Shown piece after piece: positions 1 to 64,000 of a stretch of 64,000 nt of DNA. Position 1 is the first letter of the stretch. Every line of letters starts with the position of its first letter. The DNA comes from Anaerobaca lacustris (lineage in GTDB: Bacteria; Planctomycetota; Phycisphaerae; Sedimentisphaerales; Anaerobacaceae): positions 62,001 through 126,000 of the forward strand of contig NZ_JASCXX010000012.1 in NCBI RefSeq assembly GCF_030012215.1, in the 5' to 3' direction. The position numbers were made by a program, and so were the translations under genes. A model generated the notes under the pieces. It saw only the letters and a list, made by a program, of their open reading frames with translations. It was not told the DNA's origin and ran no database searches.

Positions 1-477
1 GCCCTCGACCGGATCGGCGTAGTAAAGGTGGGGGATCGGCTCGAAGGGCTCGGCGCCGGGCGTGTCGATATTGACGATGCCGCAGCAGAAGCACGCCGAC
101 TGCGTCAGTTTGCTGGCCATGTCATGATCGACCATGTAGTCCGATGGGCTCAGCGTGAAGACGATTTTCGGCCGGACCTTGCGTATCAACGCGATCGCTT
201 TGACCAGAGTCGGCCGGTCGTACATGATAAAGGCGTCGTCGCACTCCAGGCAGTGATACTGACCGTCGAGCAGGGCGACGGCTTTGGCCGCCTCGCTCTT
301 GCGAATCCGGCTGATTTCCTCCCGGCTGTACTCGATGGTGCCGCAGTCACCCGGCGTGAACGTCGCGATGTGGACCTGCCAGCCCCGCTCGCGGAGCAGG
401 GCCAGGGTCCCGGCGCACATGAACTCGGCGTCGTCCGGATGGGCGCCGAGACTCAAGACAACTTTGTCGTCACTCAT
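1..477 (-). CDS. PIG-L/LmbE family deacetylase, 3' end outside window
   Basis: Zinc-dependent N-acetyl sugar deacetylase of the PIG-L/LmbE/MshB superfamily. The reverse strand reads MSDDKVVLSLGAHPDDAEF, with the diagnostic AHPDD zinc motif at residues 12-16 (H13, D16). A later PSDYMVDHD stretch supplies the usual third histidine. The frame stays open to base 1, so 159 codons are visible and the C-terminus is missing. It starts 27 bases after the xylA stop on the same strand and is probably cotranscribed with it. In planctomycetes such enzymes often sit among carbohydrate-catabolism genes; the actual substrate cannot be told from the sequence. Confidence 0.85.
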   Translation of the reverse strand, partial: MSDDKVVLSLGAHPDDAEFMCAGTLALLRERGWQVHIATFTPGDCGTIEYSREEISRIRKSEAAKAVALLDGQYHCLECDDAFIMYDRPTLVKAIALIRKVRPKIVFTLSPSDYMVDHDMASKLTQSACFCCGIVNIDTPGAEPFEPIPHLYYADPVEG

Positions 478-504
478 GGTTCCTCACGTTCAGGTTCGGC
501 CGGT

Positions 505-1539
505 TCACTTGCCGAGCAGATGGTTCATGATGAGCAGGTCCAGCTCTTCGTAGTCGCGTTCGGCGATCAGGCTCTCGACCTGGCCTTCGTCGAGGCTTCG
601 GGCCAACTCGACCAGCCGCAGGAAGATCGTCCGGCTGTTGCTGAGGTGTTTGGTCGCGACCTTCTGCTTCTGTGTCCGCACGGCCTTGACGTCGAGGCCC
701 ACGAACTCGCCTTTCTTGCCGTAATCGTATTTGTCGAGGATGCGAACCTGGTTGAACGCCCGGCGCAGGTTGACCGAGCCGAAGCTCTTGTCCTCGTCGA
801 ACTTCAGGCCGTTCTGGTCGTTCAAATGCACCGTGTAGAGCTTGTCGTAGGCCAGGGCAAAGCCCATCTCGTCCGACGGGTCGAGGCCCGCCAGGATGGC
901 GTGGGCGGTCTCGATGTTCACGCCGACGCGGCCGGCGTCCCTGGTCAGGTAGCCCAGCGCCATGGCGTGCCCCGTCGTCGGGATATAGGCCTGGTCCATC
1001 GGCTCGTTGGGTTTGGGCTCGATGGCGATCTTGATGTCCTTGTTGTAGGCGAGCATGTCGTCGATCGCCTTGACGAGGCGGTCCACCGCGACCTTGCTGT
1101 CCTTGGCCTCGCGCATGTACGTGCCTTCGCGCGCCAGCCAGAGGACGATCAGGTCGGTCTTCAGGGCCGCGGCGATGTCGATGGCCCGGCGGCTGCGGTC
1201 GCGCGCGTACTTGCGGCACTCGGGGTCGTTGGAAGTGTAGCCGCCGTCGATCGTGCGCGGGTCTTCCCACAGGCGGGGGGCCACGAATTCGGCGACCAGG
1301 CCCTCGTTGGCGAGCATCTTCCGCACTTCCTTGGCCTTCTTGACGATCTCCTTGGGGCTGAGCTTGTCCATCTCGGGCACGGCGTCATCGTCGTGGAACT
1401 GCACGCCCTCGAAGCCGAGCTTCTTGAAGAGCTTGAGCTTCTTGGCGAACTTGACGGTGGTCCGGACCGTCGGACCGAACGGATCGCCGCCTTCATGAAT
1501 GTTCCACGGCCCAAACGAAAACCGATATTCTCCTGCCAT
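505..1539 (-). CDS. xylA: Xylose isomerase (TIM barrel)
   Basis: Metal-dependent aldose-ketose isomerase (D-xylose to D-xylulose), cytoplasmic, 344 residues. Hallmarks of the short actinobacterial-type (class I) enzyme are all present: FHDDD near residues 48-52 with the catalytic His49, an IEPKPNEP metal-binding strand near residue 180, an LNDQNG strand near residue 230, and a C-terminal MNHLLGK close to the family's MDHLLG. The ATG at 1539 is preceded by AAAGGAGG at ideal distance. A longer open frame reaches 1680 but lacks those signals. It lies 70 bases downstream of the FAD oxidoreductase and just upstream of the PIG-L deacetylase. Some planctomycete homologues may act on other sugars, so the substrate is inferred from the family. 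Confidence 0.9.
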   Translation of the reverse strand: MAGEYRFSFGPWNIHEGGDPFGPTVRTTVKFAKKLKLFKKLGFEGVQFHDDDAVPEMDKLSPKEIVKKAKEVRKMLANEGLVAEFVAPRLWEDPRTIDGGYTSNDPECRKYARDRSRRAIDIAAALKTDLIVLWLAREGTYMREAKDSKVAVDRLVKAIDDMLAYNKDIKIAIEPKPNEPMDQAYIPTTGHAMALGYLTRDAGRVGVNIETAHAILAGLDPSDEMGFALAYDKLYTVHLNDQNGLKFDEDKSFGSVNLRRAFNQVRILDKYDYGKKGEFVGLDVKAVRTQKQKVATKHLSNSRTIFLRLVELARSLDEGQVESLIAERDYEELDLLIMNHLLGK

Positions 1540-1609
1540 CTGTTGCCTCCTTTGCGGTTTCAGCGGTTGTATGTCTTCTTCCGTCCATATCTTCGGTGCG
1601 ACGGACGTC

Positions 1610-4600
1610 TCACATGCGGCGCCCGGGTTGCTCGTTGAGTACGGCCAATGCGTGACGGGCGTAGTGGCCGCGCATGTCACGAGCGTACTGCCTCAGGATG
1701 CGCTCGCCAAGGCCGTTGTCGTCGCCGCAGCGATAGAGCGCGCGGGCCAGGATCAGTTCCCGCAACGAAACCTCGCGGGTGGAGGTATCGACGGGACTGG
1801 CCGGGATGTTTGCCGTGACGGCATGGATGTCCGTAAAGGCGTGTCCGGTCATGCCGTCCTTGCGGAGCAGGTCCGCCAGCGCCTGGGCGGTCGATGGTTC
1901 GCGCTGGGCCTCCAGCGCCATCGCCACGGCCCGGTGGTGCGACAGGGCATGATCGGGGCCGAGCTGGGCGATCTTCTCGATGATGGGATCGAGCGCCTCC
2001 TTGCGTCCCGTCCGGCCGAGGGCCACGATCAGGCTGTCCACCGGACTCATGCTCATCCCATACTGTCCCATGCCGGTATATCTCCAGCCTTCGTCCCAGT
2101 CCCGCTGTCTGACCGCATCTGTCAGCGTCGCGGCCCCGGCGCCGTCGCCCATGATGCCCAGGATGTGGGCATAGGTGAGCTTGTCCTCATCGGAGGTCGC
2201 GCTGTCGTATGCCTGCCGCAGCAGCGGAAGGGCCGCCTCGGGCTGCGCGTAGATGATCTCGATGCCCTCGAAACCGTTCGTCAGGCTCGCAACGGCTCGC
2301 TCGATCCGCTCTTTGGGCAGCGGCAGCGAGTCCTTATGGTCGAGCACCTCGGCGGGCAAGTTGCCCTTGTCGACGAGATGCTGCTGGAGCGTGCGGATGT
2401 GGATGTCACGCAGCTTGCCGTTCCCACCGATCGCCATGACGGCGGCGAGGCCGGCGGCATACCCTTGGTTCTGTATGTCCGGCTGCATGCGGATCACAGG
2501 CATCACATCGCGATGGGCGCTGACGCCCAGTCCGGTCACAAGAATGCCTTCGAGGCCCTTGGGCAGCAGGCAGCGGTAGGGGACATAGCAGGGCACCGCC
2601 TCGCGGTCGGGCGGTTTGAGCAGGAACATCGGGTGGATCGTGAAGCCGTGCGTGTCGAAGTTGCTGTTGGCACGGACGATGGTGTCGGGGAAGGTTCGGC
2701 CGAGGTAGGCGTCCGACGGGCAGAGGAAGAAGTCGCCGACGATCTGCCTCCGCTCGCGGCTGTCGACGATCTGCGCGAGGTCGTAGGCGTTGTCGAACTT
2801 CTTGCGGGCGGTAAGGAACGACCGCCATGCGTCGATTGCATCGAGATCGTCGATGAACGTGTAGTCGGTATTGGTGTATCGAGCGCCCGGCTCCCAGGGG
2901 GGCAGGCCCGTTCCCTGGATTGCGATGTGCTCGGCGCTGGTGTAGATGCAGTCGGCGCCGGCCGCAGCGGCGATGCTGGCGCTGCCCGTCGCATCGATCA
3001 CCACCTTCGCCAGGACCACGCCCCGGCCCTGCGGCGTGGCGACCACTACGCCCTGGACCTGACGGCCCTCGACCAATGCGCCGCAGCCGAACGCGCCGTA
3101 CCAGATGTCGGCCCCGGCCTTTCGCAGCTCGCGGCGATACCATTCGATCTTCAGTTGGCTGTCCCAGTCGCCTCCCCGTCCGCTGATTCCCTCAGCCGGG
3201 CCGCCCAAGTCGGCCAGTCCCTCGTCGATCTCCTTGGTGAAGCCCTCGCGGTAGCCGTAGTAGTATCGGCCGATCAGGCCCATTGTCCCGATCCCGCCCA
3301 GGCCGTGAAGGTATTCGACAACCAGTGTTCGAGCCCCCTGGCGTGCGGCAGAAATCCCCGCCGGAGCACCGCCCGTGCCGCCCCCGATGACGACCACATC
3401 ATAACTGCCCAAGATTGGGATCGCACGCTCGGCAGCCTCCACGGTGCCGCCATGTTGCAGGTCGGGCCGCATCCAGGCGGTGTCCTCCCGGACATCTCCG
3501 CGAGTCAGCGGCGCGGTCCGCTGGCCGGCTGCGGTGGCCGTCTTGCTCGGTGGCAGGGCGAGGGACTCGACCGCGGCGGCCTGGCCGATCCGCTCGCCCA
3601 CGCCCATCAGTTCCAGCGGACGCAGGAGCTTCTCGGCGACCGAACGGGCCATGTCCGCGCAACCTCCCAGCACGAACAGCCGTTCGACTCGCTCGGGCCG
3701 GAACATGTTAAGATCGGCTCTGTCGGCACCGGGCCACGTACAGCACTCGCGGGCCTTGCCCTTCATGCGGTCGGGCGGGACCTGGAACAACGTTTCCGAG
3801 CAATCCACCTGTCCGGCGCTCCAGGTTTTGTCCCGCGCGATCTGCTCGGCGTTGGCGAAGGACGCGAACGAACCATTTTCCATCGGGATCTTCAGGGTGT
3901 ACTCGACGGCTTCGTAGGTCCGTCCATGAGCGGTGTGAACTGGCGTTGGCAGCCGTCGGGCTTCCATGTACTCGTCCTGCCGAATCGTGCCGCCGACCAC
4001 CGTGCGCTGGAAGGTGTGCCAGCCCGTCGCGTAGGGATCGAATTCGGCGCCGGCCATCCGCGCGACCAGGGCCCTGTCCGTTGCGTCGATGACGACCTTG
4101 GCTCTGATCGCCTGCCGGCCGGAGCGGTTGCTCATCACGATCCCCGCCGGGTGTCCGTTCTCATCCCGCAACACGTCGGTGGCGTAGCAGCCGTAGAGGA
4201 ACTCGACACCTGCATCGAGAAGGGTATCGTCGAGAACGCGCTTGATCTGCATGGGAGACGGCGGGACCCGATTGGCGGAAGAAGGCTTCGATCCGGCCGG
4301 TTTCTCGATCACGATCTCGCCAAGCAGGATTCGATTGGCGACCGCCGACTTCTTGACGCTCAGGCGGACATACCGGGCGGTGTTGTCGAGCCAGGCGGAC
4401 AACTCGATGGGAGCGCTTTCGAACGAACCGTGTCCGAGCTTGCCGTTCTTGATGACGGCCGCCCGGCTCCAGCCTTTGCGGTCCTGGCTGATGTGGATGG
4501 TGATGGTGTCCACCTCGAAGTCGTCGTTGCGTTGATAGGCCATGATGCGGACGCGCCGAACCCGCTGCGCATCGCCCAGGTCGGCGGTGATGGTCGCGTC

Positions 4601-5122
4601 GCCGTCGTATTGGACGCTCTGCGTCGCGGCACTGTGCCACTTGCCGTCGGTCAGGATCGAAGGCGGGTTGGTGTCCTTGTGACGAGGCGATGAGGCCACA
4701 TCGGCTTCATAGGTGAACGTCATGGCGTTCGCCAACTGCCGGGCCGCCTCCGGTTCGGCGAACAGGGCCTTGGTCAGGTCGGAGCGGGGCTCCTCGCCGG
4801 GTTCGAGCCAGAGGCGGTACGTCGCGCAGAGGTCCTCTCCCAGATAAGGTCGGGGGGCGGCCAGGAAGACTCTGGCGCCGTTCTGCGCGGCGGCGGCCGC
4901 CGCGGCGACGCCCGCCGAGCTGCCGCCGACCACAAGGACATCGACATCATAGGCGACGGGAATGCTCCGGCTCGATTCCGTGATGGCGCCGAGGCCGTAG
5001 TCGAAGACGGGTTTGCCGCTGCGCCCGCCGCTCGGATGGGTCGCCGGACGAGAGCAACTCGCCGACAGCAGCAGAAGGCCCAGAAGCATTGATGGTGCGG
5101 TCCGTTGCAGGTGCCGTGTCAT
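1610..5122 (-). CDS. Double FAD-dependent oxidoreductase with inserted discoidin-like domain
   Basis: Exported flavoprotein of 1170 residues. An N-terminal hydrophobic segment ending in SASCSRP suggests a lipoprotein or secretion signal. Two complete FAD-binding folds of the FAD_oxidored type are visible: DVLVVGGSSAGVAAAAAAA near residue 42 and DVVVIGGGTGGAPAGISAA near residue 575. The first fold is interrupted at about residues 160-275 by an F5/8 C (discoidin)-like beta-sandwich, and the last 200 residues look like alpha-helical HEAT-type repeats. Two adjacent ATGs exist (5128 and 5122); the GAGG motif sits at correct distance only for 5122. First gene of a unit with xylA and the deacetylase. 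The reaction is unknown; a role in sugar or uronate oxidation is a guess. Confidence 0.8.
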   Translation of the reverse strand: MTRHLQRTAPSMLLGLLLLSASCSRPATHPSGGRSGKPVFDYGLGAITESSRSIPVAYDVDVLVVGGSSAGVAAAAAAAQNGARVFLAAPRPYLGEDLCATYRLWLEPGEEPRSDLTKALFAEPEAARQLANAMTFTYEADVASSPRHKDTNPPSILTDGKWHSAATQSVQYDGDATITADLGDAQRVRRVRIMAYQRNDDFEVDTITIHISQDRKGWSRAAVIKNGKLGHGSFESAPIELSAWLDNTARYVRLSVKKSAVANRILLGEIVIEKPAGSKPSSANRVPPSPMQIKRVLDDTLLDAGVEFLYGCYATDVLRDENGHPAGIVMSNRSGRQAIRAKVVIDATDRALVARMAGAEFDPYATGWHTFQRTVVGGTIRQDEYMEARRLPTPVHTAHGRTYEAVEYTLKIPMENGSFASFANAEQIARDKTWSAGQVDCSETLFQVPPDRMKGKARECCTWPGADRADLNMFRPERVERLFVLGGCADMARSVAEKLLRPLELMGVGERIGQAAAVESLALPPSKTATAAGQRTAPLTRGDVREDTAWMRPDLQHGGTVEAAERAIPILGSYDVVVIGGGTGGAPAGISAARQGARTLVVEYLHGLGGIGTMGLIGRYYYGYREGFTKEIDEGLADLGGPAEGISGRGGDWDSQLKIEWYRRELRKAGADIWYGAFGCGALVEGRQVQGVVVATPQGRGVVLAKVVIDATGSASIAAAAGADCIYTSAEHIAIQGTGLPPWEPGARYTNTDYTFIDDLDAIDAWRSFLTARKKFDNAYDLAQIVDSRERRQIVGDFFLCPSDAYLGRTFPDTIVRANSNFDTHGFTIHPMFLLKPPDREAVPCYVPYRCLLPKGLEGILVTGLGVSAHRDVMPVIRMQPDIQNQGYAAGLAAVMAIGGNGKLRDIHIRTLQQHLVDKGNLPAEVLDHKDSLPLPKERIERAVASLTNGFEGIEIIYAQPEAALPLLRQAYDSATSDEDKLTYAHILGIMGDGAGAATLTDAVRQRDWDEGWRYTGMGQYGMSMSPVDSLIVALGRTGRKEALDPIIEKIAQLGPDHALSHHRAVAMALEAQREPSTAQALADLLRKDGMTGHAFTDIHAVTANIPASPVDTSTREVSLRELILARALYRCGDDNGLGERILRQYARDMRGHYARHALAVLNEQPGRRM

Positions 5123-5166
5123 GGTCATGTCCTCGAAATCAATGCTGTTGGCGTAGTTGAAAGGCC

Positions 5167-5194
5167 ATTATGCTCAAGTCGGCCATGTTTTCAA
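5167..5194 (-). promoter_or_regulatory. Sigma-70-type promoter for the FAD oxidoreductase unit
   Basis: On the minus strand TTGAAA (5194-5189), a 16-base spacer and CATAAT (5172-5167). Transcription would start near 5160, giving a leader of about 38 bases that includes the GAGG ribosome site. Matches 4/6 and 5/6 to the consensus; seen by eye only. Confidence 0.5.
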
Positions 5195-5392
5195 CTGGAA
5201 TTCGAGGGGCTGCGACCTGGGGGCGGCGCCGAGAGCGGCAAGGAAAACGGAAAAACGATGTGACAAACACGGCGCGGCGACGTCAATAATTGGGGATAGG
5301 GTTCTGCCCGGCGATCGGCGAGAGGTGGATGGTTCGTCATGGAGTTCCGCTTCGTCGGCCGGCAGATGTCGGAGAGATCTCGCGAAACGGGG

Positions 5393-5421
5393 TTGTCGGG
5401 TGGGCCGAGTCCGGGTACAAT
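5393..5421 (+). promoter_or_regulatory. Sigma-70-type promoter for the 1249-residue beta-helix gene
   Basis: TTGTCG (5393-5398), 17-base spacer, TACAAT (5416-5421). The transcript would begin near 5428, leaving a leader of about 78 bases that ends in the GGGAAAGG ribosome site before the ATG at 5506. Confidence 0.55.
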
Positions 5422-5505
5422 GATGCTGCAAACGTGTGGAGGTGGCAGCCCGCTGTCGACCTTGTGAGAAGCGTGTGAAGTGTTGAGCGAGGGAAAGGTC
5501 AAATC

Positions 5506-8500
5506 ATGAGACATCTGCTCGTCGCGAGTCTTGTTGTCATGGCCCTGGTGAGTGGTTCGATCGCCGCCACGGTCCGCCACGTTCCCGGCGATTATTCGAC
5601 CATCCAACAGGCGATCGATGCCAGCGACCACGGCGATACCGTGATCGTCGCGCCCGGCCTCTACTACGAGACGGTCGACTTCAACGGCAAGAACATCGTC
5701 GTCACCAGCACGGACCCGAACGATCCGCGAATCGTCGGGTACACGATTCTGCACGCACAGGGAGAGGGCAGCGTCGTGACCTTCCAGAACGGCGAGACGT
5801 CCCGGGCGGTCCTGACGGGGTTCACCCTCACCGGCGGGGTCGGTACGGTGATATACTCCTACGTCGGTTCCGACTACTCCTACAGTTACTCCTACGGCGG
5901 CGGCATCCTGTGCATGGGGGCCTCGCCGACCATCACGCGAAACGTGATCACCAACAACGCGGCGCCCTACCGGAACGAACAGGAGGAGGTGAACGTCGGA
6001 GGGGCTCGCTATTTCACCTACCGATACGAATGGTCCGATGGGGGCGGGATCTACTGCTCCGGCTCGGCGACCATCACGCACAACGTGATCTACAACAATG
6101 CCGCCGAGACCGGCGGCGGGATCTACGCCAGTGGCTCCGCTACGGTGGCCCACAACCTCATCTACAACAACTCTGCCGTCAATGGCGGCGGCGTCTACAT
6201 CTATGCCGGGCAGCTTTTGAACAACACGATTGTGGGCAACGATTGTGACAAGGAGCCGGAATACGGCGTCGGGGGCAACGTCTATGCATCGTTCGGGTAT
6301 GATTATACGCGTCTGACGGTGGCGAACAACATCATCTGCAGCGCCAGATCCGGTGGCGGGCTCTTCTGGAGCTATGCCGGCGGCGATGCGATTCGATACA
6401 ACAACGTCTGGGGCAACACCCCGGTTGATTACATCACGCGGGACCTGCGTACGAACGAAGCGATCTACGGAGGCCAGGCGGAGTGGACCGGGCGCAATGG
6501 CAACATCTCCGCGGACCCGGTTTTCCTCAGTTCCTGGAGCGCGCGATATCGTCTCGACGCCGGCTCTCCGTGCATCAGCGCCGGGGACCCGGATTTCGTC
6601 CCGCGTCCGGGCGAGACGGACATCGATGGCGATCCGCGCGTTTATGCGTTGCGTGTGGACATCGGGGCCGACGAATACATCGGCTACGTCAAGCCGCTGG
6701 CTCACGCCGGCGCCGATCGTCACATCCTGGCCCCCGAACCGGTGACGCTGGATGGGACGGGCAGCTACTTTTCAGACCCGCACGGGCCCACGTCGTTTGC
6801 GTGGACGCAGACGTCGGGCGCCGAAGTGATGCTGGACGACGCCTTGGCTGCCCAGCCGGCCTTCACGCCGCCGGCCGAAGGATGGTACACGTTTTCGCTG
6901 GTCGTCGCCGACGGCCAGTACACCAGCGCCCCCGATACGGTGCTGGTCGTGGTGGGCAACGAGCGTCCCGTGGCGAACGCCGGTCCGGACAAGCTGTGGG
7001 CGACGCCGGGAGGGATTCGCCTCGATGGCTCCCGGTCGCACGATGCCGACCCGCCGGATGAGCTGACCTATGCCTGGACGCAGCTCGAAGGCCCGCCGGT
7101 CGATCTGCTTCTGGCGGATTCCGCGATGCCCTATTTCCTGTGCCAGCAGGCCGGCGTCTACCGCTTCGAGTTGGTCGTCAACGACGGCTTCGTCGACAGC
7201 GAGCCGGACGTCGTCAAGGTCGAGGCCGCTCCGTTCACCGTGAACGCCGAGCCATTCACGATCGCGCAGGATTCGGAAAGGTACTTCTTCTATCCCGCCA
7301 CATCCGGGACCCACGTGGCCTACGTGGGCAACGAGGACTACAATCCTTCCCAATGGCAGGTCTTCTGTGCCGACACTCGAACCGGTATCTTCCGCACGTT
7401 CAAGGCCGGGACCGTGAACACCAAGCCGAAGATCGACGGCTCTCTCGTCGTCTGGGTCAGTGGCACCGGGTCGTACTACAATCCCATCTGCACCAGCGTC
7501 TATCTCGGTGACATGGTCACGGGCGACAGCTTCCCGCTTCGGCGGGGCACGCAGACCGACTCGTACGGCTATCCCGCGATCTCCGGCAGCAAGGTCGTGT
7601 GGCTGCGGCATCGTGACGTGGACACGGCAAACAAGACACGCTATGCCGAGGCGGTGTATGACATCTGCGGCGCCGACGTCACCGACCGGGCCAATCCGGT
7701 GTACTTCGCTATCGCCGAAGAGGCCGGGCGGGGCATGCCATACCCCTACGACAACTACACCGAGGCGCATGAGGGGTTCGTCGATATCTGCGGCGATCTC
7801 GTCGTCTGGGAGGCCGACGGCGACATCTATGGGGCCGATATCTCCGATCTGAGTGACATCAAGGTCTTTCCGATCTGCACGGCGCCCGAGCGGCAGTACG
7901 ACCCCTCGGTCTCCGGGAACCTGGTCGTATGGACCGATGAACGCAACGATATCGGTGACATCTACGGCGCCGATGTCTCGAACCCGGAAGATGTTCGCGA
8001 GTTCGAGGTCTGGGTCGGCGGGGGCTGGCAGTTGCAGCCGAGCATCGACGGCTCGACCATCGTCTACCTGGAGGGCGACAACTGGAGCGGCAATATCAGG
8101 ACGTGCTGCGTGACCAGGGAGTACGGGGTCGTCCATTTCTCGCTTCCCATCTACTCCTTTGGGGGCGGTCCTGAGATCAGCGGTTCGACCATTTCGTGGG
8201 CTCGAAACTACGAGATCTCCGGCGTTCGTCTCGATTTCGGCTACGCCTTGCAGGATGGGCCGATCGAGAACGCCACGTCGGGCAGTCGCCACGACTACAT
8301 TCAACATGCGATCAGTGCGGCCGAAGACGGCGACGTGATCGTCATCGAGCCGGGGCTGTACCGGGAGACGCTCCGCTTTGCCGGCAAGAGCGTGACGGTG
8401 ACGTCGGTTGCCCCGGAGGACCCCGCCATCCGGGCGGCAACCGTTCTGGCCGGCAGTGGCCCACTGGTCACGTTCGCCGACGGCGAGACGGCTGACAGTG

Positions 8501-9255
8501 TGTTTACGGGGTTCACCGTCGCCGGCGGCAGTTATGGTCTGTTCTGCAACGGGTCGAAGCCGACGATCCATCACTGCGACGTGATCGGCAACACCTCGGC
8601 GGGCGTCAAGGTTTGGGGCGGCGGCGAACCGGCCGTCAGCCGCTGCGAGATCCTGGCCAATCACGTCGGTGTCGAGATGTGGGCCGACGTCTCCGGCCGG
8701 CGGATCCAACGCAACTATGGCACGCTGACGAACTGCGTCATCGCCGGCAATCGCGCCGGCGGCGTGTACAGTGGATATCCGGTCATCGAGAACTGCACGA
8801 TCGCCGACAACCTTGGGTATGGTGTCTCTTGCGTGGCCCCGGTGCTGGTCAACTCGATCGTCTACTTCAATGACGCCGTGAATCTGGACGTCCGCCAGGA
8901 GGCAACGGTGACCTACTGCAACATCCAGGGCGGCTGGCCCGGCGAGGGCAATATTGACGCCGATCCCTTGTTCGTTGCGCGAGGCCAGTGGTCGGAGGAC
9001 GCCGTCTGGACGCCGGGCGACTACCACCTCAAGAGCCAGGGCTGGTTCTGGGACGTGTGGCAGGGGCTCTGGTCGTGGGACGACGCGACCAGCCCGTGCA
9101 TCGACGCCGGAGACCCGAGCTGGCCGCTGGGCGAGGAGTCGGCGTGCGAGGCGGGCGATGCGCTGAGCGAGCGGGCGGCCGTCAACACGCGGATCAACAT
9201 GGGCGCCTACGGCGGCACCGAGCAGGCCTCCCTGGCCCCTCGTGGCGCGCCGTAG
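5506..9255 (+). CDS. Secreted beta-helix / PKD-like / beta-propeller protein
   Basis: 1249 residues with a clear signal peptide (about residues 1-20, ending SGSIAA). Order of modules: right-handed parallel beta-helix with repeated short N-rich rungs (VITNNAA, VIYNNAA, LIYNNSA), about 25-390, closing in GADEYIG; two PKD/REJ-like beta-sandwiches, about 395-590 (AGADRHILAPEPVTLDGTGS, ANAGPDKLWATPGGIRLDGS); a TolB-type propeller, about 600-920, with repeated VVW and DIYGAD strands; and a second beta-helix, about 925-1235, ending in NMGAYGGTEQA. Beta-helices of this class bind or cleave polysaccharides, but no catalytic residues can be assigned. No C-terminal sorting signal is visible, so it is probably released or held through the propeller/PKD parts. 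GGGAAAGG precedes the start. Confidence 0.85.
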   Translation: MRHLLVASLVVMALVSGSIAATVRHVPGDYSTIQQAIDASDHGDTVIVAPGLYYETVDFNGKNIVVTSTDPNDPRIVGYTILHAQGEGSVVTFQNGETSRAVLTGFTLTGGVGTVIYSYVGSDYSYSYSYGGGILCMGASPTITRNVITNNAAPYRNEQEEVNVGGARYFTYRYEWSDGGGIYCSGSATITHNVIYNNAAETGGGIYASGSATVAHNLIYNNSAVNGGGVYIYAGQLLNNTIVGNDCDKEPEYGVGGNVYASFGYDYTRLTVANNIICSARSGGGLFWSYAGGDAIRYNNVWGNTPVDYITRDLRTNEAIYGGQAEWTGRNGNISADPVFLSSWSARYRLDAGSPCISAGDPDFVPRPGETDIDGDPRVYALRVDIGADEYIGYVKPLAHAGADRHILAPEPVTLDGTGSYFSDPHGPTSFAWTQTSGAEVMLDDALAAQPAFTPPAEGWYTFSLVVADGQYTSAPDTVLVVVGNERPVANAGPDKLWATPGGIRLDGSRSHDADPPDELTYAWTQLEGPPVDLLLADSAMPYFLCQQAGVYRFELVVNDGFVDSEPDVVKVEAAPFTVNAEPFTIAQDSERYFFYPATSGTHVAYVGNEDYNPSQWQVFCADTRTGIFRTFKAGTVNTKPKIDGSLVVWVSGTGSYYNPICTSVYLGDMVTGDSFPLRRGTQTDSYGYPAISGSKVVWLRHRDVDTANKTRYAEAVYDICGADVTDRANPVYFAIAEEAGRGMPYPYDNYTEAHEGFVDICGDLVVWEADGDIYGADISDLSDIKVFPICTAPERQYDPSVSGNLVVWTDERNDIGDIYGADVSNPEDVREFEVWVGGGWQLQPSIDGSTIVYLEGDNWSGNIRTCCVTREYGVVHFSLPIYSFGGGPEISGSTISWARNYEISGVRLDFGYALQDGPIENATSGSRHDYIQHAISAAEDGDVIVIEPGLYRETLRFAGKSVTVTSVAPEDPAIRAATVLAGSGPLVTFADGETADSVFTGFTVAGGSYGLFCNGSKPTIHHCDVIGNTSAGVKVWGGGEPAVSRCEILANHVGVEMWADVSGRRIQRNYGTLTNCVIAGNRAGGVYSGYPVIENCTIADNLGYGVSCVAPVLVNSIVYFNDAVNLDVRQEATVTYCNIQGGWPGEGNIDADPLFVARGQWSEDAVWTPGDYHLKSQGWFWDVWQGLWSWDDATSPCIDAGDPSWPLGEESACEAGDALSERAAVNTRINMGAYGGTEQASLAPRGAP

Positions 9256-9277
9256 TCGGCCGGATCGCAGGCCGCTC

Positions 9278-9305
9278 TTGACATCAGCCGTTTCCCGCAT
9301 AGAAT
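9278..9305 (+). promoter_or_regulatory. Near-leaderless sigma-70-type promoter for the LpxL-like gene
   Basis: Perfect TTGACA (9278-9283), 16-base spacer and TAGAAT (9300-9305). The only plausible start codon of the next gene is at 9314, nine bases past the -10 box, so the mRNA would have essentially no leader. No Shine-Dalgarno sequence is present. Confidence 0.6.
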
Positions 9306-9313
9306 GGGCGGCG

Positions 9314-10360
9314 ATGGCTGACGGGCGTGCACCAAGAAAGAGAAAGAAGAAGTCCCATCCGGTCCAGGATTGGCTGCTGTATGTGGCCGTTCGGGTATTG
9401 GTGGTCTTTCTATACCTCTTCGATGTCGAGACCAACCTGCGGTTTGCCTGCTTCCTCGGGCGGCTTCTCTGGAAGCACTACCATCGGGGTCGGCAGCGGG
9501 CCCTGGAGAACCTTCGCGCCAGCTTCCCGGACAAGTCCGAGGCGTGGATCTGGCAGACGGGGCGGCGGAGCTTCGAGCAGGTCGTCATGCTGACGATCGA
9601 CGTGCTGTTCACGCCCCGGCTGGTGAAGAAGTACAACTGGCGGGAGTACTCGCGATACAAGAACGCCGAGCACGCCAAGTGGCTCATGCAGGAGCGCAAG
9701 GGCCTGCTCATGGTCACGGGGCACTACAGCAATTTTGAGATCACCGGCTATCTGATGGGCCTGTTCGGCTTCGATCTGTACAGCATTGCCCGGCCGCTCG
9801 ACAACAAGTATCTGAATCGTTTTCTCTACGGCGTTCGCGAGCGTCGCGGCCAGAAGATCATCGACAAGAAGGGCGCCGCCGAACTGATGCCGCAGATCGC
9901 GGCCCAAGGCAGCACGCTCGGGTTCATCGCCGACCAGGACGCCGGCAGGAAGGGCGTCTTCGTCGATTTCTTCGGGCGAAGGGCCAGCACCTACAAGAGC
10001 ATCGGTCTGGTGGCCCTGACCTACAATCTGCCCATCGTGGTCGGCTACAGCCGTCGCGTCGGCGACCGGTTCTTCTTTGAGATCGGGGTCAATCGGATCA
10101 TCTTCCCGCACGAGTGGGCCGACAAGGACGATCCGCTCCAGTGGGTCACGAGCGAATACACCAAGGCCATCGAGGCGTTCGTACGCGAGGATCCCTCGCA
10201 ATACTGGTGGTTGCACCGCCGATGGAAGACGCGTCCGAAGGACGAGCGGCTCCGCGAAGCCGAGGCGGTCGTCTCGCCGGGCCGCGACGAGCGGGACGTT
10301 CGGGTCGTCACTGTGGAGACGTCGCCGGCCGCGCGTTCGGCATCCGGCGCTGCATATTAG
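9314..10360 (+). CDS. LpxL/HtrB-like lysophospholipid or lipid A acyltransferase
   Basis: 348-residue membrane-associated acyltransferase of the lipid A late-acyltransferase family, which transfers an acyl chain to a lipid A precursor or related glycolipid. The N-terminus is very basic (RAPRKRKKK) and is followed by a hydrophobic helix at 20-37. The family's catalytic H-X4-E motif is present as TGHYSNFE (H137, E142), followed by IADQDAGRKGVFVDFFGRRA, the conserved QD.g..V.FFG region. Length is close to the family's ~300-330. An upstream in-frame ATG at 9242 would overlap the previous gene and lies before the promoter, so 9314 is preferred. It is convergent with the lamin-tail protein gene. 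Confidence 0.85.
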   Translation: MADGRAPRKRKKKSHPVQDWLLYVAVRVLVVFLYLFDVETNLRFACFLGRLLWKHYHRGRQRALENLRASFPDKSEAWIWQTGRRSFEQVVMLTIDVLFTPRLVKKYNWREYSRYKNAEHAKWLMQERKGLLMVTGHYSNFEITGYLMGLFGFDLYSIARPLDNKYLNRFLYGVRERRGQKIIDKKGAAELMPQIAAQGSTLGFIADQDAGRKGVFVDFFGRRASTYKSIGLVALTYNLPIVVGYSRRVGDRFFFEIGVNRIIFPHEWADKDDPLQWVTSEYTKAIEAFVREDPSQYWWLHRRWKTRPKDERLREAEAVVSPGRDERDVRVVTVETSPAARSASGAAY

Positions 10361-10380
10361 CGGAAACGCCGATCGGGGGG

Positions 10381-11613
10381 CTAATCGTTCGTCGATCCCG
10401 GCGTGGGGATCGTGGCCTGCCAGTTGCCCGGATCGTCGCCGTAACGCGAGGGGAATATACGGTTCAACGACGGGCCGTCGCCGTCCGCCTCCGGCGGCCA
10501 TCGATCCACGCCGTCGGGGGAATTCTCCGGGTGTGTCCCATCGCTGTAGTGCACCGAATCGACCTCGATCCAGTATCGCGTGCCGGCTTCGTCGATCTCT
10601 CCCGGCTTGAGAAGACGAATCCTCTCGCCGCTGTTCGACAGCCCGCCCGAACCCCATGCGAAGGTCTGCACGTGGGGCGCGACGTTGTACATGCGGCGGA
10701 CCAGGGCGACGTCCTTGACCAGCAGGATGTGTTCGCCCGGTTCGAGTGTCACCGGATTGTCGCGCGGGAAGACGAAGTCGATGCCGCCGTCGTCCGTGAA
10801 TCGCCAGGCTTCCAGCGACCGGAAGTCGAAGAGGGTTACGAGACCACGAGAGATATTCAGCAGTTCGACGTACTCGGCGTCGCGGTTTCCGGGCGGGTTG
10901 TACATGATCTCATTGATGACCACGGGGCCGACCAGCGGCAGGGCATTGGCCTGTCCCGGCGTCGGCTCGCTCATCAGAACGAATGCATAGGTTCCCATGC
11001 TGGTCAGGTGCCGGCCGAATGTGACCCACGTCTCCGAGGCGCCGAATCGCTCAATCAGGAGGTGTTCGCCGTATCGCTCGTCGGCGCCGGAATAGAGGCA
11101 CAGCATTTCTCCATTCTCGCTCAGCGCGAACGGACTCAGCGTTCCGGGGTGGTAAGGATTTCCGAATTGCGTGTCCTCGTAGAAGACGACATACCCGTTC
11201 GGTTCGATGACCGTGCCGTCTTCGATCCGGAACTTGTAGAGATTTCGCTCGTCGTCGCTGAGATACCAACCACCGACGTCGACGGGAACGGAGCTGACGT
11301 TGTGCAACTCGATCCAGTCGGGCGCCACGTCATGGGAGTGAGCCAGCAACTCGTTGATCACGATGGGACAGCCCATTCGGCGCCAGTGATTCGCCAGCAC
11401 CGCCAGGTCCACCGCGTCGATCACGCCGTCGCCTTTCGGACGGTGGATGTCGTTCGGCTCGCTGAGCCATTGGGCTGCGAGAAGTGCCAGGTCGAGATGG
11501 TCCACGCGGCAGTCTCCGTTCAGGTCGCCGGGCGGACAGACGGCCCCGGCCGGCCCCATCAGGAGCAGGACCAATATGATTTGGGCTGTATGGATGCGCC
11601 GCCGCGCCTTCAT
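10381..11613 (-). CDS. Secreted dockerin-like / lamin-tail-domain protein
   Basis: 410 residues. Signal peptide at 1-25 (ILVLLLMGPAGA). Residues 28-78 hold two EF-hand-like dockerin repeats, GDLNGDCRVDHLDLALLAAQ and GDGVIDAVDLAVLANHW, with the Asp/Asn calcium pattern. Two lamin-tail (LTD) beta-sandwiches follow, starting at VINELLAHSHDVAPDWIEL and VINEIMYNPPGNRDAEYVEL. This N-terminal dockerin plus LTD layout is typical of planctomycete surface proteins. Function is probably adhesion or scaffolding; no catalytic motif was found. The open frame extends to 11739, but GCGAGGG precedes the ATG at 11613 and the signal peptide begins there. Confidence 0.8.
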   Translation of the reverse strand: MKARRRIHTAQIILVLLLMGPAGAVCPPGDLNGDCRVDHLDLALLAAQWLSEPNDIHRPKGDGVIDAVDLAVLANHWRRMGCPIVINELLAHSHDVAPDWIELHNVSSVPVDVGGWYLSDDERNLYKFRIEDGTVIEPNGYVVFYEDTQFGNPYHPGTLSPFALSENGEMLCLYSGADERYGEHLLIERFGASETWVTFGRHLTSMGTYAFVLMSEPTPGQANALPLVGPVVINEIMYNPPGNRDAEYVELLNISRGLVTLFDFRSLEAWRFTDDGGIDFVFPRDNPVTLEPGEHILLVKDVALVRRMYNVAPHVQTFAWGSGGLSNSGERIRLLKPGEIDEAGTRYWIEVDSVHYSDGTHPENSPDGVDRWPPEADGDGPSLNRIFPSRYGDDPGNWQATIPTPGSTND

Positions 11614-11710
11614 TGCACCCTCGCTCGCAGATATCACGTGCCTGTCGTCGAACGGTTGCGGTTGTATTGCCTGCCCCCATTCTGAGCGTAGAACAATCCT
11701 TGACCGACTC

Positions 11711-11739
11711 ATTCTATCATAAAGCCCCATTTGCGTCAA
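11711..11739 (-). promoter_or_regulatory. Sigma-70-type promoter for the lamin-tail protein
   Basis: Minus strand TTGACG (11739-11734), 17-base spacer, TAGAAT (11716-11711). Start point near 11704, giving a leader of about 90 bases before the ATG at 11613. Confidence 0.6.
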
Positions 11740-11754
11740 TGGCTGTGGCTCCGG

Positions 11755-11784
11755 TTGACAGCCGTGAGACTCGGTGCGTATGGT
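11755..11784 (+). promoter_or_regulatory. Sigma-70-type promoter for the radical SAM gene
   Basis: TTGACA (11755-11760), 18-base spacer, TATGGT (11779-11784). Start point near 11791. An in-frame ATG lies at 11792, so a leaderless start is possible; the annotated ATG at 11834 would leave a leader of about 43 bases. Confidence 0.45.
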
Positions 11785-11833
11785 ATGGGCGATGGTGATG
11801 TCCTGCGAGTGTGTTCAGCGACTGGATGGGAAG

Positions 11834-13108
11834 ATGCGTCCACGGATTCTTCTGGTCAATCCACCGATCTACGACTTTGCGGCCTACGACTTCTGGCTGC
11901 GGCCCTATGGCCTGCTCAGTGTGGCCGGGCAGTTGCGGGGCAAAGCCGATATTGCGCTCTTCGACTATCTCGATCGACCGCTTCCGGCCCTCGACGAATC
12001 GGACCGCTGGGGCCGAGGTCGGTTCCGCTCCGAGCGCGTGAACACGCCCGCTTGTCTCGATGCCATCCCAAGATACTTCCATCGGTTTGGCGTGCCGCGA
12101 GACAGCTTCCGGGCGTTCCTCGCCAGGCAGGACGCCTTCGACGGCGTGCTGGTCCAGACGATGATGAGCTACTGGTATCCGGGCGTCCAAGAGGTCATCG
12201 AGGACATCCGCCGGGCCTTTCCCACCGCGAAGATCGTGTTGGGCGGCAACTACGTCACGATCTGCGCCGAGCACGCCAGGGGTCTGGATGCCGATCTTTG
12301 CATCGTGGGGACAGACCTCGATCCGCTGTGGCGCTTCCTTGCGATCGAGCCCGACGCCGAGCAGACGGGGCTCTGGGAGATGTACAATCGTCCGGCCGTC
12401 GGCGCCCTGAAGCTCAGCGACGGCTGCCTGTTCCACTGTACCTACTGCTCGGTCCCAAGGGTTTACGAGGGGTTCAGGCCGAGGTCCTTGGGGCGGTCGC
12501 TGGCGGAGCTCGAGTTGCTGGTTTCGCTCGGAGCGCGCGATGTGGCGTTCTATGACGACGCGCTGCTCTTCAAGGCCGAGACGGTCCTGATGCCTTTTCT
12601 GGAAGAGGTCCTCGGGCGTGATATTCGTGTGAATTTCCACACGCCCAACGCCCTGAACGCCCGCTTCATCCAGGCGGACCTGGCGAAGTTGATGGTCCGG
12701 GCCGGTTTCAGGACGTTCTACCTGGGCTTCGAGAGCCGTTCGCCGGGGTGGCAGCAGGGCACCGGGGGCAAGGTGCACTGCGACGATCTGGTCGAGGCGG
12801 TTCGCCATCTCGTCGCGGCCGGCGCCGATCCGGGCGAGATCACCGCCTATCAGATCGTGGGCCATCCGGACAGCGACCTCCAGGAACTGGAGGCTTCGAT
12901 GCACTTCGTCCATAGCCTGGGCATTCGCGGCATGCTCGCGGATTTTTCGCCGATCCCCGGCACCCCGGACGGCGACGCCTGCCGACGGTGGGTCGATATG
13001 GACGAACCTCTGATGCACAACAAGACCGCCTTCCCCATCCTCCGCCTCGGTTTCGACGAGGTGAACCGCCTCAAGGACCTCCAGCGGAAGCTGAATCGAA
13101 CCCTCTGA
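11834..13108 (+). CDS. B12-binding-type radical SAM protein
   Basis: 424 residues. The N-terminal part (1-165) resembles a cobalamin-binding-like Rossmann domain: RILLVNPPIYDF at the start and KIVLGGNYVTI near 133. It is followed by a radical SAM barrel with the iron-sulfur motif CLFHCTYC (C198, C202, C205). These enzymes cleave S-adenosylmethionine to start radical chemistry; many with this layout methylate or rearrange unreactive carbons. The usual B12-ligating DxHxxG is not evident, so cobalamin use is uncertain. Start chosen at MRPRILL because it fits the family and has a weak GGGAAG before it; MVMSCEC at 11792 is the leaderless alternative. Ends 65 bases before miaB, which has its own promoter. 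Confidence 0.75.
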   Translation: MRPRILLVNPPIYDFAAYDFWLRPYGLLSVAGQLRGKADIALFDYLDRPLPALDESDRWGRGRFRSERVNTPACLDAIPRYFHRFGVPRDSFRAFLARQDAFDGVLVQTMMSYWYPGVQEVIEDIRRAFPTAKIVLGGNYVTICAEHARGLDADLCIVGTDLDPLWRFLAIEPDAEQTGLWEMYNRPAVGALKLSDGCLFHCTYCSVPRVYEGFRPRSLGRSLAELELLVSLGARDVAFYDDALLFKAETVLMPFLEEVLGRDIRVNFHTPNALNARFIQADLAKLMVRAGFRTFYLGFESRSPGWQQGTGGKVHCDDLVEAVRHLVAAGADPGEITAYQIVGHPDSDLQELEASMHFVHSLGIRGMLADFSPIPGTPDGDACRRWVDMDEPLMHNKTAFPILRLGFDEVNRLKDLQRKLNRTL

Positions 13109-13138
13109 GGGAGTGTACGAACCTCCTCATGCGCGCAT

Positions 13139-13167
13139 TTGATTTACGGGTCACCCGTCGCTATAGT
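13139..13167 (+). promoter_or_regulatory. Leaderless promoter of miaB
   Basis: TTGATT (13139-13144), 17-base spacer, TATAGT (13162-13167). The A of the miaB start codon is at 13174, exactly seven bases past the -10 box, where transcription normally begins. There is no Shine-Dalgarno sequence between them. Confidence 0.65.
13146..13158. promoter_or_regulatory. Palindromic operator candidate inside the miaB promoter
   Basis: ACGGGTCACCCGT is a perfect 6-1-6 inverted repeat lying wholly between the -35 and -10 boxes of the miaB promoter. That is the classical place for a repressor or MerR-type activator site. The binding protein is unknown. Confidence 0.45.
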
Positions 13168-13173
13168 AGGCGG

Positions 13174-14577
13174 ATGAACAACGCGCGAACCGTACACATC
13201 AGGAACTTCGGCTGCCAGATGAACAAGCTGGACACCGCTCTGGTCTCTGCCGCGCTGCGCCGGGCGGGTTTCTCGTTCACCGACAGCATCAAGGACGCCG
13301 ATGTGGTCGTCATCAACACCTGCTCGGTCCGCGAGCACGCCGAGGCCCGCGTGCTGTCGCATCTGGGGCATCTCAAGCACCTCAAGAAACATCGGCCGGG
13401 CATGGTCGTCGCTGTCATCGGCTGCATGGCGCAGCGGCTGGGCAATGCGTTGCTCGAACACGATGCGGTGAATGTCGTCTGCGGCCCCGGCCAGGTCCCT
13501 CAGCTCGTGGGCCTCGTTGAAGACGCCTTATCGCAGAACGCCAAGCGTTTGGCGGTTGCCGAGGCGATTCGCGACCGGGCAGATACATCATCCGATGCGT
13601 TGGAGCAGTTCGAATCGTTGTACGGTCACGAGAACGATGGAGACGGCGGGCCGCCCGGCCAGGCCTTCGTTCGCGTTATGCGTGGCTGCGACAACTTCTG
13701 CACCTACTGCATCGTTCCGTACGTGCGTGGCCCGGAGCAGTGCCGCCCGCCACAGCGAATTCTCAGTCAGGTCAGGAAGCTGGCGGACGAAGGCGTCCGG
13801 CAGGTGACGCTGCTGGGCCAGACGGTCAACGCCTATCGGTATCGCGACGGCGGGAAGACCTCATCGCTGGCCGATCTGCTCGGTATGGTCGCCGAGGTGG
13901 AGGGGATCGAGTGGGTTCGCTTCGTGACGAGCTATCCATCGGAGGAGTTTTTCGACGACATTTTGCATGCGATGACGTCGTCGCCCAAGGTCTGCCACTA
14001 CCTGCACATGCCGGCCCAAAGCGGCTCGGACCGCATCCTGCGTGCCATGAATCGCCACTACACGGCCGAGCAATACCTCGGGCTGCTCGCTCGCGCGCGG
14101 CGGATCGTGCCGGACATCGCGATTGCCGGGGACTTCATCGTCGGTTTTCCCGGCGAGACCGACGAGGATTTCCAGGCGACCGTGGACCTGGTGCGCCGGG
14201 CGCGATACCGAAACTGCTTTATCTTCAGATACTCGCCCCGGCCCGGCACGACGGCCGACAAGCGGCACCAGGACAGTGTGCCCGACGAGGTCAAGCAGCG
14301 TCGCAACGTCGAGCTGCTCGCCGTCCAGGAGACGATCAGCGGTCAGTTGAGCGGTGAGTTTCAGGGCCGGACGGTGACGGTCCTCGTCGAAGGGCTGAGC
14401 AAAAAGGCCCACGTCAATCCGACCGACGATCGCGACCGTCCCCAACTGGTCGGCAGGACCGCGGGCGATTCCATCGTCGTCTTCAACGGGGCCCCATCTC
14501 TGGCGGGCCGATTCGTTGACGTTCGCATCACGGCAACATCGCCGCTGACTCTTTTCGGCGACTTGGCCGACGGATAG
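13174..14577 (+). CDS. miaB: tRNA-2-methylthio-N6-dimethylallyladenosine synthase MiaB
   Basis: 467-residue radical SAM methylthiotransferase that adds a methylthio group to i6A37 of tRNAs. The three N-terminal cysteines of the auxiliary 4Fe-4S cluster are C14 (NFGCQMN), C50 (INTCSV) and C84 (GCMAQR). The radical SAM cluster motif is GCDNFCTYC (C172, C176, C179), followed by IVPYVRGPE as in MiaB. A C-terminal TRAM-like domain (GRTVTVLVEG onward) completes the standard layout. The frame is open upstream to 12988 inside the preceding gene, but the promoter and family N-terminus fix the start at 13174. Convergent with the glycoside hydrolase gene, only 5 bases apart. Confidence 0.95.
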   Translation: MNNARTVHIRNFGCQMNKLDTALVSAALRRAGFSFTDSIKDADVVVINTCSVREHAEARVLSHLGHLKHLKKHRPGMVVAVIGCMAQRLGNALLEHDAVNVVCGPGQVPQLVGLVEDALSQNAKRLAVAEAIRDRADTSSDALEQFESLYGHENDGDGGPPGQAFVRVMRGCDNFCTYCIVPYVRGPEQCRPPQRILSQVRKLADEGVRQVTLLGQTVNAYRYRDGGKTSSLADLLGMVAEVEGIEWVRFVTSYPSEEFFDDILHAMTSSPKVCHYLHMPAQSGSDRILRAMNRHYTAEQYLGLLARARRIVPDIAIAGDFIVGFPGETDEDFQATVDLVRRARYRNCFIFRYSPRPGTTADKRHQDSVPDEVKQRRNVELLAVQETISGQLSGEFQGRTVTVLVEGLSKKAHVNPTDDRDRPQLVGRTAGDSIVVFNGAPSLAGRFVDVRITATSPLTLFGDLADG

Positions 14578-14582
14578 CGGGC

Positions 14583-16151
14583 TCAGTCTCGATCGGCCTG
14601 TTGTCGCAGGTACTCCTGGCGTCGCTGCTCCTGTCTCTGTCTCAACGCCTCCGTGTCCTCGGCTCCCAAAGCCCGCGTCTGCACCTCGATTTCGGGCACC
14701 GGGCCGGCCTGGGCGAGTGCGGCCTGGACCTTCTGCGTATATTCCTCGTGCATGACCACCAGATCCTCCATCGGCGCCGTCAGAGAGGCCAGGAAGTCGA
14801 ACGACGGCAACTCCGGGGTGGACTGGGCCAGCATGAACGAGGCCGCCGCATACGAACGAAACCGAAGACCCCACAGCTTCATGGTGTAGTCGTGCATGAT
14901 CAGACCGCCGAAGACGCTCATGTCCGTCGCCTCAGGCGTGTCGGCAAAGGGCCAGGACAGCCAGCCCTGGGCCAGTCGCCTCGACGCCTCGATCTCCGCA
15001 CCGATCCATCGGGCCTGTTCGTCCTCGTTCAGGTACGGGCGACCCTCCGGCGTGCCTCCGCCGTACCAGCCATACTCGCCGAGCACGACGGGCTTGCCGA
15101 CGTGACAATAGGCCAAGAGGGTCTGGAGGTAGGCCAAGTTCTGGTCCCAGTTGGTCTTCGAGCCAAATGGATTGCCCATCAGGGGGTAGAAGTGGATCGA
15201 CAGGAAGTCGAGCCACTCGGCCTGGCGCCGGGGATTGAAGGCGGAGTAGACGTGCGGGTCGCCCGGCCGGACCACCGGGAACGACCATTGAATGTAGCCT
15301 ATGGTGACCGGATGCGTGGGGTCCGCCTCGCGCAGCACGCGCACCTGACGCTGCACCCACTGGTCGGCCAGATGTTCGCGGAACAACTGCCAGTCGTGAA
15401 GGCGCGGATTGTCCTTCTCGGCGGCGTCCTGGGCCGGCTGGATGTTTCCGAGCGACTCCTCGGCCTCCAGTTCGTCGCCCCACGCGGCTTTGAGGGCCTC
15501 CTGGGTGCCATACTTCGATTGCAGCCATGCGTTCCACATGGGGTCCCACGACTCGACGTGCCAGGGCATATGAGGCTCGTTGAGCAGGTCCCATGCCAGG
15601 ATGGCGGGCTCGCCCCGATAGCGCCGTCCCAGGACGGTCCAGAAGCGATCGAGCGCCTGGAGCGCCTCAGGCCCGGCAAACCGGTCGGGCTCCCAGTAGG
15701 ACGGGCGGCCTTCCCAATGGTCCGGCCCGGTCAGGATCAGCCGTATCCCGGTCCTCCGGGCGATCGCGACCAGCTTGTCCAGCTTCTTGAGCGCCTTGCT
15801 GTCAATCGTATCGACATCGGGCTGGAACGTGGCGGCCGCCAGGAAGACCCGTGCGCAGTTGACGCCCAGCTCCCGCATCAGTTCGAACTCCAGGGCGACC
15901 ACCTCCGGATTGAATTGCTTCCAGACCTGCGGAGGCCATCCGGTGTTCGGATCGTAGTAGTTGGTTCCGAAGGGGACGAAGGGCTGGCCGGTGCCGGTCT
16001 CCACGAACCCTCGCCCGTCGCCCGTCACGGCGATCAACGGCATTTTCTGCGTCGACGAGCATCCCGCCAGAGCGATCGACACGAGGATCAGTCCGCCGCA
16101 TGCCAGGGCTCGAAGGGTTCTCCCGCAAGGGCCTCGCGATGCGTCTGCCAT
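14583..16151 (-). CDS. Lipoprotein glycoside hydrolase, GH5-like cellulase/mannanase fold
   Basis: 522 residues with a lipoprotein signal (IALAGCSS, lipidated Cys31), so it is probably anchored to a membrane facing the periplasm or outside. The TIM barrel belongs to clan GH-A. The acid/base Glu192 is in AWDLLNEPHMPW and the nucleophile Glu359 in KPVVLGEYGWYGGG. A conserved FVPFGTNYYDPNTGW start is typical of planctomycete cellulase-family enzymes. About 45 C-terminal residues are Gln/Arg-rich and probably unstructured. The ATG at 16151 is preceded by GGAG and AAGGA; the frame extends to 16214 but would spoil the signal peptide. Lies 47 bases after sppA. Substrate (beta-mannan, cellulose or other) is not resolvable. 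Confidence 0.8.
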   Translation of the reverse strand: MADASRGPCGRTLRALACGGLILVSIALAGCSSTQKMPLIAVTGDGRGFVETGTGQPFVPFGTNYYDPNTGWPPQVWKQFNPEVVALEFELMRELGVNCARVFLAAATFQPDVDTIDSKALKKLDKLVAIARRTGIRLILTGPDHWEGRPSYWEPDRFAGPEALQALDRFWTVLGRRYRGEPAILAWDLLNEPHMPWHVESWDPMWNAWLQSKYGTQEALKAAWGDELEAEESLGNIQPAQDAAEKDNPRLHDWQLFREHLADQWVQRQVRVLREADPTHPVTIGYIQWSFPVVRPGDPHVYSAFNPRRQAEWLDFLSIHFYPLMGNPFGSKTNWDQNLAYLQTLLAYCHVGKPVVLGEYGWYGGGTPEGRPYLNEDEQARWIGAEIEASRRLAQGWLSWPFADTPEATDMSVFGGLIMHDYTMKLWGLRFRSYAAASFMLAQSTPELPSFDFLASLTAPMEDLVVMHEEYTQKVQAALAQAGPVPEIEVQTRALGAEDTEALRQRQEQRRQEYLRQQADRD

Positions 16152-16198
16152 CTTCCTTCTCTCCACTGTATGTCGGATGCACGGTGGTTGTCGGAGAT

Positions 16199-17290
16199 TC
16201 AAAAGGCACTCCATAAGTACAGGACCTGAGGCGTGCTCAACTCGTAGAGCGTCGAGCGGTTGAGCTTGAGAGCGCTGCGGCCTTCGACGCTCAGCATGTC
16301 CATGAATGAGAAGGGCTTGCGGTATTCGACCACCTGGGCGTCCAGGAGGCCCGCCAGAGACAGGACCGCTTCGACGGCGTCGTCCAGATAACCGATCTCG
16401 TCGATCAATCGCTCCTCCAGCGCCTGAGGTGCGACGAAGATGCTGCCGTCGGCGAGCTTCCGCACCTGGTCGGGTGACAGGGCCGACGAACGTCCGGCCT
16501 GGACGATCTCGATGAATCGTTCGTAGGCCGGGGTGAGCAGACGCTCCTCGATGTAGTCCAGTTCCTCCTGCTTCGGTTCGCGGAAGCTGCTGGGCCAGTC
16601 CTTCTTGGCGCCTTCGGCGAGGTAGACCGGCTGGATTCCAAGCTTGTTCTCCAGCAGTTCCTGGAAGACGAAATAGCTCATGACCACGCCGATCGAGCCG
16701 GTGATGGCGGTGGGCTCGGCGATGATCCGGTCGCAGGCCACCGAGGCATAATACCCCCCGGACGCCGCCATGCCCTGCATGAAAGCCACCGCCGGCTGGC
16801 CGGTCTCCTGGCGGTACCGAAGGACCTCCTGGTAGATGCGGTCGCTGCCGGAGATCGTTCCGCCCGGCGAGTTGACGCCCACGATGACCGCGCGTACGTT
16901 GCGGTCCTTGCGGGCCGTCTGAAGCTGGCGGTAGACGTAGTCGGCCTGGTCGTCGCCGATGACGCCGTCGACGTGGACGAGCACGATCTTGTCGGTGCGC
17001 GGGCCTTCGCGGACCACGGCCTCTTCGTAGAATCGAGTCCGCCCTGTGGCGACGAACGCGACCAGGCCGATCAGCAACAGAAACAGCCCGACGTTGGCCA
17101 GAAACGACAGGCCAAACACGAGCCCCCAGAAGATCCGCGAGATGCTCGACCGTTTTCTGGGTTTGGGATAGGGCGGGTACGCCTGCGGCGGATACGGCGG
17201 ATGAGGCGGCGGGCCCGATGGTGGCTTGGGCCCTCCCTGTCCCGGCAGGAACGACGAGTCCAGATAATCATTGTCTTGATCGAATCCCAT
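16199..17290 (-). CDS. sppA: Signal peptide peptidase SppA (S49 family)
   Basis: 363-residue inner-membrane serine protease that degrades cleaved signal peptides. A Pro/Tyr-rich cytosolic tail (residues 21-45) precedes one transmembrane helix (53-80). The S49 core follows: VNSPGG at 140, the catalytic Ser177 in GMAASGGYY, and the general base Lys229 or Lys230 in EGAKKDWPSSFRE. The length fits the short single-domain SppA of Bacillus type, not the long Escherichia type. AAGGAG precedes the ATG at 17290. It has its own consensus promoter; a house-cleaning role beside a set of secreted enzymes makes sense. Confidence 0.9.
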   Translation of the reverse strand: MGFDQDNDYLDSSFLPGQGGPKPPSGPPPHPPYPPQAYPPYPKPRKRSSISRIFWGLVFGLSFLANVGLFLLLIGLVAFVATGRTRFYEEAVVREGPRTDKIVLVHVDGVIGDDQADYVYRQLQTARKDRNVRAVIVGVNSPGGTISGSDRIYQEVLRYRQETGQPAVAFMQGMAASGGYYASVACDRIIAEPTAITGSIGVVMSYFVFQELLENKLGIQPVYLAEGAKKDWPSSFREPKQEELDYIEERLLTPAYERFIEIVQAGRSSALSPDQVRKLADGSIFVAPQALEERLIDEIGYLDDAVEAVLSLAGLLDAQVVEYRKPFSFMDMLSVEGRSALKLNRSTLYELSTPQVLYLWSAF

Positions 17291-17603
17291 CTTCAACTCC
17301 TTGAAAAGGTTGCTGTGATTATAGTGGCCTGCGACCGCGCCGTCAATTTGCCCTGTCGAGATCGGGCCGCTCGGTGTCATTATGGATCAGACGCCGGAGG
17401 CGCGGCTTCTCGAACGAGGTGCCAATTGGGTTGCAGAATCGCGCGCGATGTGGTGTAATTGGAGTCGGCCGGGGAGGGCAGAGTCCCTTCGATTGTAGCC
17501 ACGACATCGCGGGGCTGGCTCGGCAGCGGTTGAGTTGAGGGCGGGCTGGCCTCGCGTCCTTTCTTCAGCACGTTTGGCGTATTGTGTGCGCGCTCATCCG
17601 GTG
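17291..17603. other. Intergenic region between the agarase-like gene and sppA
   Basis: 313 bases. The sppA-proximal part holds the promoter above. The rest, downstream of the agarase-like stop, stays open in one other minus-strand frame, but that frame has no start codon with a ribosome site and matches nothing I recognise. No convincing terminator hairpin with a T run was seen. Confidence 0.45.
17318..17346 (-). promoter_or_regulatory. Strong sigma-70-type promoter of sppA
   Basis: Minus strand TTGACG (17346-17341), 17-base spacer and a perfect TATAAT (17323-17318). Start near 17311, with a 20-base leader that contains AAGGAG. Confidence 0.75.
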
Positions 17604-19697
17604 TCAGTCGGCGTTCAGACGGTACGGATATATCGAGTGGCCGACCTCGCGGGCTTTGGCGACGATCTCGGGGTACGGCGTATCGCAGACGTCGATGAAG
17701 CCGATCTGGTAGTTCTCGCCGTCGCCGCGTCCGGTCGTCGCCTGGTCCTTGTACTGGAACCAGTGCGTGCCCACGACATACGGATTGCGCAGGGCGCTGC
17801 GGACGTAGTCGGCATAGGTGTCGGCGCGGTGCTGCTGACTGTCCGTCGATCGCAGACCGGTGTGGAACATGCCGCGATCCAGGGCTCCGAAGTGAAACTC
17901 CCCGATGATCAGGGGCATGTCGATGTTGTCCGGCAGCTTCAGATCCTCGACGCTGTAGGTGTAGCGGTTGTAGCTGACGACGTCGCAGAAGTCCGCTGAC
18001 GCCCGTGCCGCGTTGTCGTTGACCCATGCAAACCGGCAGCCCAGATAGAGGTGGTTGGGAGCGATCTTTCGCAGCTCATCGCGAATCGTTTCGAAGTAGG
18101 TCCGGGCTGTTTTGTCATAGAACGCATGAAGATCGGCGAGGGCCTTCTGCCTGTCCGGAGCAGTCTGGCTCTGAAGCAGGGCTTCCCACGAGGCATGATC
18201 GGTGCCCCACGCCTTGTTGAGTCCGCCAATCGTCTCATACCTGGCCTTGAGGTCTTCGACGAAGACCTTCTTGGCGGGCTGATCGGCGGGCGAGGCGAGC
18301 GCCGCGACGGCCAGCGAGGTATCATTACCCCACGACAGTTCGTTGTGAACGAAATAGCCGATGCACCACGGGTCGTTGGCCGTTCGATCTCTCTCGCGGG
18401 CCAGCCGTTTGCGAAGCTGCTGGCGGAAGCTCGGATCGAACACGTCGTAGAACTTGCCCCAGTAGCCTTCGGAGCCTTCCAGACGCCGAGACTCGAAGCC
18501 GATCGTTGCCGTGTAAGGTGTTTTTCGCATCAGGTAGATGCTCTCATCCGACCAGTTGGCAATGGTATTGATGCCCCAGCTCTTGAATCGGCGGTGCGTC
18601 CGCTCAGCGAAGAGCCGTTCGAAGTCCTTTCCATACTTCCGCAGCAGATTGGCCCGGCTGAAGTCGTAAGTGCGATACGGCGTGTGGTCCTTGTAGTAGC
18701 CGTGCGGGGCCCAACTGCCCGACCCGTAGAACCGGGCGAATGGGGAGTCCTCGGGCGGCAGGTCCTTGAAGTAGGCCTCGCGGTTGCTGATCGGGGTGGC
18801 GTTGCCGGTGCCGACGCAATCAATGCCGTGTGACCAGAACAGCCTGCCCGCCGGATCGACGAGCCACCACTTGCCCTGGTGCTTCTGCACGCGGAAGAAC
18901 CCGGTCGCCTCCAGTTGCGGGCCGCGTTCCCAGCCACCATACGCATTGCGGTCTTGCGGGCCCGGATGGGTCTCGATGTCCCGCTCCTCCGCCTGGCCAT
19001 AGGCGATCATGTCCTCGGTCGAATGCGTCTTGCCGGGCCAGTCCTTGTGGATGTACTGGCCGAACGTGTCGATGAACGGAAGGAACGTGGAGGCGTCGAG
19101 CACTTCGATGCGTCCGCCGGCGCGAATGGGACCGATCTCGAAGGCGTGATCCTCCTTGGGCTGGTTCACGAAGATGACCAGTTGCGTGACGTTGCCTGGA
19201 TCGAGCTTGCCCGCGTGCGTCGGCGCCGCCCGCATGCCCACCAATTCCAGCGGGGCATCGAGCCGCCACGGGACGGGGAAGACGCGGACGTTGAGCGTTT
19301 CTGACGCCCCCGGAGCGACGGTGACGTTGTCGGTGACGCAATGGTTCGTGCCGTCGGCGCCGGGGTTGTCCACACGGCAGTTTACGGTGACGGTTTCATC
19401 GCCACGATTGATGACTTCGAAGCGAAGCGTCTCGTAGCTGGACAGGTCCCACTTGCCGTCGGGGGCCTTGAGCGTGACGCCGGGCCAGGGGGCCTCGTGG
19501 CCGGTCTCGATCCGCAGCCTGCCCGGCTCAGTCAGGCTCATGCGGGCGTCGCTCGTCGCGACGGAACGGCTCTGGAATGACGGGCCGAAGTCGAAGAGGA
19601 TCAGAGGCTCGCGTTCCCCGGCGGCACGAGCCGACGGCGCCATCGCAAACAGAGTCAACGATGCAATCAGGGCGGCAGCGATTCGATGCTTCTTCAT
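17604..19697 (-). CDS. Secreted beta-agarase-like glycoside hydrolase (GH50-like)
   Basis: 697 residues with a signal peptide (1-26, ASLTLFAMAPSARA). Residues 30-195 form a carbohydrate-binding-like beta-sandwich. The catalytic TIM barrel begins at GFFRVQKHQGKWWLVDPAGR, a hallmark of GH50-type agarases, with GYFVHNELSWG (acid/base Glu453) and MPLIIGEFHFG (nucleophile Glu600). The enzyme would hydrolyse agar-like galactans outside the cytoplasm, although GH50 members in planctomycetes are broad and the substrate is inferred from the motifs. Last gene of a three-gene hydrolase operon, 12 bases behind the 1225-residue gene; AGGA precedes the ATG. Confidence 0.75.
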   Translation of the reverse strand: MKKHRIAAALIASLTLFAMAPSARAAGEREPLILFDFGPSFQSRSVATSDARMSLTEPGRLRIETGHEAPWPGVTLKAPDGKWDLSSYETLRFEVINRGDETVTVNCRVDNPGADGTNHCVTDNVTVAPGASETLNVRVFPVPWRLDAPLELVGMRAAPTHAGKLDPGNVTQLVIFVNQPKEDHAFEIGPIRAGGRIEVLDASTFLPFIDTFGQYIHKDWPGKTHSTEDMIAYGQAEERDIETHPGPQDRNAYGGWERGPQLEATGFFRVQKHQGKWWLVDPAGRLFWSHGIDCVGTGNATPISNREAYFKDLPPEDSPFARFYGSGSWAPHGYYKDHTPYRTYDFSRANLLRKYGKDFERLFAERTHRRFKSWGINTIANWSDESIYLMRKTPYTATIGFESRRLEGSEGYWGKFYDVFDPSFRQQLRKRLARERDRTANDPWCIGYFVHNELSWGNDTSLAVAALASPADQPAKKVFVEDLKARYETIGGLNKAWGTDHASWEALLQSQTAPDRQKALADLHAFYDKTARTYFETIRDELRKIAPNHLYLGCRFAWVNDNAARASADFCDVVSYNRYTYSVEDLKLPDNIDMPLIIGEFHFGALDRGMFHTGLRSTDSQQHRADTYADYVRSALRNPYVVGTHWFQYKDQATTGRGDGENYQIGFIDVCDTPYPEIVAKAREVGHSIYPYRLNAD

Positions 19698-19709
19698 AGT
19701 TTGTTCCTG

Positions 19710-22700
19710 TCAGTCCAGGTGAATGATGTAGGCGAATTCGTTCCTGCGGGTTTCGAATGCGATCCGGCCGTTGTCGGTTTCGTAGCCGACGGGACGCAGC
19801 TCGCGTCCATCGGCATCGATCGCGACAAGAGATTGGACGCGGGCACCGTCAAAGCCGAATTCCGTCGGTCGCAGGACCACCGGGAACGATCCAAGATTCG
19901 GCAGGGGGGTGACGACGAGTGTATCGCCATCGCGCCGGCAGCGGAAGGCCCCTCGCGTCGCAGCCGGACCGAAGTCGATCGACTCGATCCCCGCGTTCCA
20001 TCCGGGATTCGCAGGAGCGGCCTCGTGTGGCGCCAGGGCCACGCCGCGTACGTCCTGGCCGCGACCCTCTACCACGAGCGCGCCGATCCGGTATCGCATG
20101 GTTCCGTCGTCGTCACCGAGCAACCCATAGCGTGCGCCGGTGGCCGGGTCCCAGAGTCCCACGAGGACTCCGTATTCGCCCGGACCATAGGTCGAGGGAA
20201 TTGTCACCGTCCAGTCCTCTCCAAGGCGGATTGAGCCTTGCCATTGGCTCGTGGGCTGCGGCAGTTGGCCGCCGCCCTGGAAGGCGATTTGGTCGCTGCG
20301 GTCCGATGTCTCGCTGACGAAGTGGATGAACAGTTGCAGGTCCTTGGGGGCCGGTTCATCGGCCTGCCATGTCGTGATGAGCTTGAACTGTCGCCCGCCA
20401 AGATACTCGACGCGTTCGGCCTGCGGTCGGATGGCAAGCCGGCCTTCGGGCCCGAAGCCTCTGGCGCTGAAATACCATTTTGACGGTGCACGCGACTGCT
20501 CGACGACCGCGCCGTCGATTCTCTCGATGCTCGATTCGATCGGGCCGCTGCGGGCGTAGTAGCCGTAGGGCGGCAAGACCTTGCCGGCGACGGTCCAGTC
20601 TGCGCTGCCGCGATTGACGTAGACCCGCGCGCCGTCGGTCCAGTCGACGGTCTGCCTGTGAATGTCGCCGTCGACGAACTGCACGCCGGCGATGGTATCG
20701 AGGGCAATACTACGCACGAAGTCCTGGGCCAGCCAGTACTTTCGGACCGCGCCGCGGCCGAAGCCCGGATTGTCGATCATCGATGCGTGGCCTGTGAGGA
20801 TCTCGGCGCTGATGTAATCGTCGCTTTCGATTCCATGCTCGGCTCGGCTGCGTCCGCCCTGGTAGCGCCCGGAGTAGCCCACGCCGTGCAGGCTGAACTT
20901 GTCGTGCAGCACCGCATCGTACCAGGGTACGCGCTGCCAGTCCTCGCACGCCAGGCGGATGTAAAACTCCCGGCTATCGGGCGACAGTTGCAGAAACTGG
21001 CAATCGGCGCCGGCCAGATAGCCGACCAACTGGTCGTGGCCCGCCTCGGAGGTCATCACGGCATTGTCGCCCAGATCATCGCGAATCCAGGCGAAGGCTT
21101 CGCCCCAGTGCCGGCGCGTCTCAAGCATCGAGTGGAAGTGGCCCTGTTTGTCGTAGTAGTCGAAGCAGTCGATCGAGGTGAACACGTCGATGAAGTAGTG
21201 ATTCGGATTCAGGGCAGGGCCGATCCGCTTGAGGTTCCGCTGGACGAAGGGCATGATGCGGTCGGGCCGCCAGCGGTAGCTCTGGGCGTTGCGGCCCTCG
21301 TTGATCCAGGCTTTGACCGGTTGGCCGGACTCGGTGAAACAGATGTGGTCGTAGCTGTACCCCTCGGCATCGGGATAGAAATCGATGTAGTTGTCATGCA
21401 GACCCCATGGGATATCGTGCGCGTCGCAGACGGCGGCGATCTGCCGCATGTCCTCGATGGTCCCCAGTGCGGGATTGGGCGGATAGATGTCGGGCAGGCG
21501 GTAGTCGTATCCCCATCGCTGCCAGACGTGCACGGTCAGCAGCGAATCGGTCAAGCCGTAGTCGATCATCTGCTGCATCTTCTGCGCGATCTCGGCATAG
21601 CGTCCACCCCAGATATCGAAGACGAATCGGCCCGCCTTCCGCTCGAAGTCGGGCGACGGCTGTTTGTCGTAGAGGTCGCGGTACTTCAGCGCGCAATCGA
21701 AGGCGCCCTTGACGCTGGGCACGAGCGTCATCGTCGCATCCATGTGCGTGTGCAGGGCGTAGGTATGACTGGCCGGGTCCACTTCGAGATAATCCGGCGG
21801 ATGGTCCGTGGCGAGCAGCACGGACAGGCCCCCCTCGAAATCGAAGCCCACGTGGCTGGTCGAGAGGTCGTGTCCGCCGAAGCCGGCGCGGAAGGCCTCG
21901 GGCTCGACGATGCAGTAGCCGTGGCCGTAGTAGACGCGCGGCGCCTTCTGGTCGGCCGATCCGATAGCGAAATCGGTGATTCGTTTGGGGCAGTCCGCCG
22001 CGATTCGCAAGCCCGCTCTGTCGGGCCACATCCGTACCGTCAGCGTGAACTGCTCGTCGCCGAGCAACAGGGGCTGTCGGGCGATCAGCTCTCGGTCGCT
22101 TGCTGTCCAGTTTGCCTCGCCCGCCAGGTTGACGCCGGACGGGCCTCGTCCGATTGCGTGACCGAGGACCGAGATGCGCAGGCCGTCGAAGATGACGCAC
22201 GCATTCTCATTGCCCACAGCGATCGCCGCGTCGAACAGCCCGGCTTCGCCTGCGACGACGGCGGCCCTGTAACCGCCCTCCAATCGCAGGACGCCGCCCG
22301 GGCCGCTGTCCTTTGATATCAGGGCCCTGGCGGTATCCCACAATTGATCCCTCTGCGCGGGCGACATTGGCGCAGGCGTCTCGCCTGAGACGACGACGGG
22401 ATTGCCCCAATAAGATGAGTCGCAAGTGGTGTTGTGCTGCGGTCCCGGATGGCTCTCCAGACGCAGCAGGATTTCCCGCCCGGCCCAGTCGGACAGGTCC
22501 ACCTCGCCCTCGACCCAACGCTTGCTGTCGGTATGGCGCGAGAAGACGGCGCGATCGTCCACCCAGACGCGAAAGGTCACGCCGTCGCTGGGCGGCTCGC
22601 CGGCCGAATGGTCGCGGATCGCGTTGGCGAACGTCAGTGTGATGGGTTGGGTCGGCGGCAGGGCCAGGCGGTATTCGACGAAGATCGTTCCGCCGCCGGG

Positions 22701-23387
22701 CTTCCAGGGCGGGTGCATGATGATCGCGTCGCGCGTGGCCCCGCGCGTCACCGATCCGAAGGACAGGCTGGCGGAGGATTCCTCCGAAGTCCCGCTCCAG
22801 CCGGTGGGCATATACACCAGCGGTCCTGTGTAATACTGCCATGCCATGCGGTGGGTCTTGAGCGACCACAACGGCAGTGCGCCTCGGATGGGAAGGGTGT
22901 TGATCGGCAGCGTTGGCGGCACGGCAGTCGATGTCGCGGTCTGCTCGAAGTTCGAGGCGAAGACCTGCACGGCGTGGGCGACCTCCTCGTGGCCCCGATC
23001 GCGGAAGCGGGCGTGGATGTGCACCGGGTACAGCGCCGAGACGGCGCCGCGCCCGGCGGCGATCCGGAACGTGGCCGCCTGGGTCTGGCCGGGCGAGACC
23101 GTCAACGTTGCGGTCGATGTTCCGACGGCGTACCACTCGTCGACGAGGCCGTCCATTTGCAGATCGACGTCGATGGCGGTCGAGCCGGCATTGCGGACTC
23201 TCGCCGTGACGGTCTGGGCCTGGTCGAACTGCCGGATGTCCTCCACCGGATCGATGGAAAGTGTCAGCGGGCCTTCCTGCACGATGTGGCCGTTGAAGGC
23301 CGAAGCCGGTAGCGGCCACGCGACGGATAGCAATAAGGCGGCGATCAGTGAATTCAATACGGCCAAACGTGGAAGAGCAATGGTCAT
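19710..23387 (-). CDS. Very large secreted putative glycoside hydrolase, family not recognised
   Basis: 1225 residues with a signal peptide (1-30, LLLSVAWPLPASA). An N-terminal region of Ig-like modules (30-170, e.g. TVTARVRNAGSTAIDVDL) and a jelly-roll domain (200-330) lead into a central barrel-like region. That region contains LLTVHVWQRWGYDYRLPDIY, DIPWGLHDNYIDFYPDAEG, HYFIDVFTSIDCFDYYDKQG and NAVMTSEAGHDQLVGYLAGA. Paired aspartates and a late Glu in such strands suggest a retaining glycosidase distantly like GH101 or DUF5696 proteins. C-terminal beta-sandwiches follow. Middle gene of the operon, 18 bases after the upstream hydrolase, with GAGGG before the ATG. Hydrolase activity is inference. 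Confidence 0.6.
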   Translation of the reverse strand: MTIALPRLAVLNSLIAALLLSVAWPLPASAFNGHIVQEGPLTLSIDPVEDIRQFDQAQTVTARVRNAGSTAIDVDLQMDGLVDEWYAVGTSTATLTVSPGQTQAATFRIAAGRGAVSALYPVHIHARFRDRGHEEVAHAVQVFASNFEQTATSTAVPPTLPINTLPIRGALPLWSLKTHRMAWQYYTGPLVYMPTGWSGTSEESSASLSFGSVTRGATRDAIIMHPPWKPGGGTIFVEYRLALPPTQPITLTFANAIRDHSAGEPPSDGVTFRVWVDDRAVFSRHTDSKRWVEGEVDLSDWAGREILLRLESHPGPQHNTTCDSSYWGNPVVVSGETPAPMSPAQRDQLWDTARALISKDSGPGGVLRLEGGYRAAVVAGEAGLFDAAIAVGNENACVIFDGLRISVLGHAIGRGPSGVNLAGEANWTASDRELIARQPLLLGDEQFTLTVRMWPDRAGLRIAADCPKRITDFAIGSADQKAPRVYYGHGYCIVEPEAFRAGFGGHDLSTSHVGFDFEGGLSVLLATDHPPDYLEVDPASHTYALHTHMDATMTLVPSVKGAFDCALKYRDLYDKQPSPDFERKAGRFVFDIWGGRYAEIAQKMQQMIDYGLTDSLLTVHVWQRWGYDYRLPDIYPPNPALGTIEDMRQIAAVCDAHDIPWGLHDNYIDFYPDAEGYSYDHICFTESGQPVKAWINEGRNAQSYRWRPDRIMPFVQRNLKRIGPALNPNHYFIDVFTSIDCFDYYDKQGHFHSMLETRRHWGEAFAWIRDDLGDNAVMTSEAGHDQLVGYLAGADCQFLQLSPDSREFYIRLACEDWQRVPWYDAVLHDKFSLHGVGYSGRYQGGRSRAEHGIESDDYISAEILTGHASMIDNPGFGRGAVRKYWLAQDFVRSIALDTIAGVQFVDGDIHRQTVDWTDGARVYVNRGSADWTVAGKVLPPYGYYARSGPIESSIERIDGAVVEQSRAPSKWYFSARGFGPEGRLAIRPQAERVEYLGGRQFKLITTWQADEPAPKDLQLFIHFVSETSDRSDQIAFQGGGQLPQPTSQWQGSIRLGEDWTVTIPSTYGPGEYGVLVGLWDPATGARYGLLGDDDGTMRYRIGALVVEGRGQDVRGVALAPHEAAPANPGWNAGIESIDFGPAATRGAFRCRRDGDTLVVTPLPNLGSFPVVLRPTEFGFDGARVQSLVAIDADGRELRPVGYETDNGRIAFETRRNEFAYIIHLD

Positions 23388-23405
23388 GAATCCCTCTCTG
23401 CAAAG

Positions 23406-26012
23406 CTATCGTGTTGAACGTTCCAGGAGATACCACATGGTTCCGTGTGCCGGCGACAGATTCAGGACGCCTTTGTCGCCCTCATATGAGACAGGCACCT
23501 GCTGTTTGGGCGAGCCGTCCGGCGCGAGCGCCCGGCAGGTCCATCGTCCAGCCGGCAGAGCCAGTCGGCCCTCGACGGGTTCGATGCGCACGGGGGCCTG
23601 GCCCCAGTTGCGGCCTACGGTTCGGCGGTCGTCGGAGAACTGCATGCCGGTGTTCTCGCAGCGTCCGCAGGCGGTGACGAGCATTCGACGGCCGTCGCCC
23701 AGCGGCGTGACGGTGAGCGCTGCGAATTGGGGAGACGTGATGCGGACGTTGCCGTGTGTGGCCGGCCCCATGCGATCGGCGTGCCCGATAACGACCTGCA
23801 CATCGCCATCGGCGGCGTGATAGAGGCCTTTGCCCGCCGCGTCCACCGACCATGCCAGCGTGCTTGAGGACATCCGGCCGGCGCCGGCCGAATCGGAGAC
23901 AGGGGCCAGAGAGGGGATGTACACCGCCTTGAGCATGTCGTCGTCTGTGATGCCTGCGGCTCTTTGGAGGATCGAACGCATGTTTCGGTCGTGCTGGATA
24001 TGAAGACCGGCCAGGCCCGCCGGCTCGTTTGCAGGATCGGTGATTCGCACGTGATGAGTCGGTCCCAGCGGCGCGATGGCCGCATCGCGATAGATCGCGG
24101 CGCCGGCCCGCATGAAGCCCCACTTGGCGGGATTCGTGTCGATGTCGAAGAAGCTGCTGAGCGTCTGGCGGTCCCAACTGTCGCCGCTGTGGGAGTAGGT
24201 GTAGAACCAGATGCCGTCCCAGCCCTGGGCGGCGGCGAAGGAGGCCATCATCGGAACACATTCGGCCTGCGAATCGAGCGGTGCGGGGTGGTTGTATTCG
24301 CTGACGGTGAATGGCTTGCCCGCCAGTCGCTCGGCGGCGATGCGAAACAGCGTCGCCTCGTTGCGATAGTCGGTCATCGGTTTCTGGTCGACGAGCCAGT
24401 TGCCCTGGTCCCATGGCCGGCCTGGAAAGCGCGGATGCTGCCAGTAGGCGTGGGAATCGATGAAGTCCATGTCGCTCTGGGCCCAGAGCCCCAGCGGCCC
24501 GAAGACGATGGTGCCTGTGACCAGTGCCTGGCAGCCCAGCTCGTCCTTGACGAAGCGGCGCATCTCGTCGAAGTAGGCCTTCTCGGTTTCCGCCAGGAAG
24601 ATCATGCGGTCGAGAATCCTCTGACGGCTCTCGTTCTCTGCGAACAGGGCGATGTTCCCGGCGCTGAGGGATTCTCCCTCGGCCAGCGCGACCTGCCCGC
24701 CGGGGCGAACCTCGACATTGGCCAGGCTGACCGATGCGGAATCGCCGCCGAGCGCGAAGCTGATCCGGGCGTTGCCCTCATCGGCCCGCGCGACGAAGCC
24801 GAAGCGGAATCGCTTCGATTCCGTGTCCAACGAAACGGTCCTGGACAGGCCCATATTGGACCACGGGGAGTGGGCCTGGCTCACGGTGCAACTGATCTGC
24901 CGCGGCTTGTCGCTCGACGCGTCGAACGAGACCGTGTAATACCGGCCTTCGGATAGCGAGAGCCCACCCTGTGTCAACTGGAGGTGCCACGTCGTGTCGT
25001 TCGCCCGGTCGATTCGGATTTTGATGGCCTCGGCGGTTTGCGAGAGGGAGGCGCGGCAGCCTTCATGCTGTTCGAGGTTCCAGTGCCGCGGGAGATTCCC
25101 TGTGGCGTCCCACGAACGGAAGGTGCCGTCTTGCAGCATCGTTTCGCCCAGAGGCTCTGTGCCCCGACCCCACGCGGCGCCGAGTGCCTCGTCCGATCCG
25201 TAGCGGTTCTTCAGCCATCGGACGAAGCGGTCCTGGAGGATTCGAGCGTAGTACGGCGGCAGTCGACGCAGCCGCTGGTCGCCGTCCCACATGAAGAAGC
25301 TGTTTTCGTTGGTGATCTCCACGAATGCGACGGCGGCGTCGTCGGCGTAGCGTACGTTTCGATAGCGGTTCACGTGGGTCAGGAGGTCTCTTGCGAACTG
25401 CTTCTGGGCCTGGACCAGGTCCGGCGTGAAGAGGTTGACGACCTTGTCGTAGCCGCTGTCCGAATCGGGCAATCCCAGGTACTCGCTGTGGGTGCGGCCG
25501 ACGTGCAGGTTGAGATTGGCCCAGATGCCCTGTCTGGCCAGTTCGTTGATGAAGTAGTCGAGTCGGTCGAGTGCCTCCGGTTCGATGGTCTTGCCGTCCT
25601 GGGCGTTCCAGATGCCTCGAGGCCAGCGGGCCGTGTCCATGTGGTGAAACCGCACGGAGTTGACGCCGACGGCCGCAAGACGTGCGGCGACGTGCGGGGC
25701 ATCCGCATGGGTGGGGAAATTGGCCCCGAACGAGAGGTTGACGCCCCAGATGCGTATGGGGTTGCCATCCCGCACGAAACGCGCATTACGGGCCGTCAGT
25801 CGTGCCGAGTCGGCCGTGATGGGGTGGCTGTCGTTCAGCCAGATCGCATGTTTGCGGTCGATCTCCGCCGGGATCACGAAGGGTACAGAGTCCTGGCCCG
25901 ACGCCGAGCTCACCGCCAGGAGGCTGAGTCCCGCGAGCGCCAGAGACAGGACCTGGGAGACCGTGTGGGTTCGTGCCGTGTCGTCGATTGTCGTGATTTG
26001 CCGTGGCTTCAT
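23406..26012 (-). CDS. Secreted cellulase-family glycoside hydrolase with inserted CBM-like domain
   Basis: 868 residues with a long signal peptide (ending near residue 39, LAVSSASG). The clan GH-A TIM barrel opens with RIWGVNLSFGANFP and RFHHMD. The acid/base Glu236 is in VEITNENSFF and the probable nucleophile Glu572 in FTVSEYNHPA. The two glutamates are about 335 residues apart because a beta-sandwich resembling a CBM4/9-type module (about 305-435) interrupts the barrel. A C-terminal beta domain follows. GAGGAA precedes the ATG at 26012; the longer frame to 26162 has no signal peptide at its start. First gene of the hydrolase operon. Probably acts on marine or plant polysaccharide outside the cell. 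Confidence 0.75.
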   Translation of the reverse strand: MKPRQITTIDDTARTHTVSQVLSLALAGLSLLAVSSASGQDSVPFVIPAEIDRKHAIWLNDSHPITADSARLTARNARFVRDGNPIRIWGVNLSFGANFPTHADAPHVAARLAAVGVNSVRFHHMDTARWPRGIWNAQDGKTIEPEALDRLDYFINELARQGIWANLNLHVGRTHSEYLGLPDSDSGYDKVVNLFTPDLVQAQKQFARDLLTHVNRYRNVRYADDAAVAFVEITNENSFFMWDGDQRLRRLPPYYARILQDRFVRWLKNRYGSDEALGAAWGRGTEPLGETMLQDGTFRSWDATGNLPRHWNLEQHEGCRASLSQTAEAIKIRIDRANDTTWHLQLTQGGLSLSEGRYYTVSFDASSDKPRQISCTVSQAHSPWSNMGLSRTVSLDTESKRFRFGFVARADEGNARISFALGGDSASVSLANVEVRPGGQVALAEGESLSAGNIALFAENESRQRILDRMIFLAETEKAYFDEMRRFVKDELGCQALVTGTIVFGPLGLWAQSDMDFIDSHAYWQHPRFPGRPWDQGNWLVDQKPMTDYRNEATLFRIAAERLAGKPFTVSEYNHPAPLDSQAECVPMMASFAAAQGWDGIWFYTYSHSGDSWDRQTLSSFFDIDTNPAKWGFMRAGAAIYRDAAIAPLGPTHHVRITDPANEPAGLAGLHIQHDRNMRSILQRAAGITDDDMLKAVYIPSLAPVSDSAGAGRMSSSTLAWSVDAAGKGLYHAADGDVQVVIGHADRMGPATHGNVRITSPQFAALTVTPLGDGRRMLVTACGRCENTGMQFSDDRRTVGRNWGQAPVRIEPVEGRLALPAGRWTCRALAPDGSPKQQVPVSYEGDKGVLNLSPAHGTMWYLLERSTR

Positions 26013-26058
26013 GTGGAATTCCTCGGAACCAGGTGATTGGTCGTGGCGCCGGCGTCTC

Positions 26059-26172
26059 TCAGACTCTTGCGCCGGCTCCGGGGTGCAGTTCTCGGACGTA
26101 TGGTCTTGCAGGCTGAGGTGTGTTTGGGCCGGTTGCCCTGGAAACGTCCGGGCTCTTGCCATTGTTGTCCAT
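26059..26172 (-). CDS. Candidate 37-residue leader ORF ahead of the hydrolase operon
   Basis: Minus-strand ORF beginning MDNNGKSPDVSRATGPNTPQ, with GGAG eight bases before its ATG. It ends 46 bases before the first hydrolase gene. A GCCGGCG/CGCCGGC inverted repeat overlaps its 3' end (about 26047-26075). This could be a leader peptide or simply chance; no homologue is recognised. Confidence 0.3.
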   Translation of the reverse strand: MDNNGKSPDVSRATGPNTPQPARPYVRELHPGAGARV

Positions 26173-26537
26173 GCCGTTATCTCCGATAAAACCGACAGTC
26201 TACGGTGTAGCCCATCCAGGTGCCCATATCAACCAGAAAACACCGGTGCGGCGTGAGGAAAGGTCTCAAAAGAACGCCCTTAGACCCCGGAGCGCAGGCG
26301 GGCCGCGTCTCGCGGTCGCCAGGCGTGCGGTCGTGCCCTGTGGATGGCGGACGGCCCGCGCGAGGTCCCGCGCGCGACGGGGGTGTTGGTTTTAGGAAAG
26401 TCTTCTGAGGAAAGAATTGCTTTTGGCCGAAGATAGTAGTGTGATTGAACCGGTGCTGCGGCAAGGTAGGACCGGCAGATGGACCGACACGATATGAAAA
26501 GGAGTCGACTTGAGGCCGGATGCTTTGGAGACAAGAC
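26173..26537. other. Divergent intergenic region upstream of the hydrolase operon and the SAP-like gene
   Basis: 365 bases, very GC-rich in the centre (CCCGCGCG repeats near 26354-26377, able to form hairpins). A TTGATA on the minus strand near 26227-26232 could be a -35 box, but no good -10 follows. No gene or RNA family is recognised. Confidence 0.4.
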
Positions 26538-26756
26538 ATGGCAGTGGTGAGTGCAACGATGAAACGAATGACGATGCCTGACATCAAGAACAGAGCCAAG
26601 GAACTGGGGATTGTGCCCGGCAAGATGAAAAAGGCCGAGCTGATTCATGCCATTCAGATGGCGGAAGGCTGCACGCCGTGCTTCGGCCGCTCGAATGGCC
26701 AGTGTCCCTGGCTCGAATGCTGCTGGCGCGAGGACTGTCTCAAGACCCAGGCGTAG
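26538..26756 (+). CDS. Small SAP/Rho-N-like protein with C-terminal Cys cluster
   Basis: 72 residues. Residues 11-44 (MTMPDIKNRAKELGI, then GKMKKAELIHAIQ) match the helix-loop-helix of SAP and Rho N-terminal domains, which bind nucleic acid. The tail carries six cysteines (C45, C48, C56, C61, C62, C67), spaced like a metal site, in a CTPCFGRSNGQCPWLECC context. Similar short proteins occur in planctomycetes and deltaproteobacteria. GGAG lies before the ATG at 26538. It is likely a small DNA- or RNA-binding protein; the target is unknown. Confidence 0.75.
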   Translation: MAVVSATMKRMTMPDIKNRAKELGIVPGKMKKAELIHAIQMAEGCTPCFGRSNGQCPWLECCWREDCLKTQA

Positions 26757-26902
26757 TCCAGGAAGGAAGACTGCCTCCCGGGTGCCTCGGACGGCCGATC
26801 GGATCGCAACGCACGCGAAGGGGACCGGCAAAGCCTCGGTCGCGCTTCGAGTGTGCTTTTGCGCGCCGATCTGCTGTTTTTTGTATCGCAGAGGCGTTTT
26901 TT

Positions 26903-26931
26903 TTGACAGTCAGGTGGCCGGCCGGTAAGAT
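26903..26931 (+). promoter_or_regulatory. Consensus promoter of the cold shock gene
   Basis: TTGACA (26903-26908), 17-base spacer, TAAGAT (26926-26931). Start near 26938, about 100 bases before the GTG of the cold shock gene. Confidence 0.65.
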
Positions 26932-26937
26932 ATAGGA

Positions 26938-27038
26938 ATGTGTCAAGGCGCATGTTTTCTTCCCTCGAAGCGGCGCCTGTGCCAACAAAATGAGGGAACT
27001 CGCAGTGTAGGCCCGCGTGGGGCTGAGGAGAAGACGAA
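26938..27038 (+). other. Long 5' leader of the cold shock mRNA
   Basis: About 100 untranslated bases between the inferred start point and the GTG at 27039. A GGCGC...GCGCC pairing (about 26947-26976) can fold the first part, and GAGGAG near the 3' end is the ribosome site. Long structured leaders are common for cspA-type mRNAs; whether this one senses temperature is not known. Confidence 0.4.
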
Positions 27039-27242
27039 GTGGCAAAGGGGACTGTCAAGTGGTTCAGTGAGAAGAAGGGGTTCGGCTTTATCATCCCGGA
27101 TGACGGCGGTGAGGACCTGTTCGTCCATCACTCCAACATCGCCGGAGAGGGCTTCAAGACGCTCCAGGATGGCCAGCCCGTCGAGTACGATCCGGCCCAG
27201 GGCAGGAAAGGTCTCGAGGCGACAAACGTCCGGCCTTGCTGA
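27039..27242 (+). CDS. csp: Cold shock domain protein
   Basis: 67-residue OB-fold RNA chaperone. [18 protein letters not shown] carries RNP1 (KGFGFI) and DLFVHHSNI carries RNP2 (LFVHH), as in CspA. It melts structured RNA and may act constitutively. The start is GTG, preceded by GAGGAG at good spacing; no ATG fits. Followed by a strong intrinsic terminator, so it is a single-gene unit. Confidence 0.95.
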
Positions 27243-27270
27243 GTGACGACAGGGAAGATTTGAACCGAGT

Positions 27271-27301
27271 GGCCCCGCGGGCTGAGCGGGGCCTTCCGTT
27301 T
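27271..27301 (+). terminator. Intrinsic terminator of the cold shock gene
   Basis: GGCCCCGC (27271-27278), 7-base loop, GCGGGGCC (27286-27293), then TTCCGTTT. A perfect 8-bp GC stem with a T-rich tail, 28 bases after the stop codon. Confidence 0.8.
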
Positions 27302-27577
27302 GAGTGTGTACCGTTGGCGAAGGTCATGTGGTGACTGCGGGTATCTGACAAGGGAACCACGAGGGGCGCCAACGGGGCGGCGCTCTCCAGGGGAGAGCGC
27401 CGAGAGAGGGGTCATCGTTGAAGGGGAAATGGACGTTCCCGGATGGCCGAGCGGGGAGTGTATGCCTGCACGGGTAGATCGCCCCATGCTCCCTGATGCA
27501 GATTGTGTCGGTCGGTGCGTTCAGAACGCCGTCGAGGACGGCCCATCCATCGCGGTCAAGTCCATCCCCGATGCGGA
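27302..27577. other. Convergent intergenic region with a perfect hairpin
   Basis: Together with the terminator this makes a gap of over 300 bases between the cold shock gene and the acidic peptide gene. The main feature is the 11-bp hairpin at 27378-27402. No coding signal is seen. Confidence 0.4.
27378..27402. other. Isolated perfect 11-bp hairpin
   Basis: CGGCGCTCTCC (27378-27388), 3-base loop AGG, GGAGAGCGCCG (27392-27402). There is no T run on either side, so it is not an ordinary intrinsic terminator. It may be a transcript-end stabiliser or a protein site. Confidence 0.5.
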
Positions 27578-27835
27578 CTACCAGTCCTCATCGTCCTCGT
27601 CGTCGAAGTCCTCTTCTTCTTCTTCTTCTTCTTCCTCCTCCTCAAGGTCCTCGTCGTCGTCGAGGTCCTCATCGCCCTCGTCGTCGAGGTCCTCTTCGTC
27701 GTAGGCCAGCTTCTCCTCCTCGTCCAGCAGTTCGCAGGTGCAGCCATCGGGCTGCTCGCCGCAACCGACACAGATTCCACCCTGCACAGGATTGTCGCGC
27801 ACGTCACAAGGAACGCATCCACACAAATCACACAT
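27578..27835 (-). CDS. Small Cys-rich, extremely acidic peptide
   Basis: 85 residues in two halves. Residues 1-36 hold eight cysteines (C2, C5, C7, C10, C22, C25, C32, C34) in CxxC/CxC pairs, suggesting zinc or iron binding. Residues 37-84 are almost only Asp and Glu, with eleven Glu in a row, ending in Trp85. AAGGTG lies about nine bases before the ATG at 27835. No family is recognised. It sits 287 bases downstream of the ATP-grasp gene on the same strand. A metal-storage, chaperone-like or precursor-peptide role is possible. The antisense Ser-rich frame is an artefact of the repeat. Confidence 0.65.
   Translation of the reverse strand: MCDLCGCVPCDVRDNPVQGGICVGCGEQPDGCTCELLDEEEKLAYDEEDLDDEGDEDLDDDEDLEEEEEEEEEEEDFDDEDDEDW
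27612..27644. repeat. TTC/GAA triplet tract
   Basis: Seven perfect TTC triplets flanked by CTC triplets code for eleven consecutive Glu on the minus strand. Such a tract can change length by slippage. Confidence 0.85.
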
Positions 27836-28122
27836 CTTCGGGCACCTTCAAAAAGAGGTTGTTCATATCCATCGACACGACAAGACCGGGTTCACGAGAA
27901 CCCACCTCCAACGGCGTCAACATCCTACGCACGACAGGACGAAAAGCAATACTATTTGTGCAAAAATCGGCGCTATTTTCTTGGGTCTTCAGGCAGGGCG
28001 TTCGGGCCGTTTTTGCACCGGGCAGTCCGGCACCTGCCGCAGGGTCAACGGGCGCCTGCGCGGCATGCAAACCGGGCCGGAAGGCCCCCGTCGAGAGCGA
28101 GGCGGTTCTCGCGCGAGGCGGG

Positions 28123-29130
28123 CTACGTATACCGTCTCAGCGCCAGGCGGATGATCCTGTCGATGAGAGACTCGTAGTCGATGCCGGCTTTGTCGGCGGC
28201 CTCGGCCACTTCCTCACCGTAGGCGATGTCGGGGTTGGGATTGGCCTCCAGGACGATCAGCTTCTCGTCAGGCGTCAGACGCAGGTCGATCCGGCCGTAG
28301 TCCTGAAGATGCAGAGCGCGGTACGCCCGTTTGGAGACCCGCTCGACCGCCTGTGACAGGCTCGGCGACAGGTCGGCGAAACCGAACTCGATCTTCCACT
28401 TCTCGCGGTACTGGCGATCCCATTTGCAGCGGTACGTCAGCATGACCGGGCCTTGATCGCCTTCGTCATTGAAAAAACACTCTCGGGGAGGCAGCACGGT
28501 CAGACGTTGGTTGCCGATCACGCTGACATAGAGCTCGCGCCCTGCGATGTACTGCTCGGCGATCACCGGCTGTTTCCATCGTTCGTGAATGAATGCGGCG
28601 CGTTCGGCGAGAGCCTCGGCGCCGTAGACCAGCGAGGCGTTGGAGATCCCTTCGGAGCTGTCCTCGAAGGTCGGTTTGACCACCATCGGATACGGCAGGT
28701 TCTTCGGTACGCGGACCTGGCGGTGGTGCGGCAGAGAGACGAAGTTCGGCACCCGGATCTTGTGCAGCCGCAGAATCTGCTTGCACAGGGTCTTGTCGCG
28801 CGCCAGCAGCAGGCCCATCGCGCCGGCCCCGGTGAAAGGGATGTCGAGAAGTTCCAGCAGGGCGGCGATGTTCTTGTCCATCCTCCGGTCGCCGCAGAAT
28901 TGCTCGGTCAGATTGAATACGAGGTCCGGCTCCTGCTCCGTCAGCGTGTGGGCCACCGAGGCGATGTCGTATTCGGCTCCCGTGACGGTGACGCGGTGGC
29001 CCAGATTGCGAAGGGCGTCGCAGACGTGGTACTCGGTGATCGGTTTGTCCGATACATCGCGAAATTCCGGGTCGTCCAAAGGGATCGTGGCCGGGTCCAC
29101 GAGGACCGTGATGTGCAGTCGTCGACGCAT
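28123..29130 (-). CDS. ATP-grasp ligase, D-Ala-D-Ala ligase-like
   Basis: 335 residues. An N-terminal Rossmann-like part (LVFNLTEQFCGDRRM), the lid motif LLLARDKTLCKQILR, the ATP strand YPMVVKPTFEDSSEGIS and the C-terminal metal-binding LIVLEANPNPDIAYGEE define a DDL-type ATP-grasp. These enzymes form a peptide or ester bond via an acyl phosphate. It is not a typical Ddl for the cell wall: the substrate loop differs and the neighbours are not murein genes. AAGGTG precedes the ATG at 29130, which lies 2 bases after the stop of the metallopeptidase gene, so the two are coupled. Substrate unknown. Confidence 0.85.
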   Translation of the reverse strand: MRRRLHITVLVDPATIPLDDPEFRDVSDKPITEYHVCDALRNLGHRVTVTGAEYDIASVAHTLTEQEPDLVFNLTEQFCGDRRMDKNIAALLELLDIPFTGAGAMGLLLARDKTLCKQILRLHKIRVPNFVSLPHHRQVRVPKNLPYPMVVKPTFEDSSEGISNASLVYGAEALAERAAFIHERWKQPVIAEQYIAGRELYVSVIGNQRLTVLPPRECFFNDEGDQGPVMLTYRCKWDRQYREKWKIEFGFADLSPSLSQAVERVSKRAYRALHLQDYGRIDLRLTPDEKLIVLEANPNPDIAYGEEVAEAADKAGIDYESLIDRIIRLALRRYT

Positions 29131-29132
29131 GT

Positions 29133-30194
29133 TCACCTTCGTTTTCGGCTGATGGTCAGAGTGTTGCTGGCGATGGCGGTGACCATGGCGGTCAGGCCGA
29201 CCATGATGTCCTCCTGGGGGCCCTCTGCCGACAGGCCCAGGGCGTCGCAGCGTGTTGCGAGCCGGTTGACGAGCTGGTCGATATCGAACTTGCGGTGCCC
29301 CGTCCAGCGCGTGACGTTGTTGACCAGTTGGGCCCGATGTGCCCGCAGCAGCCGGGAGGCCCTGGGGGCCGAGCCGCCGACGCAATCGGCCGCAAACAGA
29401 TCGCGGAGACTGTCGTCGTAGTAGCCCTGAAACTCGCTGCCGAGGATGCGGCGCTTGCGCTCGTAGTGGGCGGCCAGCGTGGATGTCATGCGGGCCGCCG
29501 AGTAGGGCGGATGGCCTTTGAACGTTACCACGGCGGGCCGGTCGGCGACAAAGCGCATCACGTTGTCCACGTACTGGAGCTTCTTGAGGACCGGCCAGTC
29601 TTTGTACTTGTCCTGCCACGAACTGTCGGACCGGAGCCACACCGCAAACGTCTCGGCGAAATCCTCATCCGGGTGCGACTGGGCGTAGTTGTCTTCGAGA
29701 TTGATGACGAACCGGCGGGAGTAGGGCTGGTAGGAATACGAATTGGAGTAGGTGTCGCTGAACCGCCCGAACAACTCGCGCCATCGAGTGCGCCGATAGA
29801 GCTGATAGGCGTAGTTCATCGCGTGACCGCATTCGTGACGCAGCAGTTTCATGCAGACGTCCGGGTCGCCTCCCTCGACCTCGTACATCATGGTCTCTTC
29901 GAGCTGCTTGAGCCTTGGATGGGCCAGGCAGAACGGAATCCCGATCGTCGGGATCTTGTCGGGTGTGAGCCACTCGTCGGCCAGGTAGCAGGCGGGCCGG
30001 TAGGCGATGCCCTTCGCCTCCAGTTCCTCGTGAAGCTGCTCGACGAACGGTTCCAGGCAGGAGCCCGGAATCTGAAGGCCGAGGTCGCGGATGCGCACCT
30101 GGAGCAGCTCCTCGTCCGGCAAATCCTCCCACCGGTGCGTTCTGTGCGTTTTCGTCTTTGCCATTGGTTCAGCCACAGTCTGTCCAGGGTTCAT
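29133..30194 (-). CDS. Putative zinc metallopeptidase (HExxH)
   Basis: 353 residues, no signal peptide. The zinc motif is LLRHECGHAMNYAY (H120, E121, H124), and a downstream Glu in DEDFAETFAVWL (E181) is a likely third ligand. This resembles the putative zinc-binding metallopeptidases paired with ATP-grasp proteins. Tyr/Ser-rich SNSYSYQPYSR lies near the active site. Starts considered: 30230, 30194 and 30164. None has a ribosome site, but a consensus promoter ends seven bases before the ATG at 30194, which makes a leaderless start there most likely. The substrate may be a peptide made or modified by the adjacent ATP-grasp. Confidence 0.75.
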   Translation of the reverse strand: MNPGQTVAEPMAKTKTHRTHRWEDLPDEELLQVRIRDLGLQIPGSCLEPFVEQLHEELEAKGIAYRPACYLADEWLTPDKIPTIGIPFCLAHPRLKQLEETMMYEVEGGDPDVCMKLLRHECGHAMNYAYQLYRRTRWRELFGRFSDTYSNSYSYQPYSRRFVINLEDNYAQSHPDEDFAETFAVWLRSDSSWQDKYKDWPVLKKLQYVDNVMRFVADRPAVVTFKGHPPYSAARMTSTLAAHYERKRRILGSEFQGYYDDSLRDLFAADCVGGSAPRASRLLRAHRAQLVNNVTRWTGHRKFDIDQLVNRLATRCDALGLSAEGPQEDIMVGLTAMVTAIASNTLTISRKRR

Positions 30195-30201
30195 CCACGT
30201 T

Positions 30202-30230
30202 TCTATACCATCTGGCGGGTTGTGCGGCAA
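30202..30230 (-). promoter_or_regulatory. Leaderless promoter of the metallopeptidase/ATP-grasp pair
   Basis: Minus strand TTGCCG (30230-30225), 17-base spacer, TATAGA (30207-30202). The start codon A at 30194 is eight bases past the -10 box. Confidence 0.6.
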
Positions 30231-30278
30231 CCCTTGGTCTCGGAGAGACGGGCAGGTGGTTCGGCCGGGCGGATGCGG

Positions 30279-30836
30279 TCAGCGCGGGCGGACGTCGGCG
30301 GCGACGGTGTCCTGAACGGCCTTGGGACTGTAGATCTGGATCGTTGCGTCGAGCCGTGTGGTGTCCTGGTTCCTCTTGCGGATGTGCAGGCTGCCGATCT
30401 GGGCGACCGTCTCGGAGGACTCTTCCAGGGCCCGGAGCAGGCCAGCCAGTTGGGACAGGGTGACCCCTTCGAGCCCGATCTCGACGACGGTCTCGGAGTA
30501 TCCCGGGCGCGACGGGGGCGCATCGGTCTGCTGCATGGTCGCTACCGTCAGGTTCTGCTGCTCGGTCAGCGACTCCAGGAATGGCAGCAACTGGAAGTCC
30601 GGCGTCTGCCGGGCCACGCGCTCCTGTACGGCTTCGATCTGGCGGATGGACGCAAGGTACTCGGCGCTGCGCGCCTGGAGATCGCGGAGTTCGGCCCGCT
30701 TTTCCGGGAGGATGCGATTCAGAAGCCGGATGCGATCGTGCATCGGCCTGACGGTCACGGCATAGGTCGCCCAGACCGTCACGGCGACGACCACGGCGAT
30801 CCCCCACCGACGTTCTCTTCGAGTCAACTGGATCAT
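30279..30836 (-). CDS. gspM: Type II secretion assembly protein GspM (PilO-like)
   Basis: 185 residues. Short basic cytoplasmic tail, one transmembrane helix (12-28, WGIAVVVAVTVWATYAV), a coiled coil (about 33-75) and a C-terminal ferredoxin-like periplasmic domain, the layout of GspM/PilO. It joins GspL in the inner-membrane platform. Begins on the base next to the gspL stop; GGAGGG lies ahead. Last gene of the gsp operon. Confidence 0.75.
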   Translation of the reverse strand: MIQLTRRERRWGIAVVVAVTVWATYAVTVRPMHDRIRLLNRILPEKRAELRDLQARSAEYLASIRQIEAVQERVARQTPDFQLLPFLESLTEQQNLTVATMQQTDAPPSRPGYSETVVEIGLEGVTLSQLAGLLRALEESSETVAQIGSLHIRKRNQDTTRLDATIQIYSPKAVQDTVAADVRPR

Positions 30837-32309
30837 CTACTGCACCCTCCTTCCGGAAGACAGCGACAGGGTGAACCGTACGCGGCCCGTCTTGGCGTCC
30901 TTGCCCGGCTTGGGTTCATCGACGATCTCGATGCCGGGAATCTCCTCCAGCGTCCGCTGCCAGGCCGAGAGGACGGCGAACGAGCCGCACTGGCCTATCA
31001 CCCGGACCGAATCACCGGCAATGAGCACGTCGTCGAACTCCAGAGTGCCCTCCGTCGGGTGGTGGGCGCTGAACAGGCCCAGAATCTCCAGAGGGGTCCG
31101 GCTTCCCGGCTGAAACGACGCCAGCCATCCGCCGTCGCCGCGAAGCGAATCCAGCTTCTGTTGGAGCTGCGCCAACGGGCTCACGCACTTCTCATCGGGC
31201 AGCGTTCGCTCGAAGACGTCCTGGATTTGCGTTGTGACCTGGGCGTACTGCGACTCCAGCCGGGACAGATGCACGAACAGACCCCCGATCCAAACGACAA
31301 TCGTTGCGATCAGCAGGCCGCCGCACACGGCGAGTTCCTTTCTCAGATTCAGCGGGCTTCGCGTCTGGGCCGTGTGGGCACGCAGAAAATCGACGCAAAC
31401 GGATTCTCGCGGCAGGAGCTTGCGAAGGGCCAGTCCCTCCGCCAGGCAGATCGGCGACGCCCCATCGATTCCCTCGCCTCGCTGCATGCGGGCAAAGGGG
31501 TCGGCGAGGGTCACCCGACAGCCGGTGGCTTCCTGGATCGCCCCGGCCAAATGGCCCGCGATCGCCGACGGCGCCACGAGAAAGGCGCGAAGGTCGGCCT
31601 CCGCCTCGATGCCGAAGAGCTTTCGCCACGTGATCTCGATCTCTCGGCTGAGGACGTCCGTGACCTGTCGGCCGATGGATTCCTCGTCGCTGTCGCGGGA
31701 GATTCGCAGTGGGATGTTCCTGACCACGAGCAGGTTTCCGTCCTGGACCACCGCGAGGCTCAGGACCGATTCATCGACCACCAGGAGAAGGGCGACTCCT
31801 TCATTGCTGTCGGGATGGTTGAAGCCGACGGCCGTGTGGACCGCCGTGATGGGGGTCTCGATTCGCGTGGCCCGGACCTTGCCTTCCTCCAGCAGCGCCA
31901 GCCCTTCGGCCAGCAGATCGGCCGAGGTCGTTGCGACCAGTGCGCCGTGCCGCCCATTCGGCAGTTGCCGGGACGAGCAGACCTGGACGACCGCCTGCTC
32001 GGCGACGATGGGAAGGTCATCCCGCAGGCTCGACGCATCGCCGGCCTGAAGCCCTTGCAGGGTGGGCGCGTCGACCTCGACGTCGGCGAAGAAGATCGCA
32101 TGATGGGGAAGGCACGCGATGACCTCGGCGCGCCGGTCGAACCCCTGCTCGGCCGTCAACGCCCGCAGCATATCGATGGGGGAATCCGTGCTCCTGCGCG
32201 TCGGCCGGGCAAAGACCTTCTCCACGCAGAATCCACTGGCGGTCTGGGCGATCTGCACGGCCCGCAGATGAAAGCGTCCGATGTCGATGCCGATTGATCT
32301 TTTCACCAT
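30837..32309 (-). CDS. gspL: Type II secretion protein GspL (PilM/PilN-like)
   Basis: 490 residues. Residues 1-315 form an actin-like cytoplasmic domain beginning RSIGIDIGRFHLRAVQIAQT, very close to PilM. A transmembrane helix near 340-360 (VCGGLLIATIVVWIGGLFVHL) and a periplasmic ferredoxin-like domain follow, as in PilN/GspL. The protein couples the GspE ATPase to the pseudopilus platform. Start ATG at 32309 has GAGGTG; the frame continues to 32480 without a ribosome site. Followed directly by gspM. Confidence 0.8.
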   Translation of the reverse strand: MVKRSIGIDIGRFHLRAVQIAQTASGFCVEKVFARPTRRSTDSPIDMLRALTAEQGFDRRAEVIACLPHHAIFFADVEVDAPTLQGLQAGDASSLRDDLPIVAEQAVVQVCSSRQLPNGRHGALVATTSADLLAEGLALLEEGKVRATRIETPITAVHTAVGFNHPDSNEGVALLLVVDESVLSLAVVQDGNLLVVRNIPLRISRDSDEESIGRQVTDVLSREIEITWRKLFGIEAEADLRAFLVAPSAIAGHLAGAIQEATGCRVTLADPFARMQRGEGIDGASPICLAEGLALRKLLPRESVCVDFLRAHTAQTRSPLNLRKELAVCGGLLIATIVVWIGGLFVHLSRLESQYAQVTTQIQDVFERTLPDEKCVSPLAQLQQKLDSLRGDGGWLASFQPGSRTPLEILGLFSAHHPTEGTLEFDDVLIAGDSVRVIGQCGSFAVLSAWQRTLEEIPGIEIVDEPKPGKDAKTGRVRFTLSLSSGRRVQ

Positions 32310-32355
32310 GATCCCACCTCTTGTCCTTCCTCCGAAGCCAACACGGAGCGTCCTG

Positions 32356-33345
32356 CTAATTCGACTGCCGATACAGAAGAATATCGACATTTCCGGCCCC
32401 GGTGTTTCTTTGCACGAGGGCCTCAATTTCGCAGGTCCGATCTTCCACGCGTCCACGCGAAGTGACGCGGTAACAGGCATTTTTGGGTTTCACCTCGATG
32501 GCCTCTTTGACGGCCAGGAAGATGTTATCGGTCATTCCGGGCACGTCTCTCAGTTCGGCGACCGTCTCGAACGGTTTGACCTGTCGCCGCTGTACGATCA
32601 TCCGGGCCAGGGTCGCGTCCATGTGCTCGGAGAGCGACTCGATGACGAGCGGCGGGGCTGCGTTGATGTTGATTCGTCCGCTGCCGGTCGTCGTCAGCAG
32701 GTCGCGCAGGGCGGCGAAGGCCTCCGGCGTGACCCCCTTGACCCATTGCAGTTCCTCGATGGTGTCCATCGGCCCATTCTTGCAGCGGTAAGCGGGCGAG
32801 AGGGTCTGATAGTACTCGCTCTCGGCGCCTCGGCCGCCCGAATCCACGAACGACAATACCGTGACGTCGTCGTCCGGATCGATCCAGTCGATGACGGCCG
32901 CGACCACGCCGTATCCGATCCGGGCGGCCTCTTTGCGTCGGTTCAACAGGTCGATCAGCCGGAGCAGTTGGTCGATCCGCCGGCGGTTGAGCTGGCCGTT
33001 CTTATCCAGCAGCGAGTTGAGATTCAGTCGGCCGCTCTCATCCGTGACGGTGACCTCGAAGCGGCCGTCGCCGATGGGAAACGTCTCTTCGCCCGCGCGC
33101 AAGCCGGCGTATCGAGGGTCGCCCGTCACGTCGTTGGTGTCCGCGATGGCGGCGATCGCCAGGCTCAGCCCGGCCCGCGCATAGTTGAGCGCCCGTTCGG
33201 ATTGGCGGAAGCTCTCAGCCATCTCCAGGCTCGCGAGCGTCGTGCGGTGGAATGCGAACAGCAGCGCCGCCAGCAGCACGACCATGCCCAGGACGACGAT
33301 GAGAACGAACCCGTTCCGGCGGTGTCGGCATGCGCGGAGGCTCAT
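32356..33345 (-). CDS. gspK: Minor pseudopilin GspK
   Basis: 329 residues. The prepilin site is RRNG|FVLIVVLGMVVLLAALLF; as usual for GspK, position +5 is not Glu. The large extra alpha domain and the SGRLNLNSLLD and RININAAP motifs are typical of GspK. It caps the pseudopilus tip with GspI and GspJ. The start overlaps the gspJ stop (ATGA), with GAGGG ahead. Confidence 0.9.
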   Translation of the reverse strand: MSLRACRHRRNGFVLIVVLGMVVLLAALLFAFHRTTLASLEMAESFRQSERALNYARAGLSLAIAAIADTNDVTGDPRYAGLRAGEETFPIGDGRFEVTVTDESGRLNLNSLLDKNGQLNRRRIDQLLRLIDLLNRRKEAARIGYGVVAAVIDWIDPDDDVTVLSFVDSGGRGAESEYYQTLSPAYRCKNGPMDTIEELQWVKGVTPEAFAALRDLLTTTGSGRININAAPPLVIESLSEHMDATLARMIVQRRQVKPFETVAELRDVPGMTDNIFLAVKEAIEVKPKNACYRVTSRGRVEDRTCEIEALVQRNTGAGNVDILLYRQSN

Positions 33346-34076
33346 CGCGTTTCCCTCACGATCTTCCGCTCGGCCGTTCGACTCGCAATCGCCACGGTGG
33401 CGCCATATCGATGGGTGCGGCCCTTTTCATCGGCGACCGTCAGGCTCAGCCGCACGGCGCGGGGCAGGGTCCGGCTCGTCTGGCCGCTCCACTGGGGTCG
33501 CCATTGGAGGCCGTCGAAGAACTCGATGTCGACCTCCGAGACGTGCTGCAACACGGTTTGCCAGGGACCGGTTGAATCGTCCTGCCGCATCGTATCCAGG
33601 TGCGGCTCGCAGCGGATTGCCAGGGTCCCGAGGATCGGATCGTGTCGGTAGCGTATGCGGGCCAGTCCCTGGGGGCCGCTTGGTCCGCCTGCGACCCCGG
33701 CAGTGGTGATGAAGTCCAGCACCTCGCCGCCCGCCTTGCGGACGCCGCCGACAAACGTTGGGCGGGGCGTTTGTATCCGAATCTCACCGGCCTGCGGCAA
33801 CTCCTGCATAGCCTGGGCCCGACGGCCCGACGCCTCACGGGGTTCGGTGGCTTCGGGGTCTGCCGGCCGCTGATAGGCGCAGCGAAGCTGCCGTTCCATC
33901 AGGCGCAGGACAAGCTGCGTCCGCTGCGCGCACGTCAGGCGGCTGTCGTATATCTCCATCGACCGGCTCGTGGCGGCATAGCTGCCGTAAACCATCGAGA
34001 CGATGGTGGCGATCATCGCCAGGGCGACGAGCATCTCGATCAGGGTGAAGCCGGGATTATGGCGTCTTGCGTTCAT
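33342..34076 (-). CDS. gspJ: Minor pseudopilin GspJ
   Basis: 244 residues. Prepilin motif NPG|FTLIEMLVALAMIATIVSM with Glu at +5. The C-terminal beta-rich domain (LRLMERQLRCAYQ, then RYRHDPILGTLAIRC) fits GspJ. The ATG at 34076 lies 20 bases inside the gspI gene; a TTG at 34094 is an alternative. No ribosome site, so translation is probably coupled. Confidence 0.8.
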   Translation of the reverse strand: MNARRHNPGFTLIEMLVALAMIATIVSMVYGSYAATSRSMEIYDSRLTCAQRTQLVLRLMERQLRCAYQRPADPEATEPREASGRRAQAMQELPQAGEIRIQTPRPTFVGGVRKAGGEVLDFITTAGVAGGPSGPQGLARIRYRHDPILGTLAIRCEPHLDTMRQDDSTGPWQTVLQHVSEVDIEFFDGLQWRPQWSGQTSRTLPRAVRLSLTVADEKGRTHRYGATVAIASRTAERKIVRETR

Positions 34077-34479
34077 GGATTCGAGTGTCTGCAACGAGGG
34101 TCGTCATGGTGACAGTCTTCGGGTCCAACGACGGATTCCAGGTTACGGTGGTCGCCACTTCGCGCAGGCCTCTGGCCGTGGCGTCGCGGCCGCCGGGCCT
34201 GGCAACGTCTCGAACTTCGGTCGTCCATGTGAACGTCTGTCCGTTTCGTTCGACGGCGCCCGAGGTGCTTCCTTGCTTTGGAAATCCGCAGGCGAGGGCC
34301 TCGGCGATCTGCGCCTGGGCCACGAACACCGCCTCGGTGGTTGCCTGGGCGGCGTCCGCTGTGGCCGTGCTCAGCAGATGCAGTCGCAGCAGCCCCAGAA
34401 GTCCGATGGAGGCGACTGCCAGCGCGATCAGGACTTCGACGAAGGTGAACCCCCTGGATCTGGTTCGACAACGGCTCAT
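34057..34479 (-). CDS. gspI: Minor pseudopilin GspI
   Basis: 140 residues. Prepilin motif SRG|FTFVEVLIALAVASIGLLGL with Glu at +5, and the small size typical of GspI. GGAAGG stands before the ATG at 34479. In this operon it follows gspG directly; the usual gspH is absent. Confidence 0.75.
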   Translation of the reverse strand: MSRCRTRSRGFTFVEVLIALAVASIGLLGLLRLHLLSTATADAAQATTEAVFVAQAQIAEALACGFPKQGSTSGAVERNGQTFTWTTEVRDVARPGGRDATARGLREVATTVTWNPSLDPKTVTMTTLVADTRIHERKTP

Positions 34480-34515
34480 GGTCTGCCTTCCGATCAATCC
34501 CCGACGTGGGCGGCC

Positions 34516-34959
34516 TCAGTCCTGCATGTTCCAGGACTCGATGTCGGCATCGTCTCCGGTGCCGCCGTTCTCGCCGTCCTTGCCGTAGGACTTCAGGTCA
34601 TAGTCCTTGCTGTGGACGCCGGGGCTAATGTAGACGTATCGGTTGCCCCATGGATCGACCGGCATCGATTCGAGGTAGCCGTCGGCGTTGTAGCCCTTGA
34701 CGCCCGGATCGTTCACGAGGGCCTCGAGACCTTCGGAGGTGGTCGGAAAGCGGCCCGTGTCGGTCTTGAACAGGGCCAGCGCCGACTGAATGCTGCGGAT
34801 GTCGGCCTTGGCCTTGACCCGGCGGGCCTGGTCGGGCCGGCTCAGCATCTTCGGCATGACGATCGTGGCCAGCAGGCCCAGGATCACCACCACGATCATC
34901 AGTTCGATCAGGGTGAAGCCCCGTCGCGGGCCTATCGGATGAATATGTCGAGTTCGCAT
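34516..34959 (-). CDS. gspG: Major pseudopilin GspG
   Basis: 147 residues. Prepilin motif RRG|FTLIELMIVVVILGLLATI, then the GspG core KTDTGRFPTTSEGLEALV, DPWGNRYVYISPG and the calcium-binding C-terminal loop GENGGTGDDADIESWN. It forms the pseudopilus shaft that pushes folded substrates through the secretin. GGGAG precedes the ATG. Confidence 0.95.
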   Translation of the reverse strand: MRTRHIHPIGPRRGFTLIELMIVVVILGLLATIVMPKMLSRPDQARRVKAKADIRSIQSALALFKTDTGRFPTTSEGLEALVNDPGVKGYNADGYLESMPVDPWGNRYVYISPGVHSKDYDLKSYGKDGENGGTGDDADIESWNMQD

Positions 34960-34971
34960 GATGCGATCTCC

Positions 34972-36156
34972 CTACAAAGCCTGATTGATTTCGAAGATGG
35001 GCAGCAGGATCGACAAGACGATGAACCCCACGACGCCACCCATTAGCAGCAGGATCATCGGTTCGAGCAACGCGGTCAGTGTTCGCACCGTTGTCTCGAC
35101 TTCGCCATCGTACATCTCGGCGATGTTCAGCAGGCCGTCCTCGACGTTGCCGGCCATCTGTCCGGTCTCGATCACGTGAACGACCATCGGCGGAAACATC
35201 CCGGTGGCGCGGACGGCGTTGGCGATCGTCTCGCCTTTGTGGACGGCGTCCTTGATATGGTCGGCCGCCTCGGCGATCAGGCGGTTCTGGCTGATTCGCT
35301 GACTGATCTCGATGGCGCTGATGACGGGAATGCCGCTCTTCATCAGCGTCCCGAGCGTCCGGGTCAGTCGGGCCACTTCGAGTCGGAAGAACAGCGGGCC
35401 GAACAACGGCAGTCCGAGTCGTATCCGATCCATCCACAGGCGGCCGTCCTGCGTCCGGGCCAGCCCCATCAGGGCGGCTGTGGCGCCGAGCACCGCCACG
35501 GCGATGAGCACCCCATGGGCTTCGAAGAAACCGCTGACGCCCATGAGGATCCGGGTCGGCAAAGGCAGCTCCTGGTTCATCCTGACGAACAGTTCCGAGA
35601 TGCTCGGCACCACGAACGACAGCAGGAACAGGACCACGCCGACGGCCACGACCGTCATCATCGCCGGATAGGCGATGGCGGCTTTGACCTTGCCGGTCAA
35701 CTGCGCCCGTTTTTCGAGGATGTCCGCCAGGCGCGCCAGCACCGCTTCGAGAGCGCCGCCGGCCTCCCCGGCCGCCACCATGTTGACGAACAGCGCCGAG
35801 AACAGGCTTGGATGCCGGCCGAGAGCTTCGGCCAGACTGCTGCCGGCGTTCACGTCGTCGCGAACGCGCTCCACGATGGGCGCCAGTGGTTCGGTCGAGT
35901 GGCCCCAACGGACGCCGCGTTTCTTCGGCACGCACTGCATCTGCTCGACGAGGGCCGACAGCGCCGGCACCAGCGGCATCCCCGCGTGCAAAAGCGTGGA
36001 CAACTGCCGCGCCAGGCGGCCGAGGTCCTTCGTGCCCACCCGTCGCAGCAGGTCGTGCCCCTGCGTCCGATGGATGCGGCGCGGCGCGGTCGTCGGGCGG
36101 GCCGCGATGCCCGGGCTCTCGATCTGCGGTCGGATCTGTTCCTCAACGGTTGGCAT
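34972..36156 (-). CDS. gspF: Type II secretion inner-membrane platform protein GspF
   Basis: 394 residues. Two repeated GspF domains (around 45-170 and 250-385) and three membrane helices near 172-195, 220-240 and 365-388. The conserved LARQLSTLLHAGMPLVPALS and LMKSGIPVISAIEI signatures are present. It recruits the GspE ATPase. The start overlaps the gspE end by 14 bases, with GGAGGGGG ahead. Confidence 0.9.
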   Translation of the reverse strand: MPTVEEQIRPQIESPGIAARPTTAPRRIHRTQGHDLLRRVGTKDLGRLARQLSTLLHAGMPLVPALSALVEQMQCVPKKRGVRWGHSTEPLAPIVERVRDDVNAGSSLAEALGRHPSLFSALFVNMVAAGEAGGALEAVLARLADILEKRAQLTGKVKAAIAYPAMMTVVAVGVVLFLLSFVVPSISELFVRMNQELPLPTRILMGVSGFFEAHGVLIAVAVLGATAALMGLARTQDGRLWMDRIRLGLPLFGPLFFRLEVARLTRTLGTLMKSGIPVISAIEISQRISQNRLIAEAADHIKDAVHKGETIANAVRATGMFPPMVVHVIETGQMAGNVEDGLLNIAEMYDGEVETTVRTLTALLEPMILLLMGGVVGFIVLSILLPIFEINQAL

Positions 36157-37744
36157 GCGAGTCCCCCTCCGTACCGCCGTGGACGCTGTCCTGCGTGACG
36201 CGGTAGACTTCTTCGAGCGTCGTGACGCCGTCCACGACGCGGCGCAGGCCGTCCTGGCGGAGTGTCGTCATTCCCTTGGCGACCGCGGCGTCCTTGATCA
36301 CGTGCGCGCCGCGACGCTGGAGGATGAGGTCTTTGATCTGGTCATCGACGAGCATCAGCTCGAAGATGCCGACTCGCCCCTTGTATCCCGTCTGGAGGCA
36401 GTTTTCGCAGCCGTCGCCTTTGTACAACTGAGGATGACCATCGGCGAGCCTGCGCAGTTCGGTACTGATCTGCTCGGCGTCATGGGGCTGCCAGGCCTGT
36501 TTGCAGTCGGGGCAGATCACCCGCAGAAGTCGCTGGGCCATCACGCCGACGACGGACGAGGAGATCAGATACGGCTCGATGCCCATGTCGATCAGTCTCG
36601 TGACCGCCGAGGCCGCGTCGTTCGTGTGGAGCGTGCTCAACACGAGGTGGCCCGTCAGCGACGCCTGGATGGCGATCTCCGCCGTCTCCAGGTCGCGAAT
36701 CTCCCCGATCATGATGACATCAGGGTCCTGTCGGAGGATGTGGCGCAGGCAACTGGCGAACGTCAGCTCGATCTTCGGTCGAATCTGCATCTGCCCGATG
36801 CCGGGCAACTGGTATTCGACCGGGTCCTCTACGGTCAGGATGTTGCGCTCTTCATTGTTCAGCTCGTTCAACGCCGCATAGAGGGTCGTCGTCTTGCCGC
36901 TGCCGGTCGGGCCGGTCAGCAGAATGATGCCGTGGGAAATACCGATGAGGTCGCGAAAGACCCGCAGCATCTCTGGCCCAAAGCCCACGTCTTCCAGGCG
37001 GAACTCGCCTCGCCCCTTGTCCAGCAGCCGGAGCACGACGCGTTCGCCGCCGGCCGTGGGGATCACGGAGACGCGGATATCGACCAGTTCTTCGCCGATC
37101 CGCACGCGGCTCTGGCCGTCCTGCGGCAGACGATGCTCGGCGATGTTGAGATTGGCCATGATCTTCAGACGCGACAGGAGCGGCGCCGCCTGCTGCCGCG
37201 CCAGGCTCAGGACGTTGTGCAAGACGCCGTCGACGCGGAAGCGAATCTTCACCTCGGTTTCGTAGGGCTCGATGTGGATGTCGCTGGCCCGGCTGTGCAC
37301 CGCCTCGAACACGATCTTGTTGACCAGTTTGATCGCCGGGGCCTTGTTGGCGATGTTCAGCAGGTCCTCGGCGTGCGTTTGCACCGAACTGGCGCCGGCG
37401 CCGCTGTCGGGCGAGTAGGCTTTGGAGAACTCGTCGTCCTGGCCCCGCTCGCCGTCGGCAGCGTGGTAGTAGCACTGGCTGATGGCGTTCTCGATCTCCG
37501 GCGCCGGGCAGCGCACCCGAGGGCACACCTGGCCCAGGACGCCGACGATGGCGTCGTACGCCTCGACGTTGAGAATGTCCGCCAGGGCGACCGCCGTGGT
37601 GCCGTCCTCGAGCACGATCGGGATCGCACGCTGTTTCTTGAGGAACTCCAGCGGCAATCGTCGCACCAGGTCCGCGTTCACCTGCTCCGGAGCGATTCTC
37701 CAAAGCTGCGGAGCCTCTGTTCGTTCGGTCTGTTTCACGTCCAC
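36143..37744 (-). CDS. gspE: Type II secretion ATPase GspE
   Basis: 533 residues. The N-terminal GspE/PilB domain is followed by an ATPase core with Walker A GPTGSGKTTT (about 278-287), an Asp-box (TVEDPVEYQLPG), Walker B VIMIGEIRD and a His-box (LVLSTLHTNDA). The GspE zinc module CPDC...CENC is present. It powers pseudopilus assembly from the cytoplasm. Start: GTG at 37744, with AGGAGG exactly seven bases before; a TTG at 37747 is the alternative. Confidence 0.95.
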   Translation of the reverse strand: MDVKQTERTEAPQLWRIAPEQVNADLVRRLPLEFLKKQRAIPIVLEDGTTAVALADILNVEAYDAIVGVLGQVCPRVRCPAPEIENAISQCYYHAADGERGQDDEFSKAYSPDSGAGASSVQTHAEDLLNIANKAPAIKLVNKIVFEAVHSRASDIHIEPYETEVKIRFRVDGVLHNVLSLARQQAAPLLSRLKIMANLNIAEHRLPQDGQSRVRIGEELVDIRVSVIPTAGGERVVLRLLDKGRGEFRLEDVGFGPEMLRVFRDLIGISHGIILLTGPTGSGKTTTLYAALNELNNEERNILTVEDPVEYQLPGIGQMQIRPKIELTFASCLRHILRQDPDVIMIGEIRDLETAEIAIQASLTGHLVLSTLHTNDAASAVTRLIDMGIEPYLISSSVVGVMAQRLLRVICPDCKQAWQPHDAEQISTELRRLADGHPQLYKGDGCENCLQTGYKGRVGIFELMLVDDQIKDLILQRRGAHVIKDAAVAKGMTTLRQDGLRRVVDGVTTLEEVYRVTQDSVHGGTEGDSHANR

Positions 37745-37799
37745 CAATCAACCTCCTCGCCTGAAAACGGCCCGGGTGCAGGTTGCCTGACCCCGCGGG

Positions 37800-40103
37800 T
37801 CAGCGACCTTCCTCCAGAAGCGGACGCATCTGGTCCCTCTTCCTGTCTGTGATCTCCTGCAACTGCTCCGGGTCGGTCATGACGTGCGGCGTGATGAAGA
37901 TCAGCAGATTCGTCTTCTGCACGCGGTCGCGCTGCCATCGGAACAGGTTGCCGACCACGGGCACGTCACCGATCAGCGGGATCTGGTTCACGACGCGGGT
38001 CTTGTCGTCGCGAATCAGACCGCCGATGACGACGGTGTTGCCGCTGCCCATCGTCACGACCGTCTGGGCGCTGCGTTTGGCCGTCGTCGGCGTGTCCGAC
38101 GAGGCGGCGGTCACGCTGTCGATCAGCTTGGTGAACTCGCTGTCGATCTGGAGTCGCACCAGCCCGCTCTGACTGACGTGCGGCGTGATCTCCAGCGTGA
38201 TGCCGACGTCCTTGTACTCGTATTGCTTGATCACCGTGGGCGTCAGGAAGTCCGTGGTCTCGGTGACGCGCGACTGGACCACGAATGGGGTGTTTTCGCC
38301 GACGACGATCCTGGCCTTGCGATGGTTCGAGGTCAGCACGTGCGGGGTCGAAAGGATGTTGACCCCGGACTTCTTCTGGAGCGCCTGGAGGATCGCGCCG
38401 ATCTGAACGCCCGCGCCGGTGTCCTTCCACGCGCCGACCGCGAGACCTTCGAGGTCGCCGCTGAGGAAGTTGACGCGCGGGCCCAGGTTCGTCAGGCCGA
38501 AACCGCGGACGCTGCTGGAGATCGCCTCGTCGAGCGTGGCCCAATCGACGCCCAGCTCCTTCAGGGCTTCCTCGCTGACCTCCAGGATCGTCATCTCGAC
38601 CAGGACCTGCTCGCGCACGATGTCCAGCTTCTCGACGATCTGTGAGATCATGGCGAAATCCTGAGGCGACGCCACGATGATCAGCGAGTTCGTGCTTGCA
38701 TCGGCGGTGACCTGAATCGGCTGTCGGATGTCGACCGTGTCGGTCAGCCTCATGCCGGCCAGCGCCGCTTCGAGCGAGGGCGCCACCTCATTGGCGTCGG
38801 CGTTCCTCAGATAGGTCACATGGACGTTGTCGGCGCCGGTCGGACGCTCGACGTCGAGTTGTGCGACGAGTCTGCGGATTGTCTCGACGCTCTGTTCACC
38901 GCCGACCACGATCAGCGAGTTGGTTCGGGTATCGGGAAGGACTTTGGTGCTCTGGCCCTCAAGCTGGGCCGGCCGAGTCCGTCCGGGCGCAGGGGCGGCG
39001 GTGCGGCCTTCGTCCAGGATGCGCATGATCTGCTCGCTGAGCACCTGGGCGGAAGCGTGGGTCAACGGGAACAACAGGACGTTCTCCCGCGAGCCCTCGA
39101 CGTCGAGCTGCGCGACGATCTGTGCGATGTAGTGGATATTGGCGCTGGTGTCCGTGACCATGATCGAGTTGGTCCTCGGATACGTCGCCATCACCGCCCC
39201 CGTCGAGAGCAGAGGCTGGACGATCTGGCTGACCTCCGCCGCATCGGCGTATCGCAACGGCAGAATCTGCGTGGCCATCGCGTCGTTTCGCGGGATCGTT
39301 CCGGGGTCTGCGCCGATGCGAACTTGAATGTTCCGCCGGGTGGCTTCGGCCTTCGGGACGATTTTCACCACGTTGTCGGCCTCGACCGCGGCGTAGCCGG
39401 CCACGTCGAGAATCGACTGAAGGAACGGGTAGATGTCACCCAGCCGAATCGGGGTCGGCGACATCACCGTTACGGTGCCGCTGACGCTCTGATGCGGGAT
39501 GAAGTTGATGCCCGTGATCTCCCCAATGGTCTTCAGCACCATGCGGATGTCCACGTCCTCGAAGTTGACCTGCACCATCTCGTCCTGGCGGTGCGTCAGG
39601 TCGGGGGCGGGGGATGCGACGTTTTGCCCAGGGGTCGTGAACGGTGGTGTCTCGGCCGCATTCGCAGTCGTGTCTTCTTGCGGCGGTGTTCTGTCCCTCG
39701 GCAGGCGGACCGCCTCGGACGCCTCGGCTAGAATCGCCCTCTGTTGCCACGAGGCCGCTGAAACGCCCTGGCTTGTTGCCACCGCCGGCTGGAAGGCGAG
39801 GATGTCCTGCGGCGGCGTTCGCGGCGGGGCGACCACCGGAGCACGAGGCTCTGCGACGGGCGCCGACACGGTCGGCGATCCACTCGCCGGCCAGGGAGTC
39901 TTCTCTCGGGCGTACGTACGCCGTTGGATGGGACTGACCTCGCTGGCCGAGACCGCCTGGGTGCGTCCTCCGCAGCCGGCGCAGCTCAGTGCCAGGATGC
40001 CGATGGCGATGACGGCCGGACCGAAGCGCCCAGCGGCCGCCGCTCGTCTGAGCAGCCGGCGGGTCGGAACGTTGTTCCGGGTATTGTGACGTTTCGTATT
40101 CAA
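37800..40103 (-). CDS. gspD: Type II secretion outer-membrane secretin GspD
   Basis: 767 residues. N-terminal export signal (GPAVIAIGILALSCAGC, possibly lipidated). Pro-rich linker (about 60-165), N0 domain (VQVNFEDVDIRMVLKTIGEI), repeated N1-N3 domains, then the C-terminal secretin pore from VLVEMTILEVSEEALKELGV to VVIGGLIRDDKTRVVNQIPL. The extended linker before N0 is longer than in enteric GspD. Starts at TTG 40103, which has GGAG six bases ahead; an upstream TTG at 40130 overlaps gspC. Confidence 0.9.
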   Translation of the reverse strand: MNTKRHNTRNNVPTRRLLRRAAAAGRFGPAVIAIGILALSCAGCGGRTQAVSASEVSPIQRRTYAREKTPWPASGSPTVSAPVAEPRAPVVAPPRTPPQDILAFQPAVATSQGVSAASWQQRAILAEASEAVRLPRDRTPPQEDTTANAAETPPFTTPGQNVASPAPDLTHRQDEMVQVNFEDVDIRMVLKTIGEITGINFIPHQSVSGTVTVMSPTPIRLGDIYPFLQSILDVAGYAAVEADNVVKIVPKAEATRRNIQVRIGADPGTIPRNDAMATQILPLRYADAAEVSQIVQPLLSTGAVMATYPRTNSIMVTDTSANIHYIAQIVAQLDVEGSRENVLLFPLTHASAQVLSEQIMRILDEGRTAAPAPGRTRPAQLEGQSTKVLPDTRTNSLIVVGGEQSVETIRRLVAQLDVERPTGADNVHVTYLRNADANEVAPSLEAALAGMRLTDTVDIRQPIQVTADASTNSLIIVASPQDFAMISQIVEKLDIVREQVLVEMTILEVSEEALKELGVDWATLDEAISSSVRGFGLTNLGPRVNFLSGDLEGLAVGAWKDTGAGVQIGAILQALQKKSGVNILSTPHVLTSNHRKARIVVGENTPFVVQSRVTETTDFLTPTVIKQYEYKDVGITLEITPHVSQSGLVRLQIDSEFTKLIDSVTAASSDTPTTAKRSAQTVVTMGSGNTVVIGGLIRDDKTRVVNQIPLIGDVPVVGNLFRWQRDRVQKTNLLIFITPHVMTDPEQLQEITDRKRDQMRPLLEEGR

Positions 40104-40119
40104 GATGCGCTCCGCTCTT

Positions 40120-41001
40120 CTACAGATCAAATGACAGGTCTCTGGCCTTGCCGTTGCGCAGCAACTGGATGCTGATCGTGGGCTGTGTTCGGGCCTTCTG
40201 GAGGACCTGAAACGCTTTCTGTTTGCTGTCGAGGCTTTGACCGTTGACGGTCTGTACGATGTCGCCGTTTCGCAGTCCGACGGCGGCGGCCAGAGGCCCT
40301 TGCTCCAGCCCGCTGATCCTCAGTCCTTCGACGTGTCCGTTCTTGACGTACGGCTCGATCGTTGCCGTACGAAATAGATCCTCCACGTACCCGAGCCGGG
40401 CGGACGGCGGAGAGGGGGGCTTGGCAGCCGCAAGGGATGGGGGCGTGCTGACATCGGCCGCGTCGCTTACGACGGATTCGGCGGGGCCTTTCGGAACGCG
40501 AGCGGCGTGCAGGAACAGCACCTTCGTCCGTCCGTTGTGGGTCAGCAGGATTCGGTCCGACTCGATGGCCTCAATCGTTGCGGAGGCAACGGTGTCGCCG
40601 ATCTTATAGGGGCTGGCGATGCGTGTGTTCGCGTCTTCGATAATGGCTCGGCTGGTGGTCGGGCCGCCTGCCACGACGCCGACGAGTCGCAGCCCCAGCG
40701 CCTCGGCCGATGGCATGGCGTTGGCGCTCGACGGCATGGACGAGTCCGCCGACCGGTCCGACGGGTTCGTCGTGCCGAAGATGTTGCTGTCGACAAGGAC
40801 CGAATAATCCATGTTCTGCCGGGCATTGGGCAGAGGTTCGGTCCGGCCGGACGCTCGTTCGTCACCCGATACGGCCCTCGGCTTCAATCCGGGCGCGGGC
40901 TTGGATGGGGTCCAGATCGCCGCGATCGCCACATACAGCAGCACGGCGATCAGCAGGACCCTGGCCCCCCAGAACAGCCTCGATATCTGCCTGTCGTTCA
41001 T
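40120..41001 (-). CDS. gspC: Type II secretion protein GspC with PDZ domain
   Basis: 293 residues. One membrane helix (13-30, ARVLLIAVLLYVAIAAIW), the periplasmic homology region (YSVLVDSNIFGTTNP to ILLTHNGRTKVLFL) that contacts the secretin, an Ala/Pro/Ser linker and a C-terminal PDZ domain (ISGLEQGPLAAAVGLRNGDI). First gene of the gsp operon, 196 bases after the CPBP protease gene. Start ATG 41001; a TTG five codons earlier is possible. Confidence 0.85.
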   Translation of the reverse strand: MNDRQISRLFWGARVLLIAVLLYVAIAAIWTPSKPAPGLKPRAVSGDERASGRTEPLPNARQNMDYSVLVDSNIFGTTNPSDRSADSSMPSSANAMPSAEALGLRLVGVVAGGPTTSRAIIEDANTRIASPYKIGDTVASATIEAIESDRILLTHNGRTKVLFLHAARVPKGPAESVVSDAADVSTPPSLAAAKPPSPPSARLGYVEDLFRTATIEPYVKNGHVEGLRISGLEQGPLAAAVGLRNGDIVQTVNGQSLDSKQKAFQVLQKARTQPTISIQLLRNGKARDLSFDL

Positions 41002-41197
41002 GGTTGTCTTTCTCAAAAAGGCGTACGTTCTTCGTTGCCTGGTTTATCGTCCGGGTAGGGGGGCCACTTGATGCGCAGCCGCAGGTGTGCGGCGGATGGC
41101 CGGGCAAAATGGTCGGTCCTGTTTGCAGCGTCGTTTTATCGGACGGATGCGGCGCGTCATGTGCGCAGCGTCCGATACACTTCGATGGGTGTCGGCG

Positions 41198-41941
41198 TCA
41201 GCCGAGCGTCAGCGCCATGATGCCGTAGCCGACGTTGGCGAGCCCGTGGAACAGCACGGGCGCCAGCAGCGAACGGGTGCGGAGGAAGAGCCAGGCGAGG
41301 ACCAGGCCCGGCAGGAACGTCAGGAGGGAGATCGCCCGGCCCTGGACAACGACGTGGGCCAACGCGAAGCAGCCCGCCGACGCGAGGATGACCGCCGCGC
41401 GCTGCCACGTCCCCCCGCCCTCATGCCGGCCTTTGAAAAGACGCATCACATTGGCCTGCACGTAGCCACGGAAGAACACTTCTTCAGCGACGGCCACATA
41501 AAGAAACTGGTAGAGCAGCCAGGCCGGCCACCCGCCTTGTCCGGCGATGACCGGTCGCAGCGGAATCGGCAGATGCCATCGCGCCGCAATCCACAGACCG
41601 AGCAGGGGGATGGGCAGGACGCAGAGGCACACGGCGCAGACGGTTCGCAGTGCCCTGCCGGCATGGTCGGCGTCGAGGCCGATGCGAGGGAACTCGCGCC
41701 GCGCGATCCAGGTGGGAACCAGGGCGGCCGCCACCAGGATGCCCGGAATCAGCAGCCACTGAAATGCGGCCGCCGACGTGGCGGCAAGGCCGCGTATGGC
41801 GGCCAGCGCGGCCCCGGTGACCAGCGCCGTTTCGATGGCCAGCCGGCCCGGCCGCTCGCGTCCCGAATCGAGAAGACGGCCGGCCGGCTCGAAGAGTGAG
41901 GTCGAGCCGGCCGGGCGGCGTTGTGCGCATGAGCCACTCAT
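41198..41941 (-). CDS. CPBP-family glutamic intramembrane protease, probable C-terminal sorting enzyme
   Basis: 247 residues with several membrane helices. The catalytic pattern of the CPBP (Rce1/Abi) family is complete: AEEVFFRGYVQ (E153, E154, R158), CFALAHVV (H196) and FHGLANVG (H232, N236). Family members cut membrane-embedded C-termini; a subset (MrtX, MrtJ and relatives) processes MYXO/JDVT/Synergist-CTERM signals. The ATG lies 7 bases after the stop of the 1484-residue protein whose tail looks like such a signal, so the two are almost certainly cotranscribed. Assignment to a particular Mrt type is not possible by eye. Confidence 0.8.
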   Translation of the reverse strand: MSGSCAQRRPAGSTSLFEPAGRLLDSGRERPGRLAIETALVTGAALAAIRGLAATSAAAFQWLLIPGILVAAALVPTWIARREFPRIGLDADHAGRALRTVCAVCLCVLPIPLLGLWIAARWHLPIPLRPVIAGQGGWPAWLLYQFLYVAVAEEVFFRGYVQANVMRLFKGRHEGGGTWQRAAVILASAGCFALAHVVVQGRAISLLTFLPGLVLAWLFLRTRSLLAPVLFHGLANVGYGIMALTLG

Positions 41942-41948
41942 TCGAGAG

Positions 41949-44900
41949 CTATCCTTGGATTGTCTCGATAGAATGTCGCCTCCTTCTGTCCCGACGCCTC
42001 AGAACGACGACGGCGATGGCCACGATGACGTACGGCGCCAGCAGTTCCTTCGGTGAGCCGTCGCCTCTGCCGGAGATCGAGCAGCCACCACCGCTGCCGC
42101 CGCCGCCACCGTCACTGCCTGGCACCAGGGGCGAGGTGTCGGCCACCACGTAGAACGGCGTGAAGTGTGTCGTCTTGAATCGCAGGGCGTTGAGATTGGG
42201 GGCGATGACGAGATTCTCGATGTCCGTGATGCCGCACTGCGTCAACGCTCCGGTGAGCGAATCGTACCAGTAGGGTTTCACGCCGCCCGCTCCACTGAAG
42301 CGGTAGGGGATCGTCACCGTGACCGGAATGTCGAAGTCGACGCCGCTGGGTCCGAAATCATAGCTCCCGAGGCAGTCGGCCGGCGCGACGGGAGGGTTCA
42401 GGATCCTGGAGATCGAGATCCACGTATCTGTTCTGCAGGCGCGAGCGGGCACCACGATGGACACGTCGTCAGGCTCCTGAATGGCGGTCGGATCTGTGCC
42501 GACCGTTGCGCCGATCGAGGCGACAACCTGCTTTGCATCCAACGGGTTGGGGTCGATGAAGGTGGTTGCGGCGAAATAGATCTCCGTATTCGAGCCTCGC
42601 GCATCCGCCCACACCAGGTAGGGATTGCCATAGCCGTCGATGCCGATGGCCGGCTCACCCTGGCCGGAGTTCGTCCGGTCGTCGCCCACGAAGATGTTGG
42701 TCCCGACCGAGTCGGGTCCCAGTTCCGCCACGAACAGATCGGTGTCGGTCGGTCGCCGCTGCGCATGACGCCCGTCTTGCCAGCAGGCGAAGACTCTCGC
42801 GCCGCCGGCGCATACGATCGCCGGCGCGAGCTGGTCGGCGCCGGAGGTGTCGTCGATGACGCTCACGCCGCTGATGGGGCTGTCGGGAAGACCCGGCAGC
42901 GCCGCATAATAGACGTCGGTGTTTCCCGGCGCGTCATCTACCCATAGCAGGTGAAGGATGGAGGCCTCTCTGTCGATGGCGATGACAGGAGCGGTCTGCT
43001 GGCTGTTCGTCGTGACGATGGGGATGTTGGCCCAGCCCGTCGTTCCGGACGAGGACCCGTAGAGGTCGGCTCGCCCTCGTCTCATGTCGGTCCAGACCAC
43101 AAAGGCGATGTTGCTTGCATCGACGTCGACGGTCGGAGTGATCTGGTCGGCCACGTCGGTGGTCAGACGGGAGGTCAGGGTATCGACGAACATGTTGGCC
43201 GAGCTGATGGCCCAGATGTCGGCGTTGCCGTCTCGGTCATCCTGCCAGGCGATGTAGACGCGGCTGGGCGACCGGGTGTCGGCGGCGATGGCCGGGTGGG
43301 TCTCGTTTCCATCGGAGTCCGTCACCTGGACGGGGCGGGACCACGTGGTCCCGTTGTCCGACGAGGCCGCGGCGAAGAGATCCCAGTTGCCGCGCTGCCG
43401 GTCCTGCCAGACGACGTAGAGAATCCCATCGTTGTCCCGCGCGATCTTGGGATGGCATCGATCGCCCGGGGCGGCGGTGATGGCGACGGGAGCTTCGAAC
43501 GTGTCAGCGCCGGCGGGCATCCTGCTGATATAGATATCTCGGTTGCCTTCGCTGCCGCTGCACCAGACGGCCCAGATCGTGCCGGCCGGATCGCTGACGG
43601 TGTCGGGCCGGCCGTTCGGCCCGGAAACGCCGGAGCCGACGCTGACGCCTCGATTGTTCCCAAACGCGCGCATTTCCGTCGTGAACGAATAGGAATGTGT
43701 GCCCATGACGTTGCCCGCGCGGTCCGCGGCATTGACCTTTACCTCGACCGCATGATCGAAGCGGAACGGTTCGTTTGCCTGATACATGAACCGGTAGTCG
43801 TTGGACGCTCCGGACCGGCTGCATCGTCCGGTCGCGCTCTCGTAGACGGGTGTATCGCCCTGGTAGACGACGGCGCCGTCCACGCGAATCACGACGGACT
43901 CGGGGGCCACGCCTCGGCCCGTATCGGTCACGTGCAGCGTCACGAGGTTGTTCAGTGACACCTGGATCGCCTCAGGCTGAGGCGTGTGTCGGGCCACCGT
44001 CGGCGCGGTGCTGTCTGGACCGGTGCTCGCGACGAAGATGGTCGCCGTCCGGCTGTCCTGAAGATCTCCGTCGCTGGCCACGAAGGTGATGTGGTGGGGA
44101 CCGACCTGCGAGGCCGAGGGCGTCCAACTGAAGGTACCGCCTGCGAGCGTGGCGCCGGCGGGCAGCCCGCTGGCCGAGTAGGCGATGGGGTCGCCGTCGG
44201 GATCGCTGGCCGTGACGTTGAAGGTCAGTGCATGATCCTGGTCGACGGACCGGTCGCCGATCTCGCTGAGGACCGGCGCCCTGTTGACCTTGATCACGGT
44301 GATCGTGATGGTCTGGGAGTCCTGGTTCTGGCCGTCGCTGGCGATGAACGTCACCTGATAGTTTCCGGCCTGGCCGTGCGCGGGCGTCCAACGGAAAGTC
44401 CGGCTGGAGAAACTCGCCCCGCTGGGCAAACCCGTGGCCGAGTACGTGATCGGGTCGCCGTCCGGATCGCTGGCGCTGATGGAAAACGTCAACGTCGCAT
44501 TCTCGTCGACCGATTTGTTCCCGATCGCGGCAAGCGTCGGTTTCCTGTTGGAACCCTCGACGGTGATCGTGACCGTCTGGGCATCGCTCAGACGCCCGTC
44601 CGTCACCCGGAACGTGACCTGGTGGGTCCCGACCTGGTTCTGGCTCGGGGTCCACGTGAAGGTCTGTCCCGTGAACGTCGCGCCGCTCGGCAGGCCGGTC
44701 GCCGAATACGTCAGGGGGTCGCCGTCCGCGTCGTCAGCCGTCACGGTGAAGCGCAACTGCTCGCCGATGGTTGCCGTGTAATTGCCCAGCGTTCTCAAAA
44801 CGGGTGGCCGGTTTGTTGCAGTGCCTGCTCTGTATTCGTAGGCTCCGAGATCCGGATCGGCGTTGTCTGCGTCCATCCGAGGGAACCCTTCGAGGCAATA

Positions 44901-46403
44901 GGGAGAGGCGTTGAGCGACGTGCCGGCGTTGATCGCAATGGCCCCGGGGGCCAGTCGAAAGGCCGAGTCGAGGCTGGGCGTCGTTACGTTGGTGTCGAAT
45001 GCCTGGGCAAAGGACCCGCTGCCGACGAAGAACGTGCCGGGTGTCTCGAAGTGCGTGTCACCGAAGGGGGCCCGTGCGTTGTAGCTGGTGCAGATGAGGA
45101 TCGAGTTGGCGCCCAGCGGCTGCGATTGGAAGTTGAGTTTCCCGATGGTTAAATTCCACATGAGATTGTGGTCCTCCTGGACCCCGGCATCGACCAGCGA
45201 TTCGCCGATGCCCACGATGCCCAGAAGGATGTTGTTGTGAATCCTGATGTTCTGGCCGGTCCCCTCCGGGTCGAGGCCGAACGTGACGGTGCCCGCGTAT
45301 CGCCATCGGCCCGACGAGGCCGGGGTATCTCTCCATTTTGAAACGAACGTGTTGTTCCGGAAAACGAAGTTGTGTCCGATATGGTTGGCGAAGATCCCGG
45401 TGGACACGTTGGAGCCGTAGATCAGATTGCCTTCGCAGAGGATATTGGAGTACCCTCCCGGGGGCACGCCTCCCGTATTTGCGGCGTTCTGATAGAATCG
45501 AATGCCACCGGAGCCGCCGTAGCCCCGGATCACATTGCCCCGGATTGTCATATTGCTGTTGCGGATGGACAAGCCCGAGCCGTGGGGATTGCCGATTCCT
45601 CGGTATTCTGCGATGTTGTTGTACTCTACGAGGATGTTGTCGTTCTTCAGGTCGGTCACGAACCGCAGCAGTGACGAGTTGATCTTCGTGGCCGTGTTGC
45701 GCCGAATGACAAGACCCGATCGGATCCTTCCGCCGGCCTGGGCGGCCATTGAGACCTGGGTGATGGTGCAGTTCTCGATCAGGACATCAGACACATCCGC
45801 GTTCGTACCGGTCACACTGATGCCAATGTTCGTGATCTTGCTGTTGTCCTGGTCGTCCCACTGTCCGGTGACGGTGAGATTCGTCATTTTGACGTGGGAT
45901 GCATCGGTTACGCCGACTCCGTACGTTCCCGATCCTCCGCTCTGGCATTGGATGCTGACCCCGTCAAATTGCATATAGCAGCGATCCATGTCTGCCACTC
46001 GCAGACCTGTGAAGACCGGGGTGTGCCCGGCGTCCGCCGTGAACACGATCGCCTGCTCCCAATTCGTTCGGGCCGAAGCGATTCCGGCTAACGATACCGT
46101 TCCGTAGCTGCCATTGCGCAGATAGACGGTGCTGCCGGCGGCCGCATTGGCGGCCGCATGCTGCACGGTTCTCCACGGAGAACCGGTCGAACCATCGCGA
46201 TCATCGTTGCCGCCCGTCGGATCGACATAATAGGTTCGGCCTTGTGCGACCCCGCTCGCCGAGAGGCCGATGCTAACGAGGAGCAGGGCGAGAAGGACCG
46301 TCGGATATGGCGCTATCGCCTCCTTCCGACCGCGATGAATACGAGCGGACTCCCCACGGATGATCGTTCGATCGACCGACGCAAATCCTGTTCTGTAAAA
46401 CAT
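41949..46403 (-). CDS. Giant surface beta-helix protein with Ig-like repeats and C-terminal sorting signal
   Basis: 1484 residues. Signal peptide after a long basic n-region (hydrophobic core about 35-52). Modules: parallel beta-helix (55-530, TYYVDPTGGNDDRDGSTGSP); three tandem Ig-like domains of about 92 residues (535-805, each with ASDPDGDPITYSATGLPSGA-like cores); an Ig-like domain; sialidase/BNR-like propeller repeats (about 925-1290); and a beta-sandwich resembling choice-of-anchor U. The tail is a Gly-rich linker, Cys1441, a hydrophobic stretch (about 1453-1468) and RRRDRRRR: a MYXO/JDVT-CTERM-like tripartite signal. GGGGGA precedes the ATG. Probably a cell-surface adhesin or polysaccharide-binding protein. 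Confidence 0.85.
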   Translation of the reverse strand: MFYRTGFASVDRTIIRGESARIHRGRKEAIAPYPTVLLALLLVSIGLSASGVAQGRTYYVDPTGGNDDRDGSTGSPWRTVQHAAANAAAGSTVYLRNGSYGTVSLAGIASARTNWEQAIVFTADAGHTPVFTGLRVADMDRCYMQFDGVSIQCQSGGSGTYGVGVTDASHVKMTNLTVTGQWDDQDNSKITNIGISVTGTNADVSDVLIENCTITQVSMAAQAGGRIRSGLVIRRNTATKINSSLLRFVTDLKNDNILVEYNNIAEYRGIGNPHGSGLSIRNSNMTIRGNVIRGYGGSGGIRFYQNAANTGGVPPGGYSNILCEGNLIYGSNVSTGIFANHIGHNFVFRNNTFVSKWRDTPASSGRWRYAGTVTFGLDPEGTGQNIRIHNNILLGIVGIGESLVDAGVQEDHNLMWNLTIGKLNFQSQPLGANSILICTSYNARAPFGDTHFETPGTFFVGSGSFAQAFDTNVTTPSLDSAFRLAPGAIAINAGTSLNASPYCLEGFPRMDADNADPDLGAYEYRAGTATNRPPVLRTLGNYTATIGEQLRFTVTADDADGDPLTYSATGLPSGATFTGQTFTWTPSQNQVGTHQVTFRVTDGRLSDAQTVTITVEGSNRKPTLAAIGNKSVDENATLTFSISASDPDGDPITYSATGLPSGASFSSRTFRWTPAHGQAGNYQVTFIASDGQNQDSQTITITVIKVNRAPVLSEIGDRSVDQDHALTFNVTASDPDGDPIAYSASGLPAGATLAGGTFSWTPSASQVGPHHITFVASDGDLQDSRTATIFVASTGPDSTAPTVARHTPQPEAIQVSLNNLVTLHVTDTGRGVAPESVVIRVDGAVVYQGDTPVYESATGRCSRSGASNDYRFMYQANEPFRFDHAVEVKVNAADRAGNVMGTHSYSFTTEMRAFGNNRGVSVGSGVSGPNGRPDTVSDPAGTIWAVWCSGSEGNRDIYISRMPAGADTFEAPVAITAAPGDRCHPKIARDNDGILYVVWQDRQRGNWDLFAAASSDNGTTWSRPVQVTDSDGNETHPAIAADTRSPSRVYIAWQDDRDGNADIWAISSANMFVDTLTSRLTTDVADQITPTVDVDASNIAFVVWTDMRRGRADLYGSSSGTTGWANIPIVTTNSQQTAPVIAIDREASILHLLWVDDAPGNTDVYYAALPGLPDSPISGVSVIDDTSGADQLAPAIVCAGGARVFACWQDGRHAQRRPTDTDLFVAELGPDSVGTNIFVGDDRTNSGQGEPAIGIDGYGNPYLVWADARGSNTEIYFAATTFIDPNPLDAKQVVASIGATVGTDPTAIQEPDDVSIVVPARACRTDTWISISRILNPPVAPADCLGSYDFGPSGVDFDIPVTVTIPYRFSGAGGVKPYWYDSLTGALTQCGITDIENLVIAPNLNALRFKTTHFTPFYVVADTSPLVPGSDGGGGGSGGGCSISGRGDGSPKELLAPYVIVAIAVVVLRRRDRRRRHSIETIQG

Positions 46404-46726
46404 ATGTTCCCCCGTGTACTGTGTAGCGTCCGGCTGCGGCCCGGAAGTGGGCGAGTGGACGCGACTCTACCATTATCGGTTCGTGCTCTTTGGGTAAATC
46501 GTACAAACAAAGCGGCGCGCCAACAAACCGATTCGTTGCAGCCCTGCGAAGATGCCCCGCGGCCCGTCGCAACGGCCCTCCCCTCGGCGATCGCCGGACG
46601 CAGTTTGTGCGATGAGAATCCCCCCAAGCGGCCGTGCAGAAGACGGTCCAATAAACGGTGGTGTTCTGCGGCTTTGCGGCGGTGATTATCAGGCTGTGTT
46701 TGGTGTTCTCCATGATGTCGCACCGG

Positions 46727-46761
46727 TGGCGGTTTATTGGCCTCGATTGGCGGTTTTTGGC
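46727..46761. repeat. Tandem TGGCGGTTT direct repeats upstream of the EPS promoter
   Basis: TGGCGGTTTATTGGC (46727-46741) and TGGCGGTTTTTGGC (46748-46761), 21 bases apart (two helical turns), end 10 bases before a -35 box. This looks like an activator-binding site. The first copy also fits the GG-N10-GC spacing of a sigma-54 promoter. Confidence 0.45.
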
Positions 46762-46771
46762 TTGAGCGGCG

Positions 46772-46801
46772 TTGACAGTGCGCCGATAGGGGCGATAGAA
46801 T
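46772..46801 (+). promoter_or_regulatory. Upstream promoter of the EPS locus
   Basis: TTGACA (46772-46777), 18-base spacer, TAGAAT (46796-46801). Would give a leader of about 115 bases before epsI. Confidence 0.5.
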
Positions 46802-46911
46802 GAACGTTCTTTGACTGCCGGTTTCCGGTACGGATGAACCGGGGGCCGTCCATTCCCTGACGGTTCTTTCGCGAGCGTCCGGCCGGGGAGTATGAAATAC
46901 CACCTTTAGGG

Positions 46912-46917
46912 TATACT
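46912..46917 (+). promoter_or_regulatory. -10 box abutting the epsI start codon
   Basis: TATACT ends six bases before the ATG at 46923, as in the other leaderless promoters here. No good -35 hexamer is seen, so it may need an activator. Confidence 0.35.
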
Positions 46918-46922
46918 CATAG

Positions 46923-47735
46923 ATGTACATCGAGCGGCGCAGTGTCGAAACCGAGGGGCCCGACACCTCGTGCAGGCCGGATTGCAGGCGGTCTCGCTGT
47001 GGCGCGGTGGCGATATGGAGTGCAGGGGCCATCGCCGTGCTGCTGTTGGTCGCAGGAGGGATCGTCTATCGTATCGGGGCGGCGCGATGGGGGGAGCCTC
47101 CGTTGATCCCGCCACCGGTGTCGTTGGCGGAGATCCCGATTGAGGCGGATGGATGGATGGGCGAGAGTCGCGAGATCCCCAGCGTTACGGAAGACTATAT
47201 GCGGTCCAATTTCGCGGACGACTACATCAGTCGTCGCTACGTCAACGAGGAGCAGCGCGCGTGGGCCGATGCATATGTGGTCTACTGCTCGTCTCGTCCG
47301 GCGGGGATTCTCGGGCATCAGCCGATGGTGTGCTTCCCGGCGCACGGGTGGGTCCATGATGGGACGTCCACGTCCGATTTCCTGACGCGGTCCGGCCGGC
47401 GAGTGCCGTGCCTGGTCCACCAGTTTCGCAAACAGGCTTCGAGCCACCAGCGAATCGTCGTTTTGAGTTTCTACGTTCTCAACGGACAGATTACGCTTCG
47501 TGAGACGGATTTCTCGGGTTTCTTCGGCCGGCGTCCGAACATTGCCGGCAACCCGGCCAGGTACGTCGCGCAGGTTCAGATCAGCTCGTCGCTCGAACAT
47601 TCGGCTCGGTCTTTGGCCGTGGATTTGGCGGACTCCATCCTGGCGATCCTCCCCGACCAGCATGGTCAAGTGAGGTGGCCGCCTTCGCAACCGGATTCGT
47701 CGCAGGCCGATGGAGTGGCCGAACGGGGCCGATAA
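46923..47735 (+). CDS. epsI: Exosortase-associated EpsI-family protein (DUF3485)
   Basis: 270 residues. One N-terminal membrane helix (28-50, VAIWSAGAIAVLLLVAGGIVY), then the EpsI domain: IPIEADGWMGESREIP, NFADDYISRRYVNEE and the signature ILGHQPMVCFPAHGW (H132, C137, G142, W143), which matches the HxPxxCxPxxGW of EpsI proteins. These accompany exosortases in exopolysaccharide/PEP-CTERM loci and may be partners or polymer-export proteins. No exosortase gene is present within the window. First gene of the plus-strand EPS locus; no ribosome site is visible. Confidence 0.8.
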   Translation: MYIERRSVETEGPDTSCRPDCRRSRCGAVAIWSAGAIAVLLLVAGGIVYRIGAARWGEPPLIPPPVSLAEIPIEADGWMGESREIPSVTEDYMRSNFADDYISRRYVNEEQRAWADAYVVYCSSRPAGILGHQPMVCFPAHGWVHDGTSTSDFLTRSGRRVPCLVHQFRKQASSHQRIVVLSFYVLNGQITLRETDFSGFFGRRPNIAGNPARYVAQVQISSSLEHSARSLAVDLADSILAILPDQHGQVRWPPSQPDSSQADGVAERGR

Positions 47736-47765
47736 CCCCCAAGTCATTGCGGGCAATCCCAGAGA

Positions 47766-47817
47766 AGCCCTGTCTTGACAGGGGCTCGTGTTTGCCCCGT
47801 CGGAGCGGCCGACGGGG
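47766..47817 (+). other. Two adjacent hairpins in the epsI-wzx gap
   Basis: AGCCCTGTC/GACAGGGGCT (47766-47786, one bulge) is followed by CGTGTTT, a weak terminator-like tail. CCCCGTCGG/CCGACGGGG (47795-47817) is a perfect 9-bp stem with no T run. They may attenuate transcription into the EPS genes. Confidence 0.4.
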
Positions 47818-47911
47818 ACGGAGTCTGCCCATTTGACGCCTCCGCCGTGCGGCGTGTGACGCGGCGGCCAGCTTCGCCGCGACCGCAACGTGGAGGTTCG
47901 CAAAGCATTCC

Positions 47912-49510
47912 ATGAGTTCACGAATCCAGCTCAGCAAGAAGCTGCTTCTGATCAACTCCGCCAGTTCCGTACTGAGGCGCATTCTCTATGCGTCCGTGCT
48001 GATCTGGCTGAATCAGTACCTTCTGCGCCGCATCGGCGCTGCGGAGTACAGCTTATATCCGCTCGTGGTCGGTGTGATGTTCTTCGTCCCGCTGCTCAGC
48101 CTGTTTCTGACGGCGGGGCTGGGGCGGTTCGTGACGGAAGCCTATGCGCTGGGAGACGATGACAGGGTCACGCGCATTGTCTCCACGATGACGGTGCCGT
48201 TGGTCGTCCTGGCCGGGTTGTGCCTTGTCGGTGGCCTTCTCTTCGCCTGGCACATCGGGCACATGCTGACGATTCCGCCGGGGCGACTGTGGGACGCTCG
48301 CATCATGCTCGGGCTTCTGGTCTGTTGCAGCGCGTTGCGACTGCCCTTGGTGCCGTTCACGTTCGGGCTCTACGTCAAGCAGAGGTTCGTTCTCCAGAAC
48401 CTTGTCGGCCTCGGCGTGGAAGTGGTGAAGATGGCGCTGCTGTTCGTGTTGCTGTTTGGGGTCAGCACGCGCGTCCTGTGGGTGGTGGTCGCGGAGGTCA
48501 TTGCCCAGTCGCTCTCGTCGGTAGTTATGGTGGCCATCTCCGTTCGAAGTGTCCCGGCGCTGCGGTTTGTCTTCCGCAAGATCGAATGGGGCACCGCCCG
48601 GCAGATCATGGGCTTCGGAGGCTGGAGCCTTGTCATCAACAGCGCCTCGTCGGCCCAGCGAATACTGGACCCCTTGTTCTTGAACAAGCTGGCCATGCTG
48701 ACGGATGTCACGTCCTATCACATTGCGACGATGCCCGTGCGGCACATCCATTCATTTGCGGCCGTCGCCACGGCGCCGCTGTTGCCGCAACTGATCGCCA
48801 TGCATGCCACCGGGCGCCAGGAACAGATGCGACGCCTGTATCTGCGCGGCGGTCGCTATGGCCTGTGGGTGGTCCTGTGCGTTACGTTGCCGGCGATCGC
48901 CTACTGTCGGGAGCTGATCACGCTGTATCTGGGTGCCGAGTACATCGAGACGGCCTTTGTGATGGTCCTGACGCTCCTGACGACCATGTGGGGGTTCTCG
49001 AATTGGATGCTGTCTCAGTTGTGTCAGGCGAAGGACCAGATGCGGCCGATTGCGGTTCGTCTCGCGCTGCTGCAGGTGGTCCGGATCCTTCTGATTCTGT
49101 ATTTTGTGGGATGGCTGAACCTCGGGGCGCTGGGATTGGCCGGCGCGGGATTGATTGCCGCGGCGGCAACCGCCTCGGTCAACGTTCCGCTCGGATGGCG
49201 TCTCGTCCAGGTCGAGGCGGGGCAATGGTTCAGAGAAGTGATGGTCAAGGGATCGATTCCCGGCGCCGTCGCCATGCTGGTCTGGGGTGGTCTGGAGATC
49301 GTCCGTCCGCCGTCGACGTGGACGTCACTTGGGTTGTATGTCGGCGCGGGTCTGGTCGTCTATCTGGCGGTCCTGGTGCTGTACTCGTTCGACGCCTATG
49401 ACCGGACGCAGATTCGCGAGATCGTCGGCGGTCTTGTCCGTGGCTGCCGGAGGCTGCAATCGAAGTCCGGGCCGCTCCCCATCGTCTCGAACGGTTCCGG
49501 CTCCGACTGA
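47912..49510 (+). CDS. wzx: Wzx-type polysaccharide flippase
   Basis: 532 residues, about 12-14 hydrophobic helices, MATE/MOP superfamily. The N-terminus KKLLLINSASSVLRRILYAS and the mid-protein GFGGWSLVINSASSAQRILD match the repeated halves of Wzx/RfbX proteins. It would move lipid-linked repeat units across the inner membrane. The nearest ribosome-like site (GGAGG at 47892-47896) is 15 bases away, longer than usual. Followed 49 bases later by rfbC. Confidence 0.85.
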   Translation: MSSRIQLSKKLLLINSASSVLRRILYASVLIWLNQYLLRRIGAAEYSLYPLVVGVMFFVPLLSLFLTAGLGRFVTEAYALGDDDRVTRIVSTMTVPLVVLAGLCLVGGLLFAWHIGHMLTIPPGRLWDARIMLGLLVCCSALRLPLVPFTFGLYVKQRFVLQNLVGLGVEVVKMALLFVLLFGVSTRVLWVVVAEVIAQSLSSVVMVAISVRSVPALRFVFRKIEWGTARQIMGFGGWSLVINSASSAQRILDPLFLNKLAMLTDVTSYHIATMPVRHIHSFAAVATAPLLPQLIAMHATGRQEQMRRLYLRGGRYGLWVVLCVTLPAIAYCRELITLYLGAEYIETAFVMVLTLLTTMWGFSNWMLSQLCQAKDQMRPIAVRLALLQVVRILLILYFVGWLNLGALGLAGAGLIAAAATASVNVPLGWRLVQVEAGQWFREVMVKGSIPGAVAMLVWGGLEIVRPPSTWTSLGLYVGAGLVVYLAVLVLYSFDAYDRTQIREIVGGLVRGCRRLQSKSGPLPIVSNGSGSD

Positions 49511-49559
49511 CGAGACGAATGGCGCCGGTGGGCCGGGGTGCCGACGGAAGGGGACAAGA

Positions 49560-50111
49560 ATGCAGGTATCGCAAACGCGCATCGACGATCTGCTGCTGAT
49601 TGAGCCCGACGTGTATCGGGACGAACGTGGGTACTTCTTCGAGCACTACAGCAGAGCCCGGTACGAAGCCCTCGGTGTGGTCGCCGAGTTCGTCCAGGAC
49701 AACTGCTCGTTCTCCCGGCGGGGGACGATCCGCGGCCTTCACTATCAGATCGGCGCCGGGGCGCAGGGCAAACTGACCAGCGTGCTGCATGGAAGGGTCC
49801 TCGATGTGGCGGTGGACGTCCGATTCGGATCGCCCACCTTCGGCCAGTACGTGGCCGTGGAGTTGAGCGACGAGAACCACGTGCAGTTCTGGATTCCTCC
49901 CGGTTTCGCACATGGCTTTTCCGTGCTTTCCGAGACCGTCGTGTTCATGTACAAGTGCACGTCGTTTTATTCGAAGGAGCACGAGCGGTCGGTTCGATTC
50001 GACGATCCGGACCTGGCGATCGACTGGCGGGTCACGGACCCGATCGTGTCCGAGAAGGACCTGGCCGCGCCGTATCTGCGTTCGGTCGGAAAGGATGATC
50101 TTTTTTCGTAG
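49560..50111 (+). CDS. rfbC: dTDP-4-dehydrorhamnose 3,5-epimerase
   Basis: 183-residue cupin that makes dTDP-4-keto-L-rhamnose. The signature DERGYFFEHYSRARYEALGV, NCSFSRRGTIRGLHYQ (catalytic His), KLTSVLHGRVLDVAVDVR and IPPGFAHGFSVLSE (second His) are as in RmlC. It implies L-rhamnose or a related deoxysugar in the polymer; rfbA, B and D are not in the window. GGAAGGGG precedes the ATG at 49560. Confidence 0.95.
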   Translation: MQVSQTRIDDLLLIEPDVYRDERGYFFEHYSRARYEALGVVAEFVQDNCSFSRRGTIRGLHYQIGAGAQGKLTSVLHGRVLDVAVDVRFGSPTFGQYVAVELSDENHVQFWIPPGFAHGFSVLSETVVFMYKCTSFYSKEHERSVRFDDPDLAIDWRVTDPIVSEKDLAAPYLRSVGKDDLFS

Positions 50112-50138
50112 TGAGCGCGGCGCATGTGAGTCACGGGC

Positions 50139-51512
50139 ATGACGGAGCAGACGTTGTCTGAAAGACCGCTTGGAATCGCTGCGAACGGGACCGGATCGCA
50201 TCTCGGCGCGCAGAAGCAGGGCCCGTGTGTGTGCCTGCTGGGGGCGTCGTTCGACACGGGGAATCTGGGTGTCAGCGCCCTGGCCGAGAGCAGCGTCCGA
50301 TGCATCCTGGCTCGCTGGCCCGAGGCCCGGGTGGTTCTGCTCGCCAGCAGCCGGGAGCAGGGCTGGCACCAACTGAGTCTCGGAGACCGAACCGTTGCGC
50401 TCCAGAAGGCGCCCATTCGGTTCTGCAGAAACGTCTTGCTGGCGCACCACTACGGTGTGCTTTTCCTGTGTGTGCTGGCGTTGTGGGCGTTTCCTTTCGA
50501 CGGCTTGAAGCGGTATCTGGCCGGACGCAACGCGACGTTGGGGCTCCTGCTGGACAGCCGGTTGTTCGTTGACATCTCCGGCGGAGACAGCTTCAGTGAT
50601 ATCTACGGTGTGCGCCGATTCATCCTGGCGTTTCTGATTCGAATGCTGCCGTTGATGTTGCGCAAAGACCTGGTCCTGTTTCCGCAAACCTATGGGCCGT
50701 TCAAGAGAGCGATGTCCCGCTCGATGGCCCGATGGGTGCTCCGGAGAGCGAAGCGGATCTACTCCAGGGACCAGGCCGGGCTGGACTACGTCCGGGACCT
50801 GATCGGTCGTCCGGATGTGGGCAGGGCCGTCGAGTTCGCTCCGGACGTGGCTTTTCTGCTGGAGCCGCGTAAGCCGTCCGGGCTCGATGCCGATCTGGAG
50901 GCCATTCGAAACGGTGCTTCTGCCGTCGTCGGTTTGAATGTCAGCGGCCTGATCTACTACGGAGGCTATCGGGGAGGCAACGAGTTTGGCCTGCGGGTCC
51001 CATACAAGGAGCTTGTGGATGCGATCGTCGAACGCCTGTTGCAGAAGGACGGCGTCCGGATTCTCCTGGTCCCCCACGTGATTCCTGTGGGTGTGTACAA
51101 AGGTGATATAGAGAACGATCGTGCCGCATGTCTCGATGTGCATCGACGCCTCTCGGTCCGGTATCCCGGCCGGCTGTTTGTGGCGGAGGGAACCTATGAC
51201 CAGGGCGAGGTCAAATACGTCATTGGTCTGTGCGATTTCTTCATCGGGACACGAATGCACTCGTGCATTGCGGCTCTATCCCAGTGCATCCCGGCGGTGG
51301 GGGTCGCCTACAGCAAGAAGTTCGAGGGTGTGTTCGAGACCATTGGGGCTGGGGATCTGGTCGCCGACATGAGATCACTGGACGCCGATGACATCCTGGG
51401 GATCATAGAGACAGCCTACCTCTCCCGTGGGTCGATTGCCGACCGCTTGCGAGAGACAATGCCTGAGGTCCGGCGAAAGGTGTCGAATCTCCTCGAGGGT
51501 CTCGACCCGTGA
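50139..51512 (+). CDS. Polysaccharide pyruvyl transferase family protein
   Basis: 457 residues. GASFDTGNLGVSALAESSV, LFVDISGGDSFSDIYG, DLVLFPQTYGPFK and the C-terminal CDFFIGTRMHSCIAALSQ are the signatures of the CsaB/WcaK family, which transfers pyruvate from phosphoenolpyruvate to sugars as a ketal. A Gly-free N-terminal extension of about 28 residues is unusual. Overlaps the next gene by 4 bases (GTGA), indicating a tight functional pair with the FrhB-like protein. Confidence 0.85.
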   Translation: MTEQTLSERPLGIAANGTGSHLGAQKQGPCVCLLGASFDTGNLGVSALAESSVRCILARWPEARVVLLASSREQGWHQLSLGDRTVALQKAPIRFCRNVLLAHHYGVLFLCVLALWAFPFDGLKRYLAGRNATLGLLLDSRLFVDISGGDSFSDIYGVRRFILAFLIRMLPLMLRKDLVLFPQTYGPFKRAMSRSMARWVLRRAKRIYSRDQAGLDYVRDLIGRPDVGRAVEFAPDVAFLLEPRKPSGLDADLEAIRNGASAVVGLNVSGLIYYGGYRGGNEFGLRVPYKELVDAIVERLLQKDGVRILLVPHVIPVGVYKGDIENDRAACLDVHRRLSVRYPGRLFVAEGTYDQGEVKYVIGLCDFFIGTRMHSCIAALSQCIPAVGVAYSKKFEGVFETIGAGDLVADMRSLDADDILGIIETAYLSRGSIADRLRETMPEVRRKVSNLLEGLDP

Positions 51513-52750
51513 AAGAGCCCCTCGACAGCGTGTCGGATGTGGTTGCATGGCGACTCTGCCTGGGGTGCGGCGTTTGTGTTTCGGTCTGTCCGGAAAAGGC
51601 CTTGGCGCTGGTCGACGTTGTCGAGGATGGATTCCGGCCGGCCAGAGAGACCGTCCGATGTCGTCAGTGCGGCAAGTGTCTGACAGTCTGTCCCGGCATT
51701 GCCATCGAAGCGCCTCCTGCGTCCTCTTCGGCGATCGACTCTCTGCGGCAGGCCTGGGGCAACGTGCTGGAGGTGTGGGAGGGATATGCAGCCGATCCGG
51801 AGATTCGCTATCGGGGGTCGTCCGGCGGCGTCGCGACGGCCCTGTCGCTGTTCCTCCTGGAGAAACGCCCGGTGCAGGGGGTTTTTCATATTGGCTGCGA
51901 GCCGGCAGACCCGTTGAAGAACCGCCCCGTGATCAGCCGGTGTCGGGACGACCTCCTCCCAAGGACCGGCTCGCGCTATGCCCCTGCGGCCCCGTGTTCC
52001 GGGCTCGGAATGCTCGACGGCGCCGAATATGCGTTTGTGGGCAAGCCCTGCGACGTGGTGGCCTTGCGCAAGTGGCAGGCTTTGGAAGACCGCAACGCGC
52101 GAACGATTCATCTGGCGGTTTCGATCTTCTGCGCCGGTACGCCGAGCACGCAGGGAACCCGGAAGATCCTGGCCGAGCTGGGTGTCGAGCCCGAGCAGGT
52201 GAGCGACCTGCGGTACCGCGGCTGTGGCTGGCCTGGGCGTACGGTTGCCAGGACACATTCTCACCCGGACGCCGACCGTTCCATGACATACGAACGATCC
52301 TGGGGCAACATCTTGAGTAAGCACACGCAGTTTCGGTGCCGCCTTTGCCCGGATGCCACCGGGGAACTGGCGGACATTTCCTGCGGCGATCCCTGGTATC
52401 GCGACGTGCAACCCGATGACCCGGGGCGGTCCCTGGTTCTGGTCCGGACCGAGGCCGGCCGGCGGGCCCTGCACGAAGCCATGAAGGCAGGCTATCTCAC
52501 GCTCGAGCAGGTGGCGCCGGACGTTTTGCCGCAGTCGCAGGCGGCCCTGCTGAAACGCCGATTGGATCTCTGGGGCCGCCTTGCCGCCTTGCGATGGCTG
52601 GGAGCGGCGGTTCCCTCCTACCAGGGGTTCTCGTTGTTCGCCAACTGGTGGACCTTGTCTGTCATGGAGAAGCTGCGCTCGCTGGCAGGCACCGCACGGC
52701 GCACGCTCGAGCGAAAGTGGTACAGGCGTAATGCCGGACGCCTCGGATGA
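51509..52750 (+). CDS. FrhB-like iron-sulfur flavoprotein of polysaccharide loci
   Basis: 413 residues, GTG start with GAGGG ahead. Two 4Fe-4S ferredoxin motifs at the N-terminus (C17, C20, C23, C27; C51, C54, C57, C61), then the coenzyme F420 hydrogenase/dehydrogenase beta-subunit fold: YRGSSGGVATALSLFLLE, AFVGKPCDVVALRKWQ, and CRLCPDATGELADISCGDPW. Homologues in exopolysaccharide clusters lie beside pyruvyl transferases. F420 is unlikely to be the cofactor; FAD is more probable. It may reduce or prepare a sugar or pyruvyl donor. Confidence 0.85.
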   Translation: MKEPLDSVSDVVAWRLCLGCGVCVSVCPEKALALVDVVEDGFRPARETVRCRQCGKCLTVCPGIAIEAPPASSSAIDSLRQAWGNVLEVWEGYAADPEIRYRGSSGGVATALSLFLLEKRPVQGVFHIGCEPADPLKNRPVISRCRDDLLPRTGSRYAPAAPCSGLGMLDGAEYAFVGKPCDVVALRKWQALEDRNARTIHLAVSIFCAGTPSTQGTRKILAELGVEPEQVSDLRYRGCGWPGRTVARTHSHPDADRSMTYERSWGNILSKHTQFRCRLCPDATGELADISCGDPWYRDVQPDDPGRSLVLVRTEAGRRALHEAMKAGYLTLEQVAPDVLPQSQAALLKRRLDLWGRLAALRWLGAAVPSYQGFSLFANWWTLSVMEKLRSLAGTARRTLERKWYRRNAGRLG

Positions 52751-52808
52751 TCCGACGTATGCCGCGATGAGGGGAGCGTGATCGAGCGCATCAGTGGAGG
52801 CGACGTGT

Positions 52809-53918
52809 ATGTGTGCGGAAGGGCGTAGGACGTTGTCAGTTGCGTTTGTTCCCTACTGGGGCGCCGGGAATCCATATCAGGATGCCCTGGCCCGGCACCT
52901 GTCAGTTTGCGGAGTGGATCTCGATACGGCGCATTCCCTGAAGGGTCTGTTTCGGCGTGGCGTTTGTTTGAGCGGTACACTGGATCTCGTCCATCTGCAC
53001 TGGCTTCCGGTGTTTGGTTGGCGGCAATGGCGGTTTCTCCGGTGTCTGGCCTTTGCCGTGCGGCTCGTTCTGCTTCGGATTCACGGTGTTCCGCTGGTCT
53101 GGACCATCCACAATCTTCTGCCGCACGAGTCGTCTCATCCAAGGCTCGATTGGCTCTTGCGCCGAACGGTCGCCGGTCTGTCGAGCGGACTGATCGTCCA
53201 CGGCCGGTCCGCACAGCAGCAGGCCATCGAGACGTGGGGACTGCGGGACGAGAGCCGCTTTGCCGTGATCCCGCATGGCAACTACATGGGCGATTATCCC
53301 AACAGCATTGGTCGCGCCGCCGCCCGTCGGCGACTGGCTCTCGAGGACACGGACCTGGTGTTTCTCTTCCTGGGTGCGGTCCGCCCCTACAAGGGGGTGC
53401 TGGAGCTGATCGAGGCCTTTCGGCAACTTGCGGGCGAGCATACGGTCCTGGTTGTCGCCGGCAAGCCCTTGGACGACGACTTCACTCGGGAAATCCAGAG
53501 GGCTTGTGCCGGCGTGGAGAGCATACGTTTCCATCCGGGTTTCGTGCCGGACGAGGAGATTCAGGTGTATATGAACGCGGCCGATGCCGTCGTCTTGCCC
53601 TACCGGCACCTGCTGTCTTCCGGCGGCGCCCTGCTGGCGATGTCCTTCGGCAAGCCGTGTGTCGGTCCGGCGATGGGGTGTCTGGCCGACGTGCTGGATG
53701 AATCCGGCGCGTTTCTGTACGATCCCGAATCGAAAACGGGCCTGCTGGAGGGCATGCAGCGGGCGATCGACGTCAGGGATACGTTGGCTCAGATGGGCGA
53801 ATACAACCGACAGAAGGCCTCCCAATGGACGTGGGAGAAGGCGGCGTCGGCGACGAGGGCTCTGTACGATCGCTGCCTGTCGGAGGCGGGGTCGGCTCGC
53901 CGCGACACCGTGCGTTGA
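52809..53918 (+). CDS. Glycosyltransferase family 4
   Basis: 369 residues of GT-B fold. N-terminal VAFVPYWGAGNPYQDALARH and DLVHLHWLP; C-terminal donor-site FLFLGAVRPYKGVLELIEAF and the motif VVLPYRHLLSSGGALLAMSF, where GT4 enzymes bind the nucleotide sugar. Retaining transferase adding one sugar to the lipid-linked repeat. GGAGG stands eight bases before the ATG at 52809; the GTG at 52794 is upstream of that site and was rejected. Confidence 0.9.
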   Translation: MCAEGRRTLSVAFVPYWGAGNPYQDALARHLSVCGVDLDTAHSLKGLFRRGVCLSGTLDLVHLHWLPVFGWRQWRFLRCLAFAVRLVLLRIHGVPLVWTIHNLLPHESSHPRLDWLLRRTVAGLSSGLIVHGRSAQQQAIETWGLRDESRFAVIPHGNYMGDYPNSIGRAAARRRLALEDTDLVFLFLGAVRPYKGVLELIEAFRQLAGEHTVLVVAGKPLDDDFTREIQRACAGVESIRFHPGFVPDEEIQVYMNAADAVVLPYRHLLSSGGALLAMSFGKPCVGPAMGCLADVLDESGAFLYDPESKTGLLEGMQRAIDVRDTLAQMGEYNRQKASQWTWEKAASATRALYDRCLSEAGSARRDTVR

Positions 53919-53934
53919 TGGAAGGCGTTATCGT

Positions 53935-54795
53935 ATGACCATCGAACTGGTGTTCATCACCTACCAGCGACTTGAATACACGAAGCTGGCGCTCGCGTCC
54001 GTTCTCGCCGACCCGACGGAGGAATTCTCTCTGACGATTTGGGACAACGCCTCCACGGACGGCACGCCTGCGTATCTCAGAAATGAGGTGAGCGATCCGC
54101 GGATCGCGGACATCGTGCTGAGCAAGGAGAATGTGGGACAGACCGCGGCGGTCAACGAGGTCTGGGGCCGCTCGAAGGCCGACCTGCTCGGCAAACTGGA
54201 CAACGACTGCATCGTCACTCCGGGCTGGACGCGCACGCTGGCTCAGGCCCACCGGGACATCGAGCCGTTGGGCGTGGTCGCGTGCTGGCATTTCTTTTCG
54301 GACGACTTCGATTACGATCGCGCCAGACACAAGATCCAGACGTTTGGTTCGCACCGGATTTTCCGGCACCCGTGGACCTGCGGCACGGGGCTGTTGATCA
54401 AGAAGACGGATTTCCAGGACTTCGGACCGATTCCGGGGCAGGCCACCACGCAGTACTGGTTGCGCATGGCCGCCGCCGGCCGGATCAATGGATTCTACTA
54501 TCCATTGATCTACCAGGAGCACATGGACGACCCGAAGAGCCGCCACTGTCTGATGCACGGCGCCGGGAGTTTCGAGAGGTACAGGGAGGTCACCTTTGGC
54601 CTTTGCGCGGGACGCTATCACGACATGGACAGCAGGATGACGCTGCGTCGCGAGGTGGTGAGAAATCTGCTGGAGGACCCGTTCGCTCCGCAGTACTACC
54701 TGGGTTGGCGTCGCAAGATGCGAAGCCTTCGAGCGCGTGCCTCGCGGCTCCTGTCGTGGCCCCGCGCCAGGCGAACGGGGAGCGGCCGACGATGA
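53935..54795 (+). CDS. Glycosyltransferase family 2
   Basis: 286 residues of GT-A fold: ELVFITYQRLEYTKLALASV, LTIWDNASTDGTPAYL, DLLGKLDNDCIVTPGW (DxD-like DND) and WTCGTGLLIKKTDFQDFG. Inverting transferase. No membrane helix. Start ATG at 53935 with GGAAGG; the open frame extends far upstream as a shadow of the preceding gene. Confidence 0.85.
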   Translation: MTIELVFITYQRLEYTKLALASVLADPTEEFSLTIWDNASTDGTPAYLRNEVSDPRIADIVLSKENVGQTAAVNEVWGRSKADLLGKLDNDCIVTPGWTRTLAQAHRDIEPLGVVACWHFFSDDFDYDRARHKIQTFGSHRIFRHPWTCGTGLLIKKTDFQDFGPIPGQATTQYWLRMAAAGRINGFYYPLIYQEHMDDPKSRHCLMHGAGSFERYREVTFGLCAGRYHDMDSRMTLRREVVRNLLEDPFAPQYYLGWRRKMRSLRARASRLLSWPRARRTGSGRR

Positions 54796-54850
54796 GATCG
54801 CTGCTGCCGTGTATCGAATGTGCACCGGGTGTGGGGAGGGCCGGACACCT

Positions 54851-56191
54851 GTGATTACTCAGCCTGCGATTGCGCTGATCCTCGCATTGGCACTGGTGAC
54901 CCTGCTCGTGCCGAGGAAGTACTTTCTTCTGCCCTACGTTGTGGCGGCATGCTTCGTACCGGCCGACCAGCGCATCATTGTGGCGGACCTGGACTTCACC
55001 GCTCTGCGAATCCTGCTGGTTGTCGGACTGCTGCGCGTTGTGTGCGCCGGGGACGGCAAGCCCCTGAAGTACAATTCGTTCGACAAGCTGGTAATCGCGT
55101 GGGTTGTGGTCGGCGCGATCGTCTACGTCCTGCAATGGGGGACCTTCGCAGCGGTGATCAACCGAAGCGGGGTACTCTTCAATGTGATCGGAACCTACTG
55201 GTTGTTCCGCAAGAGCGTGACGAATCTGGAGGATATCAGCCGGATCGGACGGATGTTGGCGGTCTGTGCGCTGGTTATGGTCGTCCTGGTTGCCATTGAG
55301 TGGACGACGGGGCAGAACCCGTTTGTGGTCATGGGCAGGGTCCGCACCGTGGTGCGCCAGGGCGAGTATCGATGTCAGGCGTCGTTTCCCCACTCGATCA
55401 TGCTGGGATTGTTCTGGGCCACTGCGATTCCGCTGTTCGTGGGTCTCTGGAAGGCCGAAGGCCGTAAGTGGCTCTATATGGCGGCGACGGCAGCCGGGGT
55501 GTTCATCGTGGTCGCAACCCGATCCAGCACGCCTCTGCTGACCTTGCTGATTGTGCTGGGGTTTCTCTTTCTCTTTCGATACCGCCGGTATGGTCGCCAG
55601 GCGGCCTGGTGTGCCGTGGGGATGACGGTGGCTCTGCACATCGTGATGAAGGCCCCCGTCTGGCACCTGATCGCCCGGGTGAACATGATCGGCGGATCGA
55701 CCGGGTGGCACCGGTATCATCTGATCAATGAGGCAATCAACCACCTCTCCGAGTGGGCTGTGCTGGGGACGCGCGGAACCGCCCACTGGGGCTGGGGACT
55801 TCACGACATTACGAACCAGTACATTCTCGAAGGGGTCCGTGGCGGGCTGATCACCCTGGTCCTGTTCGTGGTTCTTCTGGTCCGGGCGGTCGCCAAGGTC
55901 GGAGCGGCTTCACTTCGTCGGATCTCCCCGGGGCATCAGTGGCTTCTGTGGGCGATCTGTGTTTCGATCCTCGGCCACTGCGTGTCGTTTTTCGGCGTCT
56001 CGTATTTCGGACAGATCATCCTGCTGCTGTACATGACCTTCGCCATCGTTGGCTGGGTCTTCTCCGATCCGAAAGCCTTGCGTATCGAAGAGGCCTTGAT
56101 CGCTTACCACCGTGAACATGGAAAAGACTCTGGACAGCTCGATCGTCATCGTCAGTTGGAACACACGGGACATCCTGCGCGATTGCCTTAG
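54851..56191 (+). CDS. O-antigen polymerase/ligase-like membrane protein
   Basis: 446 residues with about 10-12 transmembrane helices, e.g. [17 protein letters not shown] and [21 protein letters not shown] large loop with [16 protein letters not shown] and [16 protein letters not shown] matches the Wzy/WaaL family, which joins repeat units or transfers the polymer. Start uncertain: GTG at 54851 (GAGGG ahead) or ATG at 54818. The last 25 codons overlap the next gene by 74 bases. Confidence 0.75.
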
Positions 56192-57059
56192 GTCCATCGA
56201 CGAGAACGCCGGTTCGGTTCGCCGCGAGATCATCGTCGTGGACAACGCCTCGGCCGACGGCTCCGTCGCAATGGTTCGGCAGGAGTTTCCGCACGTCCGG
56301 CTGATGGAGAACGCGGAGAATCGCGGCTTTGCGGCGGCCAACAATCAGGGAATCGCCGTGGCCCGAGGACGCTATGTTCTGCTGCTCAACAGCGACACGA
56401 TCGTGCTGGATGGGGCGATCGCCGGGACGGTGGCCTTTGCCGACGCGCATCGGGACGCCGCCGTCGTGGGCTGCCGCGTCCTGAACGCCGATCGCACGCT
56501 CCAGCCGACGTGCTTCATGTTCCCGTCCGTGCTCAACATGCTGCTGTCGAGCACCTATCTGTATAAGCTGTGGCCGCAGAGCAGGCTCCTTGGGCGGGAA
56601 AGGATGACGTGGTGGCGGCGGGATGACGTGCGCGAGGTCGATGTCGTGACCGGCTGCTTTATGCTGGTCAGGAGTGAAGCCATCGGGCAGGTCGGTGTCA
56701 TGGACGAACGATTCTTCATGTACGGTGAGGAAACGGACTGGTGCTATCGGTTCAAGAGGGCCGGCTGGAAGGTCTTGTTCACTCCGGCGGCCGAGATCAT
56801 CCACCTGGGGGGGCAAAGCAGCCGGCGCGTGCCCGTCGAGATGACGGTTCAACTGCGGCTCAGTATTCTGCGCTTCATACGAAAACATCACGGCCGGGCC
56901 TACCACAAACTGGCCTGCCTGCTGGTGGTGGTGTTCTTTGTCGTCCGTCTGCCCGTGTGGCTGGCCGTGTACGCAGTGAGCCGCGGCCGCCGAGAGCGGG
57001 CGGGTGCGAAACTGAGGGCGTATCTGGCCGGCACCCGAAGGGTCGTGTTCTCGAGTTGA
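56118..57059 (+). CDS. Glycosyltransferase family 2, rhamnosyltransferase-like
   Basis: 313 residues. [52 protein letters not shown] and [20 protein letters not shown] with [16 protein letters not shown] define the WbbL-type GT2 group, many of which transfer rhamnose; this fits rfbC upstream. A C-terminal membrane helix (about 267-288) anchors it. ATG at 56118 chosen; GTG at 56112 is possible. No ribosome site, so it is probably coupled to the polymerase gene. Confidence 0.85.
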
Positions 57060-57203
57060 GCGGGTCTGTCACGACCCCCCGATGGTGACAGCGAGGATCG
57101 CCGCGGTAGGCGGTACCCGGACGATTCGCTTTGCGCGGTTGATATGGCAGACCTTCGGATGGGCCGGAGGTGCTGCCGCCCAATACCATTTGAAGGAGGT
57201 TTC

Positions 57204-58154
57204 ATGCAAGAGATTGGTTTCCCTTCCACGAGAAAAGAGAACGAAAACCGCGTTGCGCTGCTGCCGGAGGACATCTCGCGGGTGCAGCACCCTGATCTGC
57301 TTGTCATTGAAGAGGACTATGGGAAGAAGCACGGCTACACCGATGAGGCCTATCGCCAGGCCGGCGCCCGCGTAGCGTCTCGCGACGTCGTGTGTGGCTG
57401 TCCTGTCATCTGCTGTGCCAAGCCCGAGATCGACGATCCCTATTTTCGAGAAGGCACCACCTTGTTTGGCTTCATTCACGCGGTCCAGGGGCCCCAGATC
57501 ACGGATGCGTTGCTGGCCAACCGGATGACCGCCATCGCCTGGGACGACATGTTCTCTCAGGGCCGACACGTCTTCTGGCGCAACAACGAGATCTCCGGTG
57601 AGGCCGCCGTCGCGCATGCCTTGCTGCAGTGGGGACGGTTGCCGTATGAGTGCGGTATTGCCGTGATCGGACGAGGCAATGTTGCCCGCGGTGCGATGTA
57701 TGCCCTTGGACGCTACGGAGCTACGATGGTTGTCTATGACCGCAAGACGAGCCATCTCCTGCGGCAGGAGATCGGTCGGTATGACCTGATCGTCAACGGG
57801 GTCCTGTGGGACGTGTTTCGGACGGACCACCTTGTGTATGACGAGGATCTGGAGAAGATGAAGCCGGGTTCGATGATCGTGGACATCAGTTGCGACGCCG
57901 GCATGGGTATCGAGAGCAGCCGGCCCACGACGATCGGCGATCCGGTCTATTGGCACAAGGGCGTTCTGCATTATGTCGTGGATCACACACCGACCCTGTT
58001 CTTCCGGACGGCTTCCAGGTCAATCAGCAACGAAGTGTCGCGTTTCCTGGATCCGCTCATCAAAGGGGAGACGGAGGAAACGCTCGAACACGCCACGGCG
58101 ATTCGGCGCGGCGTCATTGTGGACGAGCGAATCCGGCGCTTTCAGAAGCGGTAG
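57204..58154 (+). CDS. N5-(carboxyethyl)ornithine synthase-like opine dehydrogenase
   Basis: 316 residues of the alanine dehydrogenase/PNT fold. N-terminal EIGFPSTRKENENRVALLPE, a substrate-binding FGFIHAVQGPQ, and the NAD(P) site GIAVIGRGNVARGA (G156, G158, G163), then PGSMIVDISCDAGMGIESS. This pattern matches N5-(1-carboxyethyl)ornithine synthase, which reductively joins pyruvate to the side-chain amine of ornithine or lysine, and not alanine dehydrogenase. AAGGAGG precedes the ATG. Its place inside an EPS locus, before an adenylating enzyme and an ATP-grasp, suggests the product decorates the polymer. Confidence 0.75.
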   Translation: MQEIGFPSTRKENENRVALLPEDISRVQHPDLLVIEEDYGKKHGYTDEAYRQAGARVASRDVVCGCPVICCAKPEIDDPYFREGTTLFGFIHAVQGPQITDALLANRMTAIAWDDMFSQGRHVFWRNNEISGEAAVAHALLQWGRLPYECGIAVIGRGNVARGAMYALGRYGATMVVYDRKTSHLLRQEIGRYDLIVNGVLWDVFRTDHLVYDEDLEKMKPGSMIVDISCDAGMGIESSRPTTIGDPVYWHKGVLHYVVDHTPTLFFRTASRSISNEVSRFLDPLIKGETEETLEHATAIRRGVIVDERIRRFQKR

Positions 58155-58198
58155 AGAGCGACGGACGCATCGACCGGGTTCACGGTGGAGATGACCTC

Positions 58199-59560
58199 AT
58201 GAGGATGATCGATCTGAAGGCGACCTTGAAAGGAGCGAAGACGTGGCTGATCAAGCGTCGCATGGGGGCCTTCCGCCGGCTCTATCGGGAGATCACACAG
58301 ACCCAGTGGTATTCCAAGGAACAGTTGGAGGCGTTCCAACTGGCACGGCTCCAGCGTCTGGTCAGACATGTATGGGAGACTGTCCCATACTACCGCCGGC
58401 TCATGGAGGAACGGGGGATTCGCCCTGACGACATTCGGCAGTTGGATGACATCCAACGGTTTCCCATCATGTCGAAAGAGGACCTCAAGACGGCGGGCAA
58501 CGACATTGTCTCAACCCGTTACCGAGGCGCGCTTCTCAACACCGCTCATACCGGCGGCACGACGGGGTTGCCTTTGCCGGTCCGGCGCGACATCTGGTCC
58601 ATCGCGAGGGAGCATGCGTTTGTGCGTCGCCAATTCGACTGGGCCGACTTGAAGACGTCCGATCGTTGCGCCTACCTGGAAGGGCGGACCGTCGCGTCGC
58701 CGGGACAGAGGCCGACGAGCTTGCACTACTATGATGCGGTGATGCGGGAACTGACCCTCTCGACGTTTCACTTGACGCCCGAGGTTGTGCCTCACTATGC
58801 AGACCTGCTGCAAACCCACAAAATCAGGGCCCTGATTGCCTATCCGTCGGCGGCCTTCGTGCTGGCCAAGGGTTGCCTGGAGCGGGGGATTCGTGTCGGA
58901 CTGCACCGTGTCCTGACCACCTCGGAGACCCTCGATGAGGTGAAGCGCAAGACGATTGCCGAGGCGTTCGAGTGTCCGGTCTTCGATTTCTACGGAAGCG
59001 CCGAGCGGGTCTGTTACATCCACATGTGCGAGCGCGGCTCCTATCACGTGATTCCGGAATATGGGATCACGGAGTTGATCCCGGCGGCTTCGCCCAACGA
59101 GGACTGCTGCCAGGTGGTGGCCACGGGCTTCTGGAATCTGGCGATGCCCCTGATCCGCTACAATCTGCGCGATCTGGTCAAGGTCTCGCAGCGTACGTGC
59201 CGTTGCGGTCGGGTGTTCCCCGTGGTCGACAAGATCATGGGGCGCGATGGGAACGTGATCGTCACTCCGTCCGGATTGCAGTTGGGGGCCTCGGCAATTG
59301 AATGTATCCTCGCACGCATCCTGTATGCCATGTACGACATGCCCGTTGTCGCCGGACGGGTCGTTCAGGATGCCTCGGACGCGTTGACGCTGGAATATGT
59401 GCCGGATGCCGAATTCACCGAGGAACACGCCGGCCGGCTTGCACGGGTGATGGCCGAGCAGACGCCTCCCGGCATGCACGCCGAGTTGCGTGCGAAGAAG
59501 GAGTTGGACCGCACGGTTCGCGGCAAGTTCGTGTCGTTCGTGATGGCGAACCACCATTGA
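58199..59560 (+). CDS. PaaK/CapK-like adenylate-forming enzyme
   Basis: 453 residues. The AMP-binding P-loop is TAHTGGTTGLPLPV (about 115-128), followed by VFDFYGSAERVCYIHMCERG and PLIRYNLRDLV, as in phenylacetate-CoA ligase relatives found in capsule clusters (CapK). It would activate a carboxylic acid as an acyl-adenylate for transfer to CoA or directly to an amine. GGAG is eight bases before the ATG at 58199. Lies 44 bases after the dehydrogenase gene. Confidence 0.85.
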   Translation: MRMIDLKATLKGAKTWLIKRRMGAFRRLYREITQTQWYSKEQLEAFQLARLQRLVRHVWETVPYYRRLMEERGIRPDDIRQLDDIQRFPIMSKEDLKTAGNDIVSTRYRGALLNTAHTGGTTGLPLPVRRDIWSIAREHAFVRRQFDWADLKTSDRCAYLEGRTVASPGQRPTSLHYYDAVMRELTLSTFHLTPEVVPHYADLLQTHKIRALIAYPSAAFVLAKGCLERGIRVGLHRVLTTSETLDEVKRKTIAEAFECPVFDFYGSAERVCYIHMCERGSYHVIPEYGITELIPAASPNEDCCQVVATGFWNLAMPLIRYNLRDLVKVSQRTCRCGRVFPVVDKIMGRDGNVIVTPSGLQLGASAIECILARILYAMYDMPVVAGRVVQDASDALTLEYVPDAEFTEEHAGRLARVMAEQTPPGMHAELRAKKELDRTVRGKFVSFVMANHH

Positions 59561-59603
59561 CAATCCCGTGTGATTCTTCATCTGTGGCAAAGGAAGGCCA
59601 TCC

Positions 59604-60698
59604 ATGTTTTCGTATCTCCGAAGGATAAAGACCGCCTTTGCGTACATCCGCAGTCAACTCAAAGACCCCGATGCGCTCACCTACTTCCCGGAGGCGCCGC
59701 GGAAAGCCGGATGGCAGATCCGCCTCGATTTTCTGAGATGGATGGTCAGGCATAGAGAGATGAATCACTTCTACTATGTGTATGGCCTGGATCGCAAAGG
59801 GGCCCGTCAGAGGGAGTATCTCGCCAATCGTGAGTTCTTCACGTTCCGCAATTCCCTCAATGCGCCGATGGACGCCGCCGCTCAGACCGGCAATCACCTG
59901 CTCGTTCTCAGAGACAAATTCCTCTTCGGCCAGTATCTGACGTCCCTGGGGTTCCCCACGCCCAGGACCATCGCCCTTTGCGATGACGGCATGGTCTACT
60001 GGATGGACACGCACCGGTGGGATTCTCTGGAGAGCGTGTGCGGGTCGGGTCGGGAGATCGACGGCTTCCTGAAAGGACTGTATGGGGAATGTGGGGAGGC
60101 GGTCTCGCGCATCCAGGTCCGTCAGGGAAGGCTCCTCCTGAACGGTCGCGAGGCGGGCGTGGAGGAGTTGAGGGAATCCATGAAGGGCCAGTACATCATC
60201 CAGGAACGGATCGCGCAACATGCGACGCTTGCGCGGCTGCATCCCCATTCGGTCAATACGATCCGTCTGATCACGATCCGTACGAGACAAACGACGCTCC
60301 CGTTTTCCGCTGGTTTGCGCATGGGTACGAGGGGAAACCACCGCGACAACTGGGCGACCGGTGGACTCTTCGCCTGCGTTGACCTCGCCTCGGGCAGGCT
60401 TGGCGAGGAGGCCTTCTACAAACCCGGGTTTGGCGGACGCGCCAGGAAGCACCCGGACTCGGGGGTGATCTTTGCCGATGTGACAGTGCCGCACTTCCGA
60501 GAGGCTGTGGATCTGGCCGTCTCTCTGCACCCTTTGTTCCACGGGGTCGCTTCGATCGGATGGGACATCGCCATTGCGGACGAAGGGCCCGTGTTCATCG
60601 AAGGGAACGACAACTGGGAGATCTCTCTCCATCAGGCGCATGAGGGAGGCCTCCGGGAAGCGTTTCACCGGTGTGTGATGGGGTACGACAGCGTTTGA
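59604..60698 (+). CDS. Sugar-transfer-associated ATP-grasp protein
   Basis: 364 residues. NHFYYVYGLDRKGARQREYL, LRDKFLFGQYLTSLGFPTPR, YIIQERIAQHATLARLHPHS, SVNTIRLITIR and SIGWDIAIADEGPVFIEGND match the ATPgrasp_ST family, found with glycosyltransferases in surface-polysaccharide loci. It probably forms an amide or similar bond between an amino acid and a sugar acid. AGGAAGG precedes the ATG. Confidence 0.85.
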   Translation: MFSYLRRIKTAFAYIRSQLKDPDALTYFPEAPRKAGWQIRLDFLRWMVRHREMNHFYYVYGLDRKGARQREYLANREFFTFRNSLNAPMDAAAQTGNHLLVLRDKFLFGQYLTSLGFPTPRTIALCDDGMVYWMDTHRWDSLESVCGSGREIDGFLKGLYGECGEAVSRIQVRQGRLLLNGREAGVEELRESMKGQYIIQERIAQHATLARLHPHSVNTIRLITIRTRQTTLPFSAGLRMGTRGNHRDNWATGGLFACVDLASGRLGEEAFYKPGFGGRARKHPDSGVIFADVTVPHFREAVDLAVSLHPLFHGVASIGWDIAIADEGPVFIEGNDNWEISLHQAHEGGLREAFHRCVMGYDSV

Positions 60699-60712
60699 GG
60701 ATGGGGCTCACC

Positions 60713-61903
60713 ATGCTTTGCGGGCACAACATCATCTGCTTTGCCCCCAACGACTGGTGGGGAATGAACCCCAGTTGTACGACGCACATTATGCGCGGAT
60801 TGGCCGAGCGGAATCGCGTGTTGTGGATCAATCCGTTCAGTTCGGACCTGTCGGCAGGAGGACGAGGCGGAAGCCGACGGGGATTGGGGGTGCGCATCCG
60901 GCGAAAACTGGGAAGCCTTGCAAGGTATCTGAGGCGGCCGCACGATCGCATCCATGTGTTCAGCCCCTTGTTCGTGCCGATTCAGGGCCGGCGGGCGATT
61001 GACGTTTTGAACAATGTCTTCCTGCGGCTTCAAATCAAGGTCGTGTGCACGTGTCTGGGGTTCCGCAAGCCGATCGTCTGGTACGAGAACGTTCGCGCCG
61101 CCGATCTGATGGACGGGTTCTCGCCCCTCACCACGGTCTATCACGTCTCCGACCTGTTTGCGGTGGATTCCTACACGTCTTCGAGCCAGAGACAGAAAGA
61201 GCGTGAGGCCGCCGTTTCGGCCAACAGCCGATTGCTGATCTGCGTATCACGAGAACTGTACGAGCAGAAGAAGCGCGAACATCAGAACGTTCACTACGTC
61301 CCACATGGCGTGGATTTCGACCTCTTTCGCAACGCGGCCGAAGACCCTCGTGTTCCCGCAGAGATCGCCGGCATTCCCAGGCCGATTGTCGGCTACTATG
61401 GCACCATGACGGGTCACAACGATATCGAGATGATGGACTACTGTGCCGAGAATCTGCCGCACGTATCTTTCGTTTTCGCCGGCCAGATCACGGCCGGCGA
61501 CTACACGCGTCTGGGAGCCCGCAAGAACGTGTTCCTGATCGGGCGTGTGCCCTACGAACGGATCCCTCATCTGTGCGCAAGCTTCGATGTGTGCATGTTG
61601 CAGTGGAGGATGAGCGAGTGGATTCGCAAGTGCAATCCGCTCAAGATGCTGGAATACATGGCCTCCGGGCGTCCGATCGTCTCCGTGCAGATTGCGGAGG
61701 CAATGCGGTATTCGGACGTCATCAGCATCGCGGACGACAAAGAGACGTTCTGCAAGGCGATTGAATGGGAACTCAAAAACGATACGGCCGAACGGCGAGA
61801 GAAGAGGATTGAGATCGCGTCTCAACACAGTTGGGCAAAGCATGTGGACCATGTGTCATCGCTCATTCAGGAGACCATCCACGATGAACGGTCTGTGCCA
61901 TGA
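60713..61903 (+). CDS. Glycosyltransferase family 4-like
   Basis: 396 residues of GT-B fold. NIICFAPNDWWGMNPSCTTH at the N-terminus, ANSRLLICVSRELYEQKKRE, the C-terminal GYYGTMTGHNDIEMMDYCAE and NPLKMLEYMASGRPIVSVQI. This TuaH-like subgroup often reads FAPNDW near its start. ATG at 60713 preferred, ATG at 60701 possible. Ends with a 4-base ATGA overlap with capA. Confidence 0.85.
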   Translation: MLCGHNIICFAPNDWWGMNPSCTTHIMRGLAERNRVLWINPFSSDLSAGGRGGSRRGLGVRIRRKLGSLARYLRRPHDRIHVFSPLFVPIQGRRAIDVLNNVFLRLQIKVVCTCLGFRKPIVWYENVRAADLMDGFSPLTTVYHVSDLFAVDSYTSSSQRQKEREAAVSANSRLLICVSRELYEQKKREHQNVHYVPHGVDFDLFRNAAEDPRVPAEIAGIPRPIVGYYGTMTGHNDIEMMDYCAENLPHVSFVFAGQITAGDYTRLGARKNVFLIGRVPYERIPHLCASFDVCMLQWRMSEWIRKCNPLKMLEYMASGRPIVSVQIAEAMRYSDVISIADDKETFCKAIEWELKNDTAERREKRIEIASQHSWAKHVDHVSSLIQETIHDERSVP

Positions 61904-62991
61904 GTGAAGTGAGGATCGCCTGCGTCGGCGACATCATGTGCGGAGAGTGGTTCTCCAAGGTGGGGTGGGGAGTCTCCACCGCCTTGAAGAAACACGGTCG
62001 CGCGTTCCTCGCGCAGGACGTGGCCGATGTGCTCCGATCCCACGATCTGGTTCTTGGAAACATCGAATGTGTTCTGTCGGAGGTGGGGCGCCGGGAGAAT
62101 TCCTTGCGGTCTCTGCACATGCGAGGCCGTTCGGAGTCGGCGCGATTGCTGGCGGATTGGGGGATCACGCTGGGGCACGTTGCCAACAATCATATCCTGG
62201 AGCATGGGGTGGAGGCGGCCCGCGACACGGTTCGTCATCTGGAAGCCGCCGGCATCCGTGCGGTCGGAGCCGGGCGGGACAATCAGTTTGACAAGACCCT
62301 CACCGCCGTGCCGATCGAAACGGGACCGTCCGTTCTCTCCGTGATCGGCGTGTGTTTCCACCCGGGCGAGTACGCTCATTGTCCGGGCACGCTCGAACAG
62401 TTGACGGAGACGGTCCGACAGGAGAAGGAGAAAGGACGCGTGGTCCTGGTCTCCGTGCATTGGGGCGATGAACTCATCGACCGCCCGAGTCTCTGGCAGC
62501 GATGGGCGGCGAGGCAGCTCGTGCAAGCGGGCGCCAAGATGGTCATTGGCCATCATGCGCACGTTTTTCAAGGCGTCGAGACCATCGACGATTCACTTGT
62601 CGCTTATAGCACGGGCAACTTCATATTCGACTGTTGTTCCCGCCATCTGTTGTGGACGGCTATCCTGAGCATTACGCTGCAGGAGGGAGTCATCACCGGG
62701 TGGGAGACGATTCCCGTTACGATCGAGTCCGACTACCGGCCGATGTTGGCGACGGGATCGAAGAAGGCATTCATTCATGAGGAAATCGCCAGGCGATGTA
62801 CGCTGATGGGGTTGCACACCGACGACACCGAAGACTATGAACGTGCCTATCGGTCTGAGGTGGAATCCCTTGAAATGGCGGATCGGAAATGCATATGGGC
62901 CTACATCTTCAAGAACTGGTTCCGCTATCGCCCGGTTCTCTGGCCTCAACTGATTCTGAGACCCATCCTGCGACGGCTTGGAAGGTGGTAG
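61900..62991 (+). CDS. capA: CapA-family (PGA_cap) metallophosphoesterase-like protein
   Basis: 363 residues. IACVGDIMCGEWFSK (D11), LVLGNIECVLSE, LGHVANNHILEHG, VSVHWGDELID and VIGHHAHVFQGVE are the five metal-binding motifs of the calcineurin-like CapA family, involved in capsule or poly-gamma-glutamate export. No signal peptide, unlike Bacillus CapA. Its presence beside amino-acid-joining enzymes fits a peptide- or amino-acid-modified polymer. Confidence 0.85.
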   Translation: MSEVRIACVGDIMCGEWFSKVGWGVSTALKKHGRAFLAQDVADVLRSHDLVLGNIECVLSEVGRRENSLRSLHMRGRSESARLLADWGITLGHVANNHILEHGVEAARDTVRHLEAAGIRAVGAGRDNQFDKTLTAVPIETGPSVLSVIGVCFHPGEYAHCPGTLEQLTETVRQEKEKGRVVLVSVHWGDELIDRPSLWQRWAARQLVQAGAKMVIGHHAHVFQGVETIDDSLVAYSTGNFIFDCCSRHLLWTAILSITLQEGVITGWETIPVTIESDYRPMLATGSKKAFIHEEIARRCTLMGLHTDDTEDYERAYRSEVESLEMADRKCIWAYIFKNWFRYRPVLWPQLILRPILRRLGRW

Positions 62992-62992
62992 A

Positions 62993-63454
62993 ATGCAAGA
63001 CGGACTGAAGGTGTGCCTGGTGGCGTCGGCCGGCGGGCACCTGAGTCAACTGCTCAAGATCGCCGGCGCCTGGTCCGGGCATGCGGTCTGCTGGATCACG
63101 ACCACGGATGTGGTTCGCGCTTCTCTCGGCGACGAGGGGAACGTACACGTCGTCGGCGAGTGCAACCGTCAGCACCCCTTGCGCGTCCTCGCGGTGTTCA
63201 TGCGGTGCATGCGGATCCTGCGCAAGGAAAGGCCGGACGTGGTGATCAGCACGGGAGCGGCCCCGGGCTGCATGGCCGTGGTTCTCGGGCATCTGGGGGG
63301 CGCCAAAGTGATCTGGCTCGACAGCATCACCAACGTCAATCGCCTGTCGCTCTCCGGCCGCCTGGTTCGGCCGTTTGCCGATCTGTTTCTTGTCCAATGG
63401 CCGCAACTGGCCCGCAGGTATCGTGGTGTGGAATACGTCGGAGCGGTGATATGA
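62993..63454 (+). CDS. pssD: PssD/Alg14-like glycosyltransferase subunit
   Basis: 153 residues. VCLVASAGGHLSQLLKIAGA, VVISTGAAPGCMAVVLGHLG and KVIWLDSITNVNRLSLSGR match Alg14/PssD, the membrane-anchoring, acceptor-binding half of a split GT-B glycosyltransferase. Starts 1 base after capA; AGGTGG ahead. Overlaps pssE by ATGA. Confidence 0.9.
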   Translation: MQDGLKVCLVASAGGHLSQLLKIAGAWSGHAVCWITTTDVVRASLGDEGNVHVVGECNRQHPLRVLAVFMRCMRILRKERPDVVISTGAAPGCMAVVLGHLGGAKVIWLDSITNVNRLSLSGRLVRPFADLFLVQWPQLARRYRGVEYVGAVI

Positions 63455-63939
63455 TCTTCCTGACCGTCGGAACGCAGTTTCCCTTCGACCGCCTCGTCCA
63501 GGCCGTCGACGAGTTCTTCGATGAGTACGACCTCGACGACGAAATCTATGCCCAGATCGGAAGCAGCGCCTACAGGCCGCGCCACTTTGAGGCGGTTCCC
63601 ACATTGGACAAAGAGGCGTTCGATCGGCGATTCAGGGAGGCCAACGCCATCATCGGCCATGCGGGAATGGGGACGATCATGCTGGCGTTCGATTGCGGAA
63701 AGCCCCTCCTGGCGATGCCCCGACGAAAGAAGTACGGGGAAGTTGTCAACGATCATCAGGTGGCGCTAGCCGATGAGTTCGAGGCCCTCGGCCATATCCT
63801 GGTCGCGCACAACGCGAGTGAGCTGTCGGCCAAGCTGACGCGGCTGAAGTCTTTCGCTCCCCAGCGTCGTGTGGCCAGCCCCGAGGCCGTGGCCGAGCGC
63901 ATTCGCTGTTTCGTCAAGTCGATCGATCGACGCAAATGA
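63451..63939 (+). CDS. pssE: PssE/Alg13-like glycosyltransferase subunit
   Basis: 162 residues. IFLTVGTQFPFDRLVQAVDE and AIIGHAGMGTIMLAFDCGKP match the catalytic, sugar-nucleotide-binding Alg13/PssE half. It works with the preceding PssD to add glucuronate or another sugar to a lipid-linked chain. Last complete gene in the window; the locus probably continues beyond it. Confidence 0.9.
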   Translation: MIFLTVGTQFPFDRLVQAVDEFFDEYDLDDEIYAQIGSSAYRPRHFEAVPTLDKEAFDRRFREANAIIGHAGMGTIMLAFDCGKPLLAMPRRKKYGEVVNDHQVALADEFEALGHILVAHNASELSAKLTRLKSFAPQRRVASPEAVAERIRCFVKSIDRRK

Positions 63940-64000
63940 CATGAGGCATCGGGCGCGGATCGCGCTGGCATGCTGGGTGTTTCTCCAGCCGTAGCCGCTG

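Follow-up and report, generated by a model that had tools for sequence, protein, structure and literature searches.

A putative Cys-tail sorting cassette in line with a type II secretion operon in a planctomycete order

In Myxococcus, the CPBP protease MrtX was shown to cut the Cys-tailed protein TraA, whose tail-less form is released via the type II secretion system (T2SS; PMC11980579). Of the Mrt functions that an earlier note on the DNA described here had called known, this study reports experiments for MrtX only. MrtJ and JDVT-CTERM form a pair, in which a Cys-tail protein adjoins its own CPBP protease and the neighbourhood comprises two genes only (PMC11980579). Rhombosortase, a serine rhomboid, processes the GlyGly-CTERM tails of surface proteins that depend on the T2SS (as described in PMC11980579; see also PMC3237569).

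The window, a stretch of 64,000 nucleotides from Anaerobaca lacustris (contig NZ_JASCXX010000012.1), carries the layout claimed in the earlier note, namely, a tail protein gene, a CPBP protease gene and gspC-M, all on one strand. The features identified are as follows.

41949..46403 (-): surface protein gene, 1484 aa, with Ig-like repeats, a weak BNR-like part and the Cys tail; homologues
41961..42104 (-): C-terminal sorting tail of the GGGC...FLLPY...RDRR family; HMM A1 match and alignment
42081-42083 (-): Cys1441 codon, inside the sorting tail
41198..41941 (-): CPBP (Rce1-like) glutamic intramembrane protease, myxosortase-like, 247 aa; PF02517, Mrt_core and fold
40120..41016 (-): gspC; NF041515, 126.9 bits, below the cut-off of 150
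37800..40130 (-): gspD secretin; TIGR02517, 487.6 bits, above cut-off
36143..37747 (-): gspE ATPase; TIGR02533, 652.7 bits, above cut-off
34972..36156 (-): gspF; TIGR02120, 364.2 bits, below the cut-off of 424
34516..34959 (-): gspG major pseudopilin; TIGR01710, 156.4 bits, above cut-off
34057..34497 (-): gspI-like minor pseudopilin; PF02501, 21.3 bits, below the cut-off of 25; N_methyl, 32.3
33342..34094 (-): gspJ; PF11612, 48.2 bits, above cut-off
32356..33345 (-): gspK; NF037980, 165.5 bits, above cut-off
30837..32480 (-): gspL-like; PF12693, 22.6 bits, below the cut-off of 29.6; position
30279..30836 (-): gspM; PF04612, 28.8 bits, above the cut-off of 27.8

The protease gene starts 7 bases past the stop of the surface protein gene (41941 versus 41949, both on the minus strand), and the distance of 196 bases to gspC given previously holds with the next in-frame ATG, becoming 181 bases if gspC starts at the TTG of the listed ORF. 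The coding strand of this gap was found to contain neither a terminator nor a promoter, and one terminator-like site is present on the opposite strand, where 0.6 are expected, a result that is uninformative. GspD, GspE, GspG and GspK exceed their NCBIfam cut-offs and are encoded in the same operon as C, F, I, J, L and M, which identifies a type II secretion system; GspC and GspF remain under NCBIfam and GspI and GspL under Pfam cut-offs, and GspJ and GspM are above Pfam cut-offs. For GspK, a threshold of 100 bits was set after the list had been seen. Nine GspK-like matches are present in this genome, and another T2SS-like machine is therefore possible.

The surface protein ends in ...GSGGGCSISGRGDGSPKELLAPYVIVAIAVVVLRRRDRRRRHSIETIQG, where the Cys is residue 1441, and its tail is as originally described, with a Gly-rich linker, Cys1441, a membrane span and an RRRDRRRR ending in a protein of 1484 residues. 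The description as a beta-helix protein is partly correct. In the window protein, a Pfam search identified Ig-like He_PIG and Big_9 repeats above cut-off and no beta-helix model above cut-off; in the relatives L037, L110, L112 and L114, Beta_helix exceeds the cut-off, and in a further relative, L109, it does not. An N-terminal hydrophobic segment is present in the large tail proteins. Alignment of 25 cassette tails revealed a conserved signal, GGGCSxSP...FLLPY...RDRR, whose Cys and Pro are invariant in all 25. HMM A1, built from a tail set that includes the window tail, matches the latter with an E value of 8.7e-20 and 73.3 bits (G000:C12:103961-104104).

None of the NCBIfam CTERM cut-offs was reached by the tail. 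The MYXO-CTERM models (TIGR03901, TIGR03382) left it unmatched at E 1 and matched one of the 25 tails, at E 3.7. The JDVT-CTERM model (NF033191, cut-off 27 bits) did not match the window tail either and matched 16 of the 25 tails weakly (best E 0.00028); the match inspected in detail, which spans the Gly-Cys stretch, scored 14.7 bits, and JDVT-CTERM membership was rejected on this basis. For PEP-CTERM, GlyGly-CTERM and Synerg-CTERM no tail was listed as a match in NCBIfam, where HMMER filters drop most very weak matches; to our knowledge, the GlyGly-CTERM signal has no Cys. The earlier note had regarded such an outcome as refuting its proposal. The outcome was indeed obtained at curated cut-offs, but the tail itself is a conserved family and, matching no CTERM model at cut-off, points to a new signal. 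Its invariant Cys, span, basic end and adjoining CPBP protease constitute a Cys-tail sorting context.

The protease matches PF02517 with 67.6 bits (threshold >22.4 bits), and the full CPBP catalytic set attributed to it (Glu-Glu, Arg, His, His, Asn) is invariant across 32 aligned sequences, the residues being E153, E154, R158, H196, H232, and N236. A first Foldseek pass returned Rce1 as the top match, but with an E value of 0.03, whereas a second structure comparison, with Z scores of 15.9 for an SpdC-complex chain, 13.8 for Rce1 and 5.0 for the next best, settled the fold as that of the CPBP/Rce1 kind. The protease is like the Rce1/CPBP family (PF02517; 4cad; chain A of 6u0o, which we take from the structure title to be SpdC) in fold and catalytic residues and differs in substrates and gene context. 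The myxosortase model Mrt_core (NF040914, threshold >=100 bits) gave 81.1 bits for the window protease and matched 32 of 32 relatives' proteases at E <= 1e-10 (best E 4.6e-27), and all subfamily scores were below cut-off (bits/cut-off: MrtX 40.5/180, MrtC 64.5/195, MrtP 86.5/250, MrtZ 56.5/325, MrtS 68/130, MrtJ 56.3/75, MrtA 15.1/200). In a tree of protease cores, a single branch, whose base support is weak (90/0), separates the 44 planctomycete rows of the clade from the rest. Three further CPBP genes are present in the same genome.

The locus shares with the MrtX/MYXO-CTERM system of Myxococcus xanthus a CPBP protease combined with T2SS export, the latter presumed here, and a three-part Cys tail with a membrane span and an Arg cluster (PMC11980579). 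It differs in its phylum, in the position of the protease gene, which is in line with the T2SS operon, in the model scores given above and in the number of tail proteins per genome, with 1-3 found here and 35 in M. xanthus (PMC11980579). The adjacency of a Cys-tail protein and its own CPBP protease is shared with the MrtJ/JDVT-CTERM pair, but here extra substrates are encoded elsewhere in the genome. A tail-processing membrane protease is also common to the rhombosortase system, whose serine enzyme contrasts with the glutamic protease of the window. Here, the protease is encoded in line with a T2SS operon, and for planctomycetes no such system was found in the literature searched.

The main sample comprised 119 genomes, i.e., the own genome and its relatives, and tails were accepted at E <= 1e-7. 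The protease was found in 36 and a matching tail in 34 of these; both occur in 30 genomes, the protease only in 6, the tail only in 4, and neither in 79. The corresponding numbers were 24, 3, 3, and 367 in a class sample of 397 genomes, which had no match beyond the one planctomycete order (Fisher p 4e-32, uncorrected for relatedness), and 26, 5, 4, and 37 in the 72 genomes of family f1 (Fisher p 1e-10, likewise uncorrected). For three of the six protease-only genomes (G012, G029, and G112), the assembly offers no clear explanation. In three of the four tail-only genomes (G001, G021, G054, and G063), the best T2SS contig starts inside the operon, and in G054 the end of one tail is separated from the start of a contig by 57 bases. 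The protease had been proposed to serve a single substrate. This was rejected, as a second, equally good tail is encoded on a different contig of the own genome (E 2.3e-19 versus 8.7e-20 for the window tail), and relatives possess 1-3 tail proteins, amounting to 48 tails in the 34 genomes. Of the tail loci with no detected protease adjoining, 20 were retrieved, and the four bodies examined differ in domain make-up.

The three-part order of tail protein, protease and gspC, whose conservation the earlier note had proposed to check, was kept in 19 of the 28 loci for which both flanks were available. In 28 of 34 related loci the protease is followed by gspC, and in 24 of 30 it is preceded by a tail protein, an adjacency that exceeds chance. 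The protease-tail pair occurs with no adjoining T2SS in G044, G105, and G042; locus L130 lacks a tail, as does L131, and also a T2SS within 10 kb.

Several relatives provide a natural deletion, in that bodies lacking tail and protease still adjoin the T2SS. The same protein body is found without a tail in G010, G075, and G092, all three of which lack the protease, and in G075 and G092 it stands immediately ahead of gspC. In G084, the body ends after KTTHF. Next comes a tail remnant scoring 13.6 bits, where 600 shuffled frames reached at most 6.7; two frames then hold remnants of the protease (30.7 and 20.0 bits versus 4.0 in shuffles), and open gspC-M frames follow. In a T2SS tree of 29 loci, G075, G092, and G084 do not group, corresponding to 2-3 state changes. 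The pair adjoining the T2SS genes is hence kept in related genomes and lost jointly; co-occurrence, gene order and joint decay make the protease-tail pairing well supported, and the joint disappearance points to a new version of a known bacterial surface-mounting route.

The cassette probably represents a Cys-tail sorting system of the myxosortase type that is linked to a T2SS operon, found here in one Phycisphaerae-type planctomycete order. The large proteins would pass the inner membrane via Sec and be halted there by the conserved C-terminal span. The CPBP protease would recognise the GGGC...PY...RDRR tail and, to judge from MrtX/MYXO-CTERM, cut at, or just past, the invariant Cys. By the same analogy, we lean slightly towards a lipidation of this Cys, perhaps by Lgt, present as a single copy in the genome, which would keep the protein anchored after the cut, and the adjoining T2SS would likely carry it over the outer membrane. 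A few substrates per genome would use this route, and the cassette itself usually encodes one of these. A more tentative possibility, which we hold at somewhat less than even, is that the T2SS of this order is largely dedicated to one new Cys tail, with sortase, cargo and machine forming one inherited unit; if sortase and tail were lost, the machine would stay in place and a previously anchored cargo would be freely secreted. The possible presence of another T2SS-like machine in this genome lowers the probability of this reading. The proposal offers a testable model for the mounting of very large planctomycete surface proteins, and the tail family may be used to annotate such proteins.

Alternatively, the protease may trim the tail with no lipid step, yielding a soluble T2SS cargo and acting in maturation or shedding rather than as an anchoring sortase. 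CPBP proteases in general cut and do nothing more, and the cassette has no recognised lipidating enzyme, Lgt being single copy. However, cutting alone requires no Cys, yet all 25 cassette tails have this residue. Genomes losing the protease also lost the tail, and no protease is needed to make a protein soluble that has no tail. We consider this reading unlikely. The tail might also be a mere membrane anchor and the protease linked but unrelated, the pattern reflecting shared descent of one operon. The genomes are indeed all related, many coming from one family, and the counts are therefore not independent. Against this, tail proteins distant from the cassette are, with four exceptions, confined to genomes that have the protease, the order of body and T2SS outlasts tail and protease in loci that do not group, and a plain anchor would not require a Cys and a PY motif, leaving this explanation very improbable.

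Exosortases were also considered as the tail-processing enzymes, which would make the CPBP protease a T2SS accessory. Four are encoded in the own genome, one of them about 0.7 kb past the second tail protein; of the 20 stretches surrounding distant tail proteins, 6 contain an exosortase, and in at least 9 genomes one shares the contig of the cassette at a distance of 22-38 kb. Yet exosortases occur in 113 of the 119 genomes, and 74 of the 79 genomes that lack both tail and protease are among these, whereas none was found in 37 stretches around protease loci or detected in G042, which has both. Since, in addition, PEP-CTERM models do not match the tail, which decays jointly with the CPBP gene, this candidate was rejected and retains a very low probability.

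A link between a sortase and the T2SS in a planctomycete, as put forward initially, is retained in the sorting system proposed here, but a restriction to planctomycetes is not. This follows from L143, a Nitrospira-titled member of the CPBP loci of other lineages (L142-L208, n=67), which has a T2SS operon, a Cys-tail subtilase and a CPBP protease within about 10 kb. L143 contains the same three parts as the window, and its protease also matches Mrt models below cut-off (MrtS 79.2/130); its protease, however, is located at the other end of the cargo gene and encoded on the opposite strand, its tail lacks PY and RDRR, and its cargo is a subtilase with fn3. We know of no description of this arrangement in print. 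The T2SS linkage accordingly extends beyond planctomycetes, and under the inherited-unit hypothesis L143 would represent a second unit that follows the same logic but was built separately. The window T2SS proteins used as probes, which may miss divergent systems, had no match in the remaining 63 of the 67 loci. L167 was rejected as a T2SS, as the two frames that follow its protease encode pilus ATPases of the PilT/PilU type, with scores of 503 and 449 bits. L179 has one GspK-like piece about 8.7 kb away, L158 has two short GspG-like pieces seen in a relaxed search only, and the tail model gave one weak match in L142-L208, in L148.

A CPBP protease and a C-terminal tail are paired in Anaerobaca lacustris and its relatives, share a recurrent gene order with the type II secretion system (T2SS) operon gspC-M, and decay jointly. 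In the A. lacustris genome (G000; 5.73 Mb in 117 contigs), tail protein gene, protease gene and operon form one cassette in the window.

41949-46403, minus strand: gene of the 1484-residue tail protein
41198-41941, minus strand: CPBP protease gene, 7 bases after the tail protein gene
41016 down to 30279, minus strand: gspC to gspM, in line after the protease gene

ORF and profile checks bore out the coordinates and residues reported for this cassette in the earlier note; its distance of 196 bases between protease and gspC holds for an ATG start, and is 181 bases if a TTG start is used. On one flank, gspM is followed by a putative zinc metallopeptidase (29133-30230, minus strand; PF15887, 29.4 bits, cut-off 27), also present downstream of gspM in the relative G001 (84% identity). 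On the other, an apparent exopolysaccharide cluster (46923-64000, plus strand; most frames judged by eye) heads away from the cassette and begins with a free-standing EpsI/DUF3485 protein (46923-47735; PF11984, 48.7 bits).

The tail was defined from an alignment of 25 proteins, comprising that of the window and members from relatives found upstream of the protease. It consists of a Gly-rich linker, a Cys (Cys1441 in the window), at least a dozen residues, a membrane span starting near FLLPY, and a basic end that mostly includes an Asp; the Cys and, within PY, the Pro form its two invariant columns (25/25). The earlier note had proposed a comparison with known CTERM models, and the window tail matched none of those in NCBIfam at E 1 or E 10. 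JDVT-CTERM was weakly matched by 16 of the 25 tails (best E 0.00028) and MYXO-CTERM by one (E 3.7); membership of JDVT-CTERM was rejected, as the match examined in detail reached 14.7 bits (27 required) and covered the Gly-Cys part only. At the other end, a hydropathy scan, rather than a signal-peptide predictor, showed an N-terminal hydrophobic segment in 25 of 29 tail proteins, with a mean of at least 2.1 over 12 residues; among the remaining four loci, L035 and L047 reach 1.7, L063 is cut by the contig start and L115 is masked.

The window protease scored 67.6 bits against PF02517, and its best myxosortase scores, MrtP (86.5 bits) and Mrt_core (81.1 bits), are each under the respective cut-off. 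All 32 aligned relatives match Mrt_core, MrtP, MrtC, MrtS and MrtJ (E 1e-10 or better), and the catalytic set is invariant in this alignment. An AlphaFold2 model (13 rows, mean pLDDT 81.8) predicts a fold whose best structural matches are the SagB-SpdC complex (chain A; Z 15.9 over 195 residues at 3.5 A) and Rce1 (Z 13.8 over 187 residues at 3.4 A), with Z 5.0 for the entry ranked after them; a plain Foldseek search with this model placed Rce1 on top, with an E of 0.03.

Among the 119 genomes analyzed, the protease was found in 36, A. lacustris included, and the tail in 34 at E <= 1e-7 (48 tails altogether); eight tail rows at E 0.01-0.05 were left out, which removed the genomes G087, G088 and G091. 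Both were present in 30 genomes, the protease only in 6, the tail only in 4, and neither in 79. A sample of 397 genomes of the class, somewhat less sensitive since fewer candidates were scored per genome, gave 24, 3, 3 and 367, respectively, with no match to protease or tail outside the order. Fisher tests, which ignore relatedness, returned p 4e-32 for this sample and p 1e-10 inside the family of the window (26, 5, 4 and 37 of 72 genomes). The overlap is biased upward because the tail model was built from protease neighbours; this bias weighs less on tails encoded at a distance from the protease and on the large number of genomes with neither.

Assembly gaps may bear on several of the unpaired genomes. 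For the tail-only genomes G001, G021 and G063, the best GspK match lies on a contig that starts within the T2SS operon, downstream of the expected protease site; G054, also tail-only, has one tail whose end is 57 bases from a contig start. As for the protease-only genomes, in G014 a protein body, that is the surface protein minus its tail, runs off a contig, though the 4.7 kb upstream of the protease locus hold no tail protein; in G034 a contig edge cuts the protease; and in G040, where no tail was found in the genome, the protease is split into two pieces separated by about 2.4 kb on contig 132 (loci L068 and L256). A transposase-like frame, recognized by eye, is located between these pieces. 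The protease-only state of G012, G029 and G112 has no clear explanation in assembly gaps; in G029, 1.5 kb of contig sequence precedes the protease gene.

Conservation of the three-part gene order, raised in the earlier note as a check, was observed: tail protein, protease and gspC follow each other in 19 of the 28 loci with both flanks. Considered singly, 28 of the 34 loci with enough sequence (36 protease loci) have gspC within 1.5 kb after the protease and on its strand; the exceptions are G044, G112, G105, G034, G042 and G040, although in G040 gspC does come after the second protease piece. The end of a tail protein is found within 3 kb upstream of the protease in 24 of 30 loci and is missing at those of G014, G012, G060, G056, G112 and G040. 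GspK matches of at least 100 bits, a threshold chosen after viewing the list, occur in 33 of the 40 genomes that have protease, tail or both, against 2 of the 79 with neither; G092, one of these 79, also carries a T2SS operon. Some GspK match (E <= 0.001) is present in 118 of 119 genomes, over the curated cut-off in 17, and A. lacustris has nine; therefore other T2SS-like or pilus-like machines exist, which speaks against the cassette operon being the only T2SS. Contig 191 of G071 (L071) holds a second cassette, made up of a tail protein, fragments of the protease, and T2SS genes; the intact protease of this genome lies on contig 202.

Bodies that lack the tail provide natural controls. A probe of the 148 residues preceding the tail matched 39 of the 119 genomes. 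In G010, G092 and G075, all without protease, the body stops a few tens of residues past a TTHF motif, with neither span nor Cys. In G075 and G092 gspC is the next gene, and no protease or remnant was detected in the interval; the stretch around the G010 body holds no T2SS genes. In G084 the body frame stops immediately after KTTHF and is followed by a tail remnant with Tyr at the Cys position (13.6 bits; best 6.7 among 600 frames from 200 mononucleotide shuffles), by protease pieces that fall in two frames and score 30.7 and 20.0 bits (4.0 for the best shuffle), and by open gspC to gspM frames. This state could partly be due to assembly error, though the neighbouring genes are open. The loci of G075, G092 and G084 do not group on a GspE+F+G tree of 29 loci, on which well-supported branches force at least two state changes and the best tree has three; among tail-less loci, loss rather than original absence is certain for G084 only.

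The claim of a single substrate does not stand, as A. lacustris encodes a second tail protein (tail at contig 2, 198123-198260; E 2.3e-19) and has one protease of this clade despite two tail proteins. Twenty tail loci not adjoining a detected protease were fetched, and in 19 of them the frame ends in the tail. The exception, on contig 548 of G018 (L216), is a near-exact copy of the cassette tail of that genome within a longer frame, followed by YD-like repeats (by eye), and is either a fusion or an assembly chimera. Of four distant proteins examined, those of L109 and L112 have the Ig-like and ZU5 domains common to the cassette type, that of L110 has InlB B-repeats with ZU5, and that of L114 eight InlB B-repeats.

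The second A. lacustris tail protein (L109 2706-11521, G000 contig 2) is flanked by a heparinase-like gene on one side and, on the other, by an exosortase that follows it. The genome has four exosortases, another of which is located some 1.6 kb past the end of the window.

127639-128409 of the window's contig (G000:C12): exosortase

An exosortase is present in the stretch of 6 of the 20 distant loci (L109, L111, L112, L113, L116 and L128) and, on the contig of the cassette, 22-38 kb away from it in G000, G002, G005, G015, G016, G028, G035, G036 and G105. Exosortases occur in 113 of 119 genomes; their presence does not predict the tail, because 74 of the 79 genomes without tail and protease have one and no exosortase was detected in G042, where tail and protease are both present.

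By analogy with MrtX and TraA of Myxococcus xanthus, the protease would cut the tail near the Cys, the Cys may receive a lipid (Lgt is present once in A. lacustris), and the T2SS would transport the tail protein; on this reading, the tail-less bodies adjoining the T2SS in G075, G092 and G084 would be freely secreted. In M. xanthus, MrtX cuts TraA in a Cys-dependent way, tail-less TraA is released via the T2SS, and Cys lipidation is so far a proposal (PMC11980579). The principle of Cys-tail sorting is known already. Neither tail nor protease scores above any cut-off in NCBIfam release 20.0. No description was found among the matches listed in the available literature for planctomycetes with T2SS and C-terminal sorting or with CTERM, for Phycisphaerae, T2SS and CPBP, or for CAAX proteases with secretion and lipidation; as far as could be seen from these sources, this tail, its host lineage and the linkage with a T2SS operon are undescribed.

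The three parts also occur together in another lineage, as one locus shows, though a single case carries no statistical weight: L143 (MAG record titled Nitrospira japonica) is the one of 67 other CPBP loci (L142-L208) in which the window's T2SS proteins, used as probes, led to a T2SS operon.

9555-20064 of L143: T2SS operon, cargo and protease side by side

The operon comprises a GspE piece, GspF (356.6 bits, cut-off 424), GspG (179.5 bits, over cut-off), pseudopilin-like frames, GspK (163.7 bits, over cut-off), an L-like frame and GspN (80.6 bits, over cut-off). Directly 3' on the same strand is a 766-residue subtilase (PF00082, 202 bits, plus fn3) with the C-terminus SSGGGGGGGCSIGSTQNTTTAFADTAVLLIPLIILLIVKRRTN, which matched no model and is devoid of the PY and RDRR marks; the 175-residue CPBP protease follows on the opposite strand (MrtS 79.2 bits, cut-off 130; Mrt_core 71, cut-off 100). 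In L148, a record titled Deltaproteobacteria, a weak match to the planctomycete tail model (2-238; 22.8 bits; GGGSGCSVVSDASAGTSAVNFLLPMMVFGLGIMFRRLRRK) precedes a CPBP protease by about 3.1 kb. A record titled Oligoflexales (L142, 10629-16919) has, immediately after the CPBP protease, a 2097-frame protein with a tail that passes the MYXO-CTERM cut-off (22.9 bits; cut-off 20).
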